A stretch of 64,000 nucleotides of DNA, from contig RPFO01001162.1 in assembly GCA_009746045.1 (NCBI GenBank), positions 900,478 to 964,477 on the forward strand, written 5' to 3'. Of this stretch, positions 1 through 64,000 are shown piece after piece. A model generated the notes under the pieces. The model saw only the letters and a list, made by a program, of their open reading frames with translations. It made no database searches and was not told the origin of the DNA. Origin of the DNA: Mesostigma viride. Its lineage: Eukaryota > Streptophyta > Mesostigmatophyceae > Mesostigmatales > Mesostigmataceae. Within the stretch, counting starts at the first letter, position 1; each line of letters begins with the position of its first letter. The position numbers were made by a program, and so were the translations under genes.

Positions 1-297
1 GTGGCGTGGCAGGTGGCGTGGCAGGTGGCGTGGCAGGTGGCGTGGCAGGTGGCGTGGCAGGTGGCGTGGCAGGTGGCGTGGCAGGTGGCGTGGCAGGTGG
101 CGTGGCAGGTGGCGTGGCAGGTGGCGTGGCAGGTGGCGTGGCAGGTGGCGTGGCAGGTGGCGTGGCAGGTGGCGTGGCAGGTGGCGTGGCAGGTGGCGTG
201 GCAGGTGGCGTGGCAGGTGGCGTGGCAGGTGGCGTGGCAGGTGGCGTGGCAGGTGGCGTGGCAGGTGGCGTGGCAGGTGGCGTGGCAGGTGGCGTGG
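1..297. repeat. 12-bp minisatellite (GTGGCGTGGCAG)n, cut by the window edge
   Basis: About 25 near-perfect head-to-tail copies of the 12-mer GTGGCGTGGCAG run from base 1 to about 297. The period is a multiple of 3, so long repetitive ORFs (AWQV or GGVA units) are open in more than one frame. They have no unique sequence and I do not read them as genes. The left end of the array lies outside the window. Confidence 0.95.
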
Positions 298-760
298 ATG
301 TCCCTGCAAGATACCAAGGAATCCTGGCCACTGCCCTCAATGTTGGTGTTGTTGTGGTCACAACACCAAGAAGGGAAACGCGCCATGTGCTGCACTGGCG
401 TATCCTCGCAGGTTTCGCGTGCAAGGACCGTGTGTTTTGTGCAAGTTGGCCGCGACGGCTGCTTGGCCTTATACTTATGCCCCGTGGCACCCACTCCCGA
501 ATTCCCCGTCCAATTGAGCGATAGGTGTCAGGTTTTTTTTTAGCTCTCGTGCTGCCTAGTGCTGCCTGGCTCACCTGCCCGCAACCCTGCCCTGGGCAGA
601 GCTGGTCAGATATCACGCAGGCACGCGCCTTTCCGGCTGTGCTGCGTAGGCTTAATCGCGGCGGATGCCTTGTGCCACCACCCGGCTACTTATCCACCGT
701 AGGGTTGCGTGCTTACAGTTGCGTGCTTTGTTTTCTAACCTGCTATGGCTCGCTGTCAAC

Positions 761-934
761 TGCCACCATGGGTGCGTGCCACGTCATGCTGCCACCATGG
801 GTGCGTGCCACGTCATGCTGCCACCATGGGTGCGTGCCACGTCATGCTGCCACCATGGGTGCGTGCCACGTCATGCTGCCACCATGGGTGCGTGCCACGT
901 CATGCTGCCACCATGGGTGCGTGCCACGTCATGG
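761..934 (+). repeat. 29-bp minisatellite, six copies, in the intron before the peroxiredoxin exon
   Basis: Six exact copies of a 29-bp unit start at 761, 790, 819, 848, 877 and 906. Each unit contains GCCACCATGGG. The array ends 9 bp before the acceptor AG (942-943) of the peroxiredoxin exon, so it lies in intron sequence and replaces any clear polypyrimidine tract. In the rest of the interval 298-760 I see no gene. Confidence 0.9.
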
Positions 935-943
935 GCGCCGCAG

Positions 944-1292
944 ATTCTGCGCGTGATCGACTCCCTGCAGTTGGCCGTCAACCACAGCGTGGCCACCCCC
1001 GTCGACTGGCAGCCTGGCGACAGCTGCATGATCCTGCCCACCGTCTCGGCGGAGGATGCCGTCACCAAGTTCCCTAAAGGCTTCACCGTCGCAGCGCTGC
1101 CGTCAGGTGAGTGGCCGCAGGAGCCCTATTCGCACTTTACCAAGCAAAGAGCGCAAACTTTGTTGTGTACTTCAGCTCTACGCAGGACCCAAGAGTGTGG
1201 TCCGGTCACCTCGACCCTTTGGTTTGTCGCAGGAACCAATTTCCCTTGCGGCGTGGAGCCCGGGGCATGTGTCCACGAGGCCCTCTGGGTGA
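944..1292 (+). CDS. 1-Cys peroxiredoxin (PRDX6-type), last two exons only
   Basis: Two exons encode the C-terminal domain of a 1-Cys peroxiredoxin, a thiol peroxidase that reduces hydrogen peroxide and lipid hydroperoxides. Exon A, 944-1106, reads ILRVIDSLQL, then VATPVDWQPGDSCMILPTVS and FPKGF..LPSG. This is the Prx6 pattern in which the ATPADW and PxGD blocks precede the C-terminal FPKG motif. The donor GTGAGT follows at 1107 in phase 1. Exon B starts at 1186 after GCAG, continues the frame as G-PKSVVRSPRPF where the family has GKKYLRYTPQP, and ends at the TGA at 1290-1292. The catalytic PVCTTE region would lie on upstream exons, which I do not find in 298-943, so the gene is partial here. 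The domain call is firm; exon B rests on a short match. Confidence 0.8.
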
Positions 1293-1337
1293 CATGTGTT
1301 GTCCACCATGCTTACTGTGTCATGTCGTATCTGGTTG

Positions 1338-1343
1338 AATAAA
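1338..1343 (+). terminator. AATAAA polyadenylation-type signal after the peroxiredoxin stop
   Basis: AATAAA lies 46 bases after the stop at 1292, a normal distance for a eukaryotic cleavage signal. It is a short motif and could be chance. Confidence 0.35.
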
Positions 1344-1606
1344 GCTGTCGGTAAAGCTGTGAACCATAGTCAGGGGAAAGTGAACTCAGCTTTGCTTTTA
1401 CGCTCACCCTATTCCTGTAGCTTCTGTTAGGAATACCCTGCAAAGGTGTCTGGTACGGCCTGTTTGCCCACATGTTTGGGTATGATGCGGTCTTTGCTAT
1501 CGGTGCAGCTACACGTGAACCGCACACATCATTTGCCGGTTGCCCTCATCACGGTATGTTGTCGAGGCAAGCATCCCCCCCAAGATCCCCATGGGGCCAT
1601 GGGTAA

Positions 1607-1688
1607 TAAGACCCGCATGCCTGAGGAGCGATGAAAGAGTTTTTTGTTAAGACCCGCATGCCTGAGGAGCGATGAAAGAGTTTTTTGT
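1607..1688. repeat. 41-bp exact tandem duplication
   Basis: The 41 bases at 1607-1647 (starting TAAGACCCGCATGCC and ending GTTTTTTGT) are repeated exactly at 1648-1688. Apart from a short (GT)n run at about 2243-2260, I recognise nothing else between 1344 and 2475. Confidence 0.9.
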
Positions 1689-2475
1689 AGGCTCAGGGAG
1701 CAAATGGCTGACGAGTGATCGTAAGTTCCGGTACTTACTGTGTGGATCTTCTAATATAATGAGCTGGCTCCGAGCAACTTGGTATTTTCTTTGACCATGA
1801 AAATTTGGCATCGTAGGATAAATGACAGTGAAAGGGGCGTCTCTAATCATGATGTAGTCCTTGCCAACCCATCGAGCATTTTGAATGCCTATTGTATAGA
1901 TCAGATAATTTATGTGCTAATGCCACAGATGCTCGTGCGTATGGACGTGCATGTTCATTGCTTCCTCATGGGCACCTTCAGGCAAGCCTTACATCCGGAG
2001 GACTCCGCAGCCCAACGTGGATGCCAAGAAGGGCCTCGCTCGCTTCCCAAAGGAGACCCCGTGGGTGATCGGCGTCGCGGCGGCTGTCGGCGTGTTTGCG
2101 GCCGCCTTGTTCCGGAAGCAATGAAGAGGATCATGTGTTCCCCGAGACAGCCAATAATATAGTAGGATAGACACACACGTGTTCCAGTACACCCCAGTTC
2201 ACTAGGCATGGACAGGCCCCAAATTGTGTCCTGTCATGGGCTCTGTGTGTGTGTGTGTGTTATTTGCTCCTGAATAGTGGAGGGAATAGAACCTGCATTA
2301 AGAATACATGTTAAAAATGTTTCAAGTTTTATGTATTTATTTTATTGCAAACTCAGCCCTAGTAGGGAGATTTCAAGTGGAGAATACGTATATAGCCGTA
2401 TCATGCACTCTACAGTAGCCCTACTAGCCACGAGATGTATTCTGATTAGCCCTGAGCACGAGATATATAGCCATG

Positions 2476-2940
2476 GCTGATGGCGGCGCCCATAACTTTC
2501 ACGCTTGGGCTCCGAATTTTGCCGCGACTATCACAATCGCTTTGTCCCTCTAAGATGCACACGCTGCTATACTTTCCTGAGGCTATTACACAATATTTAT
2601 GGCGAGGACCTCGACGCAGCGTGCAGCCTGGCGGCTGCGCTGAGCCCTGAAGCTACGCGCCTCCCAGCCCAAAAGGCAGTGCGGTGCCCGTTGTAATCAA
2701 GTCGTAGTGGTCTACTCGGCTCCTCCTGCGGCCTCGCCATTGGCATCGCCTGAACCCAAACGCATGCAGTCGCCCTGAAGAATTCTTTCGGTTAACCGCG
2801 CTGGCAAGCGGGCGTCATTGACTATTGACTCCCTTGGCTATGTGATACAAACCCCGGCCGGAACAAGTCATGGATGACATGTTTTTCGGGACGTACGCCT
2901 CGCACTGTGCAAGCACCTCCACCACCTGAACCCAGACCTG
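2476..2940 (+). mobile_element. Degenerate 5' part of an ORF1-type LINE
   Basis: The start (GGCTGATGGCGG...GCTCCGAATTTTG) matches the 5' UTR of the better LINE copies at 12581 and 22712. The stretch near 2880-2925 (TTTTTCGGGACGTACGCCTC) matches the ORF1 region near 51515-51540 of the copy at 51256-53094. No long frame is open. It is an old fragment in + orientation, directly followed by a LINE ORF2 tail in the same orientation. Confidence 0.6.
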
Positions 2941-2969
2941 AACCCAGTGTGTGAGCGACGCAAGCGCGC

Positions 2970-3633
2970 ATTCTGTTCAAGGCCCTTGTCCTCAGCATCC
3001 TCCGTTACGGCTGCGAGGCGTGGACCCTGGACCAGGCGCTGAGCCAGCAGCTTGACGGCAACGTCACTCGAATGCTCCGTCATATCCTCGGCGTCCGCTA
3101 CCAAGAACGCCGCACCCGGCCGGCCGAGCTCTACTGCGAGCTCCCTCTTGTCACCAATACCATCCGACACCGCCGCCTCCTCTTTCCCGGCCATCATGCC
3201 CGCACAGACCAGGTGAATACCGATGTGGGCCCTGCCAGGGGGCTTAAGACGGGCCAACCAGGTAGACACCTAGCTCCTCCTTAGGCAGGGTCCCCTTGTC
3301 CCATCGCAACCCACTGGCAAACTTGCGCGCGCCGGGCACCGGCGCGGCGCGACCCGGACCTATGTGACACAACTGCTTGAAGATGCAGGGCTTCTGGGAC
3401 TATCCGTACTCCGCGCCCGCATGATTGACAAGGAGAAATGGGCTGCCATCTGCGATAAGCACCTTCCTGAGGGGTATGCTCCTGTTTTCTCCCCACGGGC
3501 CCCGCGGCCCGTTGCTAGCCAGGGTAGAAGTCCGCAGGTGGAGGTTATTGGTCATGAGGATAGCCGCTACACTACCGCCTCGTCTGCCATTGCAGTAGAG
3601 GACAGCTCGGATGAGGATTATATCCCCATCTAG
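2970..3633 (+). pseudogene. Non-LTR retrotransposon ORF2, C-terminal remnant
   Basis: Two adjacent frames give the typical tail of an APE-type LINE ORF2. At about 2970-3284 it reads FKALVLSILRYGCEAWTLDQ, then RMLRHILGVRY, ELPLVTNTIRHRRLLFPGHH and a stop. At 3364-3633 another frame reads VTQLLEDAGL, then DKEKWAAICDKHL and ends EDYIPI-stop. The LRYGCEAW...RMLRHILG...RRLLFxGHH order is what follows the RT domain in these elements. A related tail lies at 62155-62700. The RT and endonuclease parts are missing, so this is a dead fragment. Confidence 0.7.
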
Positions 3634-3749
3634 TGCTTAACGGTTGGGGGATGATGCAGACGATATTTTGTTTAAACTTTTGTGTAATTATTTTTCTAAT
3701 GAGATTAGCATAGTACTCCGTGGCATGCCTTTGCGCATTCAACACGCAA

Positions 3750-5786
<2,037 letters not shown>

Positions 5787-6360
5787 CTGAACCCACCTCC
5801 ATCTGCCGAGCGGCTGCATGCTCGGTTTCCCACCCTAGGGTGCAATCAGGTCGCCCAGGGAGCATTAAGACGCTGTTGGCGTCATCCGCTCAACCCCTCT
5901 TACTGACTCAGATACATTATCGGATATGCAGCTAGGATAAGCAGTGTTGGTCGCGGACATTAATTGTCAAAGACTACGACCCCTCAACTGCATGTGGGTC
6001 CTAGGAAATATAAAAAGCATGGTACCAGATCTATGGCAATGGTGACGCTGCAGTTCCACCACTTCGTCGTGTTAATTATGTCGAGTAAGGGTCGCACTGC
6101 ACATGTGGAGTGACCATGTCAAAAGTCGTCCTTTATCATGCATTATAAATGCGGGAAGTCGCATACAGAAACGACATTGGCAGTCAAACTCTCATCCCGA
6201 CATATTTCTAGGCTAGCCCTGGTGGTTTCGCAGAGTGACCCTTACCGATTTCGGCGCTGAAGACCATTTTTCGCGCTCCCGTGCGTTCATAACGTCACGC
6301 TGCAAGTCGACCCTTGAATTGTTCTTGTGTGTCAATTTTTCGTTCCTCTGTTCGTGACAG

Positions 6361-9300
6361 GAGGGTGGGAAGCAGAAGCTGGATCGCCTATTCGAAATCT
6401 CCAAGGGCGCCAATGCCGAAGATCAGGCGGTAGCAGATCGGACGCTTGGGCAGGCGCTTCTGGATGTTTGGAATTTCAACAGGCTGTACTTGCACGGCGT
6501 CGTGAAGCAGGGCAAAGGGCATTTTATTCCCGACGGCCATTACACGAACCTGCTGACGTACATCCTGCCGGCCACCAAACAATCAGTCGGGAGGGAAGGG
6601 AATGTGGAGGGGAGTAAGGAGGATAAGGGGGAGGTGAGGGAGGAAGAAGGCGACCGGAAAAAAAACAAGGCCCAACCTTCCCAAATTTCAAATTACAATC
6701 GAGTTCTGGCGAACACCTTCCTGCGCCTCACAAAGGCCAGGCCGGATGATGAGAATTCAGTCACACCAGCTTCTGAGGAGACTATGACTCTCAGATGCCG
6801 GTTCGCTAACGCCGAGGGCACCAAGAAGGGGCAAAAGGTGTCCTGGACGGCTGTTAGGAACCTGGCGTCGTTTCCGATTATGGACGCTGTGTGTGAATGC
6901 ATCATGAGTGGGGAGGTAACTTGGGCCCGAAAAGCTGTCAAAGTTGGTGGAGTTGGCCAAGGACGTACTTGAGTGCGTTCGCCAATTCATCCTTATTAAG
7001 TTTCAGGAAAAGCCCGACTTGGATGGCGAATGTAAGGGGGGGGGTGATCTGGAGTACAAGGCTTCTCGCTTATTTGAAGAGGTGTTCGGCTCAGTACGAC
7101 TACTTAACCGGATGCCAAGGAACAAGGACATCGTCGATCGATTCCTGGCATTTTGGGAGAAGGCCGTCATCATCACGCGCAATGTCGCCTACCTCTTAAA
7201 GTCCGAAGGTTTAGTTTATTCCAAATTATATGAAGCAAGACTGCCAATCACCTAAGGATTCCGAGAAAGGATCTGATGGCTGGCACCATCGATCTAGTGG
7301 ATCTCCTCGACAGAACCGCTCCGAACTTCAGCATGAAGGGTTCGCAGGGCCTTCTGGACAAGGACTTGTATCTCCACTATCAAAAAAAGATGGAAGGAGG
7401 GGAAGGGAAGGTGGTTGAGGCGAAGGAGAAAGTTGCAGGGAAAGGGGGGGAGAAGGTGGAAGAGAAAAGTGCTGAGCCGATTGAGTATAACTGGCGCTTC
7501 ATTTCCTGGGATCAGATGACCGTCTGGTATTCTTCTCATAGTCTCCCTAAAGGCGGCCCTGACAGGAAGAAGGCATTTGTGAGGAGGGTGGCGGCGGAGG
7601 TGGCGGTGGGCGACGGTGAGGGCTTCCCATCCACTTTCGCAAGGCAAGATGATGGCCTGACGCCATTATACCGTGCTGTAGAATCCTGAATTTGGATGGT
7701 GAGTTCGGCCGCAAGTGGACGTCCTTCAAGGACTTCTGGTGGGACGACCCTGACCTCTTTATCATGCCTCCAAAAAAGACAACTGTCGAACGCAATTCCG
7801 GTTACCACAAGAAGCTTATCGAGCTAGCGACGCAGTTTTTCGAGGAGTTGAGTCCATCGTGGTCGTTTTTGGCGGAAAGAAGTCATTGGATGGCTTCGAA
7901 GACTTACTGGTTCGGATGGGGAAGATGCCTGACGTCTCGTGTGGTCCGTCATTGGCGAAGAAGAGGAAGGCTGAGGATGACGCGGAAGGGGATTCGGATG
8001 GGGACGAGGGAGGCGAGGGACAGGGTGGAAAGGAAGGAGGGTCGACTCGCAGAGCGACGTCTAAGGGGGGAGAGAAGTCGTCACCGCAGAAGACGCGGGA
8101 CAAAGGGAAGGGTGGGCAGGGGCCGTCTGTCCAGCCGCAGCCCGCGAGTCACACGCTTCCAAAAAGCCCCGAAAGGCAGTTGTTCACATCTCGGACGACG
8201 AAGATGAAGCTGAGCCTGGCGCTTCTGCCCGGCCTGTCGCTCCTGCCGCGCCTATACGCGCGTTTCAAAGATTCCCAAGAAAGAGCTTCGAAGGCATGCA
8301 GCCAGTCGAGTCATCATCATCCTCCTCCGAGGAGGAGGAGGAGGAGGAGGGGGACGAGGGGGAGGAGGGGACGAGGGGAGGAGGGGACGAGGGGGAGGAG
8401 GGGGACGAGGGGAGGAGGAGGAGGAGGAGGAGGAGGAGGAGGAGGAGGAGGAGGAGGAGGAGGAGGAGGAGGAGGAGGATCGAGGAGGAGGAGGAGGAGG
8501 AGGAGGAGGAGGAGGAGGAGGAGGAGGAGGAGGAGGAGGAGGAGGAGGAGGAGGAGGAGGAGGAGGAGGAGGAGGAGGAGAGAGAGGAGGAGGAGGAGGA
8601 GGAGGAGGAGGAGGAGGAGGAGGAGGAGGAGGAGGAGGAGGAGGAGGAGGAGGAGGAGGAGGAGGAGGAGGAGGAGGAGGAGGAGGAGGAGGAGGAGGAG
8701 GAGGAGGAGGAGGAGGAGGAGGAGGAGGAGGAGGAGGAGGAGGAGGAGGAGGAGGAGGAGGAGGAGGAGGAGGAGGAGGAGGAGGAGGAGGAGGAGGAGG
8801 AGGAGGAGGAGGAGGAGGAGGAGGAGGAGGAGGAGGAGGAGGAGGAGGAGGAGGAGGAGGAGGAGGAGGAGGAGGAGGAGGAGGAGGAGGAGGAGGAGAG
8901 AGGAGGAGGAGGAGGAGGAGGAGGAGGAGGAGGAGGAGGAGGAGGAGGAGGAGGAGGAGGAGGAGGAGGAGGAGGAGGAGGAGGAGGAGGAGGAGGAGGA
9001 GGAGGAGGAGGAGGAGGAGGAGGAGGAGGAGGAGGAGGAGGAGGAGGAGGAGGAGGAGGAGGAGGAGGAGGAGGAGGAGGAGGAGGAGGAGGAGGAGGAG
9101 GAGGAGGAGGAGGAGGAGGAGGAGGAGGAGGAGGAGGAGGAGGAGGAGGAGGAGGAGGAGGAGGAGGAGGAGGAGGAGGAGGAGGAGGAGGAGGAGGAGG
9201 AGGAGGAGGAGGAGGAGGAGGAGGAGGAGGAGGAGGAGGAGGAGGAGGAGGAGGAGGAAGAGGAGGAGGAGGAGGAAGAGGGGGAGGAGGAGGAGGAGGA

Positions 9301-9500
9301 GGGGGATGACGACGAGGAGGAGGAAGATGGAGGGAGGCGAAGGGGTGATGGAAGGGCAAGGGGTGGAGGGGCAGGAGGGTCAACTCGCAGAGCGACGTCT
9401 GAGGGGAGGAAGAAGCCTGCCGCGCCCTCCAAGTCTTCCGGCTCGTCTCGACCCAGGCAAGACAGCTGCTACTCGAGCTCAGAAAGGAATAACAAAGGGT
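6361..9500 (+). pseudogene. Broken copy of the penultimate exon of the giant element's large gene
   Basis: The exon starts after TTCGTGACAG at 6360 and parallels 41109-43080 plus 49889-50314. Compared with that copy it has an extra AACT near 6920, about 30 inserted bases near 7210-7240, extra bases near 7668 and an enormously expanded GAG run (8325-9300). Each interrupts the frame. Where the other copy is one G short (41780-41786 and 42164-42169) this copy has the extra base and stays open, so the two copies are broken at different places. Recognisable blocks include the SYN-type FEEVFG and NKDIVDRFLAFWEKAV blocks, LLDKDLYLHYQKKM and SWDQMTVWYSSHSLPKGGPD. Function is unknown. Confidence 0.7.
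8325..9300. repeat. (GAG/GGA)n triplet expansion, about 0.97 kb, inside an exon copy
   Basis: An almost pure GAG trinucleotide run lies in the acidic region of the duplicated exon. In the other copy the same place (49915-50120) is about 0.2 kb. Because the repeat is a triplet it codes for poly-E, poly-R or poly-G according to frame. Small phase changes (near 8480, 8580, 8898, 9260) switch between them. Confidence 0.9.
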
Positions 9501-9721
9501 GAGGAAATCGCTGTTTTGGTCGTGGCATGTATCCTGAATTTTTTTTTTTATTCGTTTGCAATCTATCTACGTTGACTTTAGTCCGTCGTTGATGTGCCGA
9601 TTGGTTACGCGCAGGTAATGATGTGGTGCGGGCGAACGCTGCGGTGGGCTTCGGTCCTGCAGCTAAACTTGCTGGTCAGTCTGAAGGGGTGGAAGCGAAT
9701 GCGCAGAGCCAAGAGCCTTAT

Positions 9722-11420
9722 CCCCTAAATGGGCAGAAATACTGCCGATGCATCGGCTGTAACTTCACAATTTTGCAAACCAGATGCCATCCAACCCACC
9801 CATATCCAATGGCTGTCCTTGGGGGCCAAGCATGTCCATGAGTTGCCCTTCGGGTTGGTATATCACAACCTTACATATATGCAGGGTAGGCCATGTATAA
9901 CTGCCGTCAAAGTCAGGGGGGTCAAGACGAGCGTTTTCATTTTTGGTAGAATGTGCATTTTGAATTATGTTGTAAGAGCTAGGCACCTACCACTTCAGGG
10001 ATGATAAACAATTAGTTGCTGAACAGTTTGAGCCATTGGGGTCATCATGTGGGTGGGTATACCAGCAGTTACACCCAGTACAGCCCATAGGGGTACCGTT
10101 GGTAAAAAGCAACCAAGGGGTAGGGGTGGGCATACTACCTACTAATACCTACTAAAAATGTCCCCCAACCATGCCACACAATACATTTCCCTTCCACAAT
10201 GATGGGGAAACATAACTGCATCATCACACTGCCCTTACATGGCACCTATGTGCAGGTGCCACCTTGTCCATGCACGTAGGTAACGTGGTACGGATACCCT
10301 ACGCAAGGCACGCATTCTAGGAGGCAGCCACAAACAAACTAGTGATTTTAAGCCTATTTCAGCTTGCCCTAGCAAGGATAAACTAGGCCTAAGCTGCTAT
10401 AGCCTGCCAGGTGATGGCCAGCACACCTGGTGGCACATGCTGACAATGGGAAGCTTCCACTCACCGGGTACATGGTTGATGATGCCACAGAGACCAGCCA
10501 ACTGCCTCACACTCATGCAATATGTGTGTGGGAAATGTATAACAAACATATATGGAGGTATTCAAACCCATACAGCCTCTAAAACTTATCACCATCACAC
10601 TATGGCAGGTCAACTGACTGAGGGAAGCATCTAAGAATGGTGTTTTAGGAAGGGGCCAGGCCATGGTCAAGAAAGAGCATGAATAATACAAAAAGAATGT
10701 GCTACACAAGCTAGAACGTATATATAAACGTCAAACATCGACAAGAAAACGATAACTCAGCTTTACCTGGCATGGCTGGCATTACCTTGGCCCAGGCGGT
10801 GGCCGCAAAATGGCGCATTTCGGCACACCAAAGTTGTGCAGCATGGTCGCTAGATTCGACGATTTCTGGCCACCCTTGCACGTTTACGACTAAAAATCAT
10901 CATAAAAAGTAAAAAGAAACCGATGTATCCTTTAAAATACGCCGGAAAGGTATTGCTGTCAACGTTTCTATCGTCCGGCCTGATCGCAGTTTTTTCCAGC
11001 AAGAACGCTGCCGACACCTATCAAATGGCATTCCCGCGAACCAAAAATTGGCCTGTATCGTCTTTAGGACGTATAAAATCAATTCCCTGAGTTTGGTCAG
11101 AAAATTCGAACGGAAACGTAAATGCCATGCGTGGGCGCAAGCCGCCATGGCCAGGTCGTCGTTTTCCGGAATGCACGTTGTACGTGAAAAAGTACCCTGA
11201 CCCCTTGTACTTTGACCGGCCAGAACACCTCTATAACTTTGTCAGAAGTATGCAAACCATAGTACCATGCTGTGAGGAAAATTATAAACTTTCGATCTTC
11301 TCAGCTAAACGTTTCCTAATTCTCAATAGTTTTCGCGGCATTTGGTCCCCCGAGAAGGGGCCGACGTGTCGGCTGTAACTCAGTTTTAGGCGGAAAATCG
11401 GCAGCCAGACCATTTAGGGG
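9722..11420. mobile_element. Non-autonomous TTAA-type DNA element, copy A (TTAT duplication)
   Basis: The ends are CCCCTAAATGG (9722-9732) and its reverse complement (11410-11420). TTAT flanks both sides (9718-9721, 11421-11424). The uninterrupted paralogous site at 50525-50545 reads GAGCCTTATGAGAAGCC with a single TTAT, which proves the boundaries. The element is 1,699 bp and encodes no transposase that I can see. It shares its whole length, inverted, with copy B at 29805-37862, and a central part with copy C at 54672-56391. The size of the duplication, its sequence and the CCC start fit piggyBac-like elements, but without a transposase that is an inference. Confidence 0.85.
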
Positions 11421-11860
11421 TTATGAGAAGCCTACGCTGCACATGGATGAGACTTATCAGACGGGGAACAGAAACACGGAGCACCGGAGTGCTTCTGGAT
11501 TGATGGGTGGGCCGAGAACACCATGAGAAAGGCCAATGCGAGTAGGGAAAAGCAAAAGTACTCCAAGTTACAGGAGGTGAAGTTGTACGGGCAGGTAGGT
11601 GGATACGATCGGAAATGGAGGGACGTTTGCATGAAGTTTTTTCCAGAAGAGACAGAGGGCGGAAAGTTGCATAGGGGCAAGTTCTGGATGCCTTTGGACT
11701 ACACCACTTGTATGTGAAGAGGGTGGTGACTCTGATGGACGGAAAGAGTTGGAATGATGTGGCGAAGTGGGCACCTGCAATGACCATCGATGCAAAGAGG
11801 AAGAAGTCCAAAACAGAACAGCAGAAAGCGGAAGCAGAAGCAAGGAGTGCTCAAGAATAA
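11421..11860 (+). pseudogene. Last-exon copy of the large gene, C-terminal part, duplicated element
   Basis: This parallels 50535-50961. It reads AENTMRKANASREKQKYSKL, then YDRKWRDVCMKFFPEETEGG and KFWMPLDY. Here the WIDGWAENTMRK junction near 11497-11525 is in frame, whereas the other copy is one base out. A short insertion near 11703 and others near the end break the frame again. The 5' part of this exon is at about 9617-9717, separated from it by element A. Confidence 0.7.
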
Positions 11861-12211
11861 GAAGTGACGTTCGAAGACTTTATTTTATGTTGGACGAGTC
11901 TTAAGTAAATTCAGTCGAGTCTGTCTCAAGTGCGACGAATGTATCCATGATATTCTTCAATGAAACCATGCAATTTCACACTAATGTAAAGTTTTTATGT
12001 CACACGAGACTTACAATGAGATAAATACCCACAAATTGTAATATTTACGTGAAATTTATACATTCGCAAGCCAAAATTCAAGATTTTTGCCTCAAAATTG
12101 AAGGAAAAGTGTCACACACTTGGCTTGGACCGCGGAACATTTGAAGTGGGCCCGGCCGGTAGGCATATAGTTTGTGTGCAAGATAATAAGCTCGAGGCCT
12201 CACCTGAGGCC

Positions 12212-12498
12212 CATTAATTAATTAATTAAGAACATAGCTCCGTGGGGAGCATATGTAACACATAGCCCGGCCTGAGAAAGGCGGGCATCTATGGGTTTTT
12301 AATGCAGTCAGGGCTACAACCTGCAGGTGTAGGATGTAAACTATCACCTGCTCTGGGTGCACAAGGTGCACCTGCACCGCCATGATGGATCATTCATCCC
12401 GGCCGATCAAGCTCGCACAGGGTGGCTCAGTCGGGGAGGTGGCCTAGAATTAATTCAATTAATTAGACTCGTGCTCCCGTTGGGGAGTCACGGAGCAT
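12212..12498 (-). mobile_element. Two truncated antisense LINE 3' ends
   Basis: (TTAA)n tails at 12212-12229 and about 12452-12467 are each followed by antisense LINE 3' UTR: AGCTCCGTGGGGAGCATATG... in the first, and CTCGTGCTCCCGTTGGGGAG in the second. They are short dead copies of the LINE families at 44740-44928 and 22712-24694. A (GATG)n run follows at 12507-12531. From 12158 to 12211 I see nothing else. Confidence 0.6.
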
Positions 12499-12580
12499 TA
12501 ACCCCGATGGATGGATGGATGGATGGATGGGTGCAAACAGTCCTACCGGTCTAATCTATCTACAACAGCTATCTACATCT

Positions 12581-12921
12581 GCTGAGTCCAACGAGCCACG
12601 AGCCACGAGCCACGAGCGGACATGGCTGCGTACGGCGGAGCTCAGAAATTTTGCGTCTGAGCCCCAAATGCAGTCAGATCACTTGCAACCGATGCGTCTT
12701 TTCTAGGCACATCCGCTCTAGCATCGGTTACAGCTGTAACGCAGTATTGTGATGACCAGCCTGCAGCTATTACGCAAAGCACCACGGCGTCTTTCTACGA
12801 CGCACGCTGATATATTTTCCCGACGCCATTACGCAATATTATGGCGAGCAAATGCTCCTCGACGCAACGCAGCCTGGCGGATGCGCTCGGCCATGAAAAT
12901 ACGTCTGCAGCTCCGGCTGCA
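12581..12921 (+). mobile_element. ORF1-only LINE, 5' part, split by the 38-kb element
   Basis: The LINE 5' UTR starts at 12581 after the TSD TATCTACATCT (12570-12580). It contains the repeated GAGCCACGA motif, then GGCGGAGCTCAGAAATTTTG and GACGCAACGCAGCCTGGCGG. It breaks off at CTCCGGCTGCA (12921) and resumes at 51252/51256 with TGCAGCTTCGCC. An uninterrupted paralogue in antisense at 53158-54110 reads straight through this junction, so the two halves are one 2.2-kb element. Confidence 0.85.
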
Positions 12922-12946
12922 GGCCGGGCCCACTTCGAATGTTCCG
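12922..12946 (+). repeat. Left terminal inverted repeat of the 38-kb element
   Basis: This 25-bp sequence beginning GGCCGGGCCC has its exact reverse complement at 51227-51251. It is followed by a two-copy 61-bp subterminal repeat (12951-13011, 13012-13072), each copy starting GTGTGACACTTTT and continuing CGTCGTTTTTTTAA. A related GTGTCACAC lies just inside the right end (about 51203-51211). Confidence 0.9.
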
Positions 12947-13359
12947 AAAAGTGTGACACTTTTCGTCGTTTTTTTAACTTCGTAACAAACTACCCTTTCC
13001 CGCCGGGCCGCGTGTGACACTTTTTGTCGTTTTTTTAATTTCGTGACTAACTACTCTTTCCCGTCGGTCCGCGTGCGCTTTTTGATTGCCTGCAGGTGGC
13101 ACGAAATTTTCGACCGGAGTGTTTCGGCATAACAAGTTTCTCGATACCCTGATGGATTGGTACAATCCTAGTCGACTAGAGGACCATGTTGAGAAGAGTT
13201 AATCGACGAAGCTAGTAGTACTTTCAACCATCAAATGGTGGGTATACCCACCCCCATAATTTTATTGAATCGATGAATAATGCAAATTTACACATTTGAC
13301 CAACGCAAAATGTTGCATGGAATTAATCATCGATTATATTTGCCAAATGGGACCGGCAT

Positions 13360-13832
13360 TCACTTTTCCTGGAGAAATGACCCCCATCCATCGATCTCAA
13401 TGTCACGAAACTTGTACGCTCCCTTGTACAAGTCCCCCACGAAATTTGGAGGCTCGTTGGAAAATTGTTTGGGGGCCCATACGGCCCCACCTATTTCCGC
13501 CGCATTCAAGAACTCATGCTGGGCCTCAGCCCGGAGGCGCACAGCCGAGACATTGGGCGAAATTTCCGTGCCCTCATTCTGGAGGCATTGCACCACCCTG
13601 GCCTTACCCGGAACACGGGGGGCAGGCGCCAAATCTGAATCTGGGGGCATCAGGTCGATCATCCCGTTTCCGAACGCAATGACACCTGAACCCCAACCTC
13701 CAAACGGTCCCCGCAGGGAGCGTGGGAAGTCGTGGGGGGGGAGTCGATTTCAACATACATGTTGGCCGCATGCTCCTTTTTATCGACATGCACATATGTA
13801 TGCTGCGAACCAAAAACATCGGCGCGCTCCAT
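13360..13832 (-). CDS. Short unknown gene next to the left TIR, one-base frameshift
   Basis: Reading the minus strand from ATG at 13832, an open frame starts MERADVFGSQ and reaches VEIDSPP, then shifts at a run of eight C (G on the given strand, 13734-13741). In the next frame it continues as PFGGWGSGVIAFGNGMIDLM, later AEAQHEFLNAAEIGG and KFRDIEIDGWGSFLQEK, to TGA at 13360-13362. One extra base in the run would give a single ORF of about 157 aa. There is no signal peptide or membrane segment, and I recognise no family. It lies between the left TIR and the transposase on the same strand, so it may be a second protein of the element. The start is the first ATG in the open frame; an upstream exon is possible. 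Confidence 0.5.
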
Positions 13833-14426
13833 CGTAAAAGTGAGTTTGATGGCTAAGTTGCGAGTGAGAAAATTATTTCAGCAAAGCCCGGTCCGGACTG
13901 TCGTATGGGTGGCGCTGCGGAGCGTCCCCTCTATTCCTTGTGGTTGTAGGGGACAACCTTCCAATCACAATTCGTAACTAGTCCGGTTACAAGCAAGGTA
14001 CTTTGGCACTTCCGGAGCGAATTTGTGTTTTAAGACATCTACCAAAGAGGCCTTAGTACAGTAACATTGTTGTGACATTCGAAATTAGTACGAACCAATT
14101 TGCAGACGGAAAGTCCTACACAGCAACTACATATTTGAGTGACGACATGATTTTTAGGTCAAACCAAATTATAAATTTGTAATTCGAAAAATTATTGTAC
14201 AAGTTAAATAAAATACTCGCCATTTCGACACGGAAATATACTAAAATTTGTCACTACCGAGGCTAACAATGTTCCCAGCCACTTGTCATCTAATGTAACA
14301 TATGAAAAAACAAAAAAATGTTCTCCAAAAATATATAAACACGAATAAACACTGTCCCAACCGTAGGCGAATAAAGCCCAGGCTTAAAGATCCGTAGGGG
14401 TGGCGCTGCGGAGCGTCCCCGAAAGT

Positions 14427-15170
14427 TTAAGCCGGTGGCAGCCCCTCCGGGGCTTGCTGGTTGCGTACAAGAGCGGTTAGCCACGCGTCAAGCTCCTTGC
14501 TCATATCAACGTAGGCTTGCCTTTGGTTGCCAAGGACCATGCACTGGAGCGGAAGAGCAGCGGAGATGCACAGATAGCAATCGACCAGGTCGGCTGGGCG
14601 GGACTCCGGCCAATCAGCCAAATCCAGAGTAAAATGCAGGGGGTCATGCATATCTCGCTTCCACAGCCGAACCGCCAGAACGGCGTGGCCGGGCAAGAAA
14701 ATCTCCTTCTGCCGTCCGTTTTGTCCCTCAACCCACCTAACCTCCTCCTTCTCCAGCACTGAGGCCTCCCTCACCACCTGCATCACCCAAAAAGGGTGGG
14801 CGGAATTGTGGTTCACGTCCTCTCTGTCTGACGGAACTGCGATGTAATCATACATGCGCATCTGCCTGCCAATGGCATCCCTTTGATCCTTCAGCAGTTC
14901 CGCCCGCGTCAGCTGGCGAACCGGAGGTATGGGCTGCGTTGGCGGCATCAGGCGGAAAGTTTTCATCGTTTGGCCCTCATCGTTAAATTCCTCGATATGT
15001 GTCCACTCGGTCCGGCACTCCTCCCACCTGTTAGCTAGGCAGGCTGGGCAGTAGCACGAAAAACGCCTCATCATCAGGAGCCCCGGGTCAGACTTGTCCA
15101 GGCGCCACCAGTGCGCTTGCTTGATGGCCTCGACACGCGTCGGTATCATACGGGCGCCGGAGTCGAGGTC
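14427..15170 (-). CDS. Transposase-like protein of the 38-kb element, last exon (C-terminal domain)
   Basis: This is exon 4 of the minus-strand gene, joined in phase 0 to the exon at 15408-16181 across a 237-bp intron (donor GTGCGA, acceptor TTGCAG). It encodes 247 residues that start DLDSGARMIPTR and end QQAPEGLPPA before TAA at 14427-14429. It contains CYCPACLANRWEEC (a possible zinc site), a basic/aromatic patch QMRMYDYIAVPSD, and no recognisable fold beyond that. The intron contains two copies of the palindromic motif (15240 and 15358 regions). Just beyond the stop, at 14398-14421, lies another palindrome GGTGGCGCTGCGGAGCGTCC. Confidence 0.7.
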   Translation of the reverse strand, partial: DLDSGARMIPTRVEAIKQAHWWRLDKSDPGLLMMRRFSCYCPACLANRWEECRTEWTHIEEFNDEGQTMKTFRLMPPTQPIPPVRQLTRAELLKDQRDAIGRQMRMYDYIAVPSDREDVNHNSAHPFWVMQVVREASVLEKEEVRWVEGQNGRQKEIFLPGHAVLAVRLWKRDMHDPLHFTLDLADWPESRPADLVDCYLCISAALPLQCMVLGNQRQAYVDMSKELDAWLTALVRNQQAPEGLPPA

Positions 15171-15407
15171 CTGCAATGAGGGAGAATGTCAGAAACGGAA
15201 AGTTGGTATGTGTCAATAGATCAAGTACACATGAAGGGTCACTCTGCAGAGATACCCCTTTGAAAGTGCTTTGCATGCATTTTTCACTATATAAGACGCT
15301 AATTCATACCAGTTCTTTTAGCATTATCAAATAATAAAATGCAAATGGGCAAAAGGTCACTCTGCAGAGATACCTCAATCAAGTTCAAGAAAAATTGAGT
15401 TTCGCAC

Positions 15408-16181
15408 CTCAGGAAAATGAAAGAAATGACGGTGGACGCCCTCTGCCCGAGCGCGGGCCGACTCCCTGCTCGTGGTTTTGCCTCCTTCCCAGCTGTCCCG
15501 CATGTACTTGACGATCTGGCGCCCTGTAACGATGCCCTGGTTCTCAGGAATGCATTGCATGTTCCTCACAATGCACTTGAACTTCGCTCCCTGACCATCC
15601 ACCTCCCCCTTCCCGTGCTGCTCACCCAAGTAGTGGTACTCGAAGGATTCCAAGTCGGGATCCTGCATGAGGAGGCGGAAGACGGCGTTAACCACGTACT
15701 TGGACTTGAACTGGGATGAGCAGTTGTCAGAGCACATGAACATCCTCTTCACCCCCACACCAAGTCCGCGCAGGGTTTCCATGATTGTCCTCAGCGCGTA
15801 GACGAGCGCCCGCTCTCCCCGCTTCATCTTGGCTTCCCCGAGAAAAAAGAACGTTCGCTTTGCCATCGCACCATTGTGCAAATATCGCACGATCATGGGC
15901 ATGAGGACAAAGCTCGTCTTGTGAAAGTACTGCGACTGCAGTTGGACGTAGTTGTTGTTCTCGTAATTCTCGGCCCAATCTCCATGCACGAGCACATCCC
16001 CCTCAGTCATGTTCCTCTCCCGGTCCTTGATCGTTGCCGACTGCCACCATGACGTAAAGCAGTGGTTGGTAAAGTCCTCCCAACTCTCGATAATCGCCAG
16101 CCTCAGCTGCGCGGGCGTTGACCTCATCGTTTCCTGTACGGGCCGCTTGACCTTCTCCGGGACCCGCCGATCGGTCGCGTC
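15408..16181 (-). CDS. Transposase-like protein, exon 3: probable DDE catalytic core
   Basis: 258 codons in phase 0 at both ends carry three spaced acidic motifs. These are VHGDWAENYENN (Asp at about residue 581 of the assembled protein), FMCSDNCSSQFKSKYV (about 665) and YLGEQHGKGEVDGQGAKFK (about 706-708). The same three-block order, DxAENY, then SDGxxxQYK, then SHGKGxxDGxGG, occurs in a widespread family of transposase-like proteins in animal and protist genomes, known to me only from those motifs. A DDE/RNase H-fold transposase is therefore the best reading; the exact superfamily is not settled. Upstream, STPAQLRLAIIESWEDF precedes the core. The gene is transcribed toward the left TIR. Confidence 0.7.
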
Positions 16182-16313
16182 CTGTTTTAACCAAGGGATG
16201 AAGTAAATTTGCAAGTAACATATTCATAAAGTATCAGAAAAGCCTTTAAATTAACATCGCGCTGCAGAATGACGCTGCGAAATAATTGCGTCACAAAATC
16301 CAAACACGCTTAC

Positions 16314-17839
16314 CTCCCCTGCCGGTCGGGAAACCACTACCTCCTTCTTCACGTATCTGAACCAATTTAGTAGTTCTGTTGAATTCTTGTCCCGGTCACA
16401 CAACACCCAGTCTTTGATGCCACACCGGGACTCGGGACACGAGTTCTCCATACATGCCCTCTTCAGAATGCGAAAGACAGACCCCTCCTCCATGGATGGG
16501 TCCCCTACCCTTGGCACCCCTTCCTCATCCTCCACGATCCTCTCATTTATTTCAAGATCGTCAAGGTCTTGCCCCTGCCATTCATCTTCCGTCACATTAT
16601 TGTCCCCTTCCTCCTCTTCGTTTCTCGCCGAGTTTGCCCCACCCCCCAGCTCACTACCCCCATCCGCCTCCGCCACACGGCAATGGAAGTGCTTCACCCA
16701 TTCGGTCGTGTGCAGGCTTTCGAACATCCCGCACGTGCCGTCAGGCAATCTCGCCCTTAAACATCCCTCACACTCGTCGCCGCACTTGCAGTTCTTGCCG
16801 TGCTTCGCCTTGCAGTACCTAGTCCATGCCGCTACCTTCGACTGCATGACCGTATGCGTCTCACAGGCGCACACGTTTCTCTCCTTCCACTTCCCCTTGA
16901 CGGTTTTGGGGGCGTACTTGCAGAAAGTCGTATATCCGACATGGATGCCGACATCCTTCTCATACTGCGGACTTTTCTTGTCCCAGTACGTGTGCTCCGC
17001 TAAAAACTTGAGATATATGTCCTCCTTCGAGGTGAGGTAGAAGTAGGCCCCTTGGACACCAACCAAAATCGCACGATTGCCAACTCGTTCGTGCGTCTTT
17101 ATGGTATCCCTCTCTTGGGGCGAAGCGCGCGAGTTCTCCTCATCAGTCCAAGCCTGCGCGATCGACTCGATTACAAATTGGGGCAACTTCCTCTTCTTTC
17201 GCGCCAGCGCACGCGTCAGGAACTCCATCTTCTGTTGCTTTCTGATCGCCCGAACTTTGAGAATGGTCTTCGCGGGGACACCCGTCATTCTCTCCAACTC
17301 TGCCGCCGAAAACTCCTTCTCGATGTCGTCCCCACAAAAAAGAGTTGACACCAAAATGATCTTGACGTCTCTGTCATGGTCGGATTTCGACAGGTCGTCA
17401 AAAAGGGCGATCAGCCGAGCCACCCAAGACCTCGACAGTTGTGCAAGCCGCTGCTCATCAAAAAGCTTGGCCACCGGAATGTCAAAATGCTCCGCCTTGA
17501 GCTCGTCAGCCCTCTTATTGAAGCCATCAACAATCTCCTCAAAAGAGGCCCGCTTGGTAGATTCATTCCTCATGTGATGAACTACGTTGTACGCCTCATC
17601 AGCAAGATGAGTCCCCACAACAGACTTCTTCTCGGCGTACTGGCCAGGCCTTTTCGCTGGCTTCCTGACGGCGGGCGAGGTGCTGCGGTTCTCATTCCCG
17701 AAATTTCGTTTCGAGCTGTTTTTCAGATCCGCTGCAAGGGGCGTCGGTGTCCCGATGCTCAAGTTGTGGGCATTGAGTCGATTAGCAAAGCCGCCACGCA
17801 AGGAGGAGGAGGTTGGCGAAAGAAACACCCGTTCCCGTG
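16314..17839 (-). CDS. Transposase-like protein, exon 2: N-terminal region with cysteine cluster
   Basis: The exon spans 508 codons plus two bases of a split codon. The acceptor TTTCTGCAG precedes 17839 and the donor GTAAGC follows 16314. Notable parts are a basic N-terminal stretch (KRNFGNENRS, RKPAKRPGQY), a helical domain VAKLFDEQRLAQLSRSWVAR, a cysteine/histidine cluster with VCACETHTVM, KNCKCGDECEGCLRARLPDG and TCGMF, an acidic linker (NEEEEGDNN, DLDDLEINERIVEDEEG) and a second cysteine group CMENSCPESRCG. These look like DNA-binding zinc sites ahead of the catalytic core, which is the usual transposase layout. A 13-nt first exon ATGAGCCGGGAAG (18097-18109) matches the required phase but is a guess. 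Confidence 0.7.
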
Positions 17840-18096
17840 CTGCAGAAACAAAAAGAAATTCACGGACAATTAACATATTAGCAGGGTCACTCCGCGAAAT
17901 GACCCCACCTTCTTCGCAGATACAAAAGAATCTCAATTGCGAAGCAAATATAGAGAAAGTCAAACTTCATGAAATTTTTGGTAGCTCTGCAGCGCGACCC
18001 TTGCGAAGTTACACACAAGTTTTAAGGCCTTTTCGTATGGAACTGAGAAGAGGTCGCGCTGCAGCGCGACCAAGATTTGCATCATTGGAAACACAC

Positions 18097-18109
18097 CTTC
18101 CCGGCTCAT
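18097..18109 (-). CDS. Possible 13-nt start exon of the transposase gene
   Basis: On the minus strand ATGAGCCGGGAAG is followed by GTGTGT. It supplies the one base of split codon that the exon at 17839 needs and gives an M-S-R-E-A-R-E-R start. The intervening 257-bp intron contains three copies of the palindromic motif, as other introns of this element do. Short exons are easy to find by chance, so confidence is low. Confidence 0.35.
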
Positions 18110-18180
18110 TTTTCAGGCGTGTCGTGTCGTTGCCGAGGTACCTGGATGATCACACCAAGACAGGAAAATACGTGAATTAA

Positions 18181-18720
18181 TTCATGGAATTATTTAAGAT
18201 TCTACTAAATGAAATTGAATATTGAACATAATTGTTTTAATCATTATTGTTTAATTATGTAGCAGAAATATGGAAAGTATTTATTGGTATTTATATAGTT
18301 TTAATTAGTATTTAGTACTATTTCTATTACAATCATTATTGTTTAGATAGAAGAAATATGAACTGGACAGACTAGCTATCTCTAATACTAAATATTTTCT
18401 ACTTATTGTATGAAAAAAAGAGTGATGTCCATAAATATATGTAATATTGTCATAAAATTTAATCTATATTTTAAATTTGTATTCATGGCATTAATCTATC
18501 TAGTACTAGTCATTTATATAAAAAACTAGTACAGTAAGTTAGCAGTAAATAGGAAAATATATTTAACAAATATTAGAAAGAACATATATCATATTCATAA
18601 CAATAATCATAATAATAAGCATATGGACAGCAGAAAGTATAAATATATTGGCTAGCATGTTAGTATATATCCCCATACATTTACTATACCCGATTCATTA
18701 ATATATTTATTTGTATACCC
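18181..18720. other. AT-rich spacer between the divergent genes
   Basis: About 540 bp is strongly A+T-rich (poly-A/T runs, TATATA-like stretches) between the transposase start and the rightward genes. No ORF of note exists. Its position would suit a divergent promoter region, which is an inference. A palindrome CGTCGCTTTGCAGAGTGACG lies at 18768-18787, just past it. Confidence 0.5.
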
Positions 18721-18964
18721 CAAAAGTTCTGCATTCGAAATTTTTGCCATACCACGTGGCAGTAGGCACGTCGCTTTGCAGAGTGACGACTGGTGGTAAT
18801 ATGACAGATGATCTCTCAGACGACGTGCAAAAAAGCACCGGGCTCACGCTAGAATCGAACCGCGGACGTCGTTATCCACGGCAGCATGGTGACGCCCGAA
18901 TCCAAACATCCCGATTGTAGCGTCAAATTGGCTGCGTGTTGTTCCTTTTTATACCTGCGGGACC

Positions 18965-19306
18965 GTGAAGACCGACGCTTGGATTACGTCACATTGTGAG
19001 TCGTCCAATCCGCATGCGCGGTTTGTCAATAAGAATAATCTAGCGCCGCGTTTCGCCTCGTTGGCCGAATGGCGAGCATGCCACGTTTTCCGTCCTGAAC
19101 GCCGGTTACGCTGGGCCGTTGACAGGGGTCGCTCCACGGACGATCGGTCACAACAGCTGTTGGGTTTCGAAAACCGCACCACCACTGCTGCCGCCATAGC
19201 TGTTTTCTGTAATAATCATCGCTGCCTAGCTGAAGATGGTGAGGATCTGCCGCCTCAACTCGCCGCCATAATGAAAAAGGTGCATCAACAGCGCAGTCTT
19301 TTTTGA
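18965..19306 (+). CDS. Possible short ORF or exon, unknown
   Basis: An open stretch of 113 codons reads ARFVNKNNLAPRFASLAEWR, later STDDRSQQLLGFENRT and LPPQLAAIMKKVHQQRSLF, to TGA. There is no in-frame ATG near the start, so it would have to be an exon or begin at GTG. Composition resembles coding DNA more than the AT-rich spacer before it. It could be a 5' exon of the rightward gene or chance. I recognise no family. Confidence 0.25.
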   Translation: MKTDAWITSHCESSNPHARFVNKNNLAPRFASLAEWRACHVFRPERRLRWAVDRGRSTDDRSQQLLGFENRTTTAAAIAVFCNNHRCLAEDGEDLPPQLAAIMKKVHQQRSLF

Positions 19307-19494
19307 TGTCGAGCGTGATGTTTGTTGCTATGCCTTCAAATGGTCCGGTTAGTTTATAGCTAGCCCAATTCTAATCGTGGTCCTGTTCAATGCCGTTTTT
19401 CCCCCTTCCTGATTTATGCGTGCAGGTAAATGTGCAACGAACCCCTACTTACTCGCGCGAGCAGGGTGGCGTCTATGATGCCCTTTTGTAGTCC

Positions 19495-19989
19495 TCAGCC
19501 AGCGATATGGCTTGTTTTTTCGTGTTGGTCCTCAGCCAGCGACATGACTTCTTTTTTCTGGTTGGTTCTCGGCCAGCGATATGCCTTCTTTTTAAGGGTT
19601 GGTCCTCAGCCAGCGACATGGCTTCTTTTTTCGTGTTGGTCCTCAGCCAGCGATATGCCTTCTTTTTTAGGGTTGGTCCTCAGCCAGCAATATGTTTTCT
19701 TTTTTCGTGTTGGTCCTCAGCCAGCGACACGGCTTCTTTTTAAGGGTTGGTCCTCAGCGAGCGACCAGAGTATTTTTTCGTATTGGTCCTCTGCCAGCTA
19801 AATGTTTTCTTTTTTCGTGTTGGTCCTAAGCCAGCTAAATGTTTTCTTTTTTCGTGTTGGTCGTCAGCCAGCGATATGTTTTCTTTTTTCGTGTTGGTCG
19901 TCAGCCAGCGATATGTTTTCTTTTTTCGTGTTGGTCCTCAGCCAGCGATATGGCTTCTTTTTTCGTGTTGGTCCTCAGCCAGCGATATG
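19495..19989. repeat. 37-bp minisatellite, about 13-14 copies
   Basis: Units of 37 bp carry CCTCAGCCAGCGATATG and CTTCTTTTTTCGTGTTGG. Spacing of the AGCGAC/TATG motif is 37 (19501, 19538, 19575, 19612 and on). The period is not a multiple of 3, so the long hydrophobic ORFs that cross it are artefacts. Confidence 0.9.
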
Positions 19990-22711
19990 TCCACCACCAC
20001 CATCCATGCATGCCAGCACCCCACCACCATCATCCATGCGTGCCAGCCACCCACCACCACCATCCATGCGTGCCAGCCACCCACCACCACCATCCATGCA
20101 TGCCAGCACCCCACCACCATCATCCATGCATGCCAGCACCCCACCACCACCATCCATGCGTGCCAGCCACCCACCACCACCATCCATGCGTGCCAGCCAC
20201 CCACCACCACCATCCATGCATGCCAGCACCCCACCACCACCATCCATGCGTGCCAGCACCCACCACCACCATCCATGCATGCCAGCACCCCACCACCATC
20301 ATCCATGCATGCCAGCACCCCACCACCACCATCCATGCGTGCCAGCACCCCACCACCACCATCCATGCATGCCAGCCACCCACCACCATCATCCATGCGT
20401 GCCAGCCACCCACCACCACCATCCATGCGTGCCAGCACCCACCACCACCATCCATGCGTGCCAGCCACCCACCACCACCATCCATGCGTGCCAGCCACCC
20501 ACCACCACCATCCATGCGTGCCAGCCACCCACCACCACCATCCATGCGTGCCAGCCACCCACCACCACCATCCATGCATGCCAGCCACCCACCACCACCA
20601 TCCATGCATGCCAGCACCCCACCACCATCATCCATGCATGCCAGCCACCCACCACCACCATCCATGCATGCCAGCACCCCACCACCATCATCCATGCATG
20701 CCAGCACCCACCACCACCATCCATGCGTGCCAGCACCCACCACCACCATCCATGCATGCCAGCCACCCACCACCACCATCCATGCGTGCCAGCACCCACC
20801 ACCACCATCCATGCGTGCCAGCACCCACCACCACCATCCATGCGTGCCAGCCACCCACCACCACCATCCATGCATGCCAGCCACCCACCACCACCATCCA
20901 TGCATGCCAGCACCCCACCACCACCATCCATGCATGCCAGCACCCCACCACCATCATCCATGCGTGCCAGCACCCCACCACCACCATCCATGCATGCCAG
21001 CCACCCACCACCACCATCCATGCGTGCCAGCACCCCACCACCACCATCCATGCGTGCCAGCACCCCACCACCACCATCCATGCATGCCAGCCACCCACCA
21101 CCATCATCCATGCGTGCCAGCCACCCACCACCACCATCCATGCGTGCCAGCCACCCCACCACCATCATCCATGCGTGCCAGCCACCCACCACCACCATCC
21201 ATGCGTGCCAGCCACCCACCACCACCATCCATGCGTGCCAGCCACCCACCACCACCATCCATGCATGCCAGCCACCCACCACCACCATCCATGCATGCCA
21301 GCCACCCACCACCACCATCCATGCATGCCAGCACCCCACCACCATCATCCATGCGTGCCAGCCACCCACCACCACCATCCATGCGTGCCAGCACCCCACC
21401 ACCACCATCCATGCGTGCCAGCACCCCACCACCACCATCCATGCATGCCAGCCACCCACCACCACCATCCATGCGTGCCAGCACCCCACCACCACCATCC
21501 ATGCGTGCCAGCACCCCACCACCACCATCCATGCGTGCCAGCCACCCACCACCACCATCCATGCATGCCAGCCACCCACCACCACCATCCATGCGTGCCA
21601 GCACCCCACCACCACCATCCATGCGTGCCAGCCACCCACCACCACCATCCATGCATGCCAGCCACCCACCACCACCATCCATGCATGCCAGCACCCCACC
21701 ACCACCATCCATGCATGCCAGCACCCCACCACCACCATCCATGCATGCCAGCCACCCACCACCACCATCCATGCGTGCCAGCACCCCACCACCACCATCC
21801 ATGCGTGCCAGCACCCCACCACCACCATCCATGCATGCCAGCCACCCACCACCACCATCCATGCGTGCCAGCACCCCACCACCACCATCCATGCGTGCCA
21901 GCACCCCACCACCACCATCCATGCATGCCAGCCACCCACCACCACCATCCATGCATGCCAGCCACCCACCACCACCATCCATGCATGCCAGCACCCCACC
22001 ACCATCATCCATGCATGCCAGCACCCCACCACCATGATCCATGCGTGCCAGCACCCCACCACCACCATCCATGCATGCCAGCACCCCACCACCATCATCC
22101 ATGCATGCCAGCACCCCACCACCACCATCCATGCGTGCCAGCACCCCACCACCACCATCCATGCATGCCAGCCACCCACCACCACCATCCATGCGTGCCA
22201 GCACCCCACCACCACCATCCATGCGTGCCAGCACCCCACCACCACCATCCATGCGTGCCAGCACCCCACCACCACCATCCATGCATGCCAGCCACCCACC
22301 ACCACCATCCATGCATGCCAGCACCCCACCACCATCATCCATGCGTGCCAGCCACCCACCACCACCATCCATGCGTGCCAGCCACCCACCACCACCATCC
22401 ATGCATGCCAGCACCCCACCACCATCATCCATGCATGCCAGCACCCCACCACCACCATCCATGCGTGCCAGCACCCCACCACCACCATCCATGCATGCCA
22501 GCCACCCACCACCATCATCCATGCGTGCCAACCACCCACCACCACCATCCATGCGTGCCAGCCACCCACCACCACCATCCATGCGTGCCAGCCACCCACC
22601 ACCACCATCCATGCGTGCCAGCCACCCACCACCACCATCCATGCATGCCAGCACCCCACCACCATCATCCATGCATGCCAGCCACCCACCACCACCATCC
22701 ATGCATGCCAG
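19990..22711. repeat. 30-bp minisatellite, about 90 copies
   Basis: Units of 30 bp (some 29) alternate between CCATGCATGCCAGC and CCATGCGTGCCAGC, followed by ACCCCACCACCACCAT variants. The array is interrupted at 22711 by an inserted LINE and continues at 24695-25151. Several sequence variants are interspersed, as expected from amplification by unequal exchange. All three forward and three reverse frames stay open for hundreds of codons only because the unit is a triplet multiple without stops. Confidence 0.95.
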
Positions 22712-24694
22712 GAAGGTTAAAGGTTCCACGCGAAAATGGCTGACGGCGGTATGGCTGACGGCGGAGTTCAGATCTTTTGCGTCTGAGCCCCAAATTCGGT
22801 CAGACCACTTGCATTCGATGCGCCTTTCTAAGACGCACTTGCCAGTATAAACGGTTACGGCTGCCACGCAGTATAGACAAAGTTACGCACGTGACCAGCT
22901 ATGACGACTACCAAAGCAAAACGAGGGCTGGAAAAGGAGCTGGCACAGCTTCCCAGCGCCCAGCCCAACCCTCTCGCCCTCGCCATTGTTCAGCCGCCAG
23001 GCTTACCCGCCAAACCCTCGCCAAGCGCCTCGCCTGAGCCCAAGAAACCATGCCACGATCGCCACAAATGGAGCAAATTCTTGCCCGGCGACGGAATGTT
23101 CTCCCTCCTCGAGTGGCAGCAGCTGTCGCCGCAGGAAGTCGTCGAAGTTCTCCAGTTCCTCACACAGGAGCGGAAGCTCTTTGTGCCCTGGAGAGGGAGG
23201 GCGGCTATCGACTACCGCGACACGTCCTGGCTCTACACCTGTGCCGAATCCCGCCAACGCGAGTCTATCTTGACCAGCTACTACCAGCGCAGCTTCGGCG
23301 CCATCCACAGAGAACTTTGGAACGCACTCAACGCCCCAGCCCCCGCACAGCCGGCAGCCCCATCGGCTTCCTCCCTCTGCAAGGATGACATCCGCGCAGT
23401 GCTGGAGGAGCACGTGACCTGGCCGCTGGCCGAGAAGATGACCTCGCTGAACACCACGCTCAACACGGTCGAGGCCCGGGTCTCCAACGTGGAAACCAAG
23501 GTCGTCCACAAGCTACAACCACAGTTCACGGCGCTACACACCGCGGCGCAGGCTTCGGAAACGCATGCTGCACTTGTCTCTCGCCTTAACCAGGTGGAAG
23601 GCAAGTGCGGCGTGCTCATGAAGAAGCTTGAGGCCATCACCGCCCACACCGAGGCCCTGGCCACACAGGTCCCAAAGCTAGCGGAGCAGACGGCCACCAT
23701 TGCCTCCCAGCCACCCCGGCAGGATGCTGGTGACCTCCCGCTCTCCTACGCGGACCTGCTGCGGACAGCGACCGCCTCCACCACCGACGCCATCGCCACG
23801 AAGCTCCAGGAGCTGGAGGACCACCGCCAGGCCCAGCAACGGGAGGTCACCGATCGCGCTCGCCGCGAGTGCCGAGTGGTGCTACGTCGCTTCCCCCAGA
23901 AGCCAGGTGAGACGTCAACCTCCCTTGCTGACGAGATCAAGAAACAGCTTCTTACCCTCATGGGCCTGGTAGGTGAGGTAGAACTGCGTGGGTGCCACCG
24001 CCTTCCCCACTCACGGGACAAGGCGGCCACCCCACCAGTCCTGCTCACCTTCATCTCCCCTGAGGATAAGCAGCGGTTCCTCTCTCGTCGCAAGCGGTTG
24101 CACGACCTCACCTGGACGCTGGATGACGACCTAACCCCCGCTCAGCAACAGCAGCGACGCGACCTGTGGCCGGAATACCTCCGCCATAAGCAGGACCCCC
24201 AGAAGCCCAAGGTGTACTGGAGGGGCGGGGACCTGATGATCAACCACAAGATGTGGACGCCCCCAGCGGGCTAGAATAGCAATAGCCCTAGCTTGTAACC
24301 ATTGGAGTCACTGTCGCTAAGGCAGCCATGCCTAGAATGTTTGCCTAGCTGTGCCAACAAACCTAGTCACGTGCCGCCAACGCACGGTACACAACCAGCC
24401 ATAGCCTTAGCCTAGTTCTAGTACAGCCATGCTACGCCCTGGCTATGTTCAGATTACTTGCCCACGCTCCTTGCTATGACATGCTCACATGGGTCTTATT
24501 GCACCCACAGTTTGCCGGATCGTTAGCCTGTCCTTTTAGCTAGCCGCGCCCGATTGCAGCTGTGGCATGCCTTTGGCATGAAGGAGACTGGGGGTCTCTG
24601 CCCTTTCTCCTGTAGTGCACACACAGGGATTAAAAGCACTTCGGTGCTCCGTGACTCCCCAACGGGAGCACGAGTTTAATTAATTAATTAATTA
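22712..24694 (+). mobile_element. Full-length ORF1-only LINE (HAL1-like organisation)
   Basis: The element begins GAAGGTTAAAGG at 22712 and ends in a (TTAA)n tail at about 24674-24694. It is flanked by ATGCATGCCAG at 22701-22711 and 24695-24705, an 11-bp TSD taken from the minisatellite unit. Total length is 1,983 bp. It has a 5' UTR, one 457-aa ORF and a 3' UTR of about 400 bp containing a GC-rich hairpin (GCACTTCGGTGCTCCGTGAC region). There is no RT. Truncated copies lie at 4701-5355 and 39650-40414, and a longer relative is split around the 38-kb element. It probably moves with the machinery of an ORF2-bearing relative such as the remnants at 54-63 kb. Confidence 0.9.
22901..24274 (+). CDS. 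LINE ORF1-like RNA-binding protein
   Basis: 457 aa. The N-terminal third holds a conserved globular segment (HKWSKFLPGDGMFSLLEWQQ, then QERKLFVPWRGRAAIDYRD). A long helical, coiled-coil-like middle follows (about residues 165-330, NTTLNTVEARVSNVETKV and similar). The C-terminal part reads ECRVVLRRFPQKPGE, GCHRLPHSRDKAATPPVLLT, FISPEDKQRFLSRRKRL and LDDDLTPAQQQQRRDLWPEY. This matches the coiled coil, RRM and C-terminal domain order of L1-type ORF1 proteins, which bind element RNA. The start is the first ATG after the 5' UTR. The frame is intact. Confidence 0.8.
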   Translation: MTTTKAKRGLEKELAQLPSAQPNPLALAIVQPPGLPAKPSPSASPEPKKPCHDRHKWSKFLPGDGMFSLLEWQQLSPQEVVEVLQFLTQERKLFVPWRGRAAIDYRDTSWLYTCAESRQRESILTSYYQRSFGAIHRELWNALNAPAPAQPAAPSASSLCKDDIRAVLEEHVTWPLAEKMTSLNTTLNTVEARVSNVETKVVHKLQPQFTALHTAAQASETHAALVSRLNQVEGKCGVLMKKLEAITAHTEALATQVPKLAEQTATIASQPPRQDAGDLPLSYADLLRTATASTTDAIATKLQELEDHRQAQQREVTDRARRECRVVLRRFPQKPGETSTSLADEIKKQLLTLMGLVGEVELRGCHRLPHSRDKAATPPVLLTFISPEDKQRFLSRRKRLHDLTWTLDDDLTPAQQQQRRDLWPEYLRHKQDPQKPKVYWRGGDLMINHKMWTPPAG

Positions 24695-25151
24695 ATGCAT
24701 GCCAGCACCCCACCACCATCATCCATGCATGCCAGCACCCCACCACCACCATCCATGCGTGCCAGCACCCCACCACCACCATCCATGCATGCCAGCACCC
24801 CACCACCATCATCCATGCATGCCAGCACCCCACCACCACCATCCATGCGTGCCAGCACCCCACCACCACCATCCATGCATGCCAGCCACCCACCACCACC
24901 ATCCATGCGTGCCAGCACCCCACCACCACCATCCATGCGTGCCAGCACCCCACCACCACCATCCATGCATGCCAGCCACCCACCACCACCATCCATGCAT
25001 GCCAGCCACCCACCACCACCATCCATGCATGCCAGCCACCCACCACCATCATCCATGCGTGCCAGCCACCCACCACCACCATCCATGCGTGCCAGCCACC
25101 CACCACCACCATCCATGCCTGCCAGCCACCCACCACCACCATCCATGCGTG
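24695..25151. repeat. 30-bp minisatellite, right part (about 15 copies)
   Basis: This continues the array of 19990-22711 beyond the LINE, in the same phase after one copy of the duplicated ATGCATGCCAG. Confidence 0.95.
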
Positions 25152-25184
25152 ATTTTTTTGGGGAGTGGTTAGTATTGTTTTTGG

Positions 25185-25790
25185 GTAGGGTCGCTCTGCA
25201 GAGTGACCCCTACCCTTGCGCAATGTCGCAGTCTTTGTTTGTAAGGTCGCGCTGCAGAGTGACCCCCTCACAATGCAAACTTCCATTCAGTGTTTGTAGG
25301 GTCGCGCTGCAGAGTCACCTTTCCAAGATTCGTTATTCAATAACATTTTGTTGGTAGGGTCGCGCTGCAGAGTCACCTTTCCAAGATACGTTATTCAATA
25401 ACATTTTGTTTGTAGGGTCGCGCTGCAGAGTCACCTTTCCAAGATACGTTATTCAATCACATTTTGGTTGTAGGGTCGCGATGCAGAGTCACCCTTTCCG
25501 GATACGTTATTCAATAACATTTTGTTAATAGGGTAGCGCTGCAGAGTCACCTTTCCAAGATACGTTATTCAATCACATTTTGGTTGTAGGGTCGCGTTGC
25601 AGAGTCACCCTTTCCAGATACGTTATTCAATAACATTTTGTTTGTAGGGTAGTGCTGCAGAGTCACCCTTTCCAGATACGTTATTCAATAACATTTTGTT
25701 TGTAGGGTAGCGCTTCCGAGTGACCTTTCCAAGATACGTTATTCAATCACATTTGTGTTGTAAGGTCGCGCTGCCGAGTCACCCTTTCCA
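25185..25790. repeat. 58-bp satellite made of two palindromes per unit
   Basis: About ten units with 58-bp spacing (CTGCAGAGT at 25307, 25365, 25423, 25481, 25539 and on; the first three units at 25196, 25252 and 25307 are slightly shorter) contain GGGTCGCGCTGCAGAGTCAC and GTTATTCAATAAC. The first is the palindrome also found singly in most introns of the element. The array ends about 170 bp before the first recognised exon of the large gene, with one more degenerate palindrome at 25866-25888. It could be a protein-binding array (transposase or transcription factor) or amplified intron DNA. Confidence 0.9.
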
Positions 25791-25958
25791 GATACGTTTA
25801 TAAAAGTTACATCTTCGATTTTTTTTTCCCCAAACCTGAATGGGATTTCATCCTTGTTTCTTCTTAGGGTAGCGCTGCAGCGCCACCCCTCACGCTGATG
25901 CGAATTTACACTTTCTTCATCCGACATTGGTCTATTTGTTTTTCCTTATTTGCCGCAG

Positions 25959-27431
25959 AAGGAACAAGAGAAGGAGAGGGAAGTTCAGCTTCAGAAGGAA
26001 AAGGAGGAGCAGGAGAGGGCCTCCTTGCTTCAGAAGGGAAAAGAGGTGGAGAGGGCCACCTATGTCGACAAGGTCAAGTCGACGAGCGAGTCTCCTAAGT
26101 ATAGTACGCCACCCGCCTCTCCGCCCAAGGGCGTAGAGGAGTTTCCTCCTCTGTCAACAATGCTTGCTGCCGGGGCTGGGCCAAGCTCCGTGGAGGCGTC
26201 GGCCTCCAAATCTCCCAAGCGGCCCGCACCTGAGGCACAGGCTGCCGGGGCTGGGTCCAGCTCCGTTGTGTCTCCACAGTCTCCTCAGCGGCCCGCACCT
26301 GAGGCACAGGCTGCCGGGGCTGGGTCCAGCTCCGTTGTGTCTCCACAGTCTCCCCAGCGGCCCGCCATCAACAAGGAGTCCCCCGTCCGCGGGAAGTCGA
26401 CCTCAAACTCGCCGAGGTCCGCCCCCGTCGAGGTGGTTACCTCGAAGCCCAGCTCGCCGCCCAAGTCTTCTCCAAGGGCCCACCACGAGGCGTCTGAGCA
26501 GGGCAGCCCGCCGCCCAAGTCACCTCTAAGGTCCCACCACGAGGCTTCGACCTCGAAGGTCAGCACGTCGCCCAGGTCTCCTTCAAGGTCCCTACCCGAG
26601 GCGTCGACCTCACAGCCCAGCTCGCAGCCCGCGTCTCCCCAAAGCTCCCCTCCAAAGAAGGGGGCGACCTCCAAGTCCCGATCACCGCCCAAGTCGCCTG
26701 CAAAGTCTCCAGGTCGGAAGTCTCCGCCCAAGCGCCGGTCGCCACCCAAGCGCCGGTCGTCAAACTCACCTCCGAGGAGCCGCTCCCCACAGGCAAGAAA
26801 GAAAGCAAGAGCGGAATGGGAGGAGAAGGAGGATGACCATGAGCGGTTCCTGCGTGATCTGCAGAAGAACATTGACCTCCTGATCAGCATGGAGGACAGG
26901 GACAAGGCAGACCCAAGGCCACTGGAGGATCTTCCGGAGGAGGAAAGAAAGAGAAGGAATGACCGCATGGCACTTCTGACTTCTTATCTGGATCAGGCAA
27001 CGCAGCACGCCGAAGATCTGGTGAATCTGGAGAAAAAGGACAAGGAACGGAAGGCCGCCCAGGAGCTCCTGGAAAGGGAGCAGAGGGAATGGGTGAAGAA
27101 GGAAAGGGCAGAGCGAGAGGCGAAGCAGGCAGAAATGGAAGCTGCGGAGATGGAGGAGGCGGAGCGCAGGAAGAGGAGGGCGTCGTGGGAGCGGGACGAA
27201 AAGGAGAGAAAGGCGAATGAGGAAAGGAAAAAGAAGGACGAGGAGGCAAAGGCGAAGAGGAAGGTGCAGGAGGAGGGGAAGAGGATGATGGAGGCGGGTG
27301 TGGCGGCACGCCTGAAATACCAAGCCAAACTTGAGGAGGAGCGCAGGAAGGCGCAGGCTGCAGAAAAGTCGACGGAGGTGGATGGGAAGACCGCGGGGGT
27401 CTCGGAGAAGGAGGGTACGGAGCCGTCTCAG
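25959..27431 (+). CDS. Giant cargo gene, first recognised exon (proline/serine-rich then charged coiled coil)
   Basis: The exon begins after TTGCCGCAG at 25958 and ends at the donor GTGAGA (27432). 491 codons. Residues 1-40 are charged helix. About 45-285 are disordered, rich in S, P, K and A, with a duplicated segment APEAQAAGAGSSSVVSPQSP, SPPK repeats and an RS-like stretch (KSPGRKSPPKRRSPPKRR). The rest, about 285-491, is a long charged coiled coil (QREWVKKERAEREAKQAEME and so on). This composition is that of a nuclear or chromatin-associated scaffold, but no domain is recognisable. Any 5' exon with the start codon is upstream and not identified; an in-frame ATG would lie only in unrecognised DNA. 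Confidence 0.65.
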
Positions 27432-27590
27432 GTGAGAAACAGTTTTTACCCCCATTAGTGTGCGTGTTTTTTTTAACGGTTTCGTTATTCCTTATCTCTG
27501 CTAAGCTCGTCTGACCATGAATGGGTCATTTCGCAGAGTGACCCTAACCTGAACCAACAAGTATGCTTTTCCCTGTTGTTTTGATTTCAG

Positions 27591-27894
27591 AGGAAGCGGG
27601 GGGCAGACGAAAAGAAGTCAGAGGATCCCAAGAAGAGCGGGACAACAACGGAGGTGAGCGATAAGTAATCCTGTGTTTTTCGCCTTTGTTCTTTGTTCAT
27701 TTGTCCATCATTTCTGAGTTGCCGTTTCCTTCGCATGTGTGATTAATTTATGGAGGGTCATTTCGCAGAGTGACCCTAAACTTTTTCAACGAGTATGCTT
27801 TCCTCTGTCTTGCTGCATCCAGAGGAAGAAAGAGGGAGATGAGACAGAGTCTCAGGGGAACGCCGAGGTTGGGAGTGGGGAGGAGAAATTGCGG
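27591..27894 (+). CDS. Giant cargo gene, two small charged exons
   Basis: Exons 27591-27653 (21 codons, starting RKRGADEKKS) and 27823-27894 (24 codons, starting RKKEGDETES) are both flanked by AG and GTGAGC and are phase 0. Both start AGGAAG, and each preceding intron carries one palindrome (27523-27544, 27755-27776), so they look like an exon-intron unit that duplicated. Confidence 0.65.
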
Positions 27895-28045
27895 GTGAGC
27901 TAATAATTTTTTCGCCGCTTCATAGTGCATGTCAGTTAGTCGTTCGTTCTGTTTGAGATTTTTTTATGAAGGGTCACTTCGCAGAGTGACCCTAAACTTT
28001 TTTTCCGATTATGCTTTTTTTTTCGTTTTGTGGACCTGTGTGCAG

Positions 28046-29112
28046 CCGATCCAGTTGAGGGGCTTGGAAACTTGGAAGTCATGGTTGACGACTTACGAAA
28101 AACATCTGAACGATGACGCCAAGTCGTTCTTGAGCACCCTTGTGTCGAAGGAGATCGAAGTTGCGATCGATGACGGTGTCTGGCATGAAAGGATCTCAGT
28201 CGGGTCTGATGAGAATGTGAACCCTTGGAGTGATCCAACACTTCGTGATCTTTTGTTCGAAGTCATGGGGCGGAGCCTTCGAGGCAAAAGGTTAAAGGGG
28301 GAAGAAATGGCATCTCTCTTCGACAACTTCGAGTTGCTTGTTACCGAGTGCGGGTCGAATATACCCGACGCAGCGGATGTTACAGCTTATGTTCCTCGAA
28401 GCCTGCTCGTCTGGATCAAGCTGTCTTGTGCGACCAAACATACTGCAAGGACACGAGACAGCACCCATTGTCACACGAGTATTTTGACATCATCATATCT
28501 GTCTGCAGGTGGGAAATGTACCAGGTCCTAGAGCAGGGGAAGACAGGTGAGGATTGGGACACCTCCCCGCTGACGGAAACGGATGTCAATCTGCTCTTGA
28601 AGAAAGGGTTCAAGGCTGCACAGTTCGACTGGGATGTCTTCGGCGACTTTCTGATCGCCATGGACCACTCGGTATCTCCCGAGTTGTTCAGGGCTGGTTC
28701 GGAAGTGATTGAAGATTTGGATGGGGTTAGATCGCACTTCCTTTCGTCGTATTCAGTGTGGATGGCGCAGTTTAGGGTGAACCCAGACCCTATTCTTCCG
28801 AGTCGAGCTGTTGAATTGTTTCTTCAGTTGTGCGAGGATGAGATCCTGCGTTTTCGTCAGAGTGGGGAGTTCGACATGGCCGGACAGTATGAGCCCCCAC
28901 GAAAGGAGGTTGTCGCATGGCTTGAGTACAAGGGGATCGACGACTGCCTGTCGTTAGTGACGGCGAACATAAACGAGAAATCATGGAGTCAGGACATGCT
29001 ATCTCACTTGATAGCTCTTCGGACGTTTTTCGAAAATGAACTGAGCCACACAACTCCATCTGAGATGTGGCCGATCGGACAAGTGTTGCGGGAGTGGAGA
29101 TTTGACATTGAG
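28046..29112 (+). CDS. Giant cargo gene, two middle exons with a conserved-looking globular region
   Basis: The first exon starts at 28046 after TGTGCAG and reads PIQLRGLETWKSWLTTYEKH, SKEIEVAIDDGVWHE and WSDPTLRDLLFEVMGRSLRG. The second starts near 28509 after TCTGCAG, reads WEMYQVLEQGKTGEDWD, FKAAQFDWDVFGDFLIAMDH and so on, and ends at the donor GTAATT (29113). The donor of the first exon, somewhere between about 28340 and 28430, is not resolved; no GTAAGT-like site fits the phase well. The sequence looks like an ordinary globular alpha-helical protein. I recognise no family. Confidence 0.6.
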
Positions 29113-29229
29113 GTAATTATTGACATTTGTGTACATTTTTATTCAGTCCGTTTAGATTAGTGTTGTGTATTTCTTTTGTTGAAAATTGTTACTAACGATG
29201 AACGCATTTCTTGCTCTCCTTCCCGCCAG

Positions 29230-29721
29230 GAGGGTGACATTCCATGTTTTGAGGGACAAAGTCCTTCAGCGTGGAAACCGGAGGTAAGCAAATGCCGCTA
29301 AAGGTTCGGGGTCGATTTGTGAAGATAGGATATTCAAGAAATAGTTCCTGTTTTGACTGACTTTGTATATTTATCTGAACGCACGTTTCGTCTTGCAGGA
29401 TGACGATCAACCTTTTGAAGAGGTCGAAGGGATGGGGACGGAGAACGTAGAGGTAGGAAATTTGTTTCATTTTACTGTTCAAGCTTAGGGTTGGGGTCGC
29501 TCCGCAGAGCAACGTTAAAACAAAATTAATGCTCGTTTTTTTTATGTCATCGTCTGAATTATTATTATTTTTTTTTCATGCAGGAGGTGGACGAGAAGGA
29601 AGAGGAGGAGAAGGAGCAGGAGGTGGACGAGGAGGAAGAGGAGGAGGAGCACGAGGAGGAGGAGGAGGAGGAGGAAGAAAATGAGCCCGAGCCAACTCCG
29701 AAGGGGAAGGGAAAGGCAAAG
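29230..29721 (+). CDS. Giant cargo gene, three short acidic exons
   Basis: Exons 29230-29283 (18 codons), 29399-29452 (18 codons) and 29584-29721 (46 codons) are all phase 0 with clean CAG acceptors and GTAAGC, GTAGGA and GTTTGT donors. They encode an acidic linker ending in a poly-glutamate run and the basic tail PTPKGKGKAK. The following intron (29722-37917) was about 140 bp before element B landed in it. Confidence 0.65.
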
Positions 29722-31398
29722 GTTTGTACAATGTTTTTTAATTTTTTAACGCTGAAGGTCGCGCTGCAGAGCTAGGATGCCAGAGTTCAGATTACTCTTC
29801 TTAACCCCTAAATGGTCTTGCTGCCGATTTTCCGCCAAAAAGTGACTTACAGCCGATTTGTCGGCACCTACTCGGGGGACCAGTTTGCGAGAATACTATT
29901 GGGAATTAGGAAACGTTTAGCTGAGAAGAATGAAAGTTTATAAGTTTCTCCAGAACATGATACTAGGGTTTGCTATATTTTGACCAAGTTTAACAGGTGT
30001 TCCAGACCGTCAAAGTACAAGGGGTCAGGGTACTTTTTCACGTACAACGTGCATTCCGGAAAACGACGACCTGGCCATGGCGGCTTGCGCCCACGCATGG
30101 CATTTACGTTTGCGTTAGAATTTTCTGGCCAAACTTAGGACATTGATTTTATACGTCCTAAAGATCATACAGGCCAATTTTTGGTTCGCGGGAATGCCAT
30201 TTGATAGGTGTCGGCAGCGTTCTTGCTGGAAAAAACTGCGATCAGGCCGGACGATAGAAACGTTGACAGCAATACCTTTCCGGCGTATTTTAAAGGATAT
30301 ATCGGTTTCTTTTTACTTTTTATGATACATAGTAGTCGTAAACGTGCAAGGGTGGCCAGAAATCGCCGAATCCAGCGACCATGCTGCACAACTTTGGTGT
30401 GCCGAAATGCGCCATTTTGCGGCCACCGCCTGGGCCAAGGTAACGCCATCCATGCCTGGTAAAGCTTAAGCATCGTTTTCCTATCGATGTTTGACGTTTA
30501 TATATACGTTCTAGCTTGTGTAGCACATTCTTTTTGCATTATTCATGCTCTTTCTTGACCCTGGCCTGGCCCCTTTCTAAAACACCCTTCTTAGATGCTT
30601 CCCTCAGTCAGTTGACCTGCCACAGGGTGATGGTGATAAGTTTTAGAGGCTGTATGGGTTTGAATACCTCCATATATGTTTGTTATTTCACTCTGCTGTA
30701 AGTAATTATATTTTTAATATATGTTTGTTATACATTTCCCACACACATATTGCATGAGTGTGAGGCAGTTGGCTGGTCTCTGTGGCATCATCAAGCATGT
30801 AACCGGTGAGTAGAAGCTTCCCATTGTCAGCATGTGCCACCAGGTGTGCTGGCCATCACCTGGAAAGCTATAGCAGCTTAGGCCTAGTTTATCCTTGCTA
30901 GGGCAGGCTGAAATAGGCTTAGAATCACTAGTTTGTTGGTGGCTGCCTCCTAGAATGCATGCCTTGCGTAGGGTATCCGTACCACGTTACCTACGTGCAT
31001 GGACAAGGTGGCACCTGCACATAGGTGCCATGTAAGGGCAGTGTGATGATGCATTTATGTTTCCCCATCATTGTGGAAGGGAAATGTATTGTTTGGCATG
31101 GTTGGGGGCCATATTAGTAGGTCTTAGTAGGTAGTATGCCCACTCCTACCCCCTTGGTTGCTTTTTACCAACGGTACCCCTATGGGCTGTACTGGGTGTA
31201 ACTGCTGGTATACCCACCCAAATGATGACCCCAATGGCTCAAACTGTTCAGCAACTAATTGTTTATCATCCCTGAAGTGGTAGGTGCCTAGCTCTTACAA
31301 CATAATTCAAAATGCACATTCTACCAAAAATGAAAACGCTCGTCTTGACCCCCCTGACTTTGACGGCAGTTATACATGGCCTACGATGAATATATGTG

Positions 31399-32163
31399 TT
31401 CCTGGATTGAGACACGTTTTTTTCTTCATGCACAGCTGAAAAAACCTGCGCCGAGGTGCGGCACCGCGGCCTACCGTAGTGATTACTGTCTGCGACACGC
31501 CCGGGGCTGGCTGCATCTACCTGTCGGCCAATTGTGACCCGTGGGCTAGGCGAATTTGAATGCGGCTTTCCCGTTAGTTGTGGCTCCACCGCTCCAGTTT
31601 TCTAGGCTGACATGATGAACCGACGGGGGTTCCTGGATTGAGACACGTTTTTTTCTTCATGCACAGCTGAAAAAACCTGCGCCGAGGTGCGGCACCGCGG
31701 CCTACCGTAGTGATTACTGTCTGCGACACGCCCGGGGCTGGCTGCATCTACCTGTCGGCCAATTGTGACCCGTGGGCTAGGCGAATTTGAATGCGGCTTT
31801 CCCGTTAGTTGTGGCTCCACCGCTCCAGTTTTCTAGGCTGACATGATGAACCGACGGGGGTTCCTGGATTGAGACACGTTTTTTTCTTCATGCACAGCTG
31901 AAAAAACCTGCGCCGAGGTGCGGCACCGCGGCCTACCGTAGTGATTACTGTCTGCGACACGCCCGGGGCTGGCTGCATCTACCTGTCGGCCAATTGTGAC
32001 CCGTGGGCTAGGCGAATTTGAATGCGGCTTTCCCGTTAGTTGTGGCTCCACCGCTCCAGTTTTCTAGGCTGACATGATGAACCGACGGGGGTTCCTGGAT
32101 TGAGACACGTTTTTTTCTTCATGCACAGCTGAAAAAACCTGCGCCGAGGTGCGGCACCGCGGC
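31399..32163 (+). promoter_or_regulatory. 231-bp 5' monomers of the R2-like LINE
   Basis: Copies start exactly at 31399, 31630, 31861 and 32092 (the last about 72 bp long), each with TTCCTGGATTGAGACACG. The first three look identical by eye. Tandem 5' monomers that supply promoter activity are known from mouse L1; a promoter role here is an inference. The element begins precisely at a monomer boundary. Confidence 0.75.
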
Positions 32164-32389
32164 CGCCCCGCGTTGGGGGGCTGCCGCCCCCCAAACCCCC
32201 CGCTTGGGGGGCACGCCCCCCAAACCCCCCGCGTCCGCATCTCGCTCTCCCCCCGCGCTTCCGGTTCCGTTGTTTTACGCACCTCCCCATGCCTCCTTCA
32301 CGACGACGCACCTCCCGGGCGCGGGATGCGCTGCCTAGCGGCGCCCTGCGCCGCGTCGGTCCTTACGCATCGCGGCGCACCTGCAGGAG

Positions 32390-33559
32390 ATGGGCGACCT
32401 GGACGACGGCGGTCGTGGCGCCCCTGTGCCACTCTCGCTTGTGTGCGAGGTCTGCCACAGTGGTGAGGATGCCCCCCGTCTCCTTGTGTGTGATTCGTGC
32501 CAATGCGGCTGGCACACGCGCTGCTTGGTCCCGCCCCTCTTCCGGCTGCCTCCCCCGGGTCCTTGGGCGTGCCCTCATTGCGTGGCCCCGCCTCGGCCGT
32601 CCCTAGGCTCCCGACGCGCGGCCGTGTCGACCCCGGGATCCCATTCGGCCCGCGCCCCCTCCCGCAGCCCCTCGCTGGACCCTCTCCTGGGCCTTGCGGC
32701 CCTCGTGGAGGGTTCCACACCGTGCTCCCGCTCTCCCCGCGCCGTCACGTCCGGCCCCTCCGCGGGGTCCCCTGGCCCTGCCCCGCCTAGCTCTGGGGAT
32801 CCACCTCCGGCCAGCACGGCGGTGGCCACTGACCTGCGTCCTCCTGTGCTTGAGGGGTCCCTGGCGGCTCTCCTCCCTGAGGCTGTGGGACACCCTGCGG
32901 CGACTCCTGTGGTGGGCCCCTGGTCGGCCGCGCTTGGGTCCCACGACTTCTCCGTTTGGCCCCCCACCAACATTGCGGGCGTCAGCGCGCTCCGGCACGC
33001 CACGTTCTCTTGGCTGTATTGCCCCTTGCTGTTGGACGCTGTCGGCTTGCACGCGGCGTTTCCTACGCTCCCACGGCCCCCTGAATTTAGTGCCCTTGTG
33101 GTTCGTGTCCGGCACATGCTGCAGGCAGCCTCCCCCCCTGTCCTTGCCTCCACGCTTTGGGGGTTTGTCCTCGAGGACTACCATGCCGGCGGCCGCCTGC
33201 CTTGGCACCTGCCCGCGGTGCGCCAAGAATGGCTCCTGAATCTGGACGCTCAAGTGGCGCAGGCGGTGGTGCTCTTTGCTACAGGGCTTGCCGTGCAGGC
33301 CCAGCAGGCCGCCCGTGCGACATATCTCGCTGGGGGGGCCACCGACCACGCCTTGCTCGATCGCCCTCAGCTGCACACGTTTCTTGCCTCTGCCGGGCCC
33401 GGCTCGGCCGGCCTTGTTGCGCAGGCCCACGGGCGCTTGACTACGGCGGTCACCCCAGCGCAAGCCGCCCGCCTGCGCGTTGACTTCGGGGCTCCTGTCA
33501 CCGTGCACGCCGGCGACCTGGTTCTGTACGATGCGGGGGGGGGCGTGTTCTTGAGCTGA
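32390..33559 (+). CDS. R2-like LINE, N-terminal ORF with PHD finger
   Basis: 389 aa. A canonical C4HC3 PHD finger lies at residues 19-64: C19xxC22, C34xxC37, H42xxC45, C61xxC64, with WHTRCL and GPWACPHC. PHD fingers usually read histone H3 tails, so chromatin targeting of integration is conceivable (inference). The rest is proline/alanine/serine-rich, with a helical part from about 190 on. The frame ends after DLVLYDAGGGVFLS at 33559. A run of nine G at 33535-33543 lies just upstream; with ten, the frame would run straight into the RT ORF. The start is the first ATG of the frame after the GC-rich leader. Confidence 0.75.
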   Translation: MGDLDDGGRGAPVPLSLVCEVCHSGEDAPRLLVCDSCQCGWHTRCLVPPLFRLPPPGPWACPHCVAPPRPSLGSRRAAVSTPGSHSARAPSRSPSLDPLLGLAALVEGSTPCSRSPRAVTSGPSAGSPGPAPPSSGDPPPASTAVATDLRPPVLEGSLAALLPEAVGHPAATPVVGPWSAALGSHDFSVWPPTNIAGVSALRHATFSWLYCPLLLDAVGLHAAFPTLPRPPEFSALVVRVRHMLQAASPPVLASTLWGFVLEDYHAGGRLPWHLPAVRQEWLLNLDAQVAQAVVLFATGLAVQAQQAARATYLAGGATDHALLDRPQLHTFLASAGPGSAGLVAQAHGRLTTAVTPAQAARLRVDFGAPVTVHAGDLVLYDAGGGVFLS

Positions 33560-33573
33560 GCGCGGGTGCGGCC

Positions 33574-36500
33574 GTGCCCGCCATCTTGCACGATGTGCTC
33601 GAGCTTGCGGGCATCCCCCATGTCTGGCACCCTGCTGGTCCGCGCCGCCGTCTTCTCTCCGCCGATGAGATCGCCCGACTGCCGAGCTGGGAGCTGGGGT
33701 GGGACGCGGCGCCCGCCCACTACGGGCCGGCCCACTTGGTGGATGTCACTGCCAGCGGCCCCTCCTGCCCCATCTGCTTGGACCTGCCTCGCCCTGGTGA
33801 CGGTCTCTGCCGCCTCCCTGCTTGCGGCCACGTCTTCCATCAAGCTTGCATCGCCACGAGCTTGCACACGACCTCCGCCACCTGCCCCCTTTGCCGGGCC
33901 GCGGTCCTTTCCCCCTTGCCTCCTGGCGTTCTCCCGCTGGGGCCCTCGCCCGTGTCCGTGCGCCGCCAGTCCCACGCGCCTGCCCCGACACCTGCCTCCC
34001 CTGTGCGTGGTCGTGGGTCGCGCGCCGGCTTGGCTGCCTCCTCCAGCGCCCCCCTCCCGGCCGTGGGGGCCGTCCCCGCGCCGGTCTTGTCCTCGGCTGC
34101 CACGAGCCCTGCTGACCGCCCGGCGGCCGGCCCCGCCCTGGGTTCCGCTGCAGCTGTAGTTCCTCTGGCTGAGGGTGCTCCCGACCCCTCCCCCTCTCGA
34201 CCCGGGCCGGCCCAACCGGGTGGGCGCACCCCCTCAGATGGCTTCCATTATTGCCAAGTCGATGGTCCCCTTGGTGACCCGTGTGGCGCGCGCCTGCCCA
34301 ACCGGAATTCGTTGCTGGTGCACATTCGGGCTTCCCACCCCCACATCACGGAGGCCGCCATGCGCGCCATGGACTGCTACCGCTGCCCGGCAGCCCATTG
34401 CCAGCGGATTTTTTCGATCCACGGGCGGTACCAGCATGAGCGGCAGTGCCGCCGCCAAACCCCCCAGAACGGCCTGCCCGGCGGCCCGGCGGCCGCACCG
34501 GCCTCCCGGTCCGGGGCGGCCCCTCGGTCGGCCCCTGCCCCTCCACCGGCATCGCAGGGTACGAGCGATCCGGGGGACCTCTCGGCAGGCTGGGCATTCC
34601 TGGCCACGCTCCCTTTTGCCGCCTGTGCGCGCAACCCTTGCATGACGCTCCCGGACGTCCCTCACCGCGCCCGGAGCTTGTTTACGCGCTGCGCCCTGCT
34701 TTCCCTGGCCCGGATGCATAGTCACCCTCTCGACGAACTCGGCCACAAGCTGTTTCTCGTCACCCCCCGGCTCCTCTTAGCGCCGTTGGAGCGGGGCGTG
34801 CGTGGCGTACAGGGTGCGGTCATCGCTCGCTGCCGGCGGTTCCTCCTCGGGGATTGGGAAGGGCTGTGGGCGCTGCAGCCTCCGGCCTCCACCCGGGTGT
34901 CGGGGGCCGCCTCCTTTGCCCGGGTGGAAGCTGACGTCATGCGGTTGGTGAAGGTAGGTGAATTGAGCCGGGCCATGCAAAAGCTTGAACTGACCGCGTT
35001 GGCTCCCTCCACTCCCCCGACCCTGCAGGCTTTGCGCGACCTTCACCCCGACGAACCGGCCTTTGCGGTGCCCGCCCCGGCCACCCCCCCGCCCCCGCCT
35101 ATTGTCCTGGACCTGGACATCTTCACGGCTGTGCTGAAGGATCTGCCGAACGCCTCCTCCACCGGCCCCTCAGGCTGGCGCTACGAGCACCTCTCCGTGA
35201 TGGCGGGCCATGGCGGGGCGACCGCACTCTTTGAGGCTGCCGCCGACTTGGCCGCGGGGTCCCTGGCCCCCGCGGCGCGCCCTTGGCTGGCTGGGGCACG
35301 CCTCATTGCCCTCCTGAAAGACGACGTCCCCCCGCCTGCTGGCCGCGTTCGTCCCATTGCTTGCGGCGAGGTCCTACGCAAGCTGGTGAGTAAGGTCATT
35401 TGTCGCCAAAAGGCCCCCGAGTTTCGCGCCTACTTCTGCCCCAACCGGAGTGATACTGAGGAGTCCGTCGCGGCCCAGCTTGGCGTCGCCACCAAAGGGG
35501 GCAGCGACATCATCGTGCACACAGTTCAGGCCTACCTCGAGACGCATCCGACCCATGTGGCGCTGAAGGTGGATTGCCACAATGCGTTCAATGCTGTCAC
35601 CAAGGCTAGCATCTTTGAGGCCGTCGGCGAGGCGTTCCCTGACCTTCTTGCGTGGACAGCAGCCTGCTACGGCGAACCCACTCAACTCTCCTTCCTCATG
35701 GAGGATGGGACGTTCGCCGACATCGCTTCCCGCACGGGAACCCAGCAAGGTGACCCCCTCGGCCCCTTTTACCTGTCTGCCCCGCTGCACAAGGCTCTCC
35801 AAGGTGTCCACGCTGCGCACCCGGATGTCGTGCTCCTCGCCTACATGGACGATATCCATGCCCTTGGCCCGGCCGACGCTGTGGTTGCCGCCCTGGCTGC
35901 CCTTGAAGTGGCCATGGCGGCCATCAACCTTCGGCTCACCCTCCCCAAGTGTGCAGTCTTTTCGCCCCAGGGGGACTGCTCTGGCTTCCCCGCGGCTATC
36001 CCGGGGGCATTGGCGCGGGCGCGTGGTTTCTCGTGCCTGGGCGTCCCTGTGGGTGACCCTGACTACGTCGAAGAGGAGCTCCGGGCCACCGTGGAACAGC
36101 GCACCCATGTCCTTGAGACTTGGGCGCGCCTCAAGGACCCCCAGACCAAAGGGCTCCTCCTGTGGTTTTGCGCCCACCCGCGGGTGGTTCACTGGCTCCG
36201 TGGCGCTCCCCCCCACTTGGTGCGGCTTGCCGCGGAAGGCCATGACGAGCGCATTCAGGCCGCCTTGCAGGTGCTCCTCCCCGGCCCTAGCCTGCCAGCT
36301 CACTCCATGCGCTTGGCCACCCTCCCCTGCCGCATGGGCGGGTGTGGGCTCACCCGCGCCGCCCGCCTCGCCCCCGCCGCCTTCCTTGGCTCTGTTGCTC
36401 AGGCCTGGGCGGAGATCCGCCGGTTGGTCCCCAGCGCCGTCAGCGCCATTCCCGACTTGGTCACCCCATCCCCCTTCCCCTTTGTGCAGGCTGTGCAGGA

Positions 36501-37494
36501 TTCTTACCTCGGGATCCAGCAGGCTTGCGACCTCGTCCGCCCCGCTCAGGCCGTCCACCGTCGCCTGCCCCGGGGCACGCCCGGCGTGTCCACTGTCGTC
36601 AGTCCTAGTGTCTTCCCTGCCTGCGTTCATGAAAAACAACAAAAGACCTACGCGGGTATACTACACTGTGCCGACTGGATGGGTCTGCATGCGAGCTTGA
36701 ACGATCAGGGGAAGGCTTGGCTTCACTCCGTTTCCCTTGAGGGGAGCGTGGGGTCCGCATTCCTGCGCGCCCTCCCCATGAGCCCTTTGTTCACACTGGT
36801 TCCGGCCCTTTACGCCATCGCTCTCCGCCACCAGCTCTTTGCCCCGCAACCTCTCATCACGGCGGGTGCGTCCTGCGGCAGCTGCGGGCTTGCTCTGGAT
36901 ACTACTGGGACGCACTACATCGCGTGCATGGGTGGCCAGCAGAACCAGAACTGGTTCCTCTATCTCCATACCGCTCTCCTCCGGGTGGTGTGTGCCATGG
37001 TTCGGTCGGTCTTTCCCCACTCCACCATTAAGTGCGAGGACGCGGATGGGGCCGCCCTCTACTCACCCAACCACCGCCCCGACATTACCGTGCTTGACTA
37101 CGACGGGCAGGGTTGCCACCTGCTCATCGATGTCTCCGTGGCTCGGCCGCTTTCCGGTCGCCACATCCTCCGGGCGGCTGTGGATGCCGGCGCTGCTGCC
37201 GCTGTGGCTGAGCGCGACAAGTTTGCCTCCTACGGCAATGTGGGGCCCCACCGGGTCATCCCCTTTGTCCTTGAGGAGTTCGGGGCCATGGGCCCCAAGA
37301 CAGCGGAGTTTTTCCACGAGTGCTGCCAGCGCCGTGAAGACCGCCTCGACCTCGAGGGTCAGACCGCCCCGTGGTCGGCCCGCACGTGGTCCTCGTATTG
37401 GCGGCAGCGTCTGTCACTCGCCCTCACTCGCACCGTGGCTGATGTGTTATTCCGCCGCACCCGGGCCGACTTTGTCGCGACCCACGCGGTCTAG
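33574..37494 (+). CDS. R2-like LINE polyprotein: RING finger, C2H2 fingers, reverse transcriptase, endonuclease
   Basis: 1,306 codons open from 33574 without an ATG at the start, which fits joining to the PHD ORF. A RING-H2 finger spans residues 65-107 (CPIC, CGHVFHQAC, CPLC). C2H2-type fingers follow at about 227-292. The RT domain runs from about 515 to 800 with GPSGWRYEHL, RPIACGEVLRKL, LKVDCHNAFN, TGTQQGDPLGP and the catalytic AYMDD at 756-760. A CCHC knuckle CGSCGLALDTTGTHYIAC lies at about 1100. The restriction-like endonuclease has RPD (Asp about 1170) and HLLIDVSVARP (Asp about 1186). These domains copy the RNA by target-primed reverse transcription at an endonuclease nick. Apart from the junction the frame is intact, so it could be active. 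Confidence 0.9.
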   Translation: MPAILHDVLELAGIPHVWHPAGPRRRLLSADEIARLPSWELGWDAAPAHYGPAHLVDVTASGPSCPICLDLPRPGDGLCRLPACGHVFHQACIATSLHTTSATCPLCRAAVLSPLPPGVLPLGPSPVSVRRQSHAPAPTPASPVRGRGSRAGLAASSSAPLPAVGAVPAPVLSSAATSPADRPAAGPALGSAAAVVPLAEGAPDPSPSRPGPAQPGGRTPSDGFHYCQVDGPLGDPCGARLPNRNSLLVHIRASHPHITEAAMRAMDCYRCPAAHCQRIFSIHGRYQHERQCRRQTPQNGLPGGPAAAPASRSGAAPRSAPAPPPASQGTSDPGDLSAGWAFLATLPFAACARNPCMTLPDVPHRARSLFTRCALLSLARMHSHPLDELGHKLFLVTPRLLLAPLERGVRGVQGAVIARCRRFLLGDWEGLWALQPPASTRVSGAASFARVEADVMRLVKVGELSRAMQKLELTALAPSTPPTLQALRDLHPDEPAFAVPAPATPPPPPIVLDLDIFTAVLKDLPNASSTGPSGWRYEHLSVMAGHGGATALFEAAADLAAGSLAPAARPWLAGARLIALLKDDVPPPAGRVRPIACGEVLRKLVSKVICRQKAPEFRAYFCPNRSDTEESVAAQLGVATKGGSDIIVHTVQAYLETHPTHVALKVDCHNAFNAVTKASIFEAVGEAFPDLLAWTAACYGEPTQLSFLMEDGTFADIASRTGTQQGDPLGPFYLSAPLHKALQGVHAAHPDVVLLAYMDDIHALGPADAVVAALAALEVAMAAINLRLTLPKCAVFSPQGDCSGFPAAIPGALARARGFSCLGVPVGDPDYVEEELRATVEQRTHVLETWARLKDPQTKGLLLWFCAHPRVVHWLRGAPPHLVRLAAEGHDERIQAALQVLLPGPSLPAHSMRLATLPCRMGGCGLTRAARLAPAAFLGSVAQAWAEIRRLVPSAVSAIPDLVTPSPFPFVQAVQDSYLGIQQACDLVRPAQAVHRRLPRGTPGVSTVVSPSVFPACVHEKQQKTYAGILHCADWMGLHASLNDQGKAWLHSVSLEGSVGSAFLRALPMSPLFTLVPALYAIALRHQLFAPQPLITAGASCGSCGLALDTTGTHYIACMGGQQNQNWFLYLHTALLRVVCAMVRSVFPHSTIKCEDADGAALYSPNHRPDITVLDYDGQGCHLLIDVSVARPLSGRHILRAAVDAGAAAAVAERDKFASYGNVGPHRVIPFVLEEFGAMGPKTAEFFHECCQRREDRLDLEGQTAPWSARTWSSYWRQRLSLALTRTVADVLFRRTRADFVATHAV

Positions 37495-37917
37495 ATTCCT
37501 TCCAGGCCTGCATGGTGGGCCGGCAGCGCTGTTGCTGCGTGTAGTTTTGTGATGTATAGTTAGTTGTACCTTGTGCCGCTGGCGTGATCCTTGGATGTCT
37601 GTGTCAGATTACTATTAATTTCTTCAGGGTTATTCTCCCAGTCATCGGTTTTTTCCTTATGTTGCATGCCTATCTCACCTTCGTAATCTATCATTCTCAA
37701 TGAATATATGTGAGGTTGTGATATATCATGGCTTAGGGCAACTCATGGACATGCTTGCCCCCCAAGGACAGCCATTGGATTTTGCTAGGTTGTACAGGGG
37801 CTGGTTTACAAAATAGGTGAGTTACTGCCGATTTATCGGCAGCATTTCCGCCCATTTAGGGGTTAATACATTTCGCTTCATGTGTATGTTGTGTGTTGTT
37901 AATATACCTTCCAGCAG

Positions 37918-38670
37918 GCTAAAAAAAAGGCGACGACGACATTCCAGGATCCCAAGAAGCTTATTGACAGAAAGAATAAGGTGAAGACTATCTGTGATAT
38001 TGGCGACCTCATCCTAGGCAAGCCCCCTAAGGATGTTACGATTGGTGCCGGGGAGTTTCGCAAGTATCTCGCCCAACTACGCGTTGAAGCGGCGGCCGAT
38101 TTCGCAAAGCAATCTGACACCTTCAACGGTGAGCTGGCCTATGATTTCGTCAACCAAGTCAAGTCCAAGGGCACCGAAAAGTTCAAGTGGAAACCAAAGG
38201 AGTACACGGAGGCGAAGGTGGACAAGGTCATCAAGTTCATGAAGTTGGATCTCAAGAGAAGGGATCGTGAACGGGCGAAGCTGCTTGAGGGTCAGGCAAA
38301 AGCGTCCAAAAAGAAGAGGGATGCGGATAAAAAGGAGAAGGGGAAGGATAAGGGGGTGGAAATGGAGGATGACGCGGCCGGGGGGAGAAGGGCGGGAAGG
38401 GAAAGAAGGGGAAGAAGGCGGGAGAAAAGGAAGAGGTGCGTTTTTCGCGGAATTTTTTATTTAGAGGGGTAGCTCTGTGGAGTGAACCTTTTTACCTTCT
38501 CCGTGCTTTGCACCCTATTCGGTATTTTTTGTCTGCACGCCGACTATTTGCAAACGTTAAACTATTTATTGTTTTCCTGTCTCATCTTCGTCAATGTCTT
38601 CCTCCAGGGTGGCGAGGGGGAGAAAGGCGGAAAAGGAAAGAAGGGGAAGAAGGCGGGAGAAAAGGAAGCG
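37918..38670 (+). CDS. Giant cargo gene, exons after element B
   Basis: Exon 37918-38435 starts AKKKATTTFQDPKK and reads VTIGAGEFRKYLAQLRVEAA and AYDFVNQVKSKGTEKFKWKP. It then becomes lysine-rich. Near its end six G at 38380-38385 put the last 50 bases out of frame. With seven it would read EKGGKGKKGKKAGEKEE, matching the next exon. Exon 38608-38670 (21 codons) reads GGEGEKGGKGKKGKKAGEKE. Both donors are GTGCGT and both following introns carry the palindrome (38466-38488, 38698-38720). The two look like a duplicated exon-intron unit. Confidence 0.6.
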
Positions 38671-38839
38671 GTGCGTTTTTGGTGATTTAGATTCAGAGGG
38701 GTAGCTCCGTGGAGTGACCCTTTTTACCTTCTGTGTTCTTAGCACCCTACTCTGAGATTTTCCTACGCTCGCGGACTATATGAATACGTTAAACTATTTA
38801 TTGCTTTCTTGTCTCATGTTCGTCAATGCCTTCGTTCAG

Positions 38840-40776
38840 GGTGCCGAGGGGGAAGGAGACGGTGACGGAAGGTTGGCCGGCAATGATGCCGTTTTTGCAC
38901 TCGTCAAGGAGATGCTTAACTACGTCGAAGCCAGGGGCAAGGCGCCGGCGTCGGATATATTAAAGTGGCCTACCTTCTCCCCTTTTCTTGAGCTTCTGAA
39001 AGCACTTTCAAAGCTCTTCAAGGAGGGGATCCTGACGAGTAGTGGAAAGGTGGACAAGGAGCCGATCATCAAAGATTGGAAGATGGCAACGACCGTGGAC
39101 TCCGAGAAGGAGATCAGGGACAAAGCCATTCGGGACGCGAATGCTGTGCGGGAATCCCGTTGGATTCGACCGAGTGACTTCATCGATACCGGTTGCAATA
39201 GCATGCGCATTCACACCGTCAACGGGCTGATTTTGCCTGACAACATGAGGCAGCGGTTGCTAAGCGATGAGGTGTTCAGGGAGAACGGGCGCATCTTGCT
39301 GAATGCAAAGACAAACAGTTTGCATTTTAAGGTGTGCATCCCTGTGTGGCAGTTCGCCTTTCAAGCGCTTGCGGAAACCAAGCCAAGCCTCTTCGCCAAA
39401 CACATCACGTCCACCGGCCCTTACCGGGATTGGCTGAAAAAATGCCATGGCGCTAGGACTGACGCGGAGTTCGTGGGCTCGCGTTACTTTCGCCCCTTGT
39501 CCGACAAGGAGATTGAGAAGTATCTTGGAACCAAGTCCACCGCTTCTTTCCTCAAGAGAGGTGTTGAGTTCCGGACCTATGCACGAGTCGGGGAACAAGA
39601 CGACGTTCTGCCCTTTGATTTTCAACCAAGGGAGGTCTTCAGCCTAATAATTAATTAATTAATTAATTAAACTCGTGCTCCCGTTGGGGAGTCACGGAGC
39701 ACCGAAGTGCTTTTAATCCCTGTGTGTGCACTACAGGAGAAAGGGCAGAGACCCCCAGTCTCCTTCATGCCAAAGGCATGCCACAGCTGCAATCGGGCGC
39801 GGCTAGCTAAAAGGACAGGCTAACGATCCGGCAAACTGTGGGTGCAATAAGACCCATGTGAGCATGTCATAGCAAGGAGCGTGGGCAAGTAATCTGAACA
39901 TAGCCAGGGCGTAGCATGGCTGTACTAGAACTAGGCTAAGGCTATGGCTGGTTGTGTACCGTGCGTTGGCGGCACGTGACTAGGTTTGTTGGCACAGCTA
40001 GGCAAACATTCTAGGCATGGCTGCCTTAGCGACAGTGACTCCAATGGTTACAAGCTAGGGCTATTGCTATTCTAGCCCGCTGGGGGCGTCCACATCTTGT
40101 GGTTGATCATCAGGTCCCCGCCCCTCCAGTACACCTTGGGCTTCTGGGGGTCCTGCTTATGGCGGAGGTATTCCGGCCACAGGTCGCGTCGCTGCTGTTG
40201 CTGAGCGGGGGTTAGGTCGTCATCCAGCGTCCAGGTGAGGTCGTGCAACCGCTTGCGACGAGAGAGGAACCGCTGCTTATCCTCAGGGGAGATGAAGGTG
40301 AGCAGGACTGGTGGGGTGGCCGCCTTGTCCCGTGAGTGGGGAAGGCGGTGGCACCCACGCAGTTCTACCTCACCTACCAGGCCCATGAGGGTAAGAAGCT
40401 GTTTCTTGATCTCGTCAGCCTAATAAGCCAGGCCTCCTTAAAGGCATTCGACCCAAGATTTCACGAAGAACATCCTGATGGCGAATATCTCGTTCTTCGA
40501 TATGCGGTGGTCGACGGAAACCACTATTTCAAGGGTTTAAAGTCTTTCAAGCAATTGGAGGGGGAATGGACGCCCGGTGTGACACATGTTAAGAAACTAA
40601 TGTGTGAAGGGGGGGCAGCGTCTGAGAACGCGAAGGACAGTGCCGCGGCGGCTAAACTTTTCTCATCCCTTATGGAACAATTCCATACTGGGTACGGGGG
40701 AACGAACGTCATTCTGCTTCGGGGGGCCGACCTTCTTCCAAATTGGGACGAGTGTAAAAAGTTCCCGGAAATATCT
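38840..40776 (+). CDS. Giant cargo gene, globular exon interrupted by a LINE
   Basis: The exon starts after CGTTCAG at 38839. It reads GAEGEGDGDG, NYVEARGKAPASDILKWPTF, RWIRPSDFIDTGCNSMRIHT, IPVWQFAFQALAETKPSLFA and FDFQPREVFSLI. The frame is then cut at 39649 by the antisense LINE and resumes at 40426 as SQASLKAFDPRFHEEHPDGE, LVLRYAVVDGNHYFKGLKSF and NVILLRGADLLPNWDECKKF. The donor GTAAGT is at 40777. With the LINE and its TSD removed it is one exon of about 387 codons. A transcript with the LINE would stop at the TAA repeats just after FSLI. No family recognised. Confidence 0.6.
39650..40414 (-). mobile_element. 5'-truncated LINE in an exon, 11-bp TSD
   Basis: The TSD TCAGCCTAATA lies at 39639-39649 and 40415-40425. 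The (AATT)n tail is at the left, followed by antisense 3' UTR and the last 104 codons of ORF1 (40072-40386), matching the C-terminus of the protein at 22901-24274 by eye. It is 765 bp. Near-identity with the full-length copy marks it as a recent insertion. Confidence 0.9.
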
Positions 40777-41108
40777 GTAAGTGGTAGTTGTATCTATGGC
40801 AATGGTGACGCTGCAGTTCCACCACTTCGTCGTGTTATGTCGAGTAAGGGTCGCACTGTGGAGTGACCATGTCAAAAGTCTTCCTTTATCATGCATTATA
40901 AATGCGGGAAGTCGCACACAGAAACGACAATGGCAGTCAAACTCTCATCCCGACATATTTCTGGGGTGGTTTCGCAGAGTGACCCTAACTTACCGATTTC
41001 GGCGCTGAAGACCATTTTTCGCGCTCCCGTGCGTTCATAACGTCACGCTGCAAGTCGACCCTTGAATTGTTCTTGTGTGTCAATTTTTCGTTCCTCTGTT
41101 CGTGACAG

Positions 41109-43080
41109 GAGGTTGGGAAGAAGAAGCTGGATCGCCTATTCGAAATCTCCAAGGGCGCCAATGCCGAAGATCAGGCGGTAGCGGATCGGACGCTTGGGCA
41201 GGCGCTTCTGGATGTTTGGAATTACAACAGGCTGTACTTGCACGGCGTCGTGAAGCAGGGCAAAGGGCATTTTATTCCCGATGGCCATTACACGAACCTG
41301 CTGGCGTACATCCTGCCGGCCACCAAACAATCAGTCGGGAGGGAAGGGAGTTTGGAGGGGAGTAAGGAGGATAAGGGGGAGTTGAGGGAGGAAGAAGGCG
41401 AGCGGAAAAAAAACAAGGCCCAACCTTCCCAAATTTCAAATTACAATCGAGTTCTGGCGAACACCTTCCTGCGCCTCACAAAGGCCAGGCCGGATGATGA
41501 GAATGACGTCACACCAGCTTCTGAGGAGACTATGACTCTCAGATGCCGGTTCGCTAACGCCGAGGGCACCAAGAAGGGGCAAAAGGTGTCCTGGACGTCT
41601 GTAAGGAACCTGGCGTCGTTTCCGATGATGGACGCTGTGTGTGAATGCATCATGAGTGGGGAGGTTGGGCCCGAAAAGCTGTCAAAGTTGGTGGAGTTGG
41701 CCAAGGACGTACTTGAGTGCGTTCGCCAATTCATCCTTATTAAGTTTCAGGAAAAGCCCGACTTGGATGGCGAATGTAAGGGGGGGCTGATATGGAGTAC
41801 AAGGCTTCTCGCTTATTTGAAGAGGTGTTCGGCTTACGACTACTTGGGCGGATGCCAAGGAACAAGGACGTCGTCGATCGATTCCTTGCATTTTGGGAGA
41901 AGGCCGTCATCATCACGCGCAATGTCGCCTACCTCTTAAAGTCCGAAGGTCTTGCCAATCACCTAAGGATTCCGAGAAAGGATCTGATGGATAGCAAAAT
42001 CGATCTAGTGGATCTCCTCGACAAAACCGCTCCGAACTTCAGCATGAAGGGTTCGCACGGCCTTCTGGACAAGGACTTGTATCTCCACTATCAAAAAAAG
42101 ATGGAAGGAGGGGAAGGGAAGAAGGAGGCGGTTGTTGAGGCGAAGGAGAAAGTTGCAGGGAAAGGGGGGAGAAGGTGGAAGAGAAAAGTGCTGAGCCGAT
42201 TGAGTATAACTGGCGCAGCATTTCCTGGGATAAGATGACCGTCTGGTATTCTTCTCATAGTCTCCCTAAAGGCGGCCCTGACAGGAAGAAGGCATTTGTG
42301 AGGAGGGTGGCGGCGGAGGTGGCGGTGGGCGACGGTGAGGGCTTCCCATCCACTTTCGCGAGGCAAGACGATGGCCTGACGCCACTACCGTGCTGTAGAA
42401 TCCTGAATTTGGATGGTGAGTTCGGCCGCAAGTGGACGTCCTTCAAGGACTTCTGGTGGGGTGACCATGACCTCTTTATGGTTCCTCCAAAAAAGACAAC
42501 TGTCGAACGAGCTTCCGGTTACCACAGGAAGCTTATCGAGCTAGCGACGCAGTTTTTCGAGGAGTTGCGTCCCATCGTGGTCGTTTTTGGCGGAAAGAAG
42601 TCATTGGATGGCTTCGAAGACTTACTGGTTCGGATGGGGAAGATGCCTGACGTCTCGTGGACGTCATTGGCGAAGAAGAGGAAGGCTGAGGATGACGCGG
42701 AAGGAGATTCGGATGGGGACGAAGGAGGCGAGGGACAGGGAAAGGAAGGAGGGTCGACTCGCAGAGCGACGTCTACGGGGGGAGAGAAGTCGTCACCGCA
42801 GAAGACGTCTAAGGGGGGAGAGAAGTCGTCACCGCAGAAGACGTCTAAGGGGGGAGAGAAGTCGTCACCGCAGAAGACGCGGGACAAAGGGAAGGGTGGG
42901 CAGCGGCCGTCTGTCCAGCCGCAGCCGGAGTCACACCCTTCCAAAAAGCTTCGAAAGGCAGTTGTTCAAATCTCGGACGACGAAGATGAAGCTGAGCCTG
43001 GCGCTTCTGCCCGGCCTGTCGCTCCTTCCGCGCCTACGCGCGTTTCAAAGTATCCCAAGAAAGAGCTTCGAAGGCAGCCA
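41109..43080 (+). CDS. Giant cargo gene, penultimate exon, first part
   Basis: The exon begins after TTCGTGACAG. It reads EVGKKKLDRLFEISKGANAE, LDVWNYNRLYLHGVVKQGKG, MTLRCRFANAEGTKKGQKVS, ELAKDVLECVRQFILIKFQE, LLDKDLYLHYQKKMEGGEGK and RPIVVVFGGKKSLDGFEDLL. Three GGEKSSPQKTSK repeats near residues 550-590 follow, ending RVSKYPKKELRRQ. Two one-base deficits in G runs (41780-41786, 42164-42169) shift the frame; the duplicate copy at 6361 is open at both points. A 6.8-kb TIR element cuts the exon at 43080; it continues at 49889. Confidence 0.6.
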
Positions 43081-43092
43081 CACCGGGAAGGG

Positions 43093-43700
43093 GGGTGTGA
43101 CATTTTGTGATATTTTGTGACATATCACGTGACATTTTGTGATGTGGATGTGACAAAATGTGACACTTTGTGATTTTTTGTGACAAAACTGTGATATTCT
43201 GTGACATTTCGTGATAAATCATGTGATAAAACCAGCATATTCTGTGATTATCTTTGTGACAAAAACAAGGAATTTATCACAAAATATCAATGTCACGACT
43301 TGACAAAACGCACTGACAAAATCCGTGACATTATCACTGATATATCACGAAAAAAGGGTGACAAATCCGTGACATTATCACAAAAAAAAGGGTGACAAAT
43401 CCGTGACATTATCACGAAAAAAGGGTGACAAATCCGTGACATTATCACTGATATATCAGGAAAAAAAGGGTGACGAAATCCGTGACGTTATCACTGATAT
43501 ATCAGGAAAAAAAGGGTGACGAAATCCGTGACATTGTCACTGATATATCAGGAAAAAAAGGGTGACAAAGCCGTGACAATGTCACTGATAAATCTAGGGA
43601 GAAAACAGTGACATAAAACCACGGGCGATCATGACATATCACACAGATATATCGTGACATATCACACGGATATATCAGAACACATTCCAAAGCAAAACGG
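43093..43700. repeat. Left subterminal repeat cluster of the 6.8-kb element
   Basis: Dozens of TGTGACA, TGTGATA, TTTGTCAC and TATCAC words occur in both orientations. They include near-tandem units of about 50-60 bp containing AAAAAAGGGTGACAAATCCG and GTGACATTATCAC from about 43310 to 43600. A matching cluster lies at 49575-49875. This is the usual layout of transposase binding sites near element ends. Confidence 0.8.
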
Positions 43701-44254
43701 ATGAAAAGCACACCTCGCGATTTCTTTATTACAAATATAAAGATAAATGTAACAGATCTTCATTCTTCATTCTTGATTCTTCATTCTTCAACAGTGATTA
43801 TCGATCAGTGACAATTTGCAAACGCCGGCTTGGCGCTTGTCGTTGCGTGACAGAAATCTCAGAATGTTCCTGGAATGCAATAAAAAACGCACATGCGCAA
43901 GAAACATGAACGGATGGTTGGTGTCAGCTGTCTCATCTGCCACCGCACCCTAGAAAACCAATTCATGAACAAGAAAGCGCTCGATATAGATCAAGAAAAC
44001 AAAAACAAACCTGCGCAGCCGTGGCGCCTAGATGACGATGTTAAGTGGACGACGACGAGGAGGCCGGCACCTTGTCTCCCTGTGAGCAGAAAAAAAAAGG
44101 CAAGTTTGAACACTCAAGATTTGTCATAGCCTTTCACAGCCTCGATCAATAGAAATGTTGCACATCAAAATCAATGTGTTGCCTAGAACATCCTTGAATG
44201 GGTTTCAAGAACAGCAAGGCGGCCTCCCCCGCCCGCAAACTCATAATCCCAGTG

Positions 44255-44284
44255 TTTACAACCCCCTCATGAGGGGGTTGTAAA
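44255..44284. repeat. Perfect 30-bp palindrome
   Basis: TTTACAACCCCCTCA is directly followed by its reverse complement with no spacer. It is followed by an A-run (about 44300) and by short repeats of CCCAGTTTCCCACAG to about 44450. Confidence 0.85.
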
Positions 44285-44739
44285 ATTGCAATCAGTCATT
44301 AAAAAAAAAAAAAAATCCCAGTTTCACACACTGCCCACTCATAAATAATCCCAGTTTCCCACAGCCCCCACTCAGCCCACTCTGACATAAACCACCCCAG
44401 TTTAGACACCCCCTCTCATGAATAAGCCCAGTTTCCCACAGTCACCTGGGAGACCGCGCAACCTGGGGTCAGTCAGGTCAGTCACAGCCGGTGCGGCGCT
44501 AGATTACAATACCGGTCCGATGTAGTGTAGTGGGGTGGGTGGGGTGGGGGTGGGGTGGGGGAAGGGGGGGGGGGTTCCCCTCTCCTTTGGTGGGTGTCAA
44601 GGGGGACATTGGTAGGGGTTGATGATTTAGTAGTTGTGGAACGCAGTTGTAAATGTGGGTAGCTCGTGCGTAGGTCACAGGTTCTTGTGAGGGGTGGGGA
44701 TGCTTGGGTTGCCGTGGTGGCTTGCCTACGGTACGTAGG

Positions 44740-44928
44740 TGCCTGAATACAGTGGTGGGCAGGTGCACTTCGTGCACCCAGAGCAGGTGGCAGTTTACAT
44801 TCCCCCACCTGCAAGAAATAGCCAAGAGTGTATTAAAGGCCATATGCCCCTTCTCAGGGCTAAGTGCTACATATACTCCCAACGGAGTTATGTTCCTAAT
44901 TAATTAATTAATTAATTAATTAATTAAT
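44740..44928 (+). mobile_element. Very short LINE 3' end with 10-bp TSD
   Basis: The TSD GGTACGTAGG lies at 44730-44739 and 44929-44938. The insert has a stem GTGCACTTCGTGCAC, then GCCATATGCCCCTTCTC, ACTCCCAACGGAGTTATG and an (AATT)n tail. The same 3' UTR ends the split LINE at 53094. From 44930 to about 45500 the DNA is G-rich on this strand with no believable gene. Confidence 0.85.
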
Positions 44929-45599
44929 GGTACGTAGGCGGGCTTGGCGATGGTCTATGCAGCAGGGTCAGTTATGGTTGAGTGGACAAGGGGTTGGTTG
45001 CCCCGGAGGCCGGGGTGGGCGGGGTTGGTTATGGTTCACGTGGATGGTGGGGTGGAGTCATCGTATATTAGGGCAGCGGGGGGTGGGGTCACTGGGCGGG
45101 GTGCAATGGTGTAGGGGAACCTCGTTGTGGGGCGGTAGGGTGGTTTAGTGGATGGTTTGCGATGTTGGTGTGGAATGTGGTGGAGGTAATACGGAAGGGT
45201 GGTAGTCACATAGGTTGGCTAGGGGGACTCAAAAAGTGGATGGTCGGGTGGGTCAGCGTATGGTTTGGGAAGGAGGGCAGTGTATGGTTTGGGGAGGAGG
45301 GCGGTGTTACGGTGTTGTGGGGGACCTCAGGGTGGGGGCGAGAGTGGTCCGTAGTCAGGGGGGGATGGATAGCGGCATGTGGATGTCCGTAATGTATCTT
45401 TGTGGGTGGGGTGGGTATGGAACAGGCAGGGGAGTGGGGCGAGTGGGGGTTAGCAGGGTGGAGGGTGCTGGCATTGTGGCGGGATGGTTGGAGGCACATG
45501 GACACACATAATGGCAAGAGTAACTGCATGCATAGCAACATGGGACCAGCTGTTCCGAGAACATCTGCAACCCTCACCATGCAACAACCAACAGCAACC

Positions 45600-48500
45600 G
45601 GCAACTGCCAACAGTGACAACGTTCGCAAGATGTGACGCCAAGGCCATTGGAGATCCTGATGTAATTTCGGGGGGTTCCTAGTCCTGCCGTGTACTTAAC
45701 TTAATTCAGGGCCGCACACTTCGTGTGGTGCAGTGGTGCAGCGAGGGCTCATGGCCGGTATGGTGGTAGCCGGTAGGTGAAGACCTTGCTGCGAATCGAG
45801 GGCGTGATATTGCATGGGAAAATGATGCCGAGAGTCTCAGGGCGTCTCGCGTGGTGACAGCTGCAGCGTGTGGGCCGAGGAGCTCGAGATGCAGGTCTCG
45901 TCGGTACATGTGGGCCACTGGTGAGGGCGCCAATGTGATGGAGGCCTTTCCATCGTGCCAGTTGGACATCACTCAACAGCCAAAGGGGCGGCTGCATTGG
46001 CGGTGGGGCTAGAATTCTGGTAACTGCACAGAATTGACCCAAGAAAGCTCGAATCGCGGGCATGGGCAGGCGAGGTAAAAGAGGGAAACATTGCGCCAGC
46101 GGTTGAGGAAAGAAGGCCTGTTTACAGTGCTGGGCCTCAGAAGGAGTCGAGGCGTCGGCTCAGTTGGCAGGGCGACGATAAGTCTGTCAAAGCTGCGCAT
46201 GGGTGGCGCAATGAGAGCTCATTAGGAAGGTCTCGCGCAGGAGGTTTCGATAGGCTAAAATTTTTCTCAGTCCTCGAAGATTAGGCGGGTGAAAATCGTA
46301 AATCCGCCATAGCCGCCATTTAAAAAATTTTCCCGCTTTCCATGGGATATACTGCCTAGCCTTACAGTAGCCAAATGGATTTGCGTGCGCCTCAGTCCAT
46401 GCACCTAGTCGTTCGCCATCGGTTTCGGCGCAATATTTGAATTTTGCGCAAGGATCCTGACGGGTTGATTCCAGACTTGCGCTTGTTGCGAAAGATTATT
46501 GATTTATTTTGTCCATTCATTCCAGACTCCCAAGCTAGGGGCCGCCGTCGACTGTAGTCTGAACGGTACGGCTAACAGTTACGATGCCAGGCCAGCAGCA
46601 AGCGGTCAAAACCAAGCGATACTAGAGAGTCATGTCAGTCGTCTTTTTACTGGTTTCGTCAGTCAGTTATTCCTCATGTATGTCAAACTACTTCTACTTG
46701 GGAAGATATGTAGTAGCGGCGAATCGGAAGTGGACGTGGGCAGGGGGGGGCGGGAAGTACGACTGATGCAATATACCGTACGTTAGTTATCGTCACAAAG
46801 CGAGTGACTGACGATAGTAAAGGGCCTCTAATGACGACAGTGATGACGATAGTATTTGGCACTGATGAGTGATGACAGGAAGAGCGATGACCCCAAGTTA
46901 CCAGACTTTGCGACGTTGATGAGACTTAGCGAATTGCGAGCCCTCATTCCAGTGGTTGCGCGGGTGTTACCGTTGAAGTTGAAGAAAAAAAAACTTGACT
47001 TGAACATCTATCCACGCTGCACAGGTGGGAAAGGTGGAAGGGAGCTGCGATCGGCTCGCAGCCAAGGCGGGATTATGTGCCTTTTGATTTCCAGCAATGT
47101 CGCTTCTGTATGAACGCACGTGGTGGTTGGAATAGGAGCATAGGCTCACTGATGACCGTCGTGATTTATGTAGCCATTAGGGCGTCGTCTTAAATGAATT
47201 CAGGAGCGAGCTCGGACAAGGCTACAAGCAGCCATCGGGGGAGAAACATAGGCATGGTCTGGAATAAAGCTTTAATCGATCTGTTCGCTCAGTGGTAGGC
47301 ACAGCACATTCGGACATCCAGAAGCTGCCCACTCTTTACCAGTTGAGGTGAGCAAGGAATTCCTCGCCTGAAATTCTAATAAGTTTGCATCGACTTTAAC
47401 ATGCATGCCGTACGCACGTGGCATTCTCACGTATCGCCCTAGGGCCAAGGCTGCTATGGGCCGCTCGGTTTCATGCCAAGTTAGCCGTGCTTGCCATGAA
47501 TGCTGCAGCAGTTTCACTATCTCATTCGTACAAGGTCAATAGACTATGCAAACGACATCCGATTTAGTTTTCATGAAGGGCATAACCTTGTTCAGATTGA
47601 GAGTTGCATGGCATGGGCTGCTCTTGCGCCACTTTCCTTGTCTTAACCTACTGATTCTCTGTTTATGCTTTCGGTCGTTATACATTCGTATGTGTGCATC
47701 TGTGTTGCCATTGTGGTGTCAATTTTGCGCGTGTACTTGTGATGCCTGATACCGTTGGACTTGCACGCGGCCCCATCGCATGTGGCAGCGACAAGCTCTT
47801 GGTCGCCTGTCCAGCGCGGCGAATTCTTGATGGTGAGCAACGGTGATCATTCTTTATGTAGTGCTCATTCCTCAAATTATCAACGTGCTGTGCGTGTCAG
47901 CCACCATTGGCCTTGTTCTTCCAGCTTCCGTGCATGATTTTTTTGTAGCCCGCTGGTGATGCTCTGAGCTACAAATAGTTTGCATTATTTGTCCCAATTC
48001 CTTCGCTGTCGGTAGAATCTTCTTTGCAATCCAGTAGCCTTGGTTGACATTCGTGGCATTGCTGGACTATATCTCGCTTCCTTGCATGGGTAGCATCTTT
48101 GCATATTTATCCTTTTTGCTCAGATCACAGCTTTTTGTCATTCCCTCCCCCCCGCTCCCCACCCTGAACGACTCCTGCTAGTGTCAACTGCAGACGTAGA
48201 GCCTTCAGCCTCGTTAGAGTTCATCCTACCTGTAACGGGGCATATTGTTGGTTGATTGGCCTTGCATTTTCTTGGCACTATTCAGGCGTTTCTTTCTTAT
48301 TGCCGTATTAACCATACAGAGATTGCAATGAAGTAGATTGTGAGGCCTCTTGGCATGTTAGGGAACCTTTGCGACTCCAGGATTTCTGGGTGTGCAGTTC
48401 CCTACAACTTGTGAGGCATGTAGATACAATTTAGGTGAACATCTATGGCCAATTTTTTTTCTCGAGCACCCCTGTCTCTCTCTTGGCCCAGTATCTCACC

Positions 48501-49560
48501 TTTCTTTGTCCTAAAATTAGGCCGGTACTCATAGATAGCCACGCAACTGCTGCGATCTCCCCCGCATCCTTACATACAAGTGAACTGAAGTCATGCAAAG
48601 TTGTTGGCACGTCCAGCGCGTAGCGTTCATCTCACTAACAAATTTTTGTGTGTACCGATGCGTGCTTTGCCGGATGATGTATTTTTGTCTTGCATGCAGG
48701 CAATATACCTAACACAGTCGGGCCGGGCACATCCGTCAGTCCAACACGGCGAGAGGCCACATGCGGATGCAGATTTTGTAGGCTCTGAGCCTTCAATGGT
48801 CACATTGCCGTAGCACTTGACAGTGTCCTGTGATTGTTTCTAGAGAGTCATCCAGTTACTTCAGCAATGGTGGCTGGGACAGCCCTCGTGATGGTTTCGG
48901 TGATGATGAGGATGATGACTTTGATGACGAGGACTGTTGAGCCCCGTTGTACTTCTCGGTCAACAGATTTTATATTGCATTTGTGAGATGATTGTGGGTG
49001 TCCATTTTGCACACCACCCACAGCCATGCTTGAGTGCACCGTTCCTTGTGTGTGTATCAATACAGTTTGTGTTCGTATTTGATCAGTTGTGCCATTTCAT
49101 CGGGTTGTTGCATGCCATCTGAATATGTTCACTCCCCGTTGCCATTTTATCATACTAGTGTTGTGAGCTCAGAGCAATGGATGCATGATGCAGTGTTGTG
49201 ATTCAGTGTAGATATTGACGATTTTACCTTTGATCAGCATGATGGATGCTTGGCCAGCGATGGGTCGGAGGTTGACACTTGATGACCGTGATGATCATTG
49301 CCCTGAATGTTCAATATTGGTGTTTTTCTTAACATCCCAGTCGATATTTTTGCAATAAACCATGTCTCCCACGGCTCATGACATTGTGGTGCATTTTATC
49401 ATGCACCTGAGAGTGTTTCCAGCTTGTTTTGTCAGTTCCTTTCAGTACGCTTGCCCCGTACCGCTGCACGTGTTGTCTCTCCTGGCATTGCCACCTTGTC
49501 GTGTCCCACCTTGGCCTTTTCCTTCTCCGTCTCTGCTGCGGCACGCACTTCCTTGCTGCG
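45600..49560. other. Unassigned interior of the 6.8-kb element
   Basis: I find no recognisable domain in about 4 kb. The most protein-like stretch is on the minus strand at 47272-47534, reading EIVKLLQHSWQARLTWHETE, RYVRMPRAYGMHVKVDANLL and ending LCLPLSEQID. It has no good start and could be an exon of a captured gene or chance. The 47530-49350 part is TG-rich and resembles untranslated or intronic DNA. Confidence 0.4.
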
Positions 49561-49888
49561 GATGTGCATTATGCGTGCTTTGTGATATATCACTTCCCCT
49601 GAGTGGTTGTGATTTATCACCTTGTCACATTTTGTTTTTCTGTGGGTTTGTGACATTTTGTGACACTTTGACATTTTGTGATAGTGACGTTATCACAAAA
49701 TATGCTGGTTTTATCACGTTTGTCACGTTTTGTCACAATCATGACATGTCTCGATCACAATTTGTCACAGTTTTATCACATTTTGTCACATTTTGTCACG
49801 TTTTATCATTTTTTTATCACAAAATGTCACAAAAGTGACATTTTGTGATAAAAAAATATCACAAAATGTCACAGACCCCTTCCCGGTG

Positions 49889-50314
49889 CAGTCGAGTCAT
49901 CATCATCCTCCTCCTCCGAGGAGGAGGAGGAGGAGGGGGAGGAGGGGGAGGAGGGGACGAGGGGGAGGAGGGGGAGGAGGGGGAGGAGGGGGAGGAGGGG
50001 AGGAGGAGGAGGAGGAGGAGGAGGAGGAGGAGGAGGAGGCGGAGGAGGAGGAGGAGGAGGAGGAGGAGGAGGAGGAGGAGGAGGAGGAGGAGGAGGAGGA
50101 GGAGGGGAGGAGGAGGAGGACGGGGATGACGACGAGGAGGAGGAAGATGGAGGGAGGCGAAGGGGTGATGGAAGGGCAAGGGGTGGAGGGGCAGGAGGGT
50201 CAACTCGCAGAGCGACGTCTGAGGGGAGGAAGAAGCCTGCCGCGCCCTCCAAGTCTTCCGGCTCGTCTCGACCCAAGACAGCTGCTACTCGAGCTCCGAA
50301 AGGAATAACAAAGG
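49889..50314 (+). CDS. Giant cargo gene, penultimate exon, second part
   Basis: This resumes after the 6.8-kb element as VESSSSSS plus poly-glutamate from a GAG run (49915-50120). It then reads GDDDEEEEDGGRRRGDGRAR, STRRATSEGRKKPAAPSKSS and ATRAPKGITK, and ends at the donor GTGAGG (50315). It is an acidic-then-basic disordered tail. The run length makes the frame here uncertain. Confidence 0.55.
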
Positions 50315-50429
50315 GTGAGGAAATCGCTGTTTTGGTCGTGGCATGTATCCTGAATTTTTTTTAAATTCGTTTGCAATCTATCTACGTTGACTTTAGTCCG
50401 TCGTTGATGTGCCGATTGGTTACGCGCAG

Positions 50430-50961
50430 GTAATGATGTGGTGCGGGCGAACGCTGCGGTGGGCTTCGGTCCTGCAGCTAAACTTACTGCTCAGTCTGAA
50501 GGGGTGGAAGCGAATGCGCAGAGCCAAGAGCCTTATGAGAAGCCTACGCTGTGGATGAGACTTATGGACGGGGAACAGAAACACGGAGCACCGGAGTGCT
50601 TCTGGATTGATGGACGTGGGCCGAGAACACCATGAGAAGGGCCAATGCGAGTAGGGAAAAGCAAAAGTATACCAAGTTACAGGAGGTGAAGTTGTACGGG
50701 CAGGTAGGTGGATACGATCGGAAATGGAGGGACGTTTGCATGAAGTTTTTTCCAGAAGAGACAGAGGGCGGAAAGTTGCATCGGGGCAAGTTCTGGATGC
50801 CTTTGGACTATGTGAAGAAGGTGGTGACTCTGATGGACGGAAAGAGTTGGAATGATGTGGCAAAGTGGGCACCTGCGATGTCCATCGATCCAAAGAGGAA
50901 GAAGTCCAAAACAGAAGAGCAGAAATTGGAAGCAGAAGCAAGGAGCAAGAATAAGAAGTGA
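50430..50961 (+). CDS. Giant cargo gene, last exon
   Basis: The exon starts after TACGCGCAG at 50429 and completes the split codon of the preceding exon (K-G-NDVVRANAAVGFGP). It continues EKPTLWMRLMDGEQKHGAPE and CFWIDG, then needs one extra G at 50618-50620 to continue as AENTMRRANASREKQKY, YDRKWRDVCMKFFPEETEGG, HRGKFWMPLDYVKKVVTLMD and a lysine-rich end KSKTEEQKLEAEARSKNKK before TGA. The duplicate copy at 11480-11525 is in frame at this point. 290 bp of 3' flank separate the stop from the element end, with no other gene. Confidence 0.6.
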
Positions 50962-51226
50962 CGTTCGAAGACTTTATTTTATGTTGGACGAGTCTTTAGT
51001 AAATTCAGTCGACTCCGTCTCAAGTGCGACGAATGTATCCATGATATTCTTCAATGAAACAATGCAATTTCACGCTAATGTAAAGTTTTTATGTCACACG
51101 AGACTTACAATGAGATAAATACCCACAAATTGTAATATTTACGTGAAATTTATACGTTCGCAAGCCAAAATTCAAGATTTTTGCCTCAAAATTGAAGGAA
51201 AAGTGTCACACACTTGGCTTGGACCG

Positions 51227-51251
51227 CGGAACATTCGAAGTGGGCCCGGCC
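51227..51251 (-). repeat. Right terminal inverted repeat of the 38-kb element
   Basis: This is the exact reverse complement of 12922-12946. It is followed by TGCA (51252-51255) and then by LINE sequence continuous with 12581-12921. The truncated second copy ends with the same sequence (one mismatch) at 12157. Confidence 0.9.
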
Positions 51252-51255
51252 TGCA

Positions 51256-53094
51256 GCTTCGCCAGGCTCAGGTCCGGCAGGCAGCGGTGACACTAGTCGC
51301 GCACTGGTGGTCGCCCCGCACCCCCCCGGGCTCAATGCCTCGCGCCATCGACGGCATCGCCTGACCCTAAGCGCGCACCCGCTCCGCCGACAAACCAGGA
51401 GGGTCTTCACGCCCCTCAGAACCGCGCTTTCGGCCTGAACCTTTCAAGGTCGATGATCACGACTGGACCAACATGTCCCCGGCAATTACTGCATGCCCTG
51501 CGTTCACATCTTCTTCGGGGACCGTACGCCTCGCTTTACGACCTGTGCCTCCATCTCCACATGTACAGCATCGACCGCCTCATCTGCTCGGACGGCAGCT
51601 CAGTGGTGGCACAACACCAGCACTCTGTTCGGGTGCAACCGCCCCCACCTCCAGTGCTCACGCCATCCTCAACTCTCTTCTCATGCGCTCTGATGGCGAG
51701 ATCTGGGCTCAATCCATCTCCGCCCCCACACTCCGCTCCATCCTTACGGAAGCCTTCCAGCAGCACGCACGTGACCCCCCTTGCTGCCGACGTAAGTAGC
51801 AGCACTGGGCGGCACGTTCGCTGCTGAGCTTCGATCCTCACCTTTCCACCACCGTCGGCCTCCACCTCCACTACCATGCATTTCCGCCTCCACTGCCGAC
51901 ATCACGGGCCCAGCTCCTCGACCACGACCAGCGCCTGAGTCCCTGAAGCCACCGCCACCGCGGCTTGAGTGCATGAGAGCTTGCATGCATGACACCGCCG
52001 GCCTCACCGCCCAGGCGGTGAAGGACATCGCTGCCCAGCCGGCACCTGCTCGGGCCCGGCCGGCGATGCTCCCTCCACCTGGGCGGACTTGCATCATACC
52101 ACCTCCGCCACCTCCACCATCGCGGCACAGCTCAAGCTTAAGCCCTCGACCTTCGCGAGGAGGCCGACATCACCCAGCGCAGCCACAATGTCACTCGTCA
52201 AGCACTTCGACCAGCCGGCAGGTGAGACCTCGACGAGCCTTCTCACGGCATTTAAGCGCGACATTCTTGCCCCCATGCATATGCAACTCACTGGTGAGCT
52301 GCGGATGTCAGTCGGCTGCATGTCCGCCTCCCCCGCGCGCGGGGTAAGGCTGGCCCGGCACCCGTGCTCCTCACTAGCTTTAAGTACATGGCGGACAAGC
52401 TGTCGTTCCTTAAATGCCGCAAGAAGCTCTCGGCCGGGTCTCGCCTCACGCTGCATGTGGACGACGACTTGACCCTGGCCCAGCAACAGCGGCGAAGCGA
52501 GCTATGGCCGACCTACCTTCAGCTCCGGCAGAGCGCAGGGGGGAAGCCGGTATACTGGAGGGGGGCAGTCATCCACGTTGACCACAAGCCGATGGCAGGC
52601 CCCTCCTGCCACCTCATACTAGGGAATATATACCAGTATTGTAGTAGATAATTAGTCAGGCTTAGCCTAGCATGCATATGTGGCCCACGCACATGTGCGC
52701 CCATAATGGCCCCCATGGATGATGCCTCCAGACTTTAGCCACGCCCTGCCTGTAATGGGACCTCCCATGGATGTTGCACTAATAAGAATTTAGTCATGCT
52801 ATGCCTACTATTATGCAGAGAGACGCTCTCTGTCGAGACGCCATGCCCTAGCTCTTGTATAGCCATGATGATCTTCCTCCCCCGTGCCGGAATCCCCTTA
52901 GTTGGGTTGCATGAACCCGAGACAGCATGGTGGTGCCGGTGCCCTTGAGGCACCTAGAGCAAGTGTTGCTTACGTACATTCCACTCTTGCAGGAAGTAGC
53001 CCAGAATGTATTAAAAGCCATATGCCCCGCTTCTCCGGGATATGTCAGCTACATGTACTCCCAACGGAGTTATGCTACTAATTAATGAATGAAT
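51256..53094 (+). mobile_element. ORF1-only LINE, 3' part (degenerate ORF1, 3' UTR)
   Basis: This is the continuation of 12581-12921. The frame is broken many times but the C-terminal ORF1 block is clear in 52364-52651: DDDLTLAQQQRRSELWPTYL, later GGKPVYWRGAVIHVDHKPM, matching the protein at 22901-24274. The 3' UTR (GCCATATGCCCCGCTTCTCC, ACTCCCAACGGAGTTATG) and a short AATT-like tail end at 53094. The TSD TATCTACATCT (53095-53105) matches 12570-12580. Confidence 0.8.
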
Positions 53095-53157
53095 TATCTA
53101 CATCTATTCTAAATCTATCAACTCAAGCCACAAACATCAGCTCTACCCTAGGGGACC

Positions 53158-54110
53158 TCTAGGCGAGGAGCTGGGCGGTGAGGGCGTCGGTGCCTCGGTG
53201 GTGGTGGCGGTGGAGCTATAGGCGAGGTCGAGCTTCAGTTGGAGGTGGCGGTGGTGGTGGAGCTAGGAGAGGAGGGGAAGCTCGGCAGCCAGCGTGCCGC
53301 CCATCATGGCCGCCACATCTGCGGCGAGGGGTGTCTATAGTGCTGCACGAGGGCCTGGTTGATGATGGAGTGGATTTCGGAGGTCGGAATGCATGGTTCA
53401 AGTGGGAGCCCAGATCTCGGCGACAGAGCGCCCGAGGAGCCGGGATCGCAGAGGGCGAGGAGCTGAAGGCGGGGGCGGGGGAAGCTGGGTAGATCCGGCG
53501 CGAAACTCACGTACCCGCGACCACGCGGCCAGGCGGAATGAGGGCGACCTTGGACGTAAAGGTGCTGCATGGCACAGGGCAAGAAGCGAGGTGCGCGACC
53601 CGTAGAACAGCAGGGCGCTCATGAGCTGGGTGGGCGGGCTTGACCACCATATGTGGCTGACGTGACGTCAAAGTCGATTTCTTTCCATGCAGCTCGGCTC
53701 GGCAGGGGGCGGATCCTCAGGGCAGCGGCTGCGTTTACTGAGGCTCAGGCGATGCAGAGGGCGAGGACTGAAGCCCGGGAGGGGGCTGGGCAACCACCAG
53801 TGCGCGACTAGTGTCACCGCTGCCTTCCGGGCCTGAGCCTGGGCGAAGCTGCAGCCGGAGCTAGCTGCAGACGTATTTTCAGGGCTTAGCGCAGCCGCCA
53901 GGCTGAGTTGCGTGGAAGAGCGTTTGCTCGTCATATATATTGCGTTATAGCTTCGGAAAATTATATCAGTGTGTGCGTCTTACAAAGACGAAGCGATTGT
54001 GATATTTGAATGGCCGAATTCGGTGCCCAAACGTGAAATTTATGAGCTCCGCCGACGGTCAGCTAGCCATGGCTATATCTCGATCGTGGCTCGTGGCTCA
54101 TGGCAAGGAT
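53158..54110 (-). mobile_element. Antisense 5' part of a related ORF1-only LINE; holds the empty TGCA site
   Basis: Reading the minus strand from about 54110, it shows the GAGCCACGA 5' UTR motif, GGCGGAGCTCATAAATTTCA, CTCAGCCTGGCGGCTGCGCT, and then CTCCGGCTGCAGCTTCGCCC across the position where the 38-kb element sits in the sister copy. Further on it parallels the ORF1 region at 51680-51790. It breaks off at about 53158. No open ORF remains. Confidence 0.7.
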
Positions 54111-54146
54111 AGATGGAGGGCCATATTTTAGACTAACTGTGGTACG

Positions 54147-54420
54147 GTGTGCTCTGACCACCGGTTGGTGCGTGCGACCATTCGACTCCGGTTCCACGCC
54201 GGCCACCAAGCGCCGCGCCCCACTGAGTGGCCCGGCGTCCTGACTGGACTAGCTGCGCTACGTCCGGTCCGGCGTGGGGATCCTGAGGACTGGACGGACG
54301 CCGAGCACGAGCTGCAGAACAGGTGCATACCTGGCGGCCCTGGACGCCCACTGAGGCGGACGTCGACGCGCTGGCCGCAAGGGTGCTCCCAAAGCTGCCA
54401 TTTTGCGGGCTTTGCGGCCC
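54147..54420 (+). pseudogene. LINE endonuclease C-terminal remnant
   Basis: One frame reads VCSDHRLVRATIRLRFHAGH, the SDHRxV ending of an APE-type LINE endonuclease, followed by a linker (EWPGVLTGLAALRPVRRGDP). It is the left part of an ORF2 whose RT and tail remnants lie at 59330-62720 in the same orientation. Confidence 0.55.
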
Positions 54421-54440
54421 GCGCCCCATTGTGGTTGCTG

Positions 54441-54602
54441 GCGGCCCGGCACCTGCCAGTCATGCCCCGCCGACCGGACGCCCCGCCGGGCCCGCTCTAC
54501 CGCCAGGACCCCATGATATGATTGATATCATGGGGTCCTGCATGGCGGTAGAGCGGGCCGGGGCGTCGGCGGGGCATGACCGGCAGGTGATCCTGGCCGC
54601 CC
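54441..54602. repeat. Long imperfect hairpin, arms about 80 nt
   Basis: The left arm 54441-54519 (GCGGCCCGGCACCTGCCAGT ... GGACCCCATGATATGA) is nearly the reverse complement of the right arm 54523-54602. The arms differ by a few substitutions and small indels, so this is not a simple assembly fold-back of one strand. It lies inside the old LINE sequence. Confidence 0.85.
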
Positions 54603-54671
54603 GGCCGGCACCGGCCGCCTCAAGCGTATAACCGGGACCCGCTGCTGAAACCGGTCGGCTCATGCAATTAA

Positions 54672-56391
54672 CTCGTCGTCTGTCCCAACTCAGTCCTCAC
54701 AGGAGGACTGAGTTGACAATTTTCAACCGCATGTAGCGACTAGGTGGGGGGTCCATCCCAAATGTTTTGATGTGGATCGGGGGTGTACTAGATGTCATTT
54801 TGTTGGCAAAAATACTGCATATGTGAAAACTTGACCCGAACACCTGAAAATTACACGGACGATGGGCACCCCTCGCGAATTTGCATTTTTCGGGATAAGA
54901 ACGAGTGGGAAAAATTCAATCAAATCCTCGTGCATGAAGAAAAAATATAGGCATGTAAACAATATAGTTCTTGAAACGAGGAAAAAAACTGGGCTCGATT
55001 TGGCCACTGCAACTGCCTGAAACAATTAAAAAACTCTCAGTCCTCAGGAGAGGAATGGGGCTTTTGCTAACTTTGCTAGCATGTAAGTGCGGTCATACTA
55101 CACACCACCGTGGCCACCAACCATCCCAATCAACTCATTTCCCTTCAAGCATTACAGGACAACACACTTGCATCATCATACTTCAGGTATATCATACCTT
55201 ATCATGTAGTGAGAGCCTATGCATGCATGTAGGGAATGGGCTTGGATACCCTACCAACAAAGGGTTATGTTATAAGTGTCAACCACCAATATAATGGGTA
55301 GGTTAAGCATATTTCCATTGTTTCTAACAACAATAGATATGGCTATAACTGTTTTGCCTTGCCATGATGTGGCCAACATAGTTGCTGGCACATGATGGCA
55401 GTGGTTTGTCACCAAGACTTTTCACTCACCCGTAAAAGCTTGAATGCACCCTTGACGCGGCCCGTGGCCTCAAAATCATGCAGTATGAACGTAGCAAAAG
55501 AATAACTAACATCTATGAAGGTGTTTAAACCTGCACAGCTCCTAAAACCCTGCACAACTACACTGGGTCAAGGCAAATGCCTGATAACATCATCTGAAAA
55601 GGGGGTTTTAGAGAGGGCAGGCAACGGTCAAGAAAGAGCATCAAGACTTGAACCTGACAACGCCTCGCAAGCTTAAACTCATGTACGAACATCAAGAAAC
55701 GAAGAGGCAACGATTATCCGGCTTTACCTGGCACGGCTAGCGTTACCTTGGCCCAGGCGGTGCCCGCAAAAGTGGCACTTTGCGGCACATAGACCATGAC
55801 GTGACAGAATGGTCGAAATACTCAAATCTATACTGTCACTCAATTTATTCTAATACAATGCATGTTAAAATGTAGAAAGAAACCTATCAGCCATTGAAAT
55901 TGCGCCGGAAAGCAAGCGCAGTCATCAATTCCGTCGACCTGCCTTATCGCCGTTTTTTCCAGCAAGAACAGTGCCGACACCGGGTAAATCGCATCCCCGC
56001 GAGCTAAAAATGTATTTTTATCATCTTTAGGGCATGTTAAATCTATTTCCTGAGTTTGGACAGCTAACTCGTCCGCAAACGTAAACTGCATGCATGGGCG
56101 CGAGCCGCCATGGCTAGGTCGTGCATTTCCGGAACTCGCGTTTCACGTGGAAAAGTACCCTTACCACCTGTACTTTGACCGTACATTTAGCCGCTCATAC
56201 CAAATCCAAAAAAATCGCAAAAATATGTCCAAGAAAGATCTTTTCACGTAGTATTTGAATAAATTTTGAGAGAATTTTTTTGTCAAACATTCTGACCGGG
56301 GCGAATTTTCTACGAAACCCAAAAACTCGGTCCTCTAGAGAGGACTGAGTTCAACTCAGTCCTCCGTAGAGGACCAGGGACAGACGACGAG
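54672..56391. mobile_element. TTAA-type DNA element, copy C (divergent relative of A and B)
   Basis: CTCGTCGTCTGTCCC at 54672 is inverted at 56377-56391, with TTAA on both sides (54668-54671, 56392-56395). The length is 1,720 bp. The interior from about 55500 to 56170 is recognisably related to 10540-11200 of copy A (CTTTACCTGGCAC, TTACCTTGGCCCAGGCGGTG, TTTTTTCCAGCAAGAAC), but the ends differ. AACTCAGTCCTC/GAGGACTGAGTT hairpins lie just inside both ends. No transposase is visible. Confidence 0.8.
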
Positions 56392-56395
56392 TTAA

Positions 56396-56561
56396 GGCCG
56401 CCCTTGTGGAGGCCTACGGCACATGCTCATGACGCCTAGAGGCGGCCCAGTGCATCGCGGATGCCAAGAAGGCCTGCCAAGCTCGCAACCATGCAGGGCA
56501 AGGACATGTGGTACCACCTCGACCGGCTCGGCGGCCAGCGTCAGTGCACCCCGGTGGAGCA
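56396..56561 (+). pseudogene. LINE ORF2 linker remnant
   Basis: This is a short collinear stretch between element C and the LTR element, with ADAKKACQARNHAGQG in one frame. It continues after the LTR element at about 58711-58765. It belongs by position to the LINE ORF2 remnants on both sides; sequence evidence alone is weak. Confidence 0.35.
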
Positions 56562-57202
56562 TGTCAGAGGTGAATTTCACCCTGTGTGCCCAACTGCCTG
56601 CCGTTAATATATTTCATATAGGCCATCCATTGTAAACGGAGGTATTAGGGTTGCGTCCCTAATAATCGCACCCGCCTGCCGTATTTGTGGCCATAATTAA
56701 TATCGGCAGAGTATTATGCAGTGTTGGGGCAGTGAGCACGTGTCATGTTACGGCTCATGATTTGGTCACGGAGTGACTAAGATATTAGTGCCGAAGCTAC
56801 GAGAACCGGCACATTATATCAAGACTTGTACGTTCAGGGTCCTACGACCTATAGCTAGCGTACTATTCAGTCGTACTACTCGACTAGAGAGTGTTAACGG
56901 AATCTGGCTAGCGTAACGCATTCTCAGCACATTTCAGATAAGCTACGCAATCTTTGTGCCAGCCTGTCGAGCACTCACTCTTTGTGCACCTTTGTGCATA
57001 AGAGGAAGACGCAACCTACGTTGCACTTACCTAAGGTCTGAGCCATGAGTTATGGCTGACGCTTATGGTCCCCACCCGGGAGCCACATCATGGTTTTGGT
57101 GGACAAACGGTGGTAGTCCGGGATTTAATATGCAATGATAATAAAGCGTAATCTTTAATTGTCACTATCGTTTTCGACCTACAAGTCTCAATATTTCTGA
57201 CA
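56562..57202. repeat. Left LTR
   Basis: 641 bp, TG...CA ends with the short inverted repeat TGTCA/TGACA. It contains AATAAAG near the 3' end (about 57140), a plausible polyadenylation signal. Confidence 0.9.
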
Positions 57203-58064
57203 CAAAACCATTACAGAAAAACCTTAGGGTTAAGATGAAGAACGTGACATGCTACGAATTAGCGAGATACGCAAGTAACGTCATGGAATATTACCCGGAA
57301 GTTCGCGGCATTGTTGTTGGCAAGCCGCACACTCGGCCTGGAAGAGGCCAGTCGGCCGCGGCCTACAGAGCCGCTGGGCCATATATTTCCTGATTCCAGC
57401 AAAAGCACCAGATTTCGTGAGTGCAGCTGCGGCAGACATGCCGATTGAAGGCTGGCGCTACAGAAGATCCAAGTTCAATCCATGCCAGGAGCGAACGTGA
57501 GCCGAAAATGAGCTTTGTGGTTATCTTTTTTGGGTGCGGTTGGAAGGCGCTGTTTCGCTCGAGTTTTAAGTGCTCGATCTTTATGCGAATTGAGCCGGCG
57601 GCATCGGGGATCCCGGAGCCGAGAAGCCAGCGCTGTCTATGGAAATGAAGAGGTCGGAATTTTTTGATTCCGATGCCCTTTTTGGTTATTGCTTATCCTT
57701 TTGAAAGCATGGGGGGGGGCGCATTGTGCCCCGCGTTGGCATGCTTGTGCATGTCATAATTCTCCTTTATGTTCATGCCCAATGGGTACATTGGTTCATC
57801 GTGATCAAGCTTCCTGGGTAAGGGGAATGTGCTGGTTATCATACCTAGCAAGTCCTACCAACTACCAACAAGGGGGGCATTTTGATACCATTGGATTTAC
57901 CAGAGCGTGTACCGGCTTAAGTTGAACAAGGGGTGTGTGAGAGCCACTTTATACCTGGCTGCCCCACCCAGCTTTTTAGGCTCTTGCCTGAATTGAGCGG
58001 GGAGAAACTGTTGGCCCTATTGTACCTGCATAGTGTCTTCACTTTAGGCATTGTGCAAGGGGGG

Positions 58065-58705
58065 TGTCAGAGGTGAATTTCACCCTGTGTGCCCAACTGC
58101 CTGCCGTTAATATATTTCATATAGGCCATCCATTGTAAACGGAGGTATTAGGGTTGCGTCCCTAATAATCGCACCCGCCTGCCGTATTTGTGGCCATAAT
58201 TAATATCGGCAGAGTATTATGCAGTGTTGGGGCAGTGAGCACGTGTCATGTTACGGCTCATGATTTGGTCACGGAGTGACTAAGATATTAGTGCCGAAGC
58301 TACGAGAACCGGCACATTATATCAAGACTTGTACGTTCAGGGTCCTACGACCTATAGCTAGCGTACTATTCAGTCGTACTACTCGACTAGAGAGTGTTAA
58401 CGGAATCTGGCTAGCGTAACGCATTCTCAGCACATTTCAGATAAGCTACGCAATCTTTGTGCCAGCCTGTCGAGCACTCACTCTTTGTGCACCTTTGTGC
58501 ATAAGAGGAAGACGCAACCTACGTTGCACTTACCTAAGGTCTGAGCCATGAGTTATGGCTGACGCTTATGGTCCCCACCCGGGAGCCACATCATGGTTTT
58601 GGTGGACAAACGGTGGTAGTCCGGGATTTAATATGCAATGATAATAAAGCGTAATCTTTAATTGTCACTATCGTTTTCGACCTACAAGTCTCAATATTTC
58701 TGACA
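58065..58705. repeat. Right LTR
   Basis: 641 bp, no difference from the left LTR that I can see. It is preceded by the purine-rich tract and followed by the duplicated GAGCA. Confidence 0.9.
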
Positions 58706-58815
58706 GAGCACACGGGGAACGGTGCGGCGCCGGTCAGCCTTGACCGCTGCATGTTGGCCCACAAATTATGTTTCCTTGACAGCTAGGTGGGGCTCGCGCC
58801 CCCCCCCCCGCCGCT

Positions 58816-59079
58816 TCACCCCGAGACGGCCGCCGGCGGCGTCTCGGTGTTGCCGGACCAGGCGGACCTCCCCCGCGCCGCCTGCTGCGCCCCCCTCCTC
58901 GGCCGCGCGGCCCGCTCCTCCAGTTTATTTACTCGGTCCAATAATTCAGTGTTTTTCTTTGACAGTTCCGTATTTTGATTTGATAATTGCTGGTATTTAG
59001 AAGACCAATTGTTATTTTGCTCAAGTAGTAGTTCCTGATTCTTGCCGTGTAAACTAGCAATTAGCTTATGTAATGCGGA
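58816..59079 (-). CDS. AT-rich antisense ORF with a strong coiled coil, partial
   Basis: On the minus strand 87 codons are open between TAG (59080-59082) and TGA (58816-58818). They read ALHKLIASLHGKNQELLLEQ, then a heptad-like helix with QQLSNQNTELSKKNTELL and DRVNKLEER. A GC-rich tail RPRRGAQQAARGRSAW follows. There is no start codon; the stretch would be a last exon (the TAG could be part of an AG acceptor) or the end of a broken gene. The AT-rich codons of the helix differ sharply from the GC-rich LINE around it, so it is probably inserted DNA. Family unknown. Confidence 0.4.
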   Translation of the reverse strand, partial: SALHKLIASLHGKNQELLLEQNNNWSSKYQQLSNQNTELSKKNTELLDRVNKLEERAARPRRGAQQAARGRSAWSGNTETPPAAVSG

Positions 59080-59329
59080 CTACCAAGTCCCCGCCCGTTG
59101 AAGGAGGGCTGCCGGCTTGGGCACCACCAATGATGTCGTCCACCGGCCTTCACTTTGGAGCTGGATTGGTCCGTGGTCGGCGCGCCCTTAATTGCTGAGT
59201 CGCCTGCGGTACGACGCGGTGGTCTGTGCCGACCACTCAGTGACCTTTAGGCTGAGCTGCTGAAGACCCCCCGACCTGGCGGCGCGGGAGCTTCTGCTGC
59301 ATGGTGTTCTGCAACCGTGTTCTGAGCTC

Positions 59330-59560
59330 TGATGAGCCTCTGCCTGCTGAGTGCATGGCAGACGGCCATCGGAGTCATGCTGTACAAGAAGGGCTCTGCT
59401 GCTGACCCCGGTAACTATCAGCTAGATCGGGGTGTCTGCCCGCCGATCCAGAGCGCCGCGCTGAAGGTCTTCATGCGCATGATGCTGCATGTCAGGCTCC
59501 GCGCCTCGCTGGACCCACACCTGGGTGAGTCTCATGCAGGTGGGTTTCCGTCGCACGTAC
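59330..59560 (+). pseudogene. LINE reverse transcriptase remnant, motifs 1-2
   Basis: This reads WQTAIGVMLYKKGSAADPGN, then KVFMRMMLHVRLRASLDPHL and, after a shift, QVGFR. It matches the LyKKGdxxdpxNYR...Rl...QxGFR order that opens the RT domain of APE-type LINEs. Frame breaks are present. It is followed by 650 bp of unassigned DNA to 60220. Confidence 0.65.
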
Positions 59561-60220
59561 GGCCGTACGTAACACTGTCATGCATTGATCAATGCTTATT
59601 TATTTGTGGTGCGGCGGGTGATATGGAGGAGGTGCGTCGCATTAGTGCCCTGATGGTTTTCCGCTGGTCTTCATTTTTGTTGTCTATGTCAAGGCTAGTT
59701 TCCGGACACGGTCCTCTGGGAGGCTCTTTGGGCCATCCTAGCCACTACAATACGGTTCGTAGGAGACGCGAAATGAGTGAGAATGTTACCCGAGCGGTAA
59801 CGAGGATTCGCACCGTTGATTTTAACATATGTTTCTTTTTTTGCGCCATTTGGCGAGCATCGACTGGAGCCTGAACCTAGCGGGGGGGATCGTACGGGGG
59901 AATCTTGCGGGGGAATCTTGCGGGGAAAAATTCCGAACGTGAATTTAGCGAAGTCCTACTACATTTTGCTTGGGTACACGGTACTACAGTTTCGTCACTG
60001 AAAATTTTCTGTAGTTGCGTTGGTGTTTCGTACGTTCCGCTGAAATTTTTCGTGTTCAGTGACCAGATCACAATTTGATCCGGGCGCAAAATGATTGGCT
60101 GTACGGTACGAACCAAAAACGAAATTTTAGTATCTAAGTTCCGCAGCGCTTGCTGAATTTGCCCCGGAAGCCCGGGGGCACTTTCCCCGCTGAAAAAGGT
60201 GTCCGCGGAAGCGTATTGTA

Positions 60221-60420
60221 GTGCTCTGGCCGATCGTGTGCCCCCGCAGCCTAGCTTCATTGCTGCCAATGATTCGCCAGCTGTATGAGGGCTCACAGGC
60301 GGTAGTGCGGACTGCGGAAGGCACCACCCCACCATTCCCCCTTCACCGTGCGGGGTGTGGCAAGGTTGTCTCCTGCATGTCCCCATATCTGTTCATTATT
60401 GTCGTGGATCACGTCATGTG
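60221..60420 (+). pseudogene. LINE reverse transcriptase remnant, motifs 3-5
   Basis: In two frames: LLPMIRQLYEGSQAVVRTAE, then the Q-G-C box as GVWQGC, then SPYLFIIVVDHVM. This is the usual order between the QxGFR and YADD boxes. It breaks at about 60420; the YADD box follows only at 61940. Confidence 0.65.
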
Positions 60421-61860
60421 CCAGCCGGGCACGTGCTTAGTCCGACCCATTTTTGGCACTTTCATACCCCCGAAAATGAAAAAAATCATTTATAACTCAC
60501 AGGCCACAACTCCAAATACCCCCAACCAAGATGCTAGGAGTATCTACACTTCAAGGGCTTTCAGAATATGCAATAATACCACGGCTTTATCAAAGCATTT
60601 GGATGATAGCTCTACTCAAAGTTGGCCAAAAGACGATCTTTTTTCCCCAAGGATGAAAAGTCTACCCCCCCCTAACTTTCCAGGTAGGGTAGGGAATCTC
60701 AATATCAACATTGGACAACGTAGTTGGATAGTCCAATGGTGGTTTCCTTGGGTCAGACCACCCGGATAACCCGTTAGACCTATATAAGGTGCTCATATTA
60801 TACCGGTGTGTGGGTTACGCGCGCGTAAACAGCCATCTATTATTATGACATGCATGCAATACAAGAATGCATTATAACAAGCTATAAAAGATTGCCAAAA
60901 GGTGCTGGAATACAAACATGTTGCCTACCTGCATTAACGAAATGATATGCTCCAAAGAAATGCCATAAACTGGTCACTTTCAGGGCTATGTAATACCGCT
61001 CAGACTTTACAGCAGGCATGGAATCTTGCTGAAAGGTGCACTAAAAATCTCGTCAAATATAATTCATGGGAGACGTATTACGCTGCAAAAGACACGCAAA
61101 CACGTTGCCGTATCTGGCTCGTTCACGTCCTGACCGGATTCCAGTGGCCGGGACCCTCATATCTCACACATACCATTGCTTTACAGGCATAATAGGTCGC
61201 CATAGCCGCATCTTGCATGCATTCTTTATGATTACCAGTTGATGCTGCGTTCAAAGATTTCCTATAAACGCGTCCTCCGCATTCCCAGCAAACGCATCAG
61301 CGGACATCCCGTACCTAATCTAGCTGGATGCTTGAGCTGGCGCAGACTGCCCGGCCATGAGGATAAAATGGAAATGTGATAGGCGATGACTTGTCTGGCA
61401 CTGACGACCAAAAGTCAGTATTTTCCTACCTGTATTTTCCCAATCCTAAAAATCTGGCCATGTCTGACCTACGAAAATCACGCATCATCATTCTGAGTGC
61501 TCAACAGTCTAAACCGTTTCTAGCCGCGAGACGCAAAATTTCCCTGATAACGGCACATTGGCAGCCATATATCTCGTCATGCGCGCGCGCGAGTGAAAAT
61601 TTCCCGCCAAAGTCACGTGACCCCCTATGATTACAGCCCGGCCTATAATTACCAGGCTATGGCGGATATTACCCCCAAACCTATGCATCACCTTCGTCCC
61701 TAAGTTTTCCCGGACCCACCGGACAACTGTCCTCCGTCACGGGTGGCGCGGCGCTCTCGGCGCGGCGCGAAATTTGACCGTTAGTCAAACCCCCCGACAG
61801 GTCGGGGGGTTAGCGGACTAATAAGGGTTAAGCTCTTGCGCTTTACTGCCTGGGTTCGAG
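60421..61860. other. Unassigned insert between RT motifs
   Basis: About 1.44 kb separate two RT motifs that should be some 50 codons apart. I find no TSD or TIR pair by eye, no RNA gene and no convincing ORF. A GC-rich hairpin AACCCCCCGACAGGTCGGGGGGTT lies near 61790 (given as two halves: AACCCCCCGAC and GTCGGGGGGTT). Confidence 0.4.
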
Positions 61861-62720
61861 CCCGCGGCTTGGACATCCTTATAACGATCGCGAATATCCG
61901 GCCGTCGGCGGTGGCCCTGGCTATACCACCTGTCCGACCTGATTTATGCGGATGATACCACCCTCATCGATCGAGCGCCCCGAGCACATTCAGACCTGGC
62001 TGGACTCGTCGATCTGGGCTTGGAGGCGCGCCGCGGTGGGCGGTGGGGTTGGGAGATTAGCGTTGACCAAAACTGAGGCGATGGTGATTGGGCTACCAGT
62101 CGCCCGCCACGCTGCCGCGGCCGGCTGCTAGACGGGACAGATGTCCCACGTTCTGTGATCGCTTCAATCAACTGCTGGGGAGTTATGCTCACTCCCCGCC
62201 GGACACCGCCGACGATGTGGACATCAATATCGCCCTGGCCTGGGCTAGGCATTGATCGTTCGCTCAAAACATACGTTGGCACTCGAAGGACCTGGGCGAG
62301 CACTGCAAGCGAATGCTCTTCAAGGTCCTGGTACTCACGGACCGTGCTCACCTATGGCGCCGAGGCATGGTCGCGCTCACGGACACGAGCGCTGGCCACA
62401 CGGCTGAACGGCACGGTTATAGGTCAGGAATCATGCTTGGACAGGCCCTGAACGTAGGGTTTTCCACACATAGGTCTTTAGAGTCTTTGTATCATGGTAT
62501 GCCTCGCATTTCAGACGAGATTAGGCAATGTACGTAAGATAGCATTCGTAGGACATCTTGCTCGCACCAGTCAGGTAGACACCGACCTCGGTCTAGGGCC
62601 GGCCCCCAGCGGCTTGGCCAACCAGGGGGGCATATCCTGACCTGGCCTGGCCCCAAGGACATTCCTAGAAAGATATGGGTGAGCATGCCATCATTGACCT
62701 AATAATCCACAGCAGTTGCT
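61861..62720 (+). pseudogene. LINE reverse transcriptase YADD box and ORF2 tail remnant
   Basis: In shifting frames: RRWPWLYHLSDLIYADDTTL (about 61905-61970), LALTKTEAMVIGLP, then VLTYGAEAWSRSRTRALATR, and the tail SQVDTDLGLGPAPSGLAN. The YADD and LTYGAEAW boxes are diagnostic for non-LTR retrotransposons. The tail parallels 3200-3284, so both remnants are of one family. Confidence 0.7.
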
Positions 62721-63040
62721 GGCCGACCTAGTGGTCCCAGCTACGTTTGGCACCGCATTCACCCCCTCTCTCTTGCTTGGACTGCTATGCAGAACAATTA
62801 GAAGGGGCCGGTGGAAGACGATATTGTCCAGGCTCACACGCCGGCTCCTGTGGGCAAGCCCCCTCCCCCTACTAAAAGGAAGGGGCGCTTTGCTGAGTAG
62901 AGTAGTTAGGGTTTTCTAGATTAGCTTAGAGTTAGCTTCGTTCAGTTTCGCAGCTTCACCCACCTCCATCCAGCAAGGGAATGTGTGCTACATTCAATCT
63001 CCCAACGGAGTCATGTTATAATTTAATTTAATTTTTTTAA
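62721..63040 (+). mobile_element. 3' end of the old LINE
   Basis: Degenerate ORF2 C-terminus is followed by the 3' UTR words CACCTCCATC and TCTCCCAACGGAGTCATG and an AATTT-rich tail at about 63017-63040. The CCCAACGGAGT(T/C)ATG word is shared with the ORF1-only LINEs ending at 44928 and 53094, which links them as one family. Confidence 0.6.
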
Positions 63041-63104
63041 TACATGTACATAAATTGATGCATGTACAACATCAATTGACTACACGTCCACTATGTCTTA
63101 GATT

Positions 63105-63185
63105 GGGGAATTCAGTGCTCCGTGGGCCCCGGGGGGACACGAGACTGCCACCGGGGACACGAGACTGATTAATCAATCAATTAAG
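63105..63185 (+). mobile_element. Short LINE 3' end
   Basis: AGTGCTCCGTGGGCCCCGG, a duplicated GGGGACACGAGACTG and the tail ATTAATCAATCAATTAA resemble the 3' end of the LINE at 22712-24694 (GGTGCTCCGTGACTCCC... CACGAG...TTAATTAA). From 63186 to 64000 I see nothing I can name. Confidence 0.5.
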
Positions 63186-64000
63186 GTCGCCCGATGTCTG
63201 CTGTCAAATATACCAGCGCCTCAGCTGTTGGCCGGTCAGCTGTTGGCCGAATGCATGCATCATGCAAGTGGCCTTGAAGATGCTGTGTTGTTAGCCTCGA
63301 TGGGCCTCAAATGTTGGGTTGTGGCGTCTCACGGATATACGACTTCCCTGCACCCACGACAACGTACGTCGGCCATGCGCATACAGGGGAATTAAAGACA
63401 AGCCCACTGCAGGAAACAGGCCGGCCGGAGCCGGATCGGCACTTTCAATTAAGTGGTCTGGGCAGTGATTGTCCAGGTAGGTAAAGCGCGGGGTGGCGTT
63501 TTAGTGGATGACAGGAGCCAAACTATCGAACCAGACAAGTATTCCCAACATGCATGTCACAGCATGCTGATGACATCCTGAGCAGTCAAGCTAGTTCCCT
63601 ATGTGGGGGCTTTTGAATTTGAAATGGGATAGCTTAGGCATTTTAGTGCTCACGCCTTACCAGTTTGACATTAGCTCAGCAGTACAGTAACTTAGCTCGC
63701 TAGTGATGGCATCTCATCAGCCGTGGCTGATTTGCTTGCGCCTTAACATATGTATTTACCGCACCTCACCTTTATACATATCAGCTTTGCATCCGCCTAC
63801 TAGATCATGTATTGCACCGGCTCACAGTTGCGCCCGGCCGCGACATAATGCGGAGAGAGCGCGCTCTGTGGCCTGCCGCCCACTTGGGGCAGTGAGAGAA
63901 GCTAGCCACGGCGCCCTCCCTACTTCTCGTTGTGTATAGGGGTTGAAGGTTCCTTTATCGGTACCCACGTGCTGCATTCTACGTGCTAGTCATATAACTA

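Follow-up and report, generated by a model that had tools for sequence, protein, structure and literature searches.

A 38,330-bp element lies at positions 12922–51251 of the 64-kb window, the stretch of Mesostigma viride DNA that was analysed as a whole. Its ends are perfect 25-bp inverted repeats flanked on either side by TGCA (Table 1), and the chance expectation for such a pair of terminal inverted repeats (TIRs) in 64 kb is about 2e-6. The transposase gene is located near the left end, and a much larger gene, hereafter gene 2, is transcribed away from it toward the right end. Because TGCA is palindromic, the flanks by themselves would fit either a target site duplication (TSD) or four extra bases of the TIR. 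Three observations establish that a 25-bp TIR with a 4-bp TSD is correct: a paralogous repeat within the window has an empty insertion site with a single TGCA; among 40 scored left-end matches across the genome, 23 begin precisely on the first G of GGCC and the rest one to four bases earlier; and the flanking 4-mers vary from site to site. The perfect repeats bounded by TGCA of the original prediction were thus borne out. Internal to the left TIR is a tandem 61-bp repeat, whose motif GTGTGACACTTTT also occurs once near the right end. These subterminal repeats are candidate transposase binding sites.

Table 1 Features of the element and its surroundings in the window (positions are those of the window).
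Feature	Positions	Strand	Remarks
Second copy, left part missing	6029–12157	+	Right terminus 12133–12157; interrupted at about 9718–11424
TSD, left copy	12918–12921		TGCA, 4 bp; one TGCA in paralogous empty site
Left TIR	12922–12946	+	25 bp
Left subterminal tandem repeat	12951–13075	+	61-bp unit, 2 copies, with GTGTGACACTTTT
Transposase exon 4	14427–15170	-	Stop codon; 0 differences in three other copies
Transposase exon 3	15408–16181	-	Candidate catalytic motifs HGDWAENY, SDNCSSQFKS, EQHGKGEVDG
Transposase exon 2	16314–17839	-	Cys/His-rich stretch
Transposase exon 1	18097–18109	-	13 nt; start codon; splice sites inferred
Satellite arrays	19491–25798		37-, 30- and 58-bp units; interrupted at 22712–24694
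Nested insertion, probably 5'-truncated LINE	22712–24694	+	(TTAA)n tail
Gene 2, first long coding exon	25959–27431	+	491 aa; S/P-rich, then K/E-rich
Gene 2, modelled exons	27591–29721	+	27591–27653, 27823–27894, 28046–29112, 29230–29283, 29399–29452, 29584–29721
Nested 8.1-kb insertion in gene 2 intron	29805–37862		Ends CCCCTAAATGG/CCATTTAGGGG; target TTAA
Gene 2, modelled exons	37918–39650	+	37918–38435, 38608–38670, 38840–39650 (last is first part of exon)
Nested LINE 3' piece	39651–40411	-	Interrupts gene 2 exon in window copy
Gene 2, rest of interrupted exon	40412–40778	+	
Gene 2, long 3' exon	41109–43080	+	Continues at 49889 beyond insertion
Nested 6.8-kb insertion	43081–49888		Inverted ends CACCGGGAAGGGG; CA target duplication of 2 bp; splits gene 2 in window copy
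Gene 2, resumed 3' part, and right subterminal region	49889–51226	+	Glu/Gly-rich repeat
Right TIR	51227–51251	-	25 bp
TSD, right copy	51252–51255		TGCA
Paralogous repeat with empty insertion site	53738–53990 (about)	-	One TGCA

The transposase gene was modelled with four exons encoding 1,018 aa, with inferred splice sites, and agrees with the prediction of one protein carrying transposase motifs. Its frame was intact in all four copies checked. The best Pfam match of the protein was DUF7869 (PF25273), with E values of 0.022–0.12 and 12–15 bits against a cut-off of 26. This weak match lies in register with the candidate catalytic motifs. We rejected DUF7869 as the family of the transposase, since the match was below the cut-off, absent in the sister family described below, and without support from hhalign, which gave a probability of 0.1% against the DUF7869 families of the same genome (narrow profile, Neff 2.3). 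A PDB search gave no meaningful match, and single-sequence AlphaFold modelling of catalytic exon 3 yielded a pLDDT of 37, too low for a usable fold. Pfam detected no rve domain in the whole transposase and no match to KDZ or EnSpm transposases, and no relatives were found in viral contigs with six exact peptide patterns or two motif patterns.

The coding exons of gene 2 were modelled from 25959 to 43080, with the last one resuming at 49889, and the charged product would have roughly 2,300 aa. One gene spanning 25 kb had been proposed; the modelled exons uphold this in part, and the satellites may be preceded by another, unproven exon. The gene 2 pieces scanned contained no recognisable Pfam domain; neither a ParB nor a DNA methyltransferase domain was among the hits. 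A phase change near 38,380 was common to all four gene 2 copies and is left unexplained by the exon model. Sequencing errors fit some places, where the copies differ, but not this one, where all four agree. An additional intron considered near 28.43 kb was rejected, as the frame is uninterrupted there in the other copies.

The element has been enlarged by insertions. A frame at 22895–24271 within the probable LINE reads as ORF1-like, and the 8.1-kb insertion holds an open frame (33484–37491) with RVT_1 and RING matches. Subtracting the four nested insertions listed in Table 1 from 38,330 bp leaves a core of about 20.7 kb with the satellites kept. Later insertions had been predicted and are present; the core of 17–18 kb proposed had the satellites subtracted as well. 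Nested insertions came close to doubling the length of the window element.

A second, truncated copy with the same terminus, also predicted, is real. When up to five mismatches were allowed, the only further match to the TIR in the window was the right terminus of this copy, with one mismatch, followed by GGTAGG. Its pieces at 6029–8296, 9095–9721, and 11421–12157 match parts of 40792–51251, corresponding to 40792–43076, 49918–50536, and 50533–51251 of the window element, respectively. The repeat at 4696–5355 was discarded as a part of this copy, because it matches the LINE piece privately inserted in the window element.

The family of the window element (family A) was surveyed in the 440-Mb source genome by exact matching of the TIR, with the reversed-pattern sequence as a control. 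The TIR occurred 130 times (60 + 70) and the control 0 times. Identical 4-bp TSDs flanked 28 of the 32 TIR pairs examined (12/13 + 16/19), a count in which at least one insertion is represented twice through a haplotig (C113/C526). Of these 28 pairs, 25 spanned 19.6–38.3 kb, and the longest measured 84.5 kb with a clean 4-bp duplication. The four pairs lacking a duplication included C2001, one of three whole copies compared. Pairing was incomplete, with 54 of the first 100 places listed falling in examined pairs and 46, many on short contigs, falling outside them. The search expected paired ends 15–40 kb apart with 4-bp duplications and found them, strongly supporting a repeated mobile family rather than a chance inverted repeat. 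Among 147 scored matches to the catalytic exon (haplotig contigs included), 58 were full-length at about 100% identity, and family A has apparently been active recently.

Both genes were found at consistent positions in the family. A transposase match lay inside 39 of 40 left ends, at a spacing of about 2.5 kb in 34 of the 39 (2.48–2.49 or 2.98–2.99 kb, depending on the strand, when measured from start coordinates), and a gene 2 match lay inside 34 of 40 right ends. All 43 transposase–gene 2 pairs within 50 kb of each other were oriented head to head. Gene 2 matches adjoined a right end and/or a transposase in 65 of 70 cases, leaving five with neither a transposase nor a listed end; 27 of the 70 had no scored transposase within 50 kb.

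A sister family (family B), with different TIRs of 24 bp, has relatives of both genes, with 68% and 60% amino acid identity over the exons compared. The catalytic exons of the two transposases diverge by about 33%, but both retain the putative catalytic D residues of HGDW, SDNC, and VDG. In eight family B elements, matched by hand, both genes are head to head between their own TIRs, and 4-bp duplications were present at eight of ten TIR pairs. The dN/dS ratios between the two families were 0.24–0.30 for the transposase exons and 0.135 for the gene 2 exon, with dS near saturation.

Several known superfamilies differ from these elements. The piggyBac and Kolobok transposons duplicate TTAA, whereas the duplications here have no fixed sequence. 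The EnSpm/CACTA elements have CACTA-like termini and a 3-bp duplication, whereas the termini here begin with GGCCG and the duplication is 4 bp. MuDR and En/Spm combine a transposase with a second element-encoded protein, as here, but their transposases and TSD lengths are different and their second proteins much smaller. The TSD lengths and termini of KDZ/EnSpm elements likewise differ from 4 bp and GGCC, and Teratorn and Starships either contain many cargo or viral genes or use another recombinase. Academ was rejected as well: a gene 2 piece gave a RecQ_Zn_bind match with an E value of 0.015, below the cut-off, and no helicase was found in the frames scanned. Ginger is described with TG...CA termini, TIRs of 40–270 bp, and a Gypsy-like integrase (PMC10741241), whereas our element has GG...CC termini, a 25-bp TIR, and no rve match. 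The giant KDZ/EnSpm elements of algae are, in the account of PMC12477816, likewise DNA transposons of 10–30 kb that carry accessory genes and have received nested insertions. Teratorn (PMC6431247) and Starships also reach tens of kilobases or more; the present element has two conserved genes and nested insertions.

The closest published description is that of Sola, which has a DDD transposase, a 4-bp TSD, and TIRs of 11–1124 bp, most members being 2–9 kb and some over 15 kb (PMC10741241). The TSDs and the TIR lengths of families A and B agree with this description. Sola1-1_Ec32, a 21.5-kb Sola-1 element of the brown alga Ectocarpus, has an accessory gene opposite the transposase encoding a 1,104-aa protein with ParB-like and DNA methyltransferase domains, and the same paper describes nested insertions as frequent among its giant families (PMC12477816). 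It is quite possible, if somewhat short of probable, that our element is a giant Sola-1 member resembling Sola1-1_Ec32 but equipped with another accessory gene, given the 4-bp TSD, the TIRs, the possible three-aspartate order, the size above 15 kb, and the second gene on the opposite strand. An EsV-1-7 motif pointed to a brown alga as the probable host, as for the Ectocarpus element, though the DNA is recorded as that of Mesostigma viride. Gene 2 would be about twice the size of the Ectocarpus accessory gene by our model and yielded neither of its two domains, and the likeness to Sola is one of published description. The assignment would change the name of the family and is compatible with the mechanism proposed below. 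The original prediction that no named superfamily has this combination was therefore too strong. No description of the present element was found in the openly licensed PMC literature.

Gene 2 had been called cargo, and a captured host or viral gene hitch-hiking in the transposon would be consistent with its lack of transposase likeness and of known domains, as well as with the 22 of 70 gene 2 matches that lie close to an element end but away from any scored transposase. We consider such a capture very unlikely, as gene 2 holds the same position and orientation in two families whose transposases are about 33% apart. Since gene 2 stands head to head with the transposase gene in both of these diverged families and is under purifying selection, it looks integral to the element, and these sequence comparisons make it look like a conserved element gene rather than one picked up. 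Labelling an element gene as cargo on the strength of one copy can mislead. A virus-like integrating element of the Polinton/Maverick type, to which the size of 20–40 kb and the TIRs would be suited, is extremely improbable, as the frames scanned with Pfam contained neither a polymerase B nor a capsid, protease, or rve-type integrase, only two element genes were recognised, and viral contigs gave no match to the exact peptide or motif patterns.

Taken together, the element is very probably a giant DNA transposon, autonomous or recently so, of the cut-and-paste type by analogy. The 1,018-aa protein would be a DDD/DDE transposase of the RNase H fold. It would bind the TIRs and the subterminal repeats, excise the element, and insert it into target DNA at positions staggered by 4 bp. 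The gene 2 protein may, less surely, act as an accessory transposition factor, for example by bridging or protecting distant ends or by countering host silencing. The element would grow through nested insertions of LINEs, other TIR elements, and satellites, and copies with an interrupted gene 2, such as that in the window, may be moved in trans. A further and rather unlikely reading is that families A and B together constitute a new superfamily of giant DNA transposons, or else a new lineage that branches deeply. In them, the transposase would depend on the huge second protein, which would perhaps unite ends 20–80 kb apart, so that large size is tolerated and nested insertions are carried as freight.

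The distance separating the two ends is regarded as a constraint on giant DNA transposons (PMC6431247). The family in Mesostigma viride is mostly 20–38 kb long, has ends up to 84.5 kb apart, and has recently multiplied, as reflected in its 58 nearly identical catalytic exons. It thus raises the testable question of whether a large conserved second protein lets the transposase handle very long elements.

The perfect 25-bp terminal inverted repeats (TIRs) in the original prediction were exact at both ends of the transposon, with TGCA outside each arm; ~2e-6 perfect arm pairs would be expected by chance in 64 kb from base composition. TGCA is identical on both strands, so these flanks alone are ambiguous. 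The ambiguity was resolved by an empty site: the flanking repeat has a diverged paralogue in the window, which continues across the point of insertion and contains TGCA once there; the window copy therefore landed in a repeat, and a 4-bp target was duplicated. The left end contains two copies of GTGTGACACTTTT and the right end one, and the TIRs and these subterminal sites may be bound by the transposase.

The family of this copy (family A) was examined in the 440-Mb source assembly of 2,243 contigs, where the window lies within contig C2134. First-look candidates numbered 386 for a 283-bp left-end query and 399 for a right-end one; 40 of each were scored, all at 99–100% identity, and 23 of the 40 left-end matches had the first G of GGCC as their exact start. 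The exact 25-mer TIR occurred 60 times forward and 70 times reverse genome-wide (0 for its reversed control). Ends in convergent orientation on one contig gave 13 pairs from the end searches and 19 more from the first 100 TIR places listed, of which 54 lay in examined pairs and 46 outside them. Identical 4-bp flanks were found in 12 of 13 and 16 of 19 pairs, 28 of 32 in total, although contigs C113 and C526 hold one insertion, making the independent sites at least one fewer than the pairs counted. The 28 duplications had no consensus. Spans were 19.6–38.3 kb in 25 of them and 51.7, 61.2, and 84.5 kb in the other three, the last two (G000 C1580:1600037-1661199 and G000 C557:352460-436991, respectively) having intact duplications and matches to both genes inside. 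The pairs without matching flanks were at C2001, C1:2457890, C442, and C1468:184867; the last, with ends 136 kb apart, is probably not a single element.

Four blocks of the window copy were missing from three whole copies (C1413, 21.9 kb; C87, 24.7 kb; C2001, 20.3 kb). Without these blocks the window copy is ~20.7 kb and mostly collinear with the three, the departures being insertions private to other copies and satellite arrays of variable size. Two nested insertions share the ends CCCCTAAATGG/CCATTTAGGGG, have TTAA and TTAT duplications, and represent an additional TIR family whose target is TTAN-like. A 6.8-kb insertion, flanked by a 2-bp duplication (CA), has long imperfect inverted ends with CACCGGGAAGGGG and TGTGACATTTTGTGATATTTT repeats, and no Pfam match above the cut-off was found in the few frames scanned. 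Of the young LINE 3' pieces, two that lie in opposite orientation match at 100% over 770 bp. The window copy and the truncated second copy of the element are perfectly identical over long stretches, between which lie clusters of short substitutions and numerous short indels; this unusual pattern resembles local scars or conversion tracts.

Coordinates of features in and around the window copy
Feature	Position	Strand	Remark
TIR arms	12922-12946, 51227-51251		TGCA outside each
Empty-site paralogue	~53738-53990	minus	single TGCA
Transposase (left gene)		minus	1,018-aa spliced frame
Catalytic exon (exon 3)	15408..16181	minus
Gene 2	25959 to 43080, resumes 49889	plus	eleven modelled coding exons
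Blocks missing from three copies	22712-24694, 29805-37862, 39651-40411, 43081-49888
CCCCTAAATGG/CCATTTAGGGG insertions	29805-37862, 9718-11424		longer one: RVT_1 + RING open frame
6.8-kb insertion	43081-49888
LINE 3' pieces	22895-24271, 23927-24696, 39650-40419, 4699-5355		(TTAA)n tails
Two element copies compared	6029-8296, 40792-43076
GGTCRCTCTGCAGAGTGACC-like motif (example)	27523-27546		intronic
58-bp satellite	~25185-25798		contains GGTCRCTCTGCAGAGTGACC-like motif

The transposase frame was uninterrupted in all four copies compared, with 0, 1, and 0 amino acid differences in the other three. The catalytic exon, used as a protein query, gave 727 candidates; among the 147 scored, 58 were full-length at ~100% identity, seven were partial or slightly diverged (94–100%), and 82 were at 68%, the last representing a sister family (family B). 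The motifs HGDWAENY, SDNC..QFKS, and GEQHGKGEVDGQGAK are conserved between A and B, in an order that we take to fit a D-D-D/E RNase H transposase. In Pfam, the whole protein matched DUF7869 and TniQ alone, both under the cut-off. Strong DUF7869 matches are numerous in the genome, at least 150 (all of the 150 scored exceeded the cut-off); they comprise several families, many in open frames >1,000 aa, and are perhaps other transposase families. Six aligned matches carried DGGSENxN or DGGGDNMN, plus GHTHxDxDQxFG; a comparison of the transposase with these six, using a narrow profile, was negative. The name DUF7869 was absent from the openly licensed PMC papers searched.

One B transposase copy shared 51%, 67%, and 60% identity with A over three long pieces. 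The B element has a sharp edge and a TIR, GGGTGGTCCCACGCGGAATG, with only partial resemblance to that of A (188 + 176 occurrences; control 0). Many B end pairs among the listed places spanned 16–35 kb and some were wider, and 4-bp duplications flanked eight of ten examined. Two of these ten belong to a compact class with TIRs 10.3–10.7 kb apart (G000 C36, C69, C80, C280, C335, C429), perhaps non-autonomous derivatives.

The original prediction regarded gene 2 as cargo. Its exon query gave 789 candidates, and of the 144 scored, 70 were assigned to A and nearly all others were at 59–62% identity. Transposase matches lay inside 39 of 40 A left ends and gene-2 matches inside 34 of 40 right ends. 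A scored transposase lay within 50 kb of 43 of the 70 A gene-2 matches, head to head in every case; 65 were tied to an element by transposase and/or end, and five had no such tie among the TIR places listed, three of them being on contigs outside these places. In eight B elements (C1, C110, C310, C407, C224 twice, C557, C2), matched by hand from coordinates and not a systematic count, the two genes lie divergently within the TIRs. Between A and B, transposase exons had dN/dS values of 0.26, 0.30, and 0.24 (Nei-Gojobori, computed with a custom script from a single copy per family); the value for the gene-2 exon was 0.135, at a dS of 2.4, near saturation. Casual cargo is poorly compatible with a gene pair common to two families, its orientation, and these dN/dS values.

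By the exon model, the predicted gene 2 protein would be roughly 2,300 aa and highly charged, with some parts rich in S/P and others in Glu/Gly. In the window copy the gene is broken by a LINE piece and the 6.8-kb element and carries small indels not shared by some of the other copies. At ~38380, the phase changes at a G run between the upstream protein-like frame and the downstream frame in all four copies compared, which could reflect alternative splicing, a frameshift, or an error in the exon model. A near-palindromic GGTCRCTCTGCAGAGTGACC-like motif, repeated in introns of both genes, could be introner-like.

Assignments to Ginger, piggyBac-like, CACTA, and Polinton elements each fail on a tested feature, for Polinton in the frames scanned with Pfam. 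Sola was the best fit by hallmarks, compared by description only: one account defines it by a DDD transposase, 4-bp duplications, TIRs, and sizes mostly of 2–9 kb, some >15 kb (PMC10741241). Giant KDZ, EnSpm, and Sola-1 elements of Ectocarpus are described as generally >10 kb and at times >30 kb, with nested insertions; Sola1-1_Ec32 (21.5 kb) encodes a ParB-methyltransferase protein by an opposite-strand gene (PMC12477816). The EsV-1-7 motif was over the cut-off in all 150 scored matches (best 150 of 500 candidates) in the host genome and in none of 14 control genomes. The domain has reportedly proliferated in brown algae, and elsewhere it is chiefly known from giant viruses (PMC12477816). Because of its abundance here and its proliferation in brown algae, the host is likely a brown alga.

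Family A inserts with a 4-bp duplication, has near-identical copies, and keeps an intact transposase frame and a conserved gene pair. The transposase would act by DDE chemistry, with cut-and-paste movement, and gene 2 might, as a guess, be an accessory factor that serves long elements or counters silencing. Copies in which gene 2 is broken, such as the window copy, might be moved in trans, or the gene might have been broken after landing. This is a real family of giant transposons that has recently multiplied and whose two genes are conserved; it is a variant among known transposon kinds, unless its transposase proves unrelated to Sola and the others.
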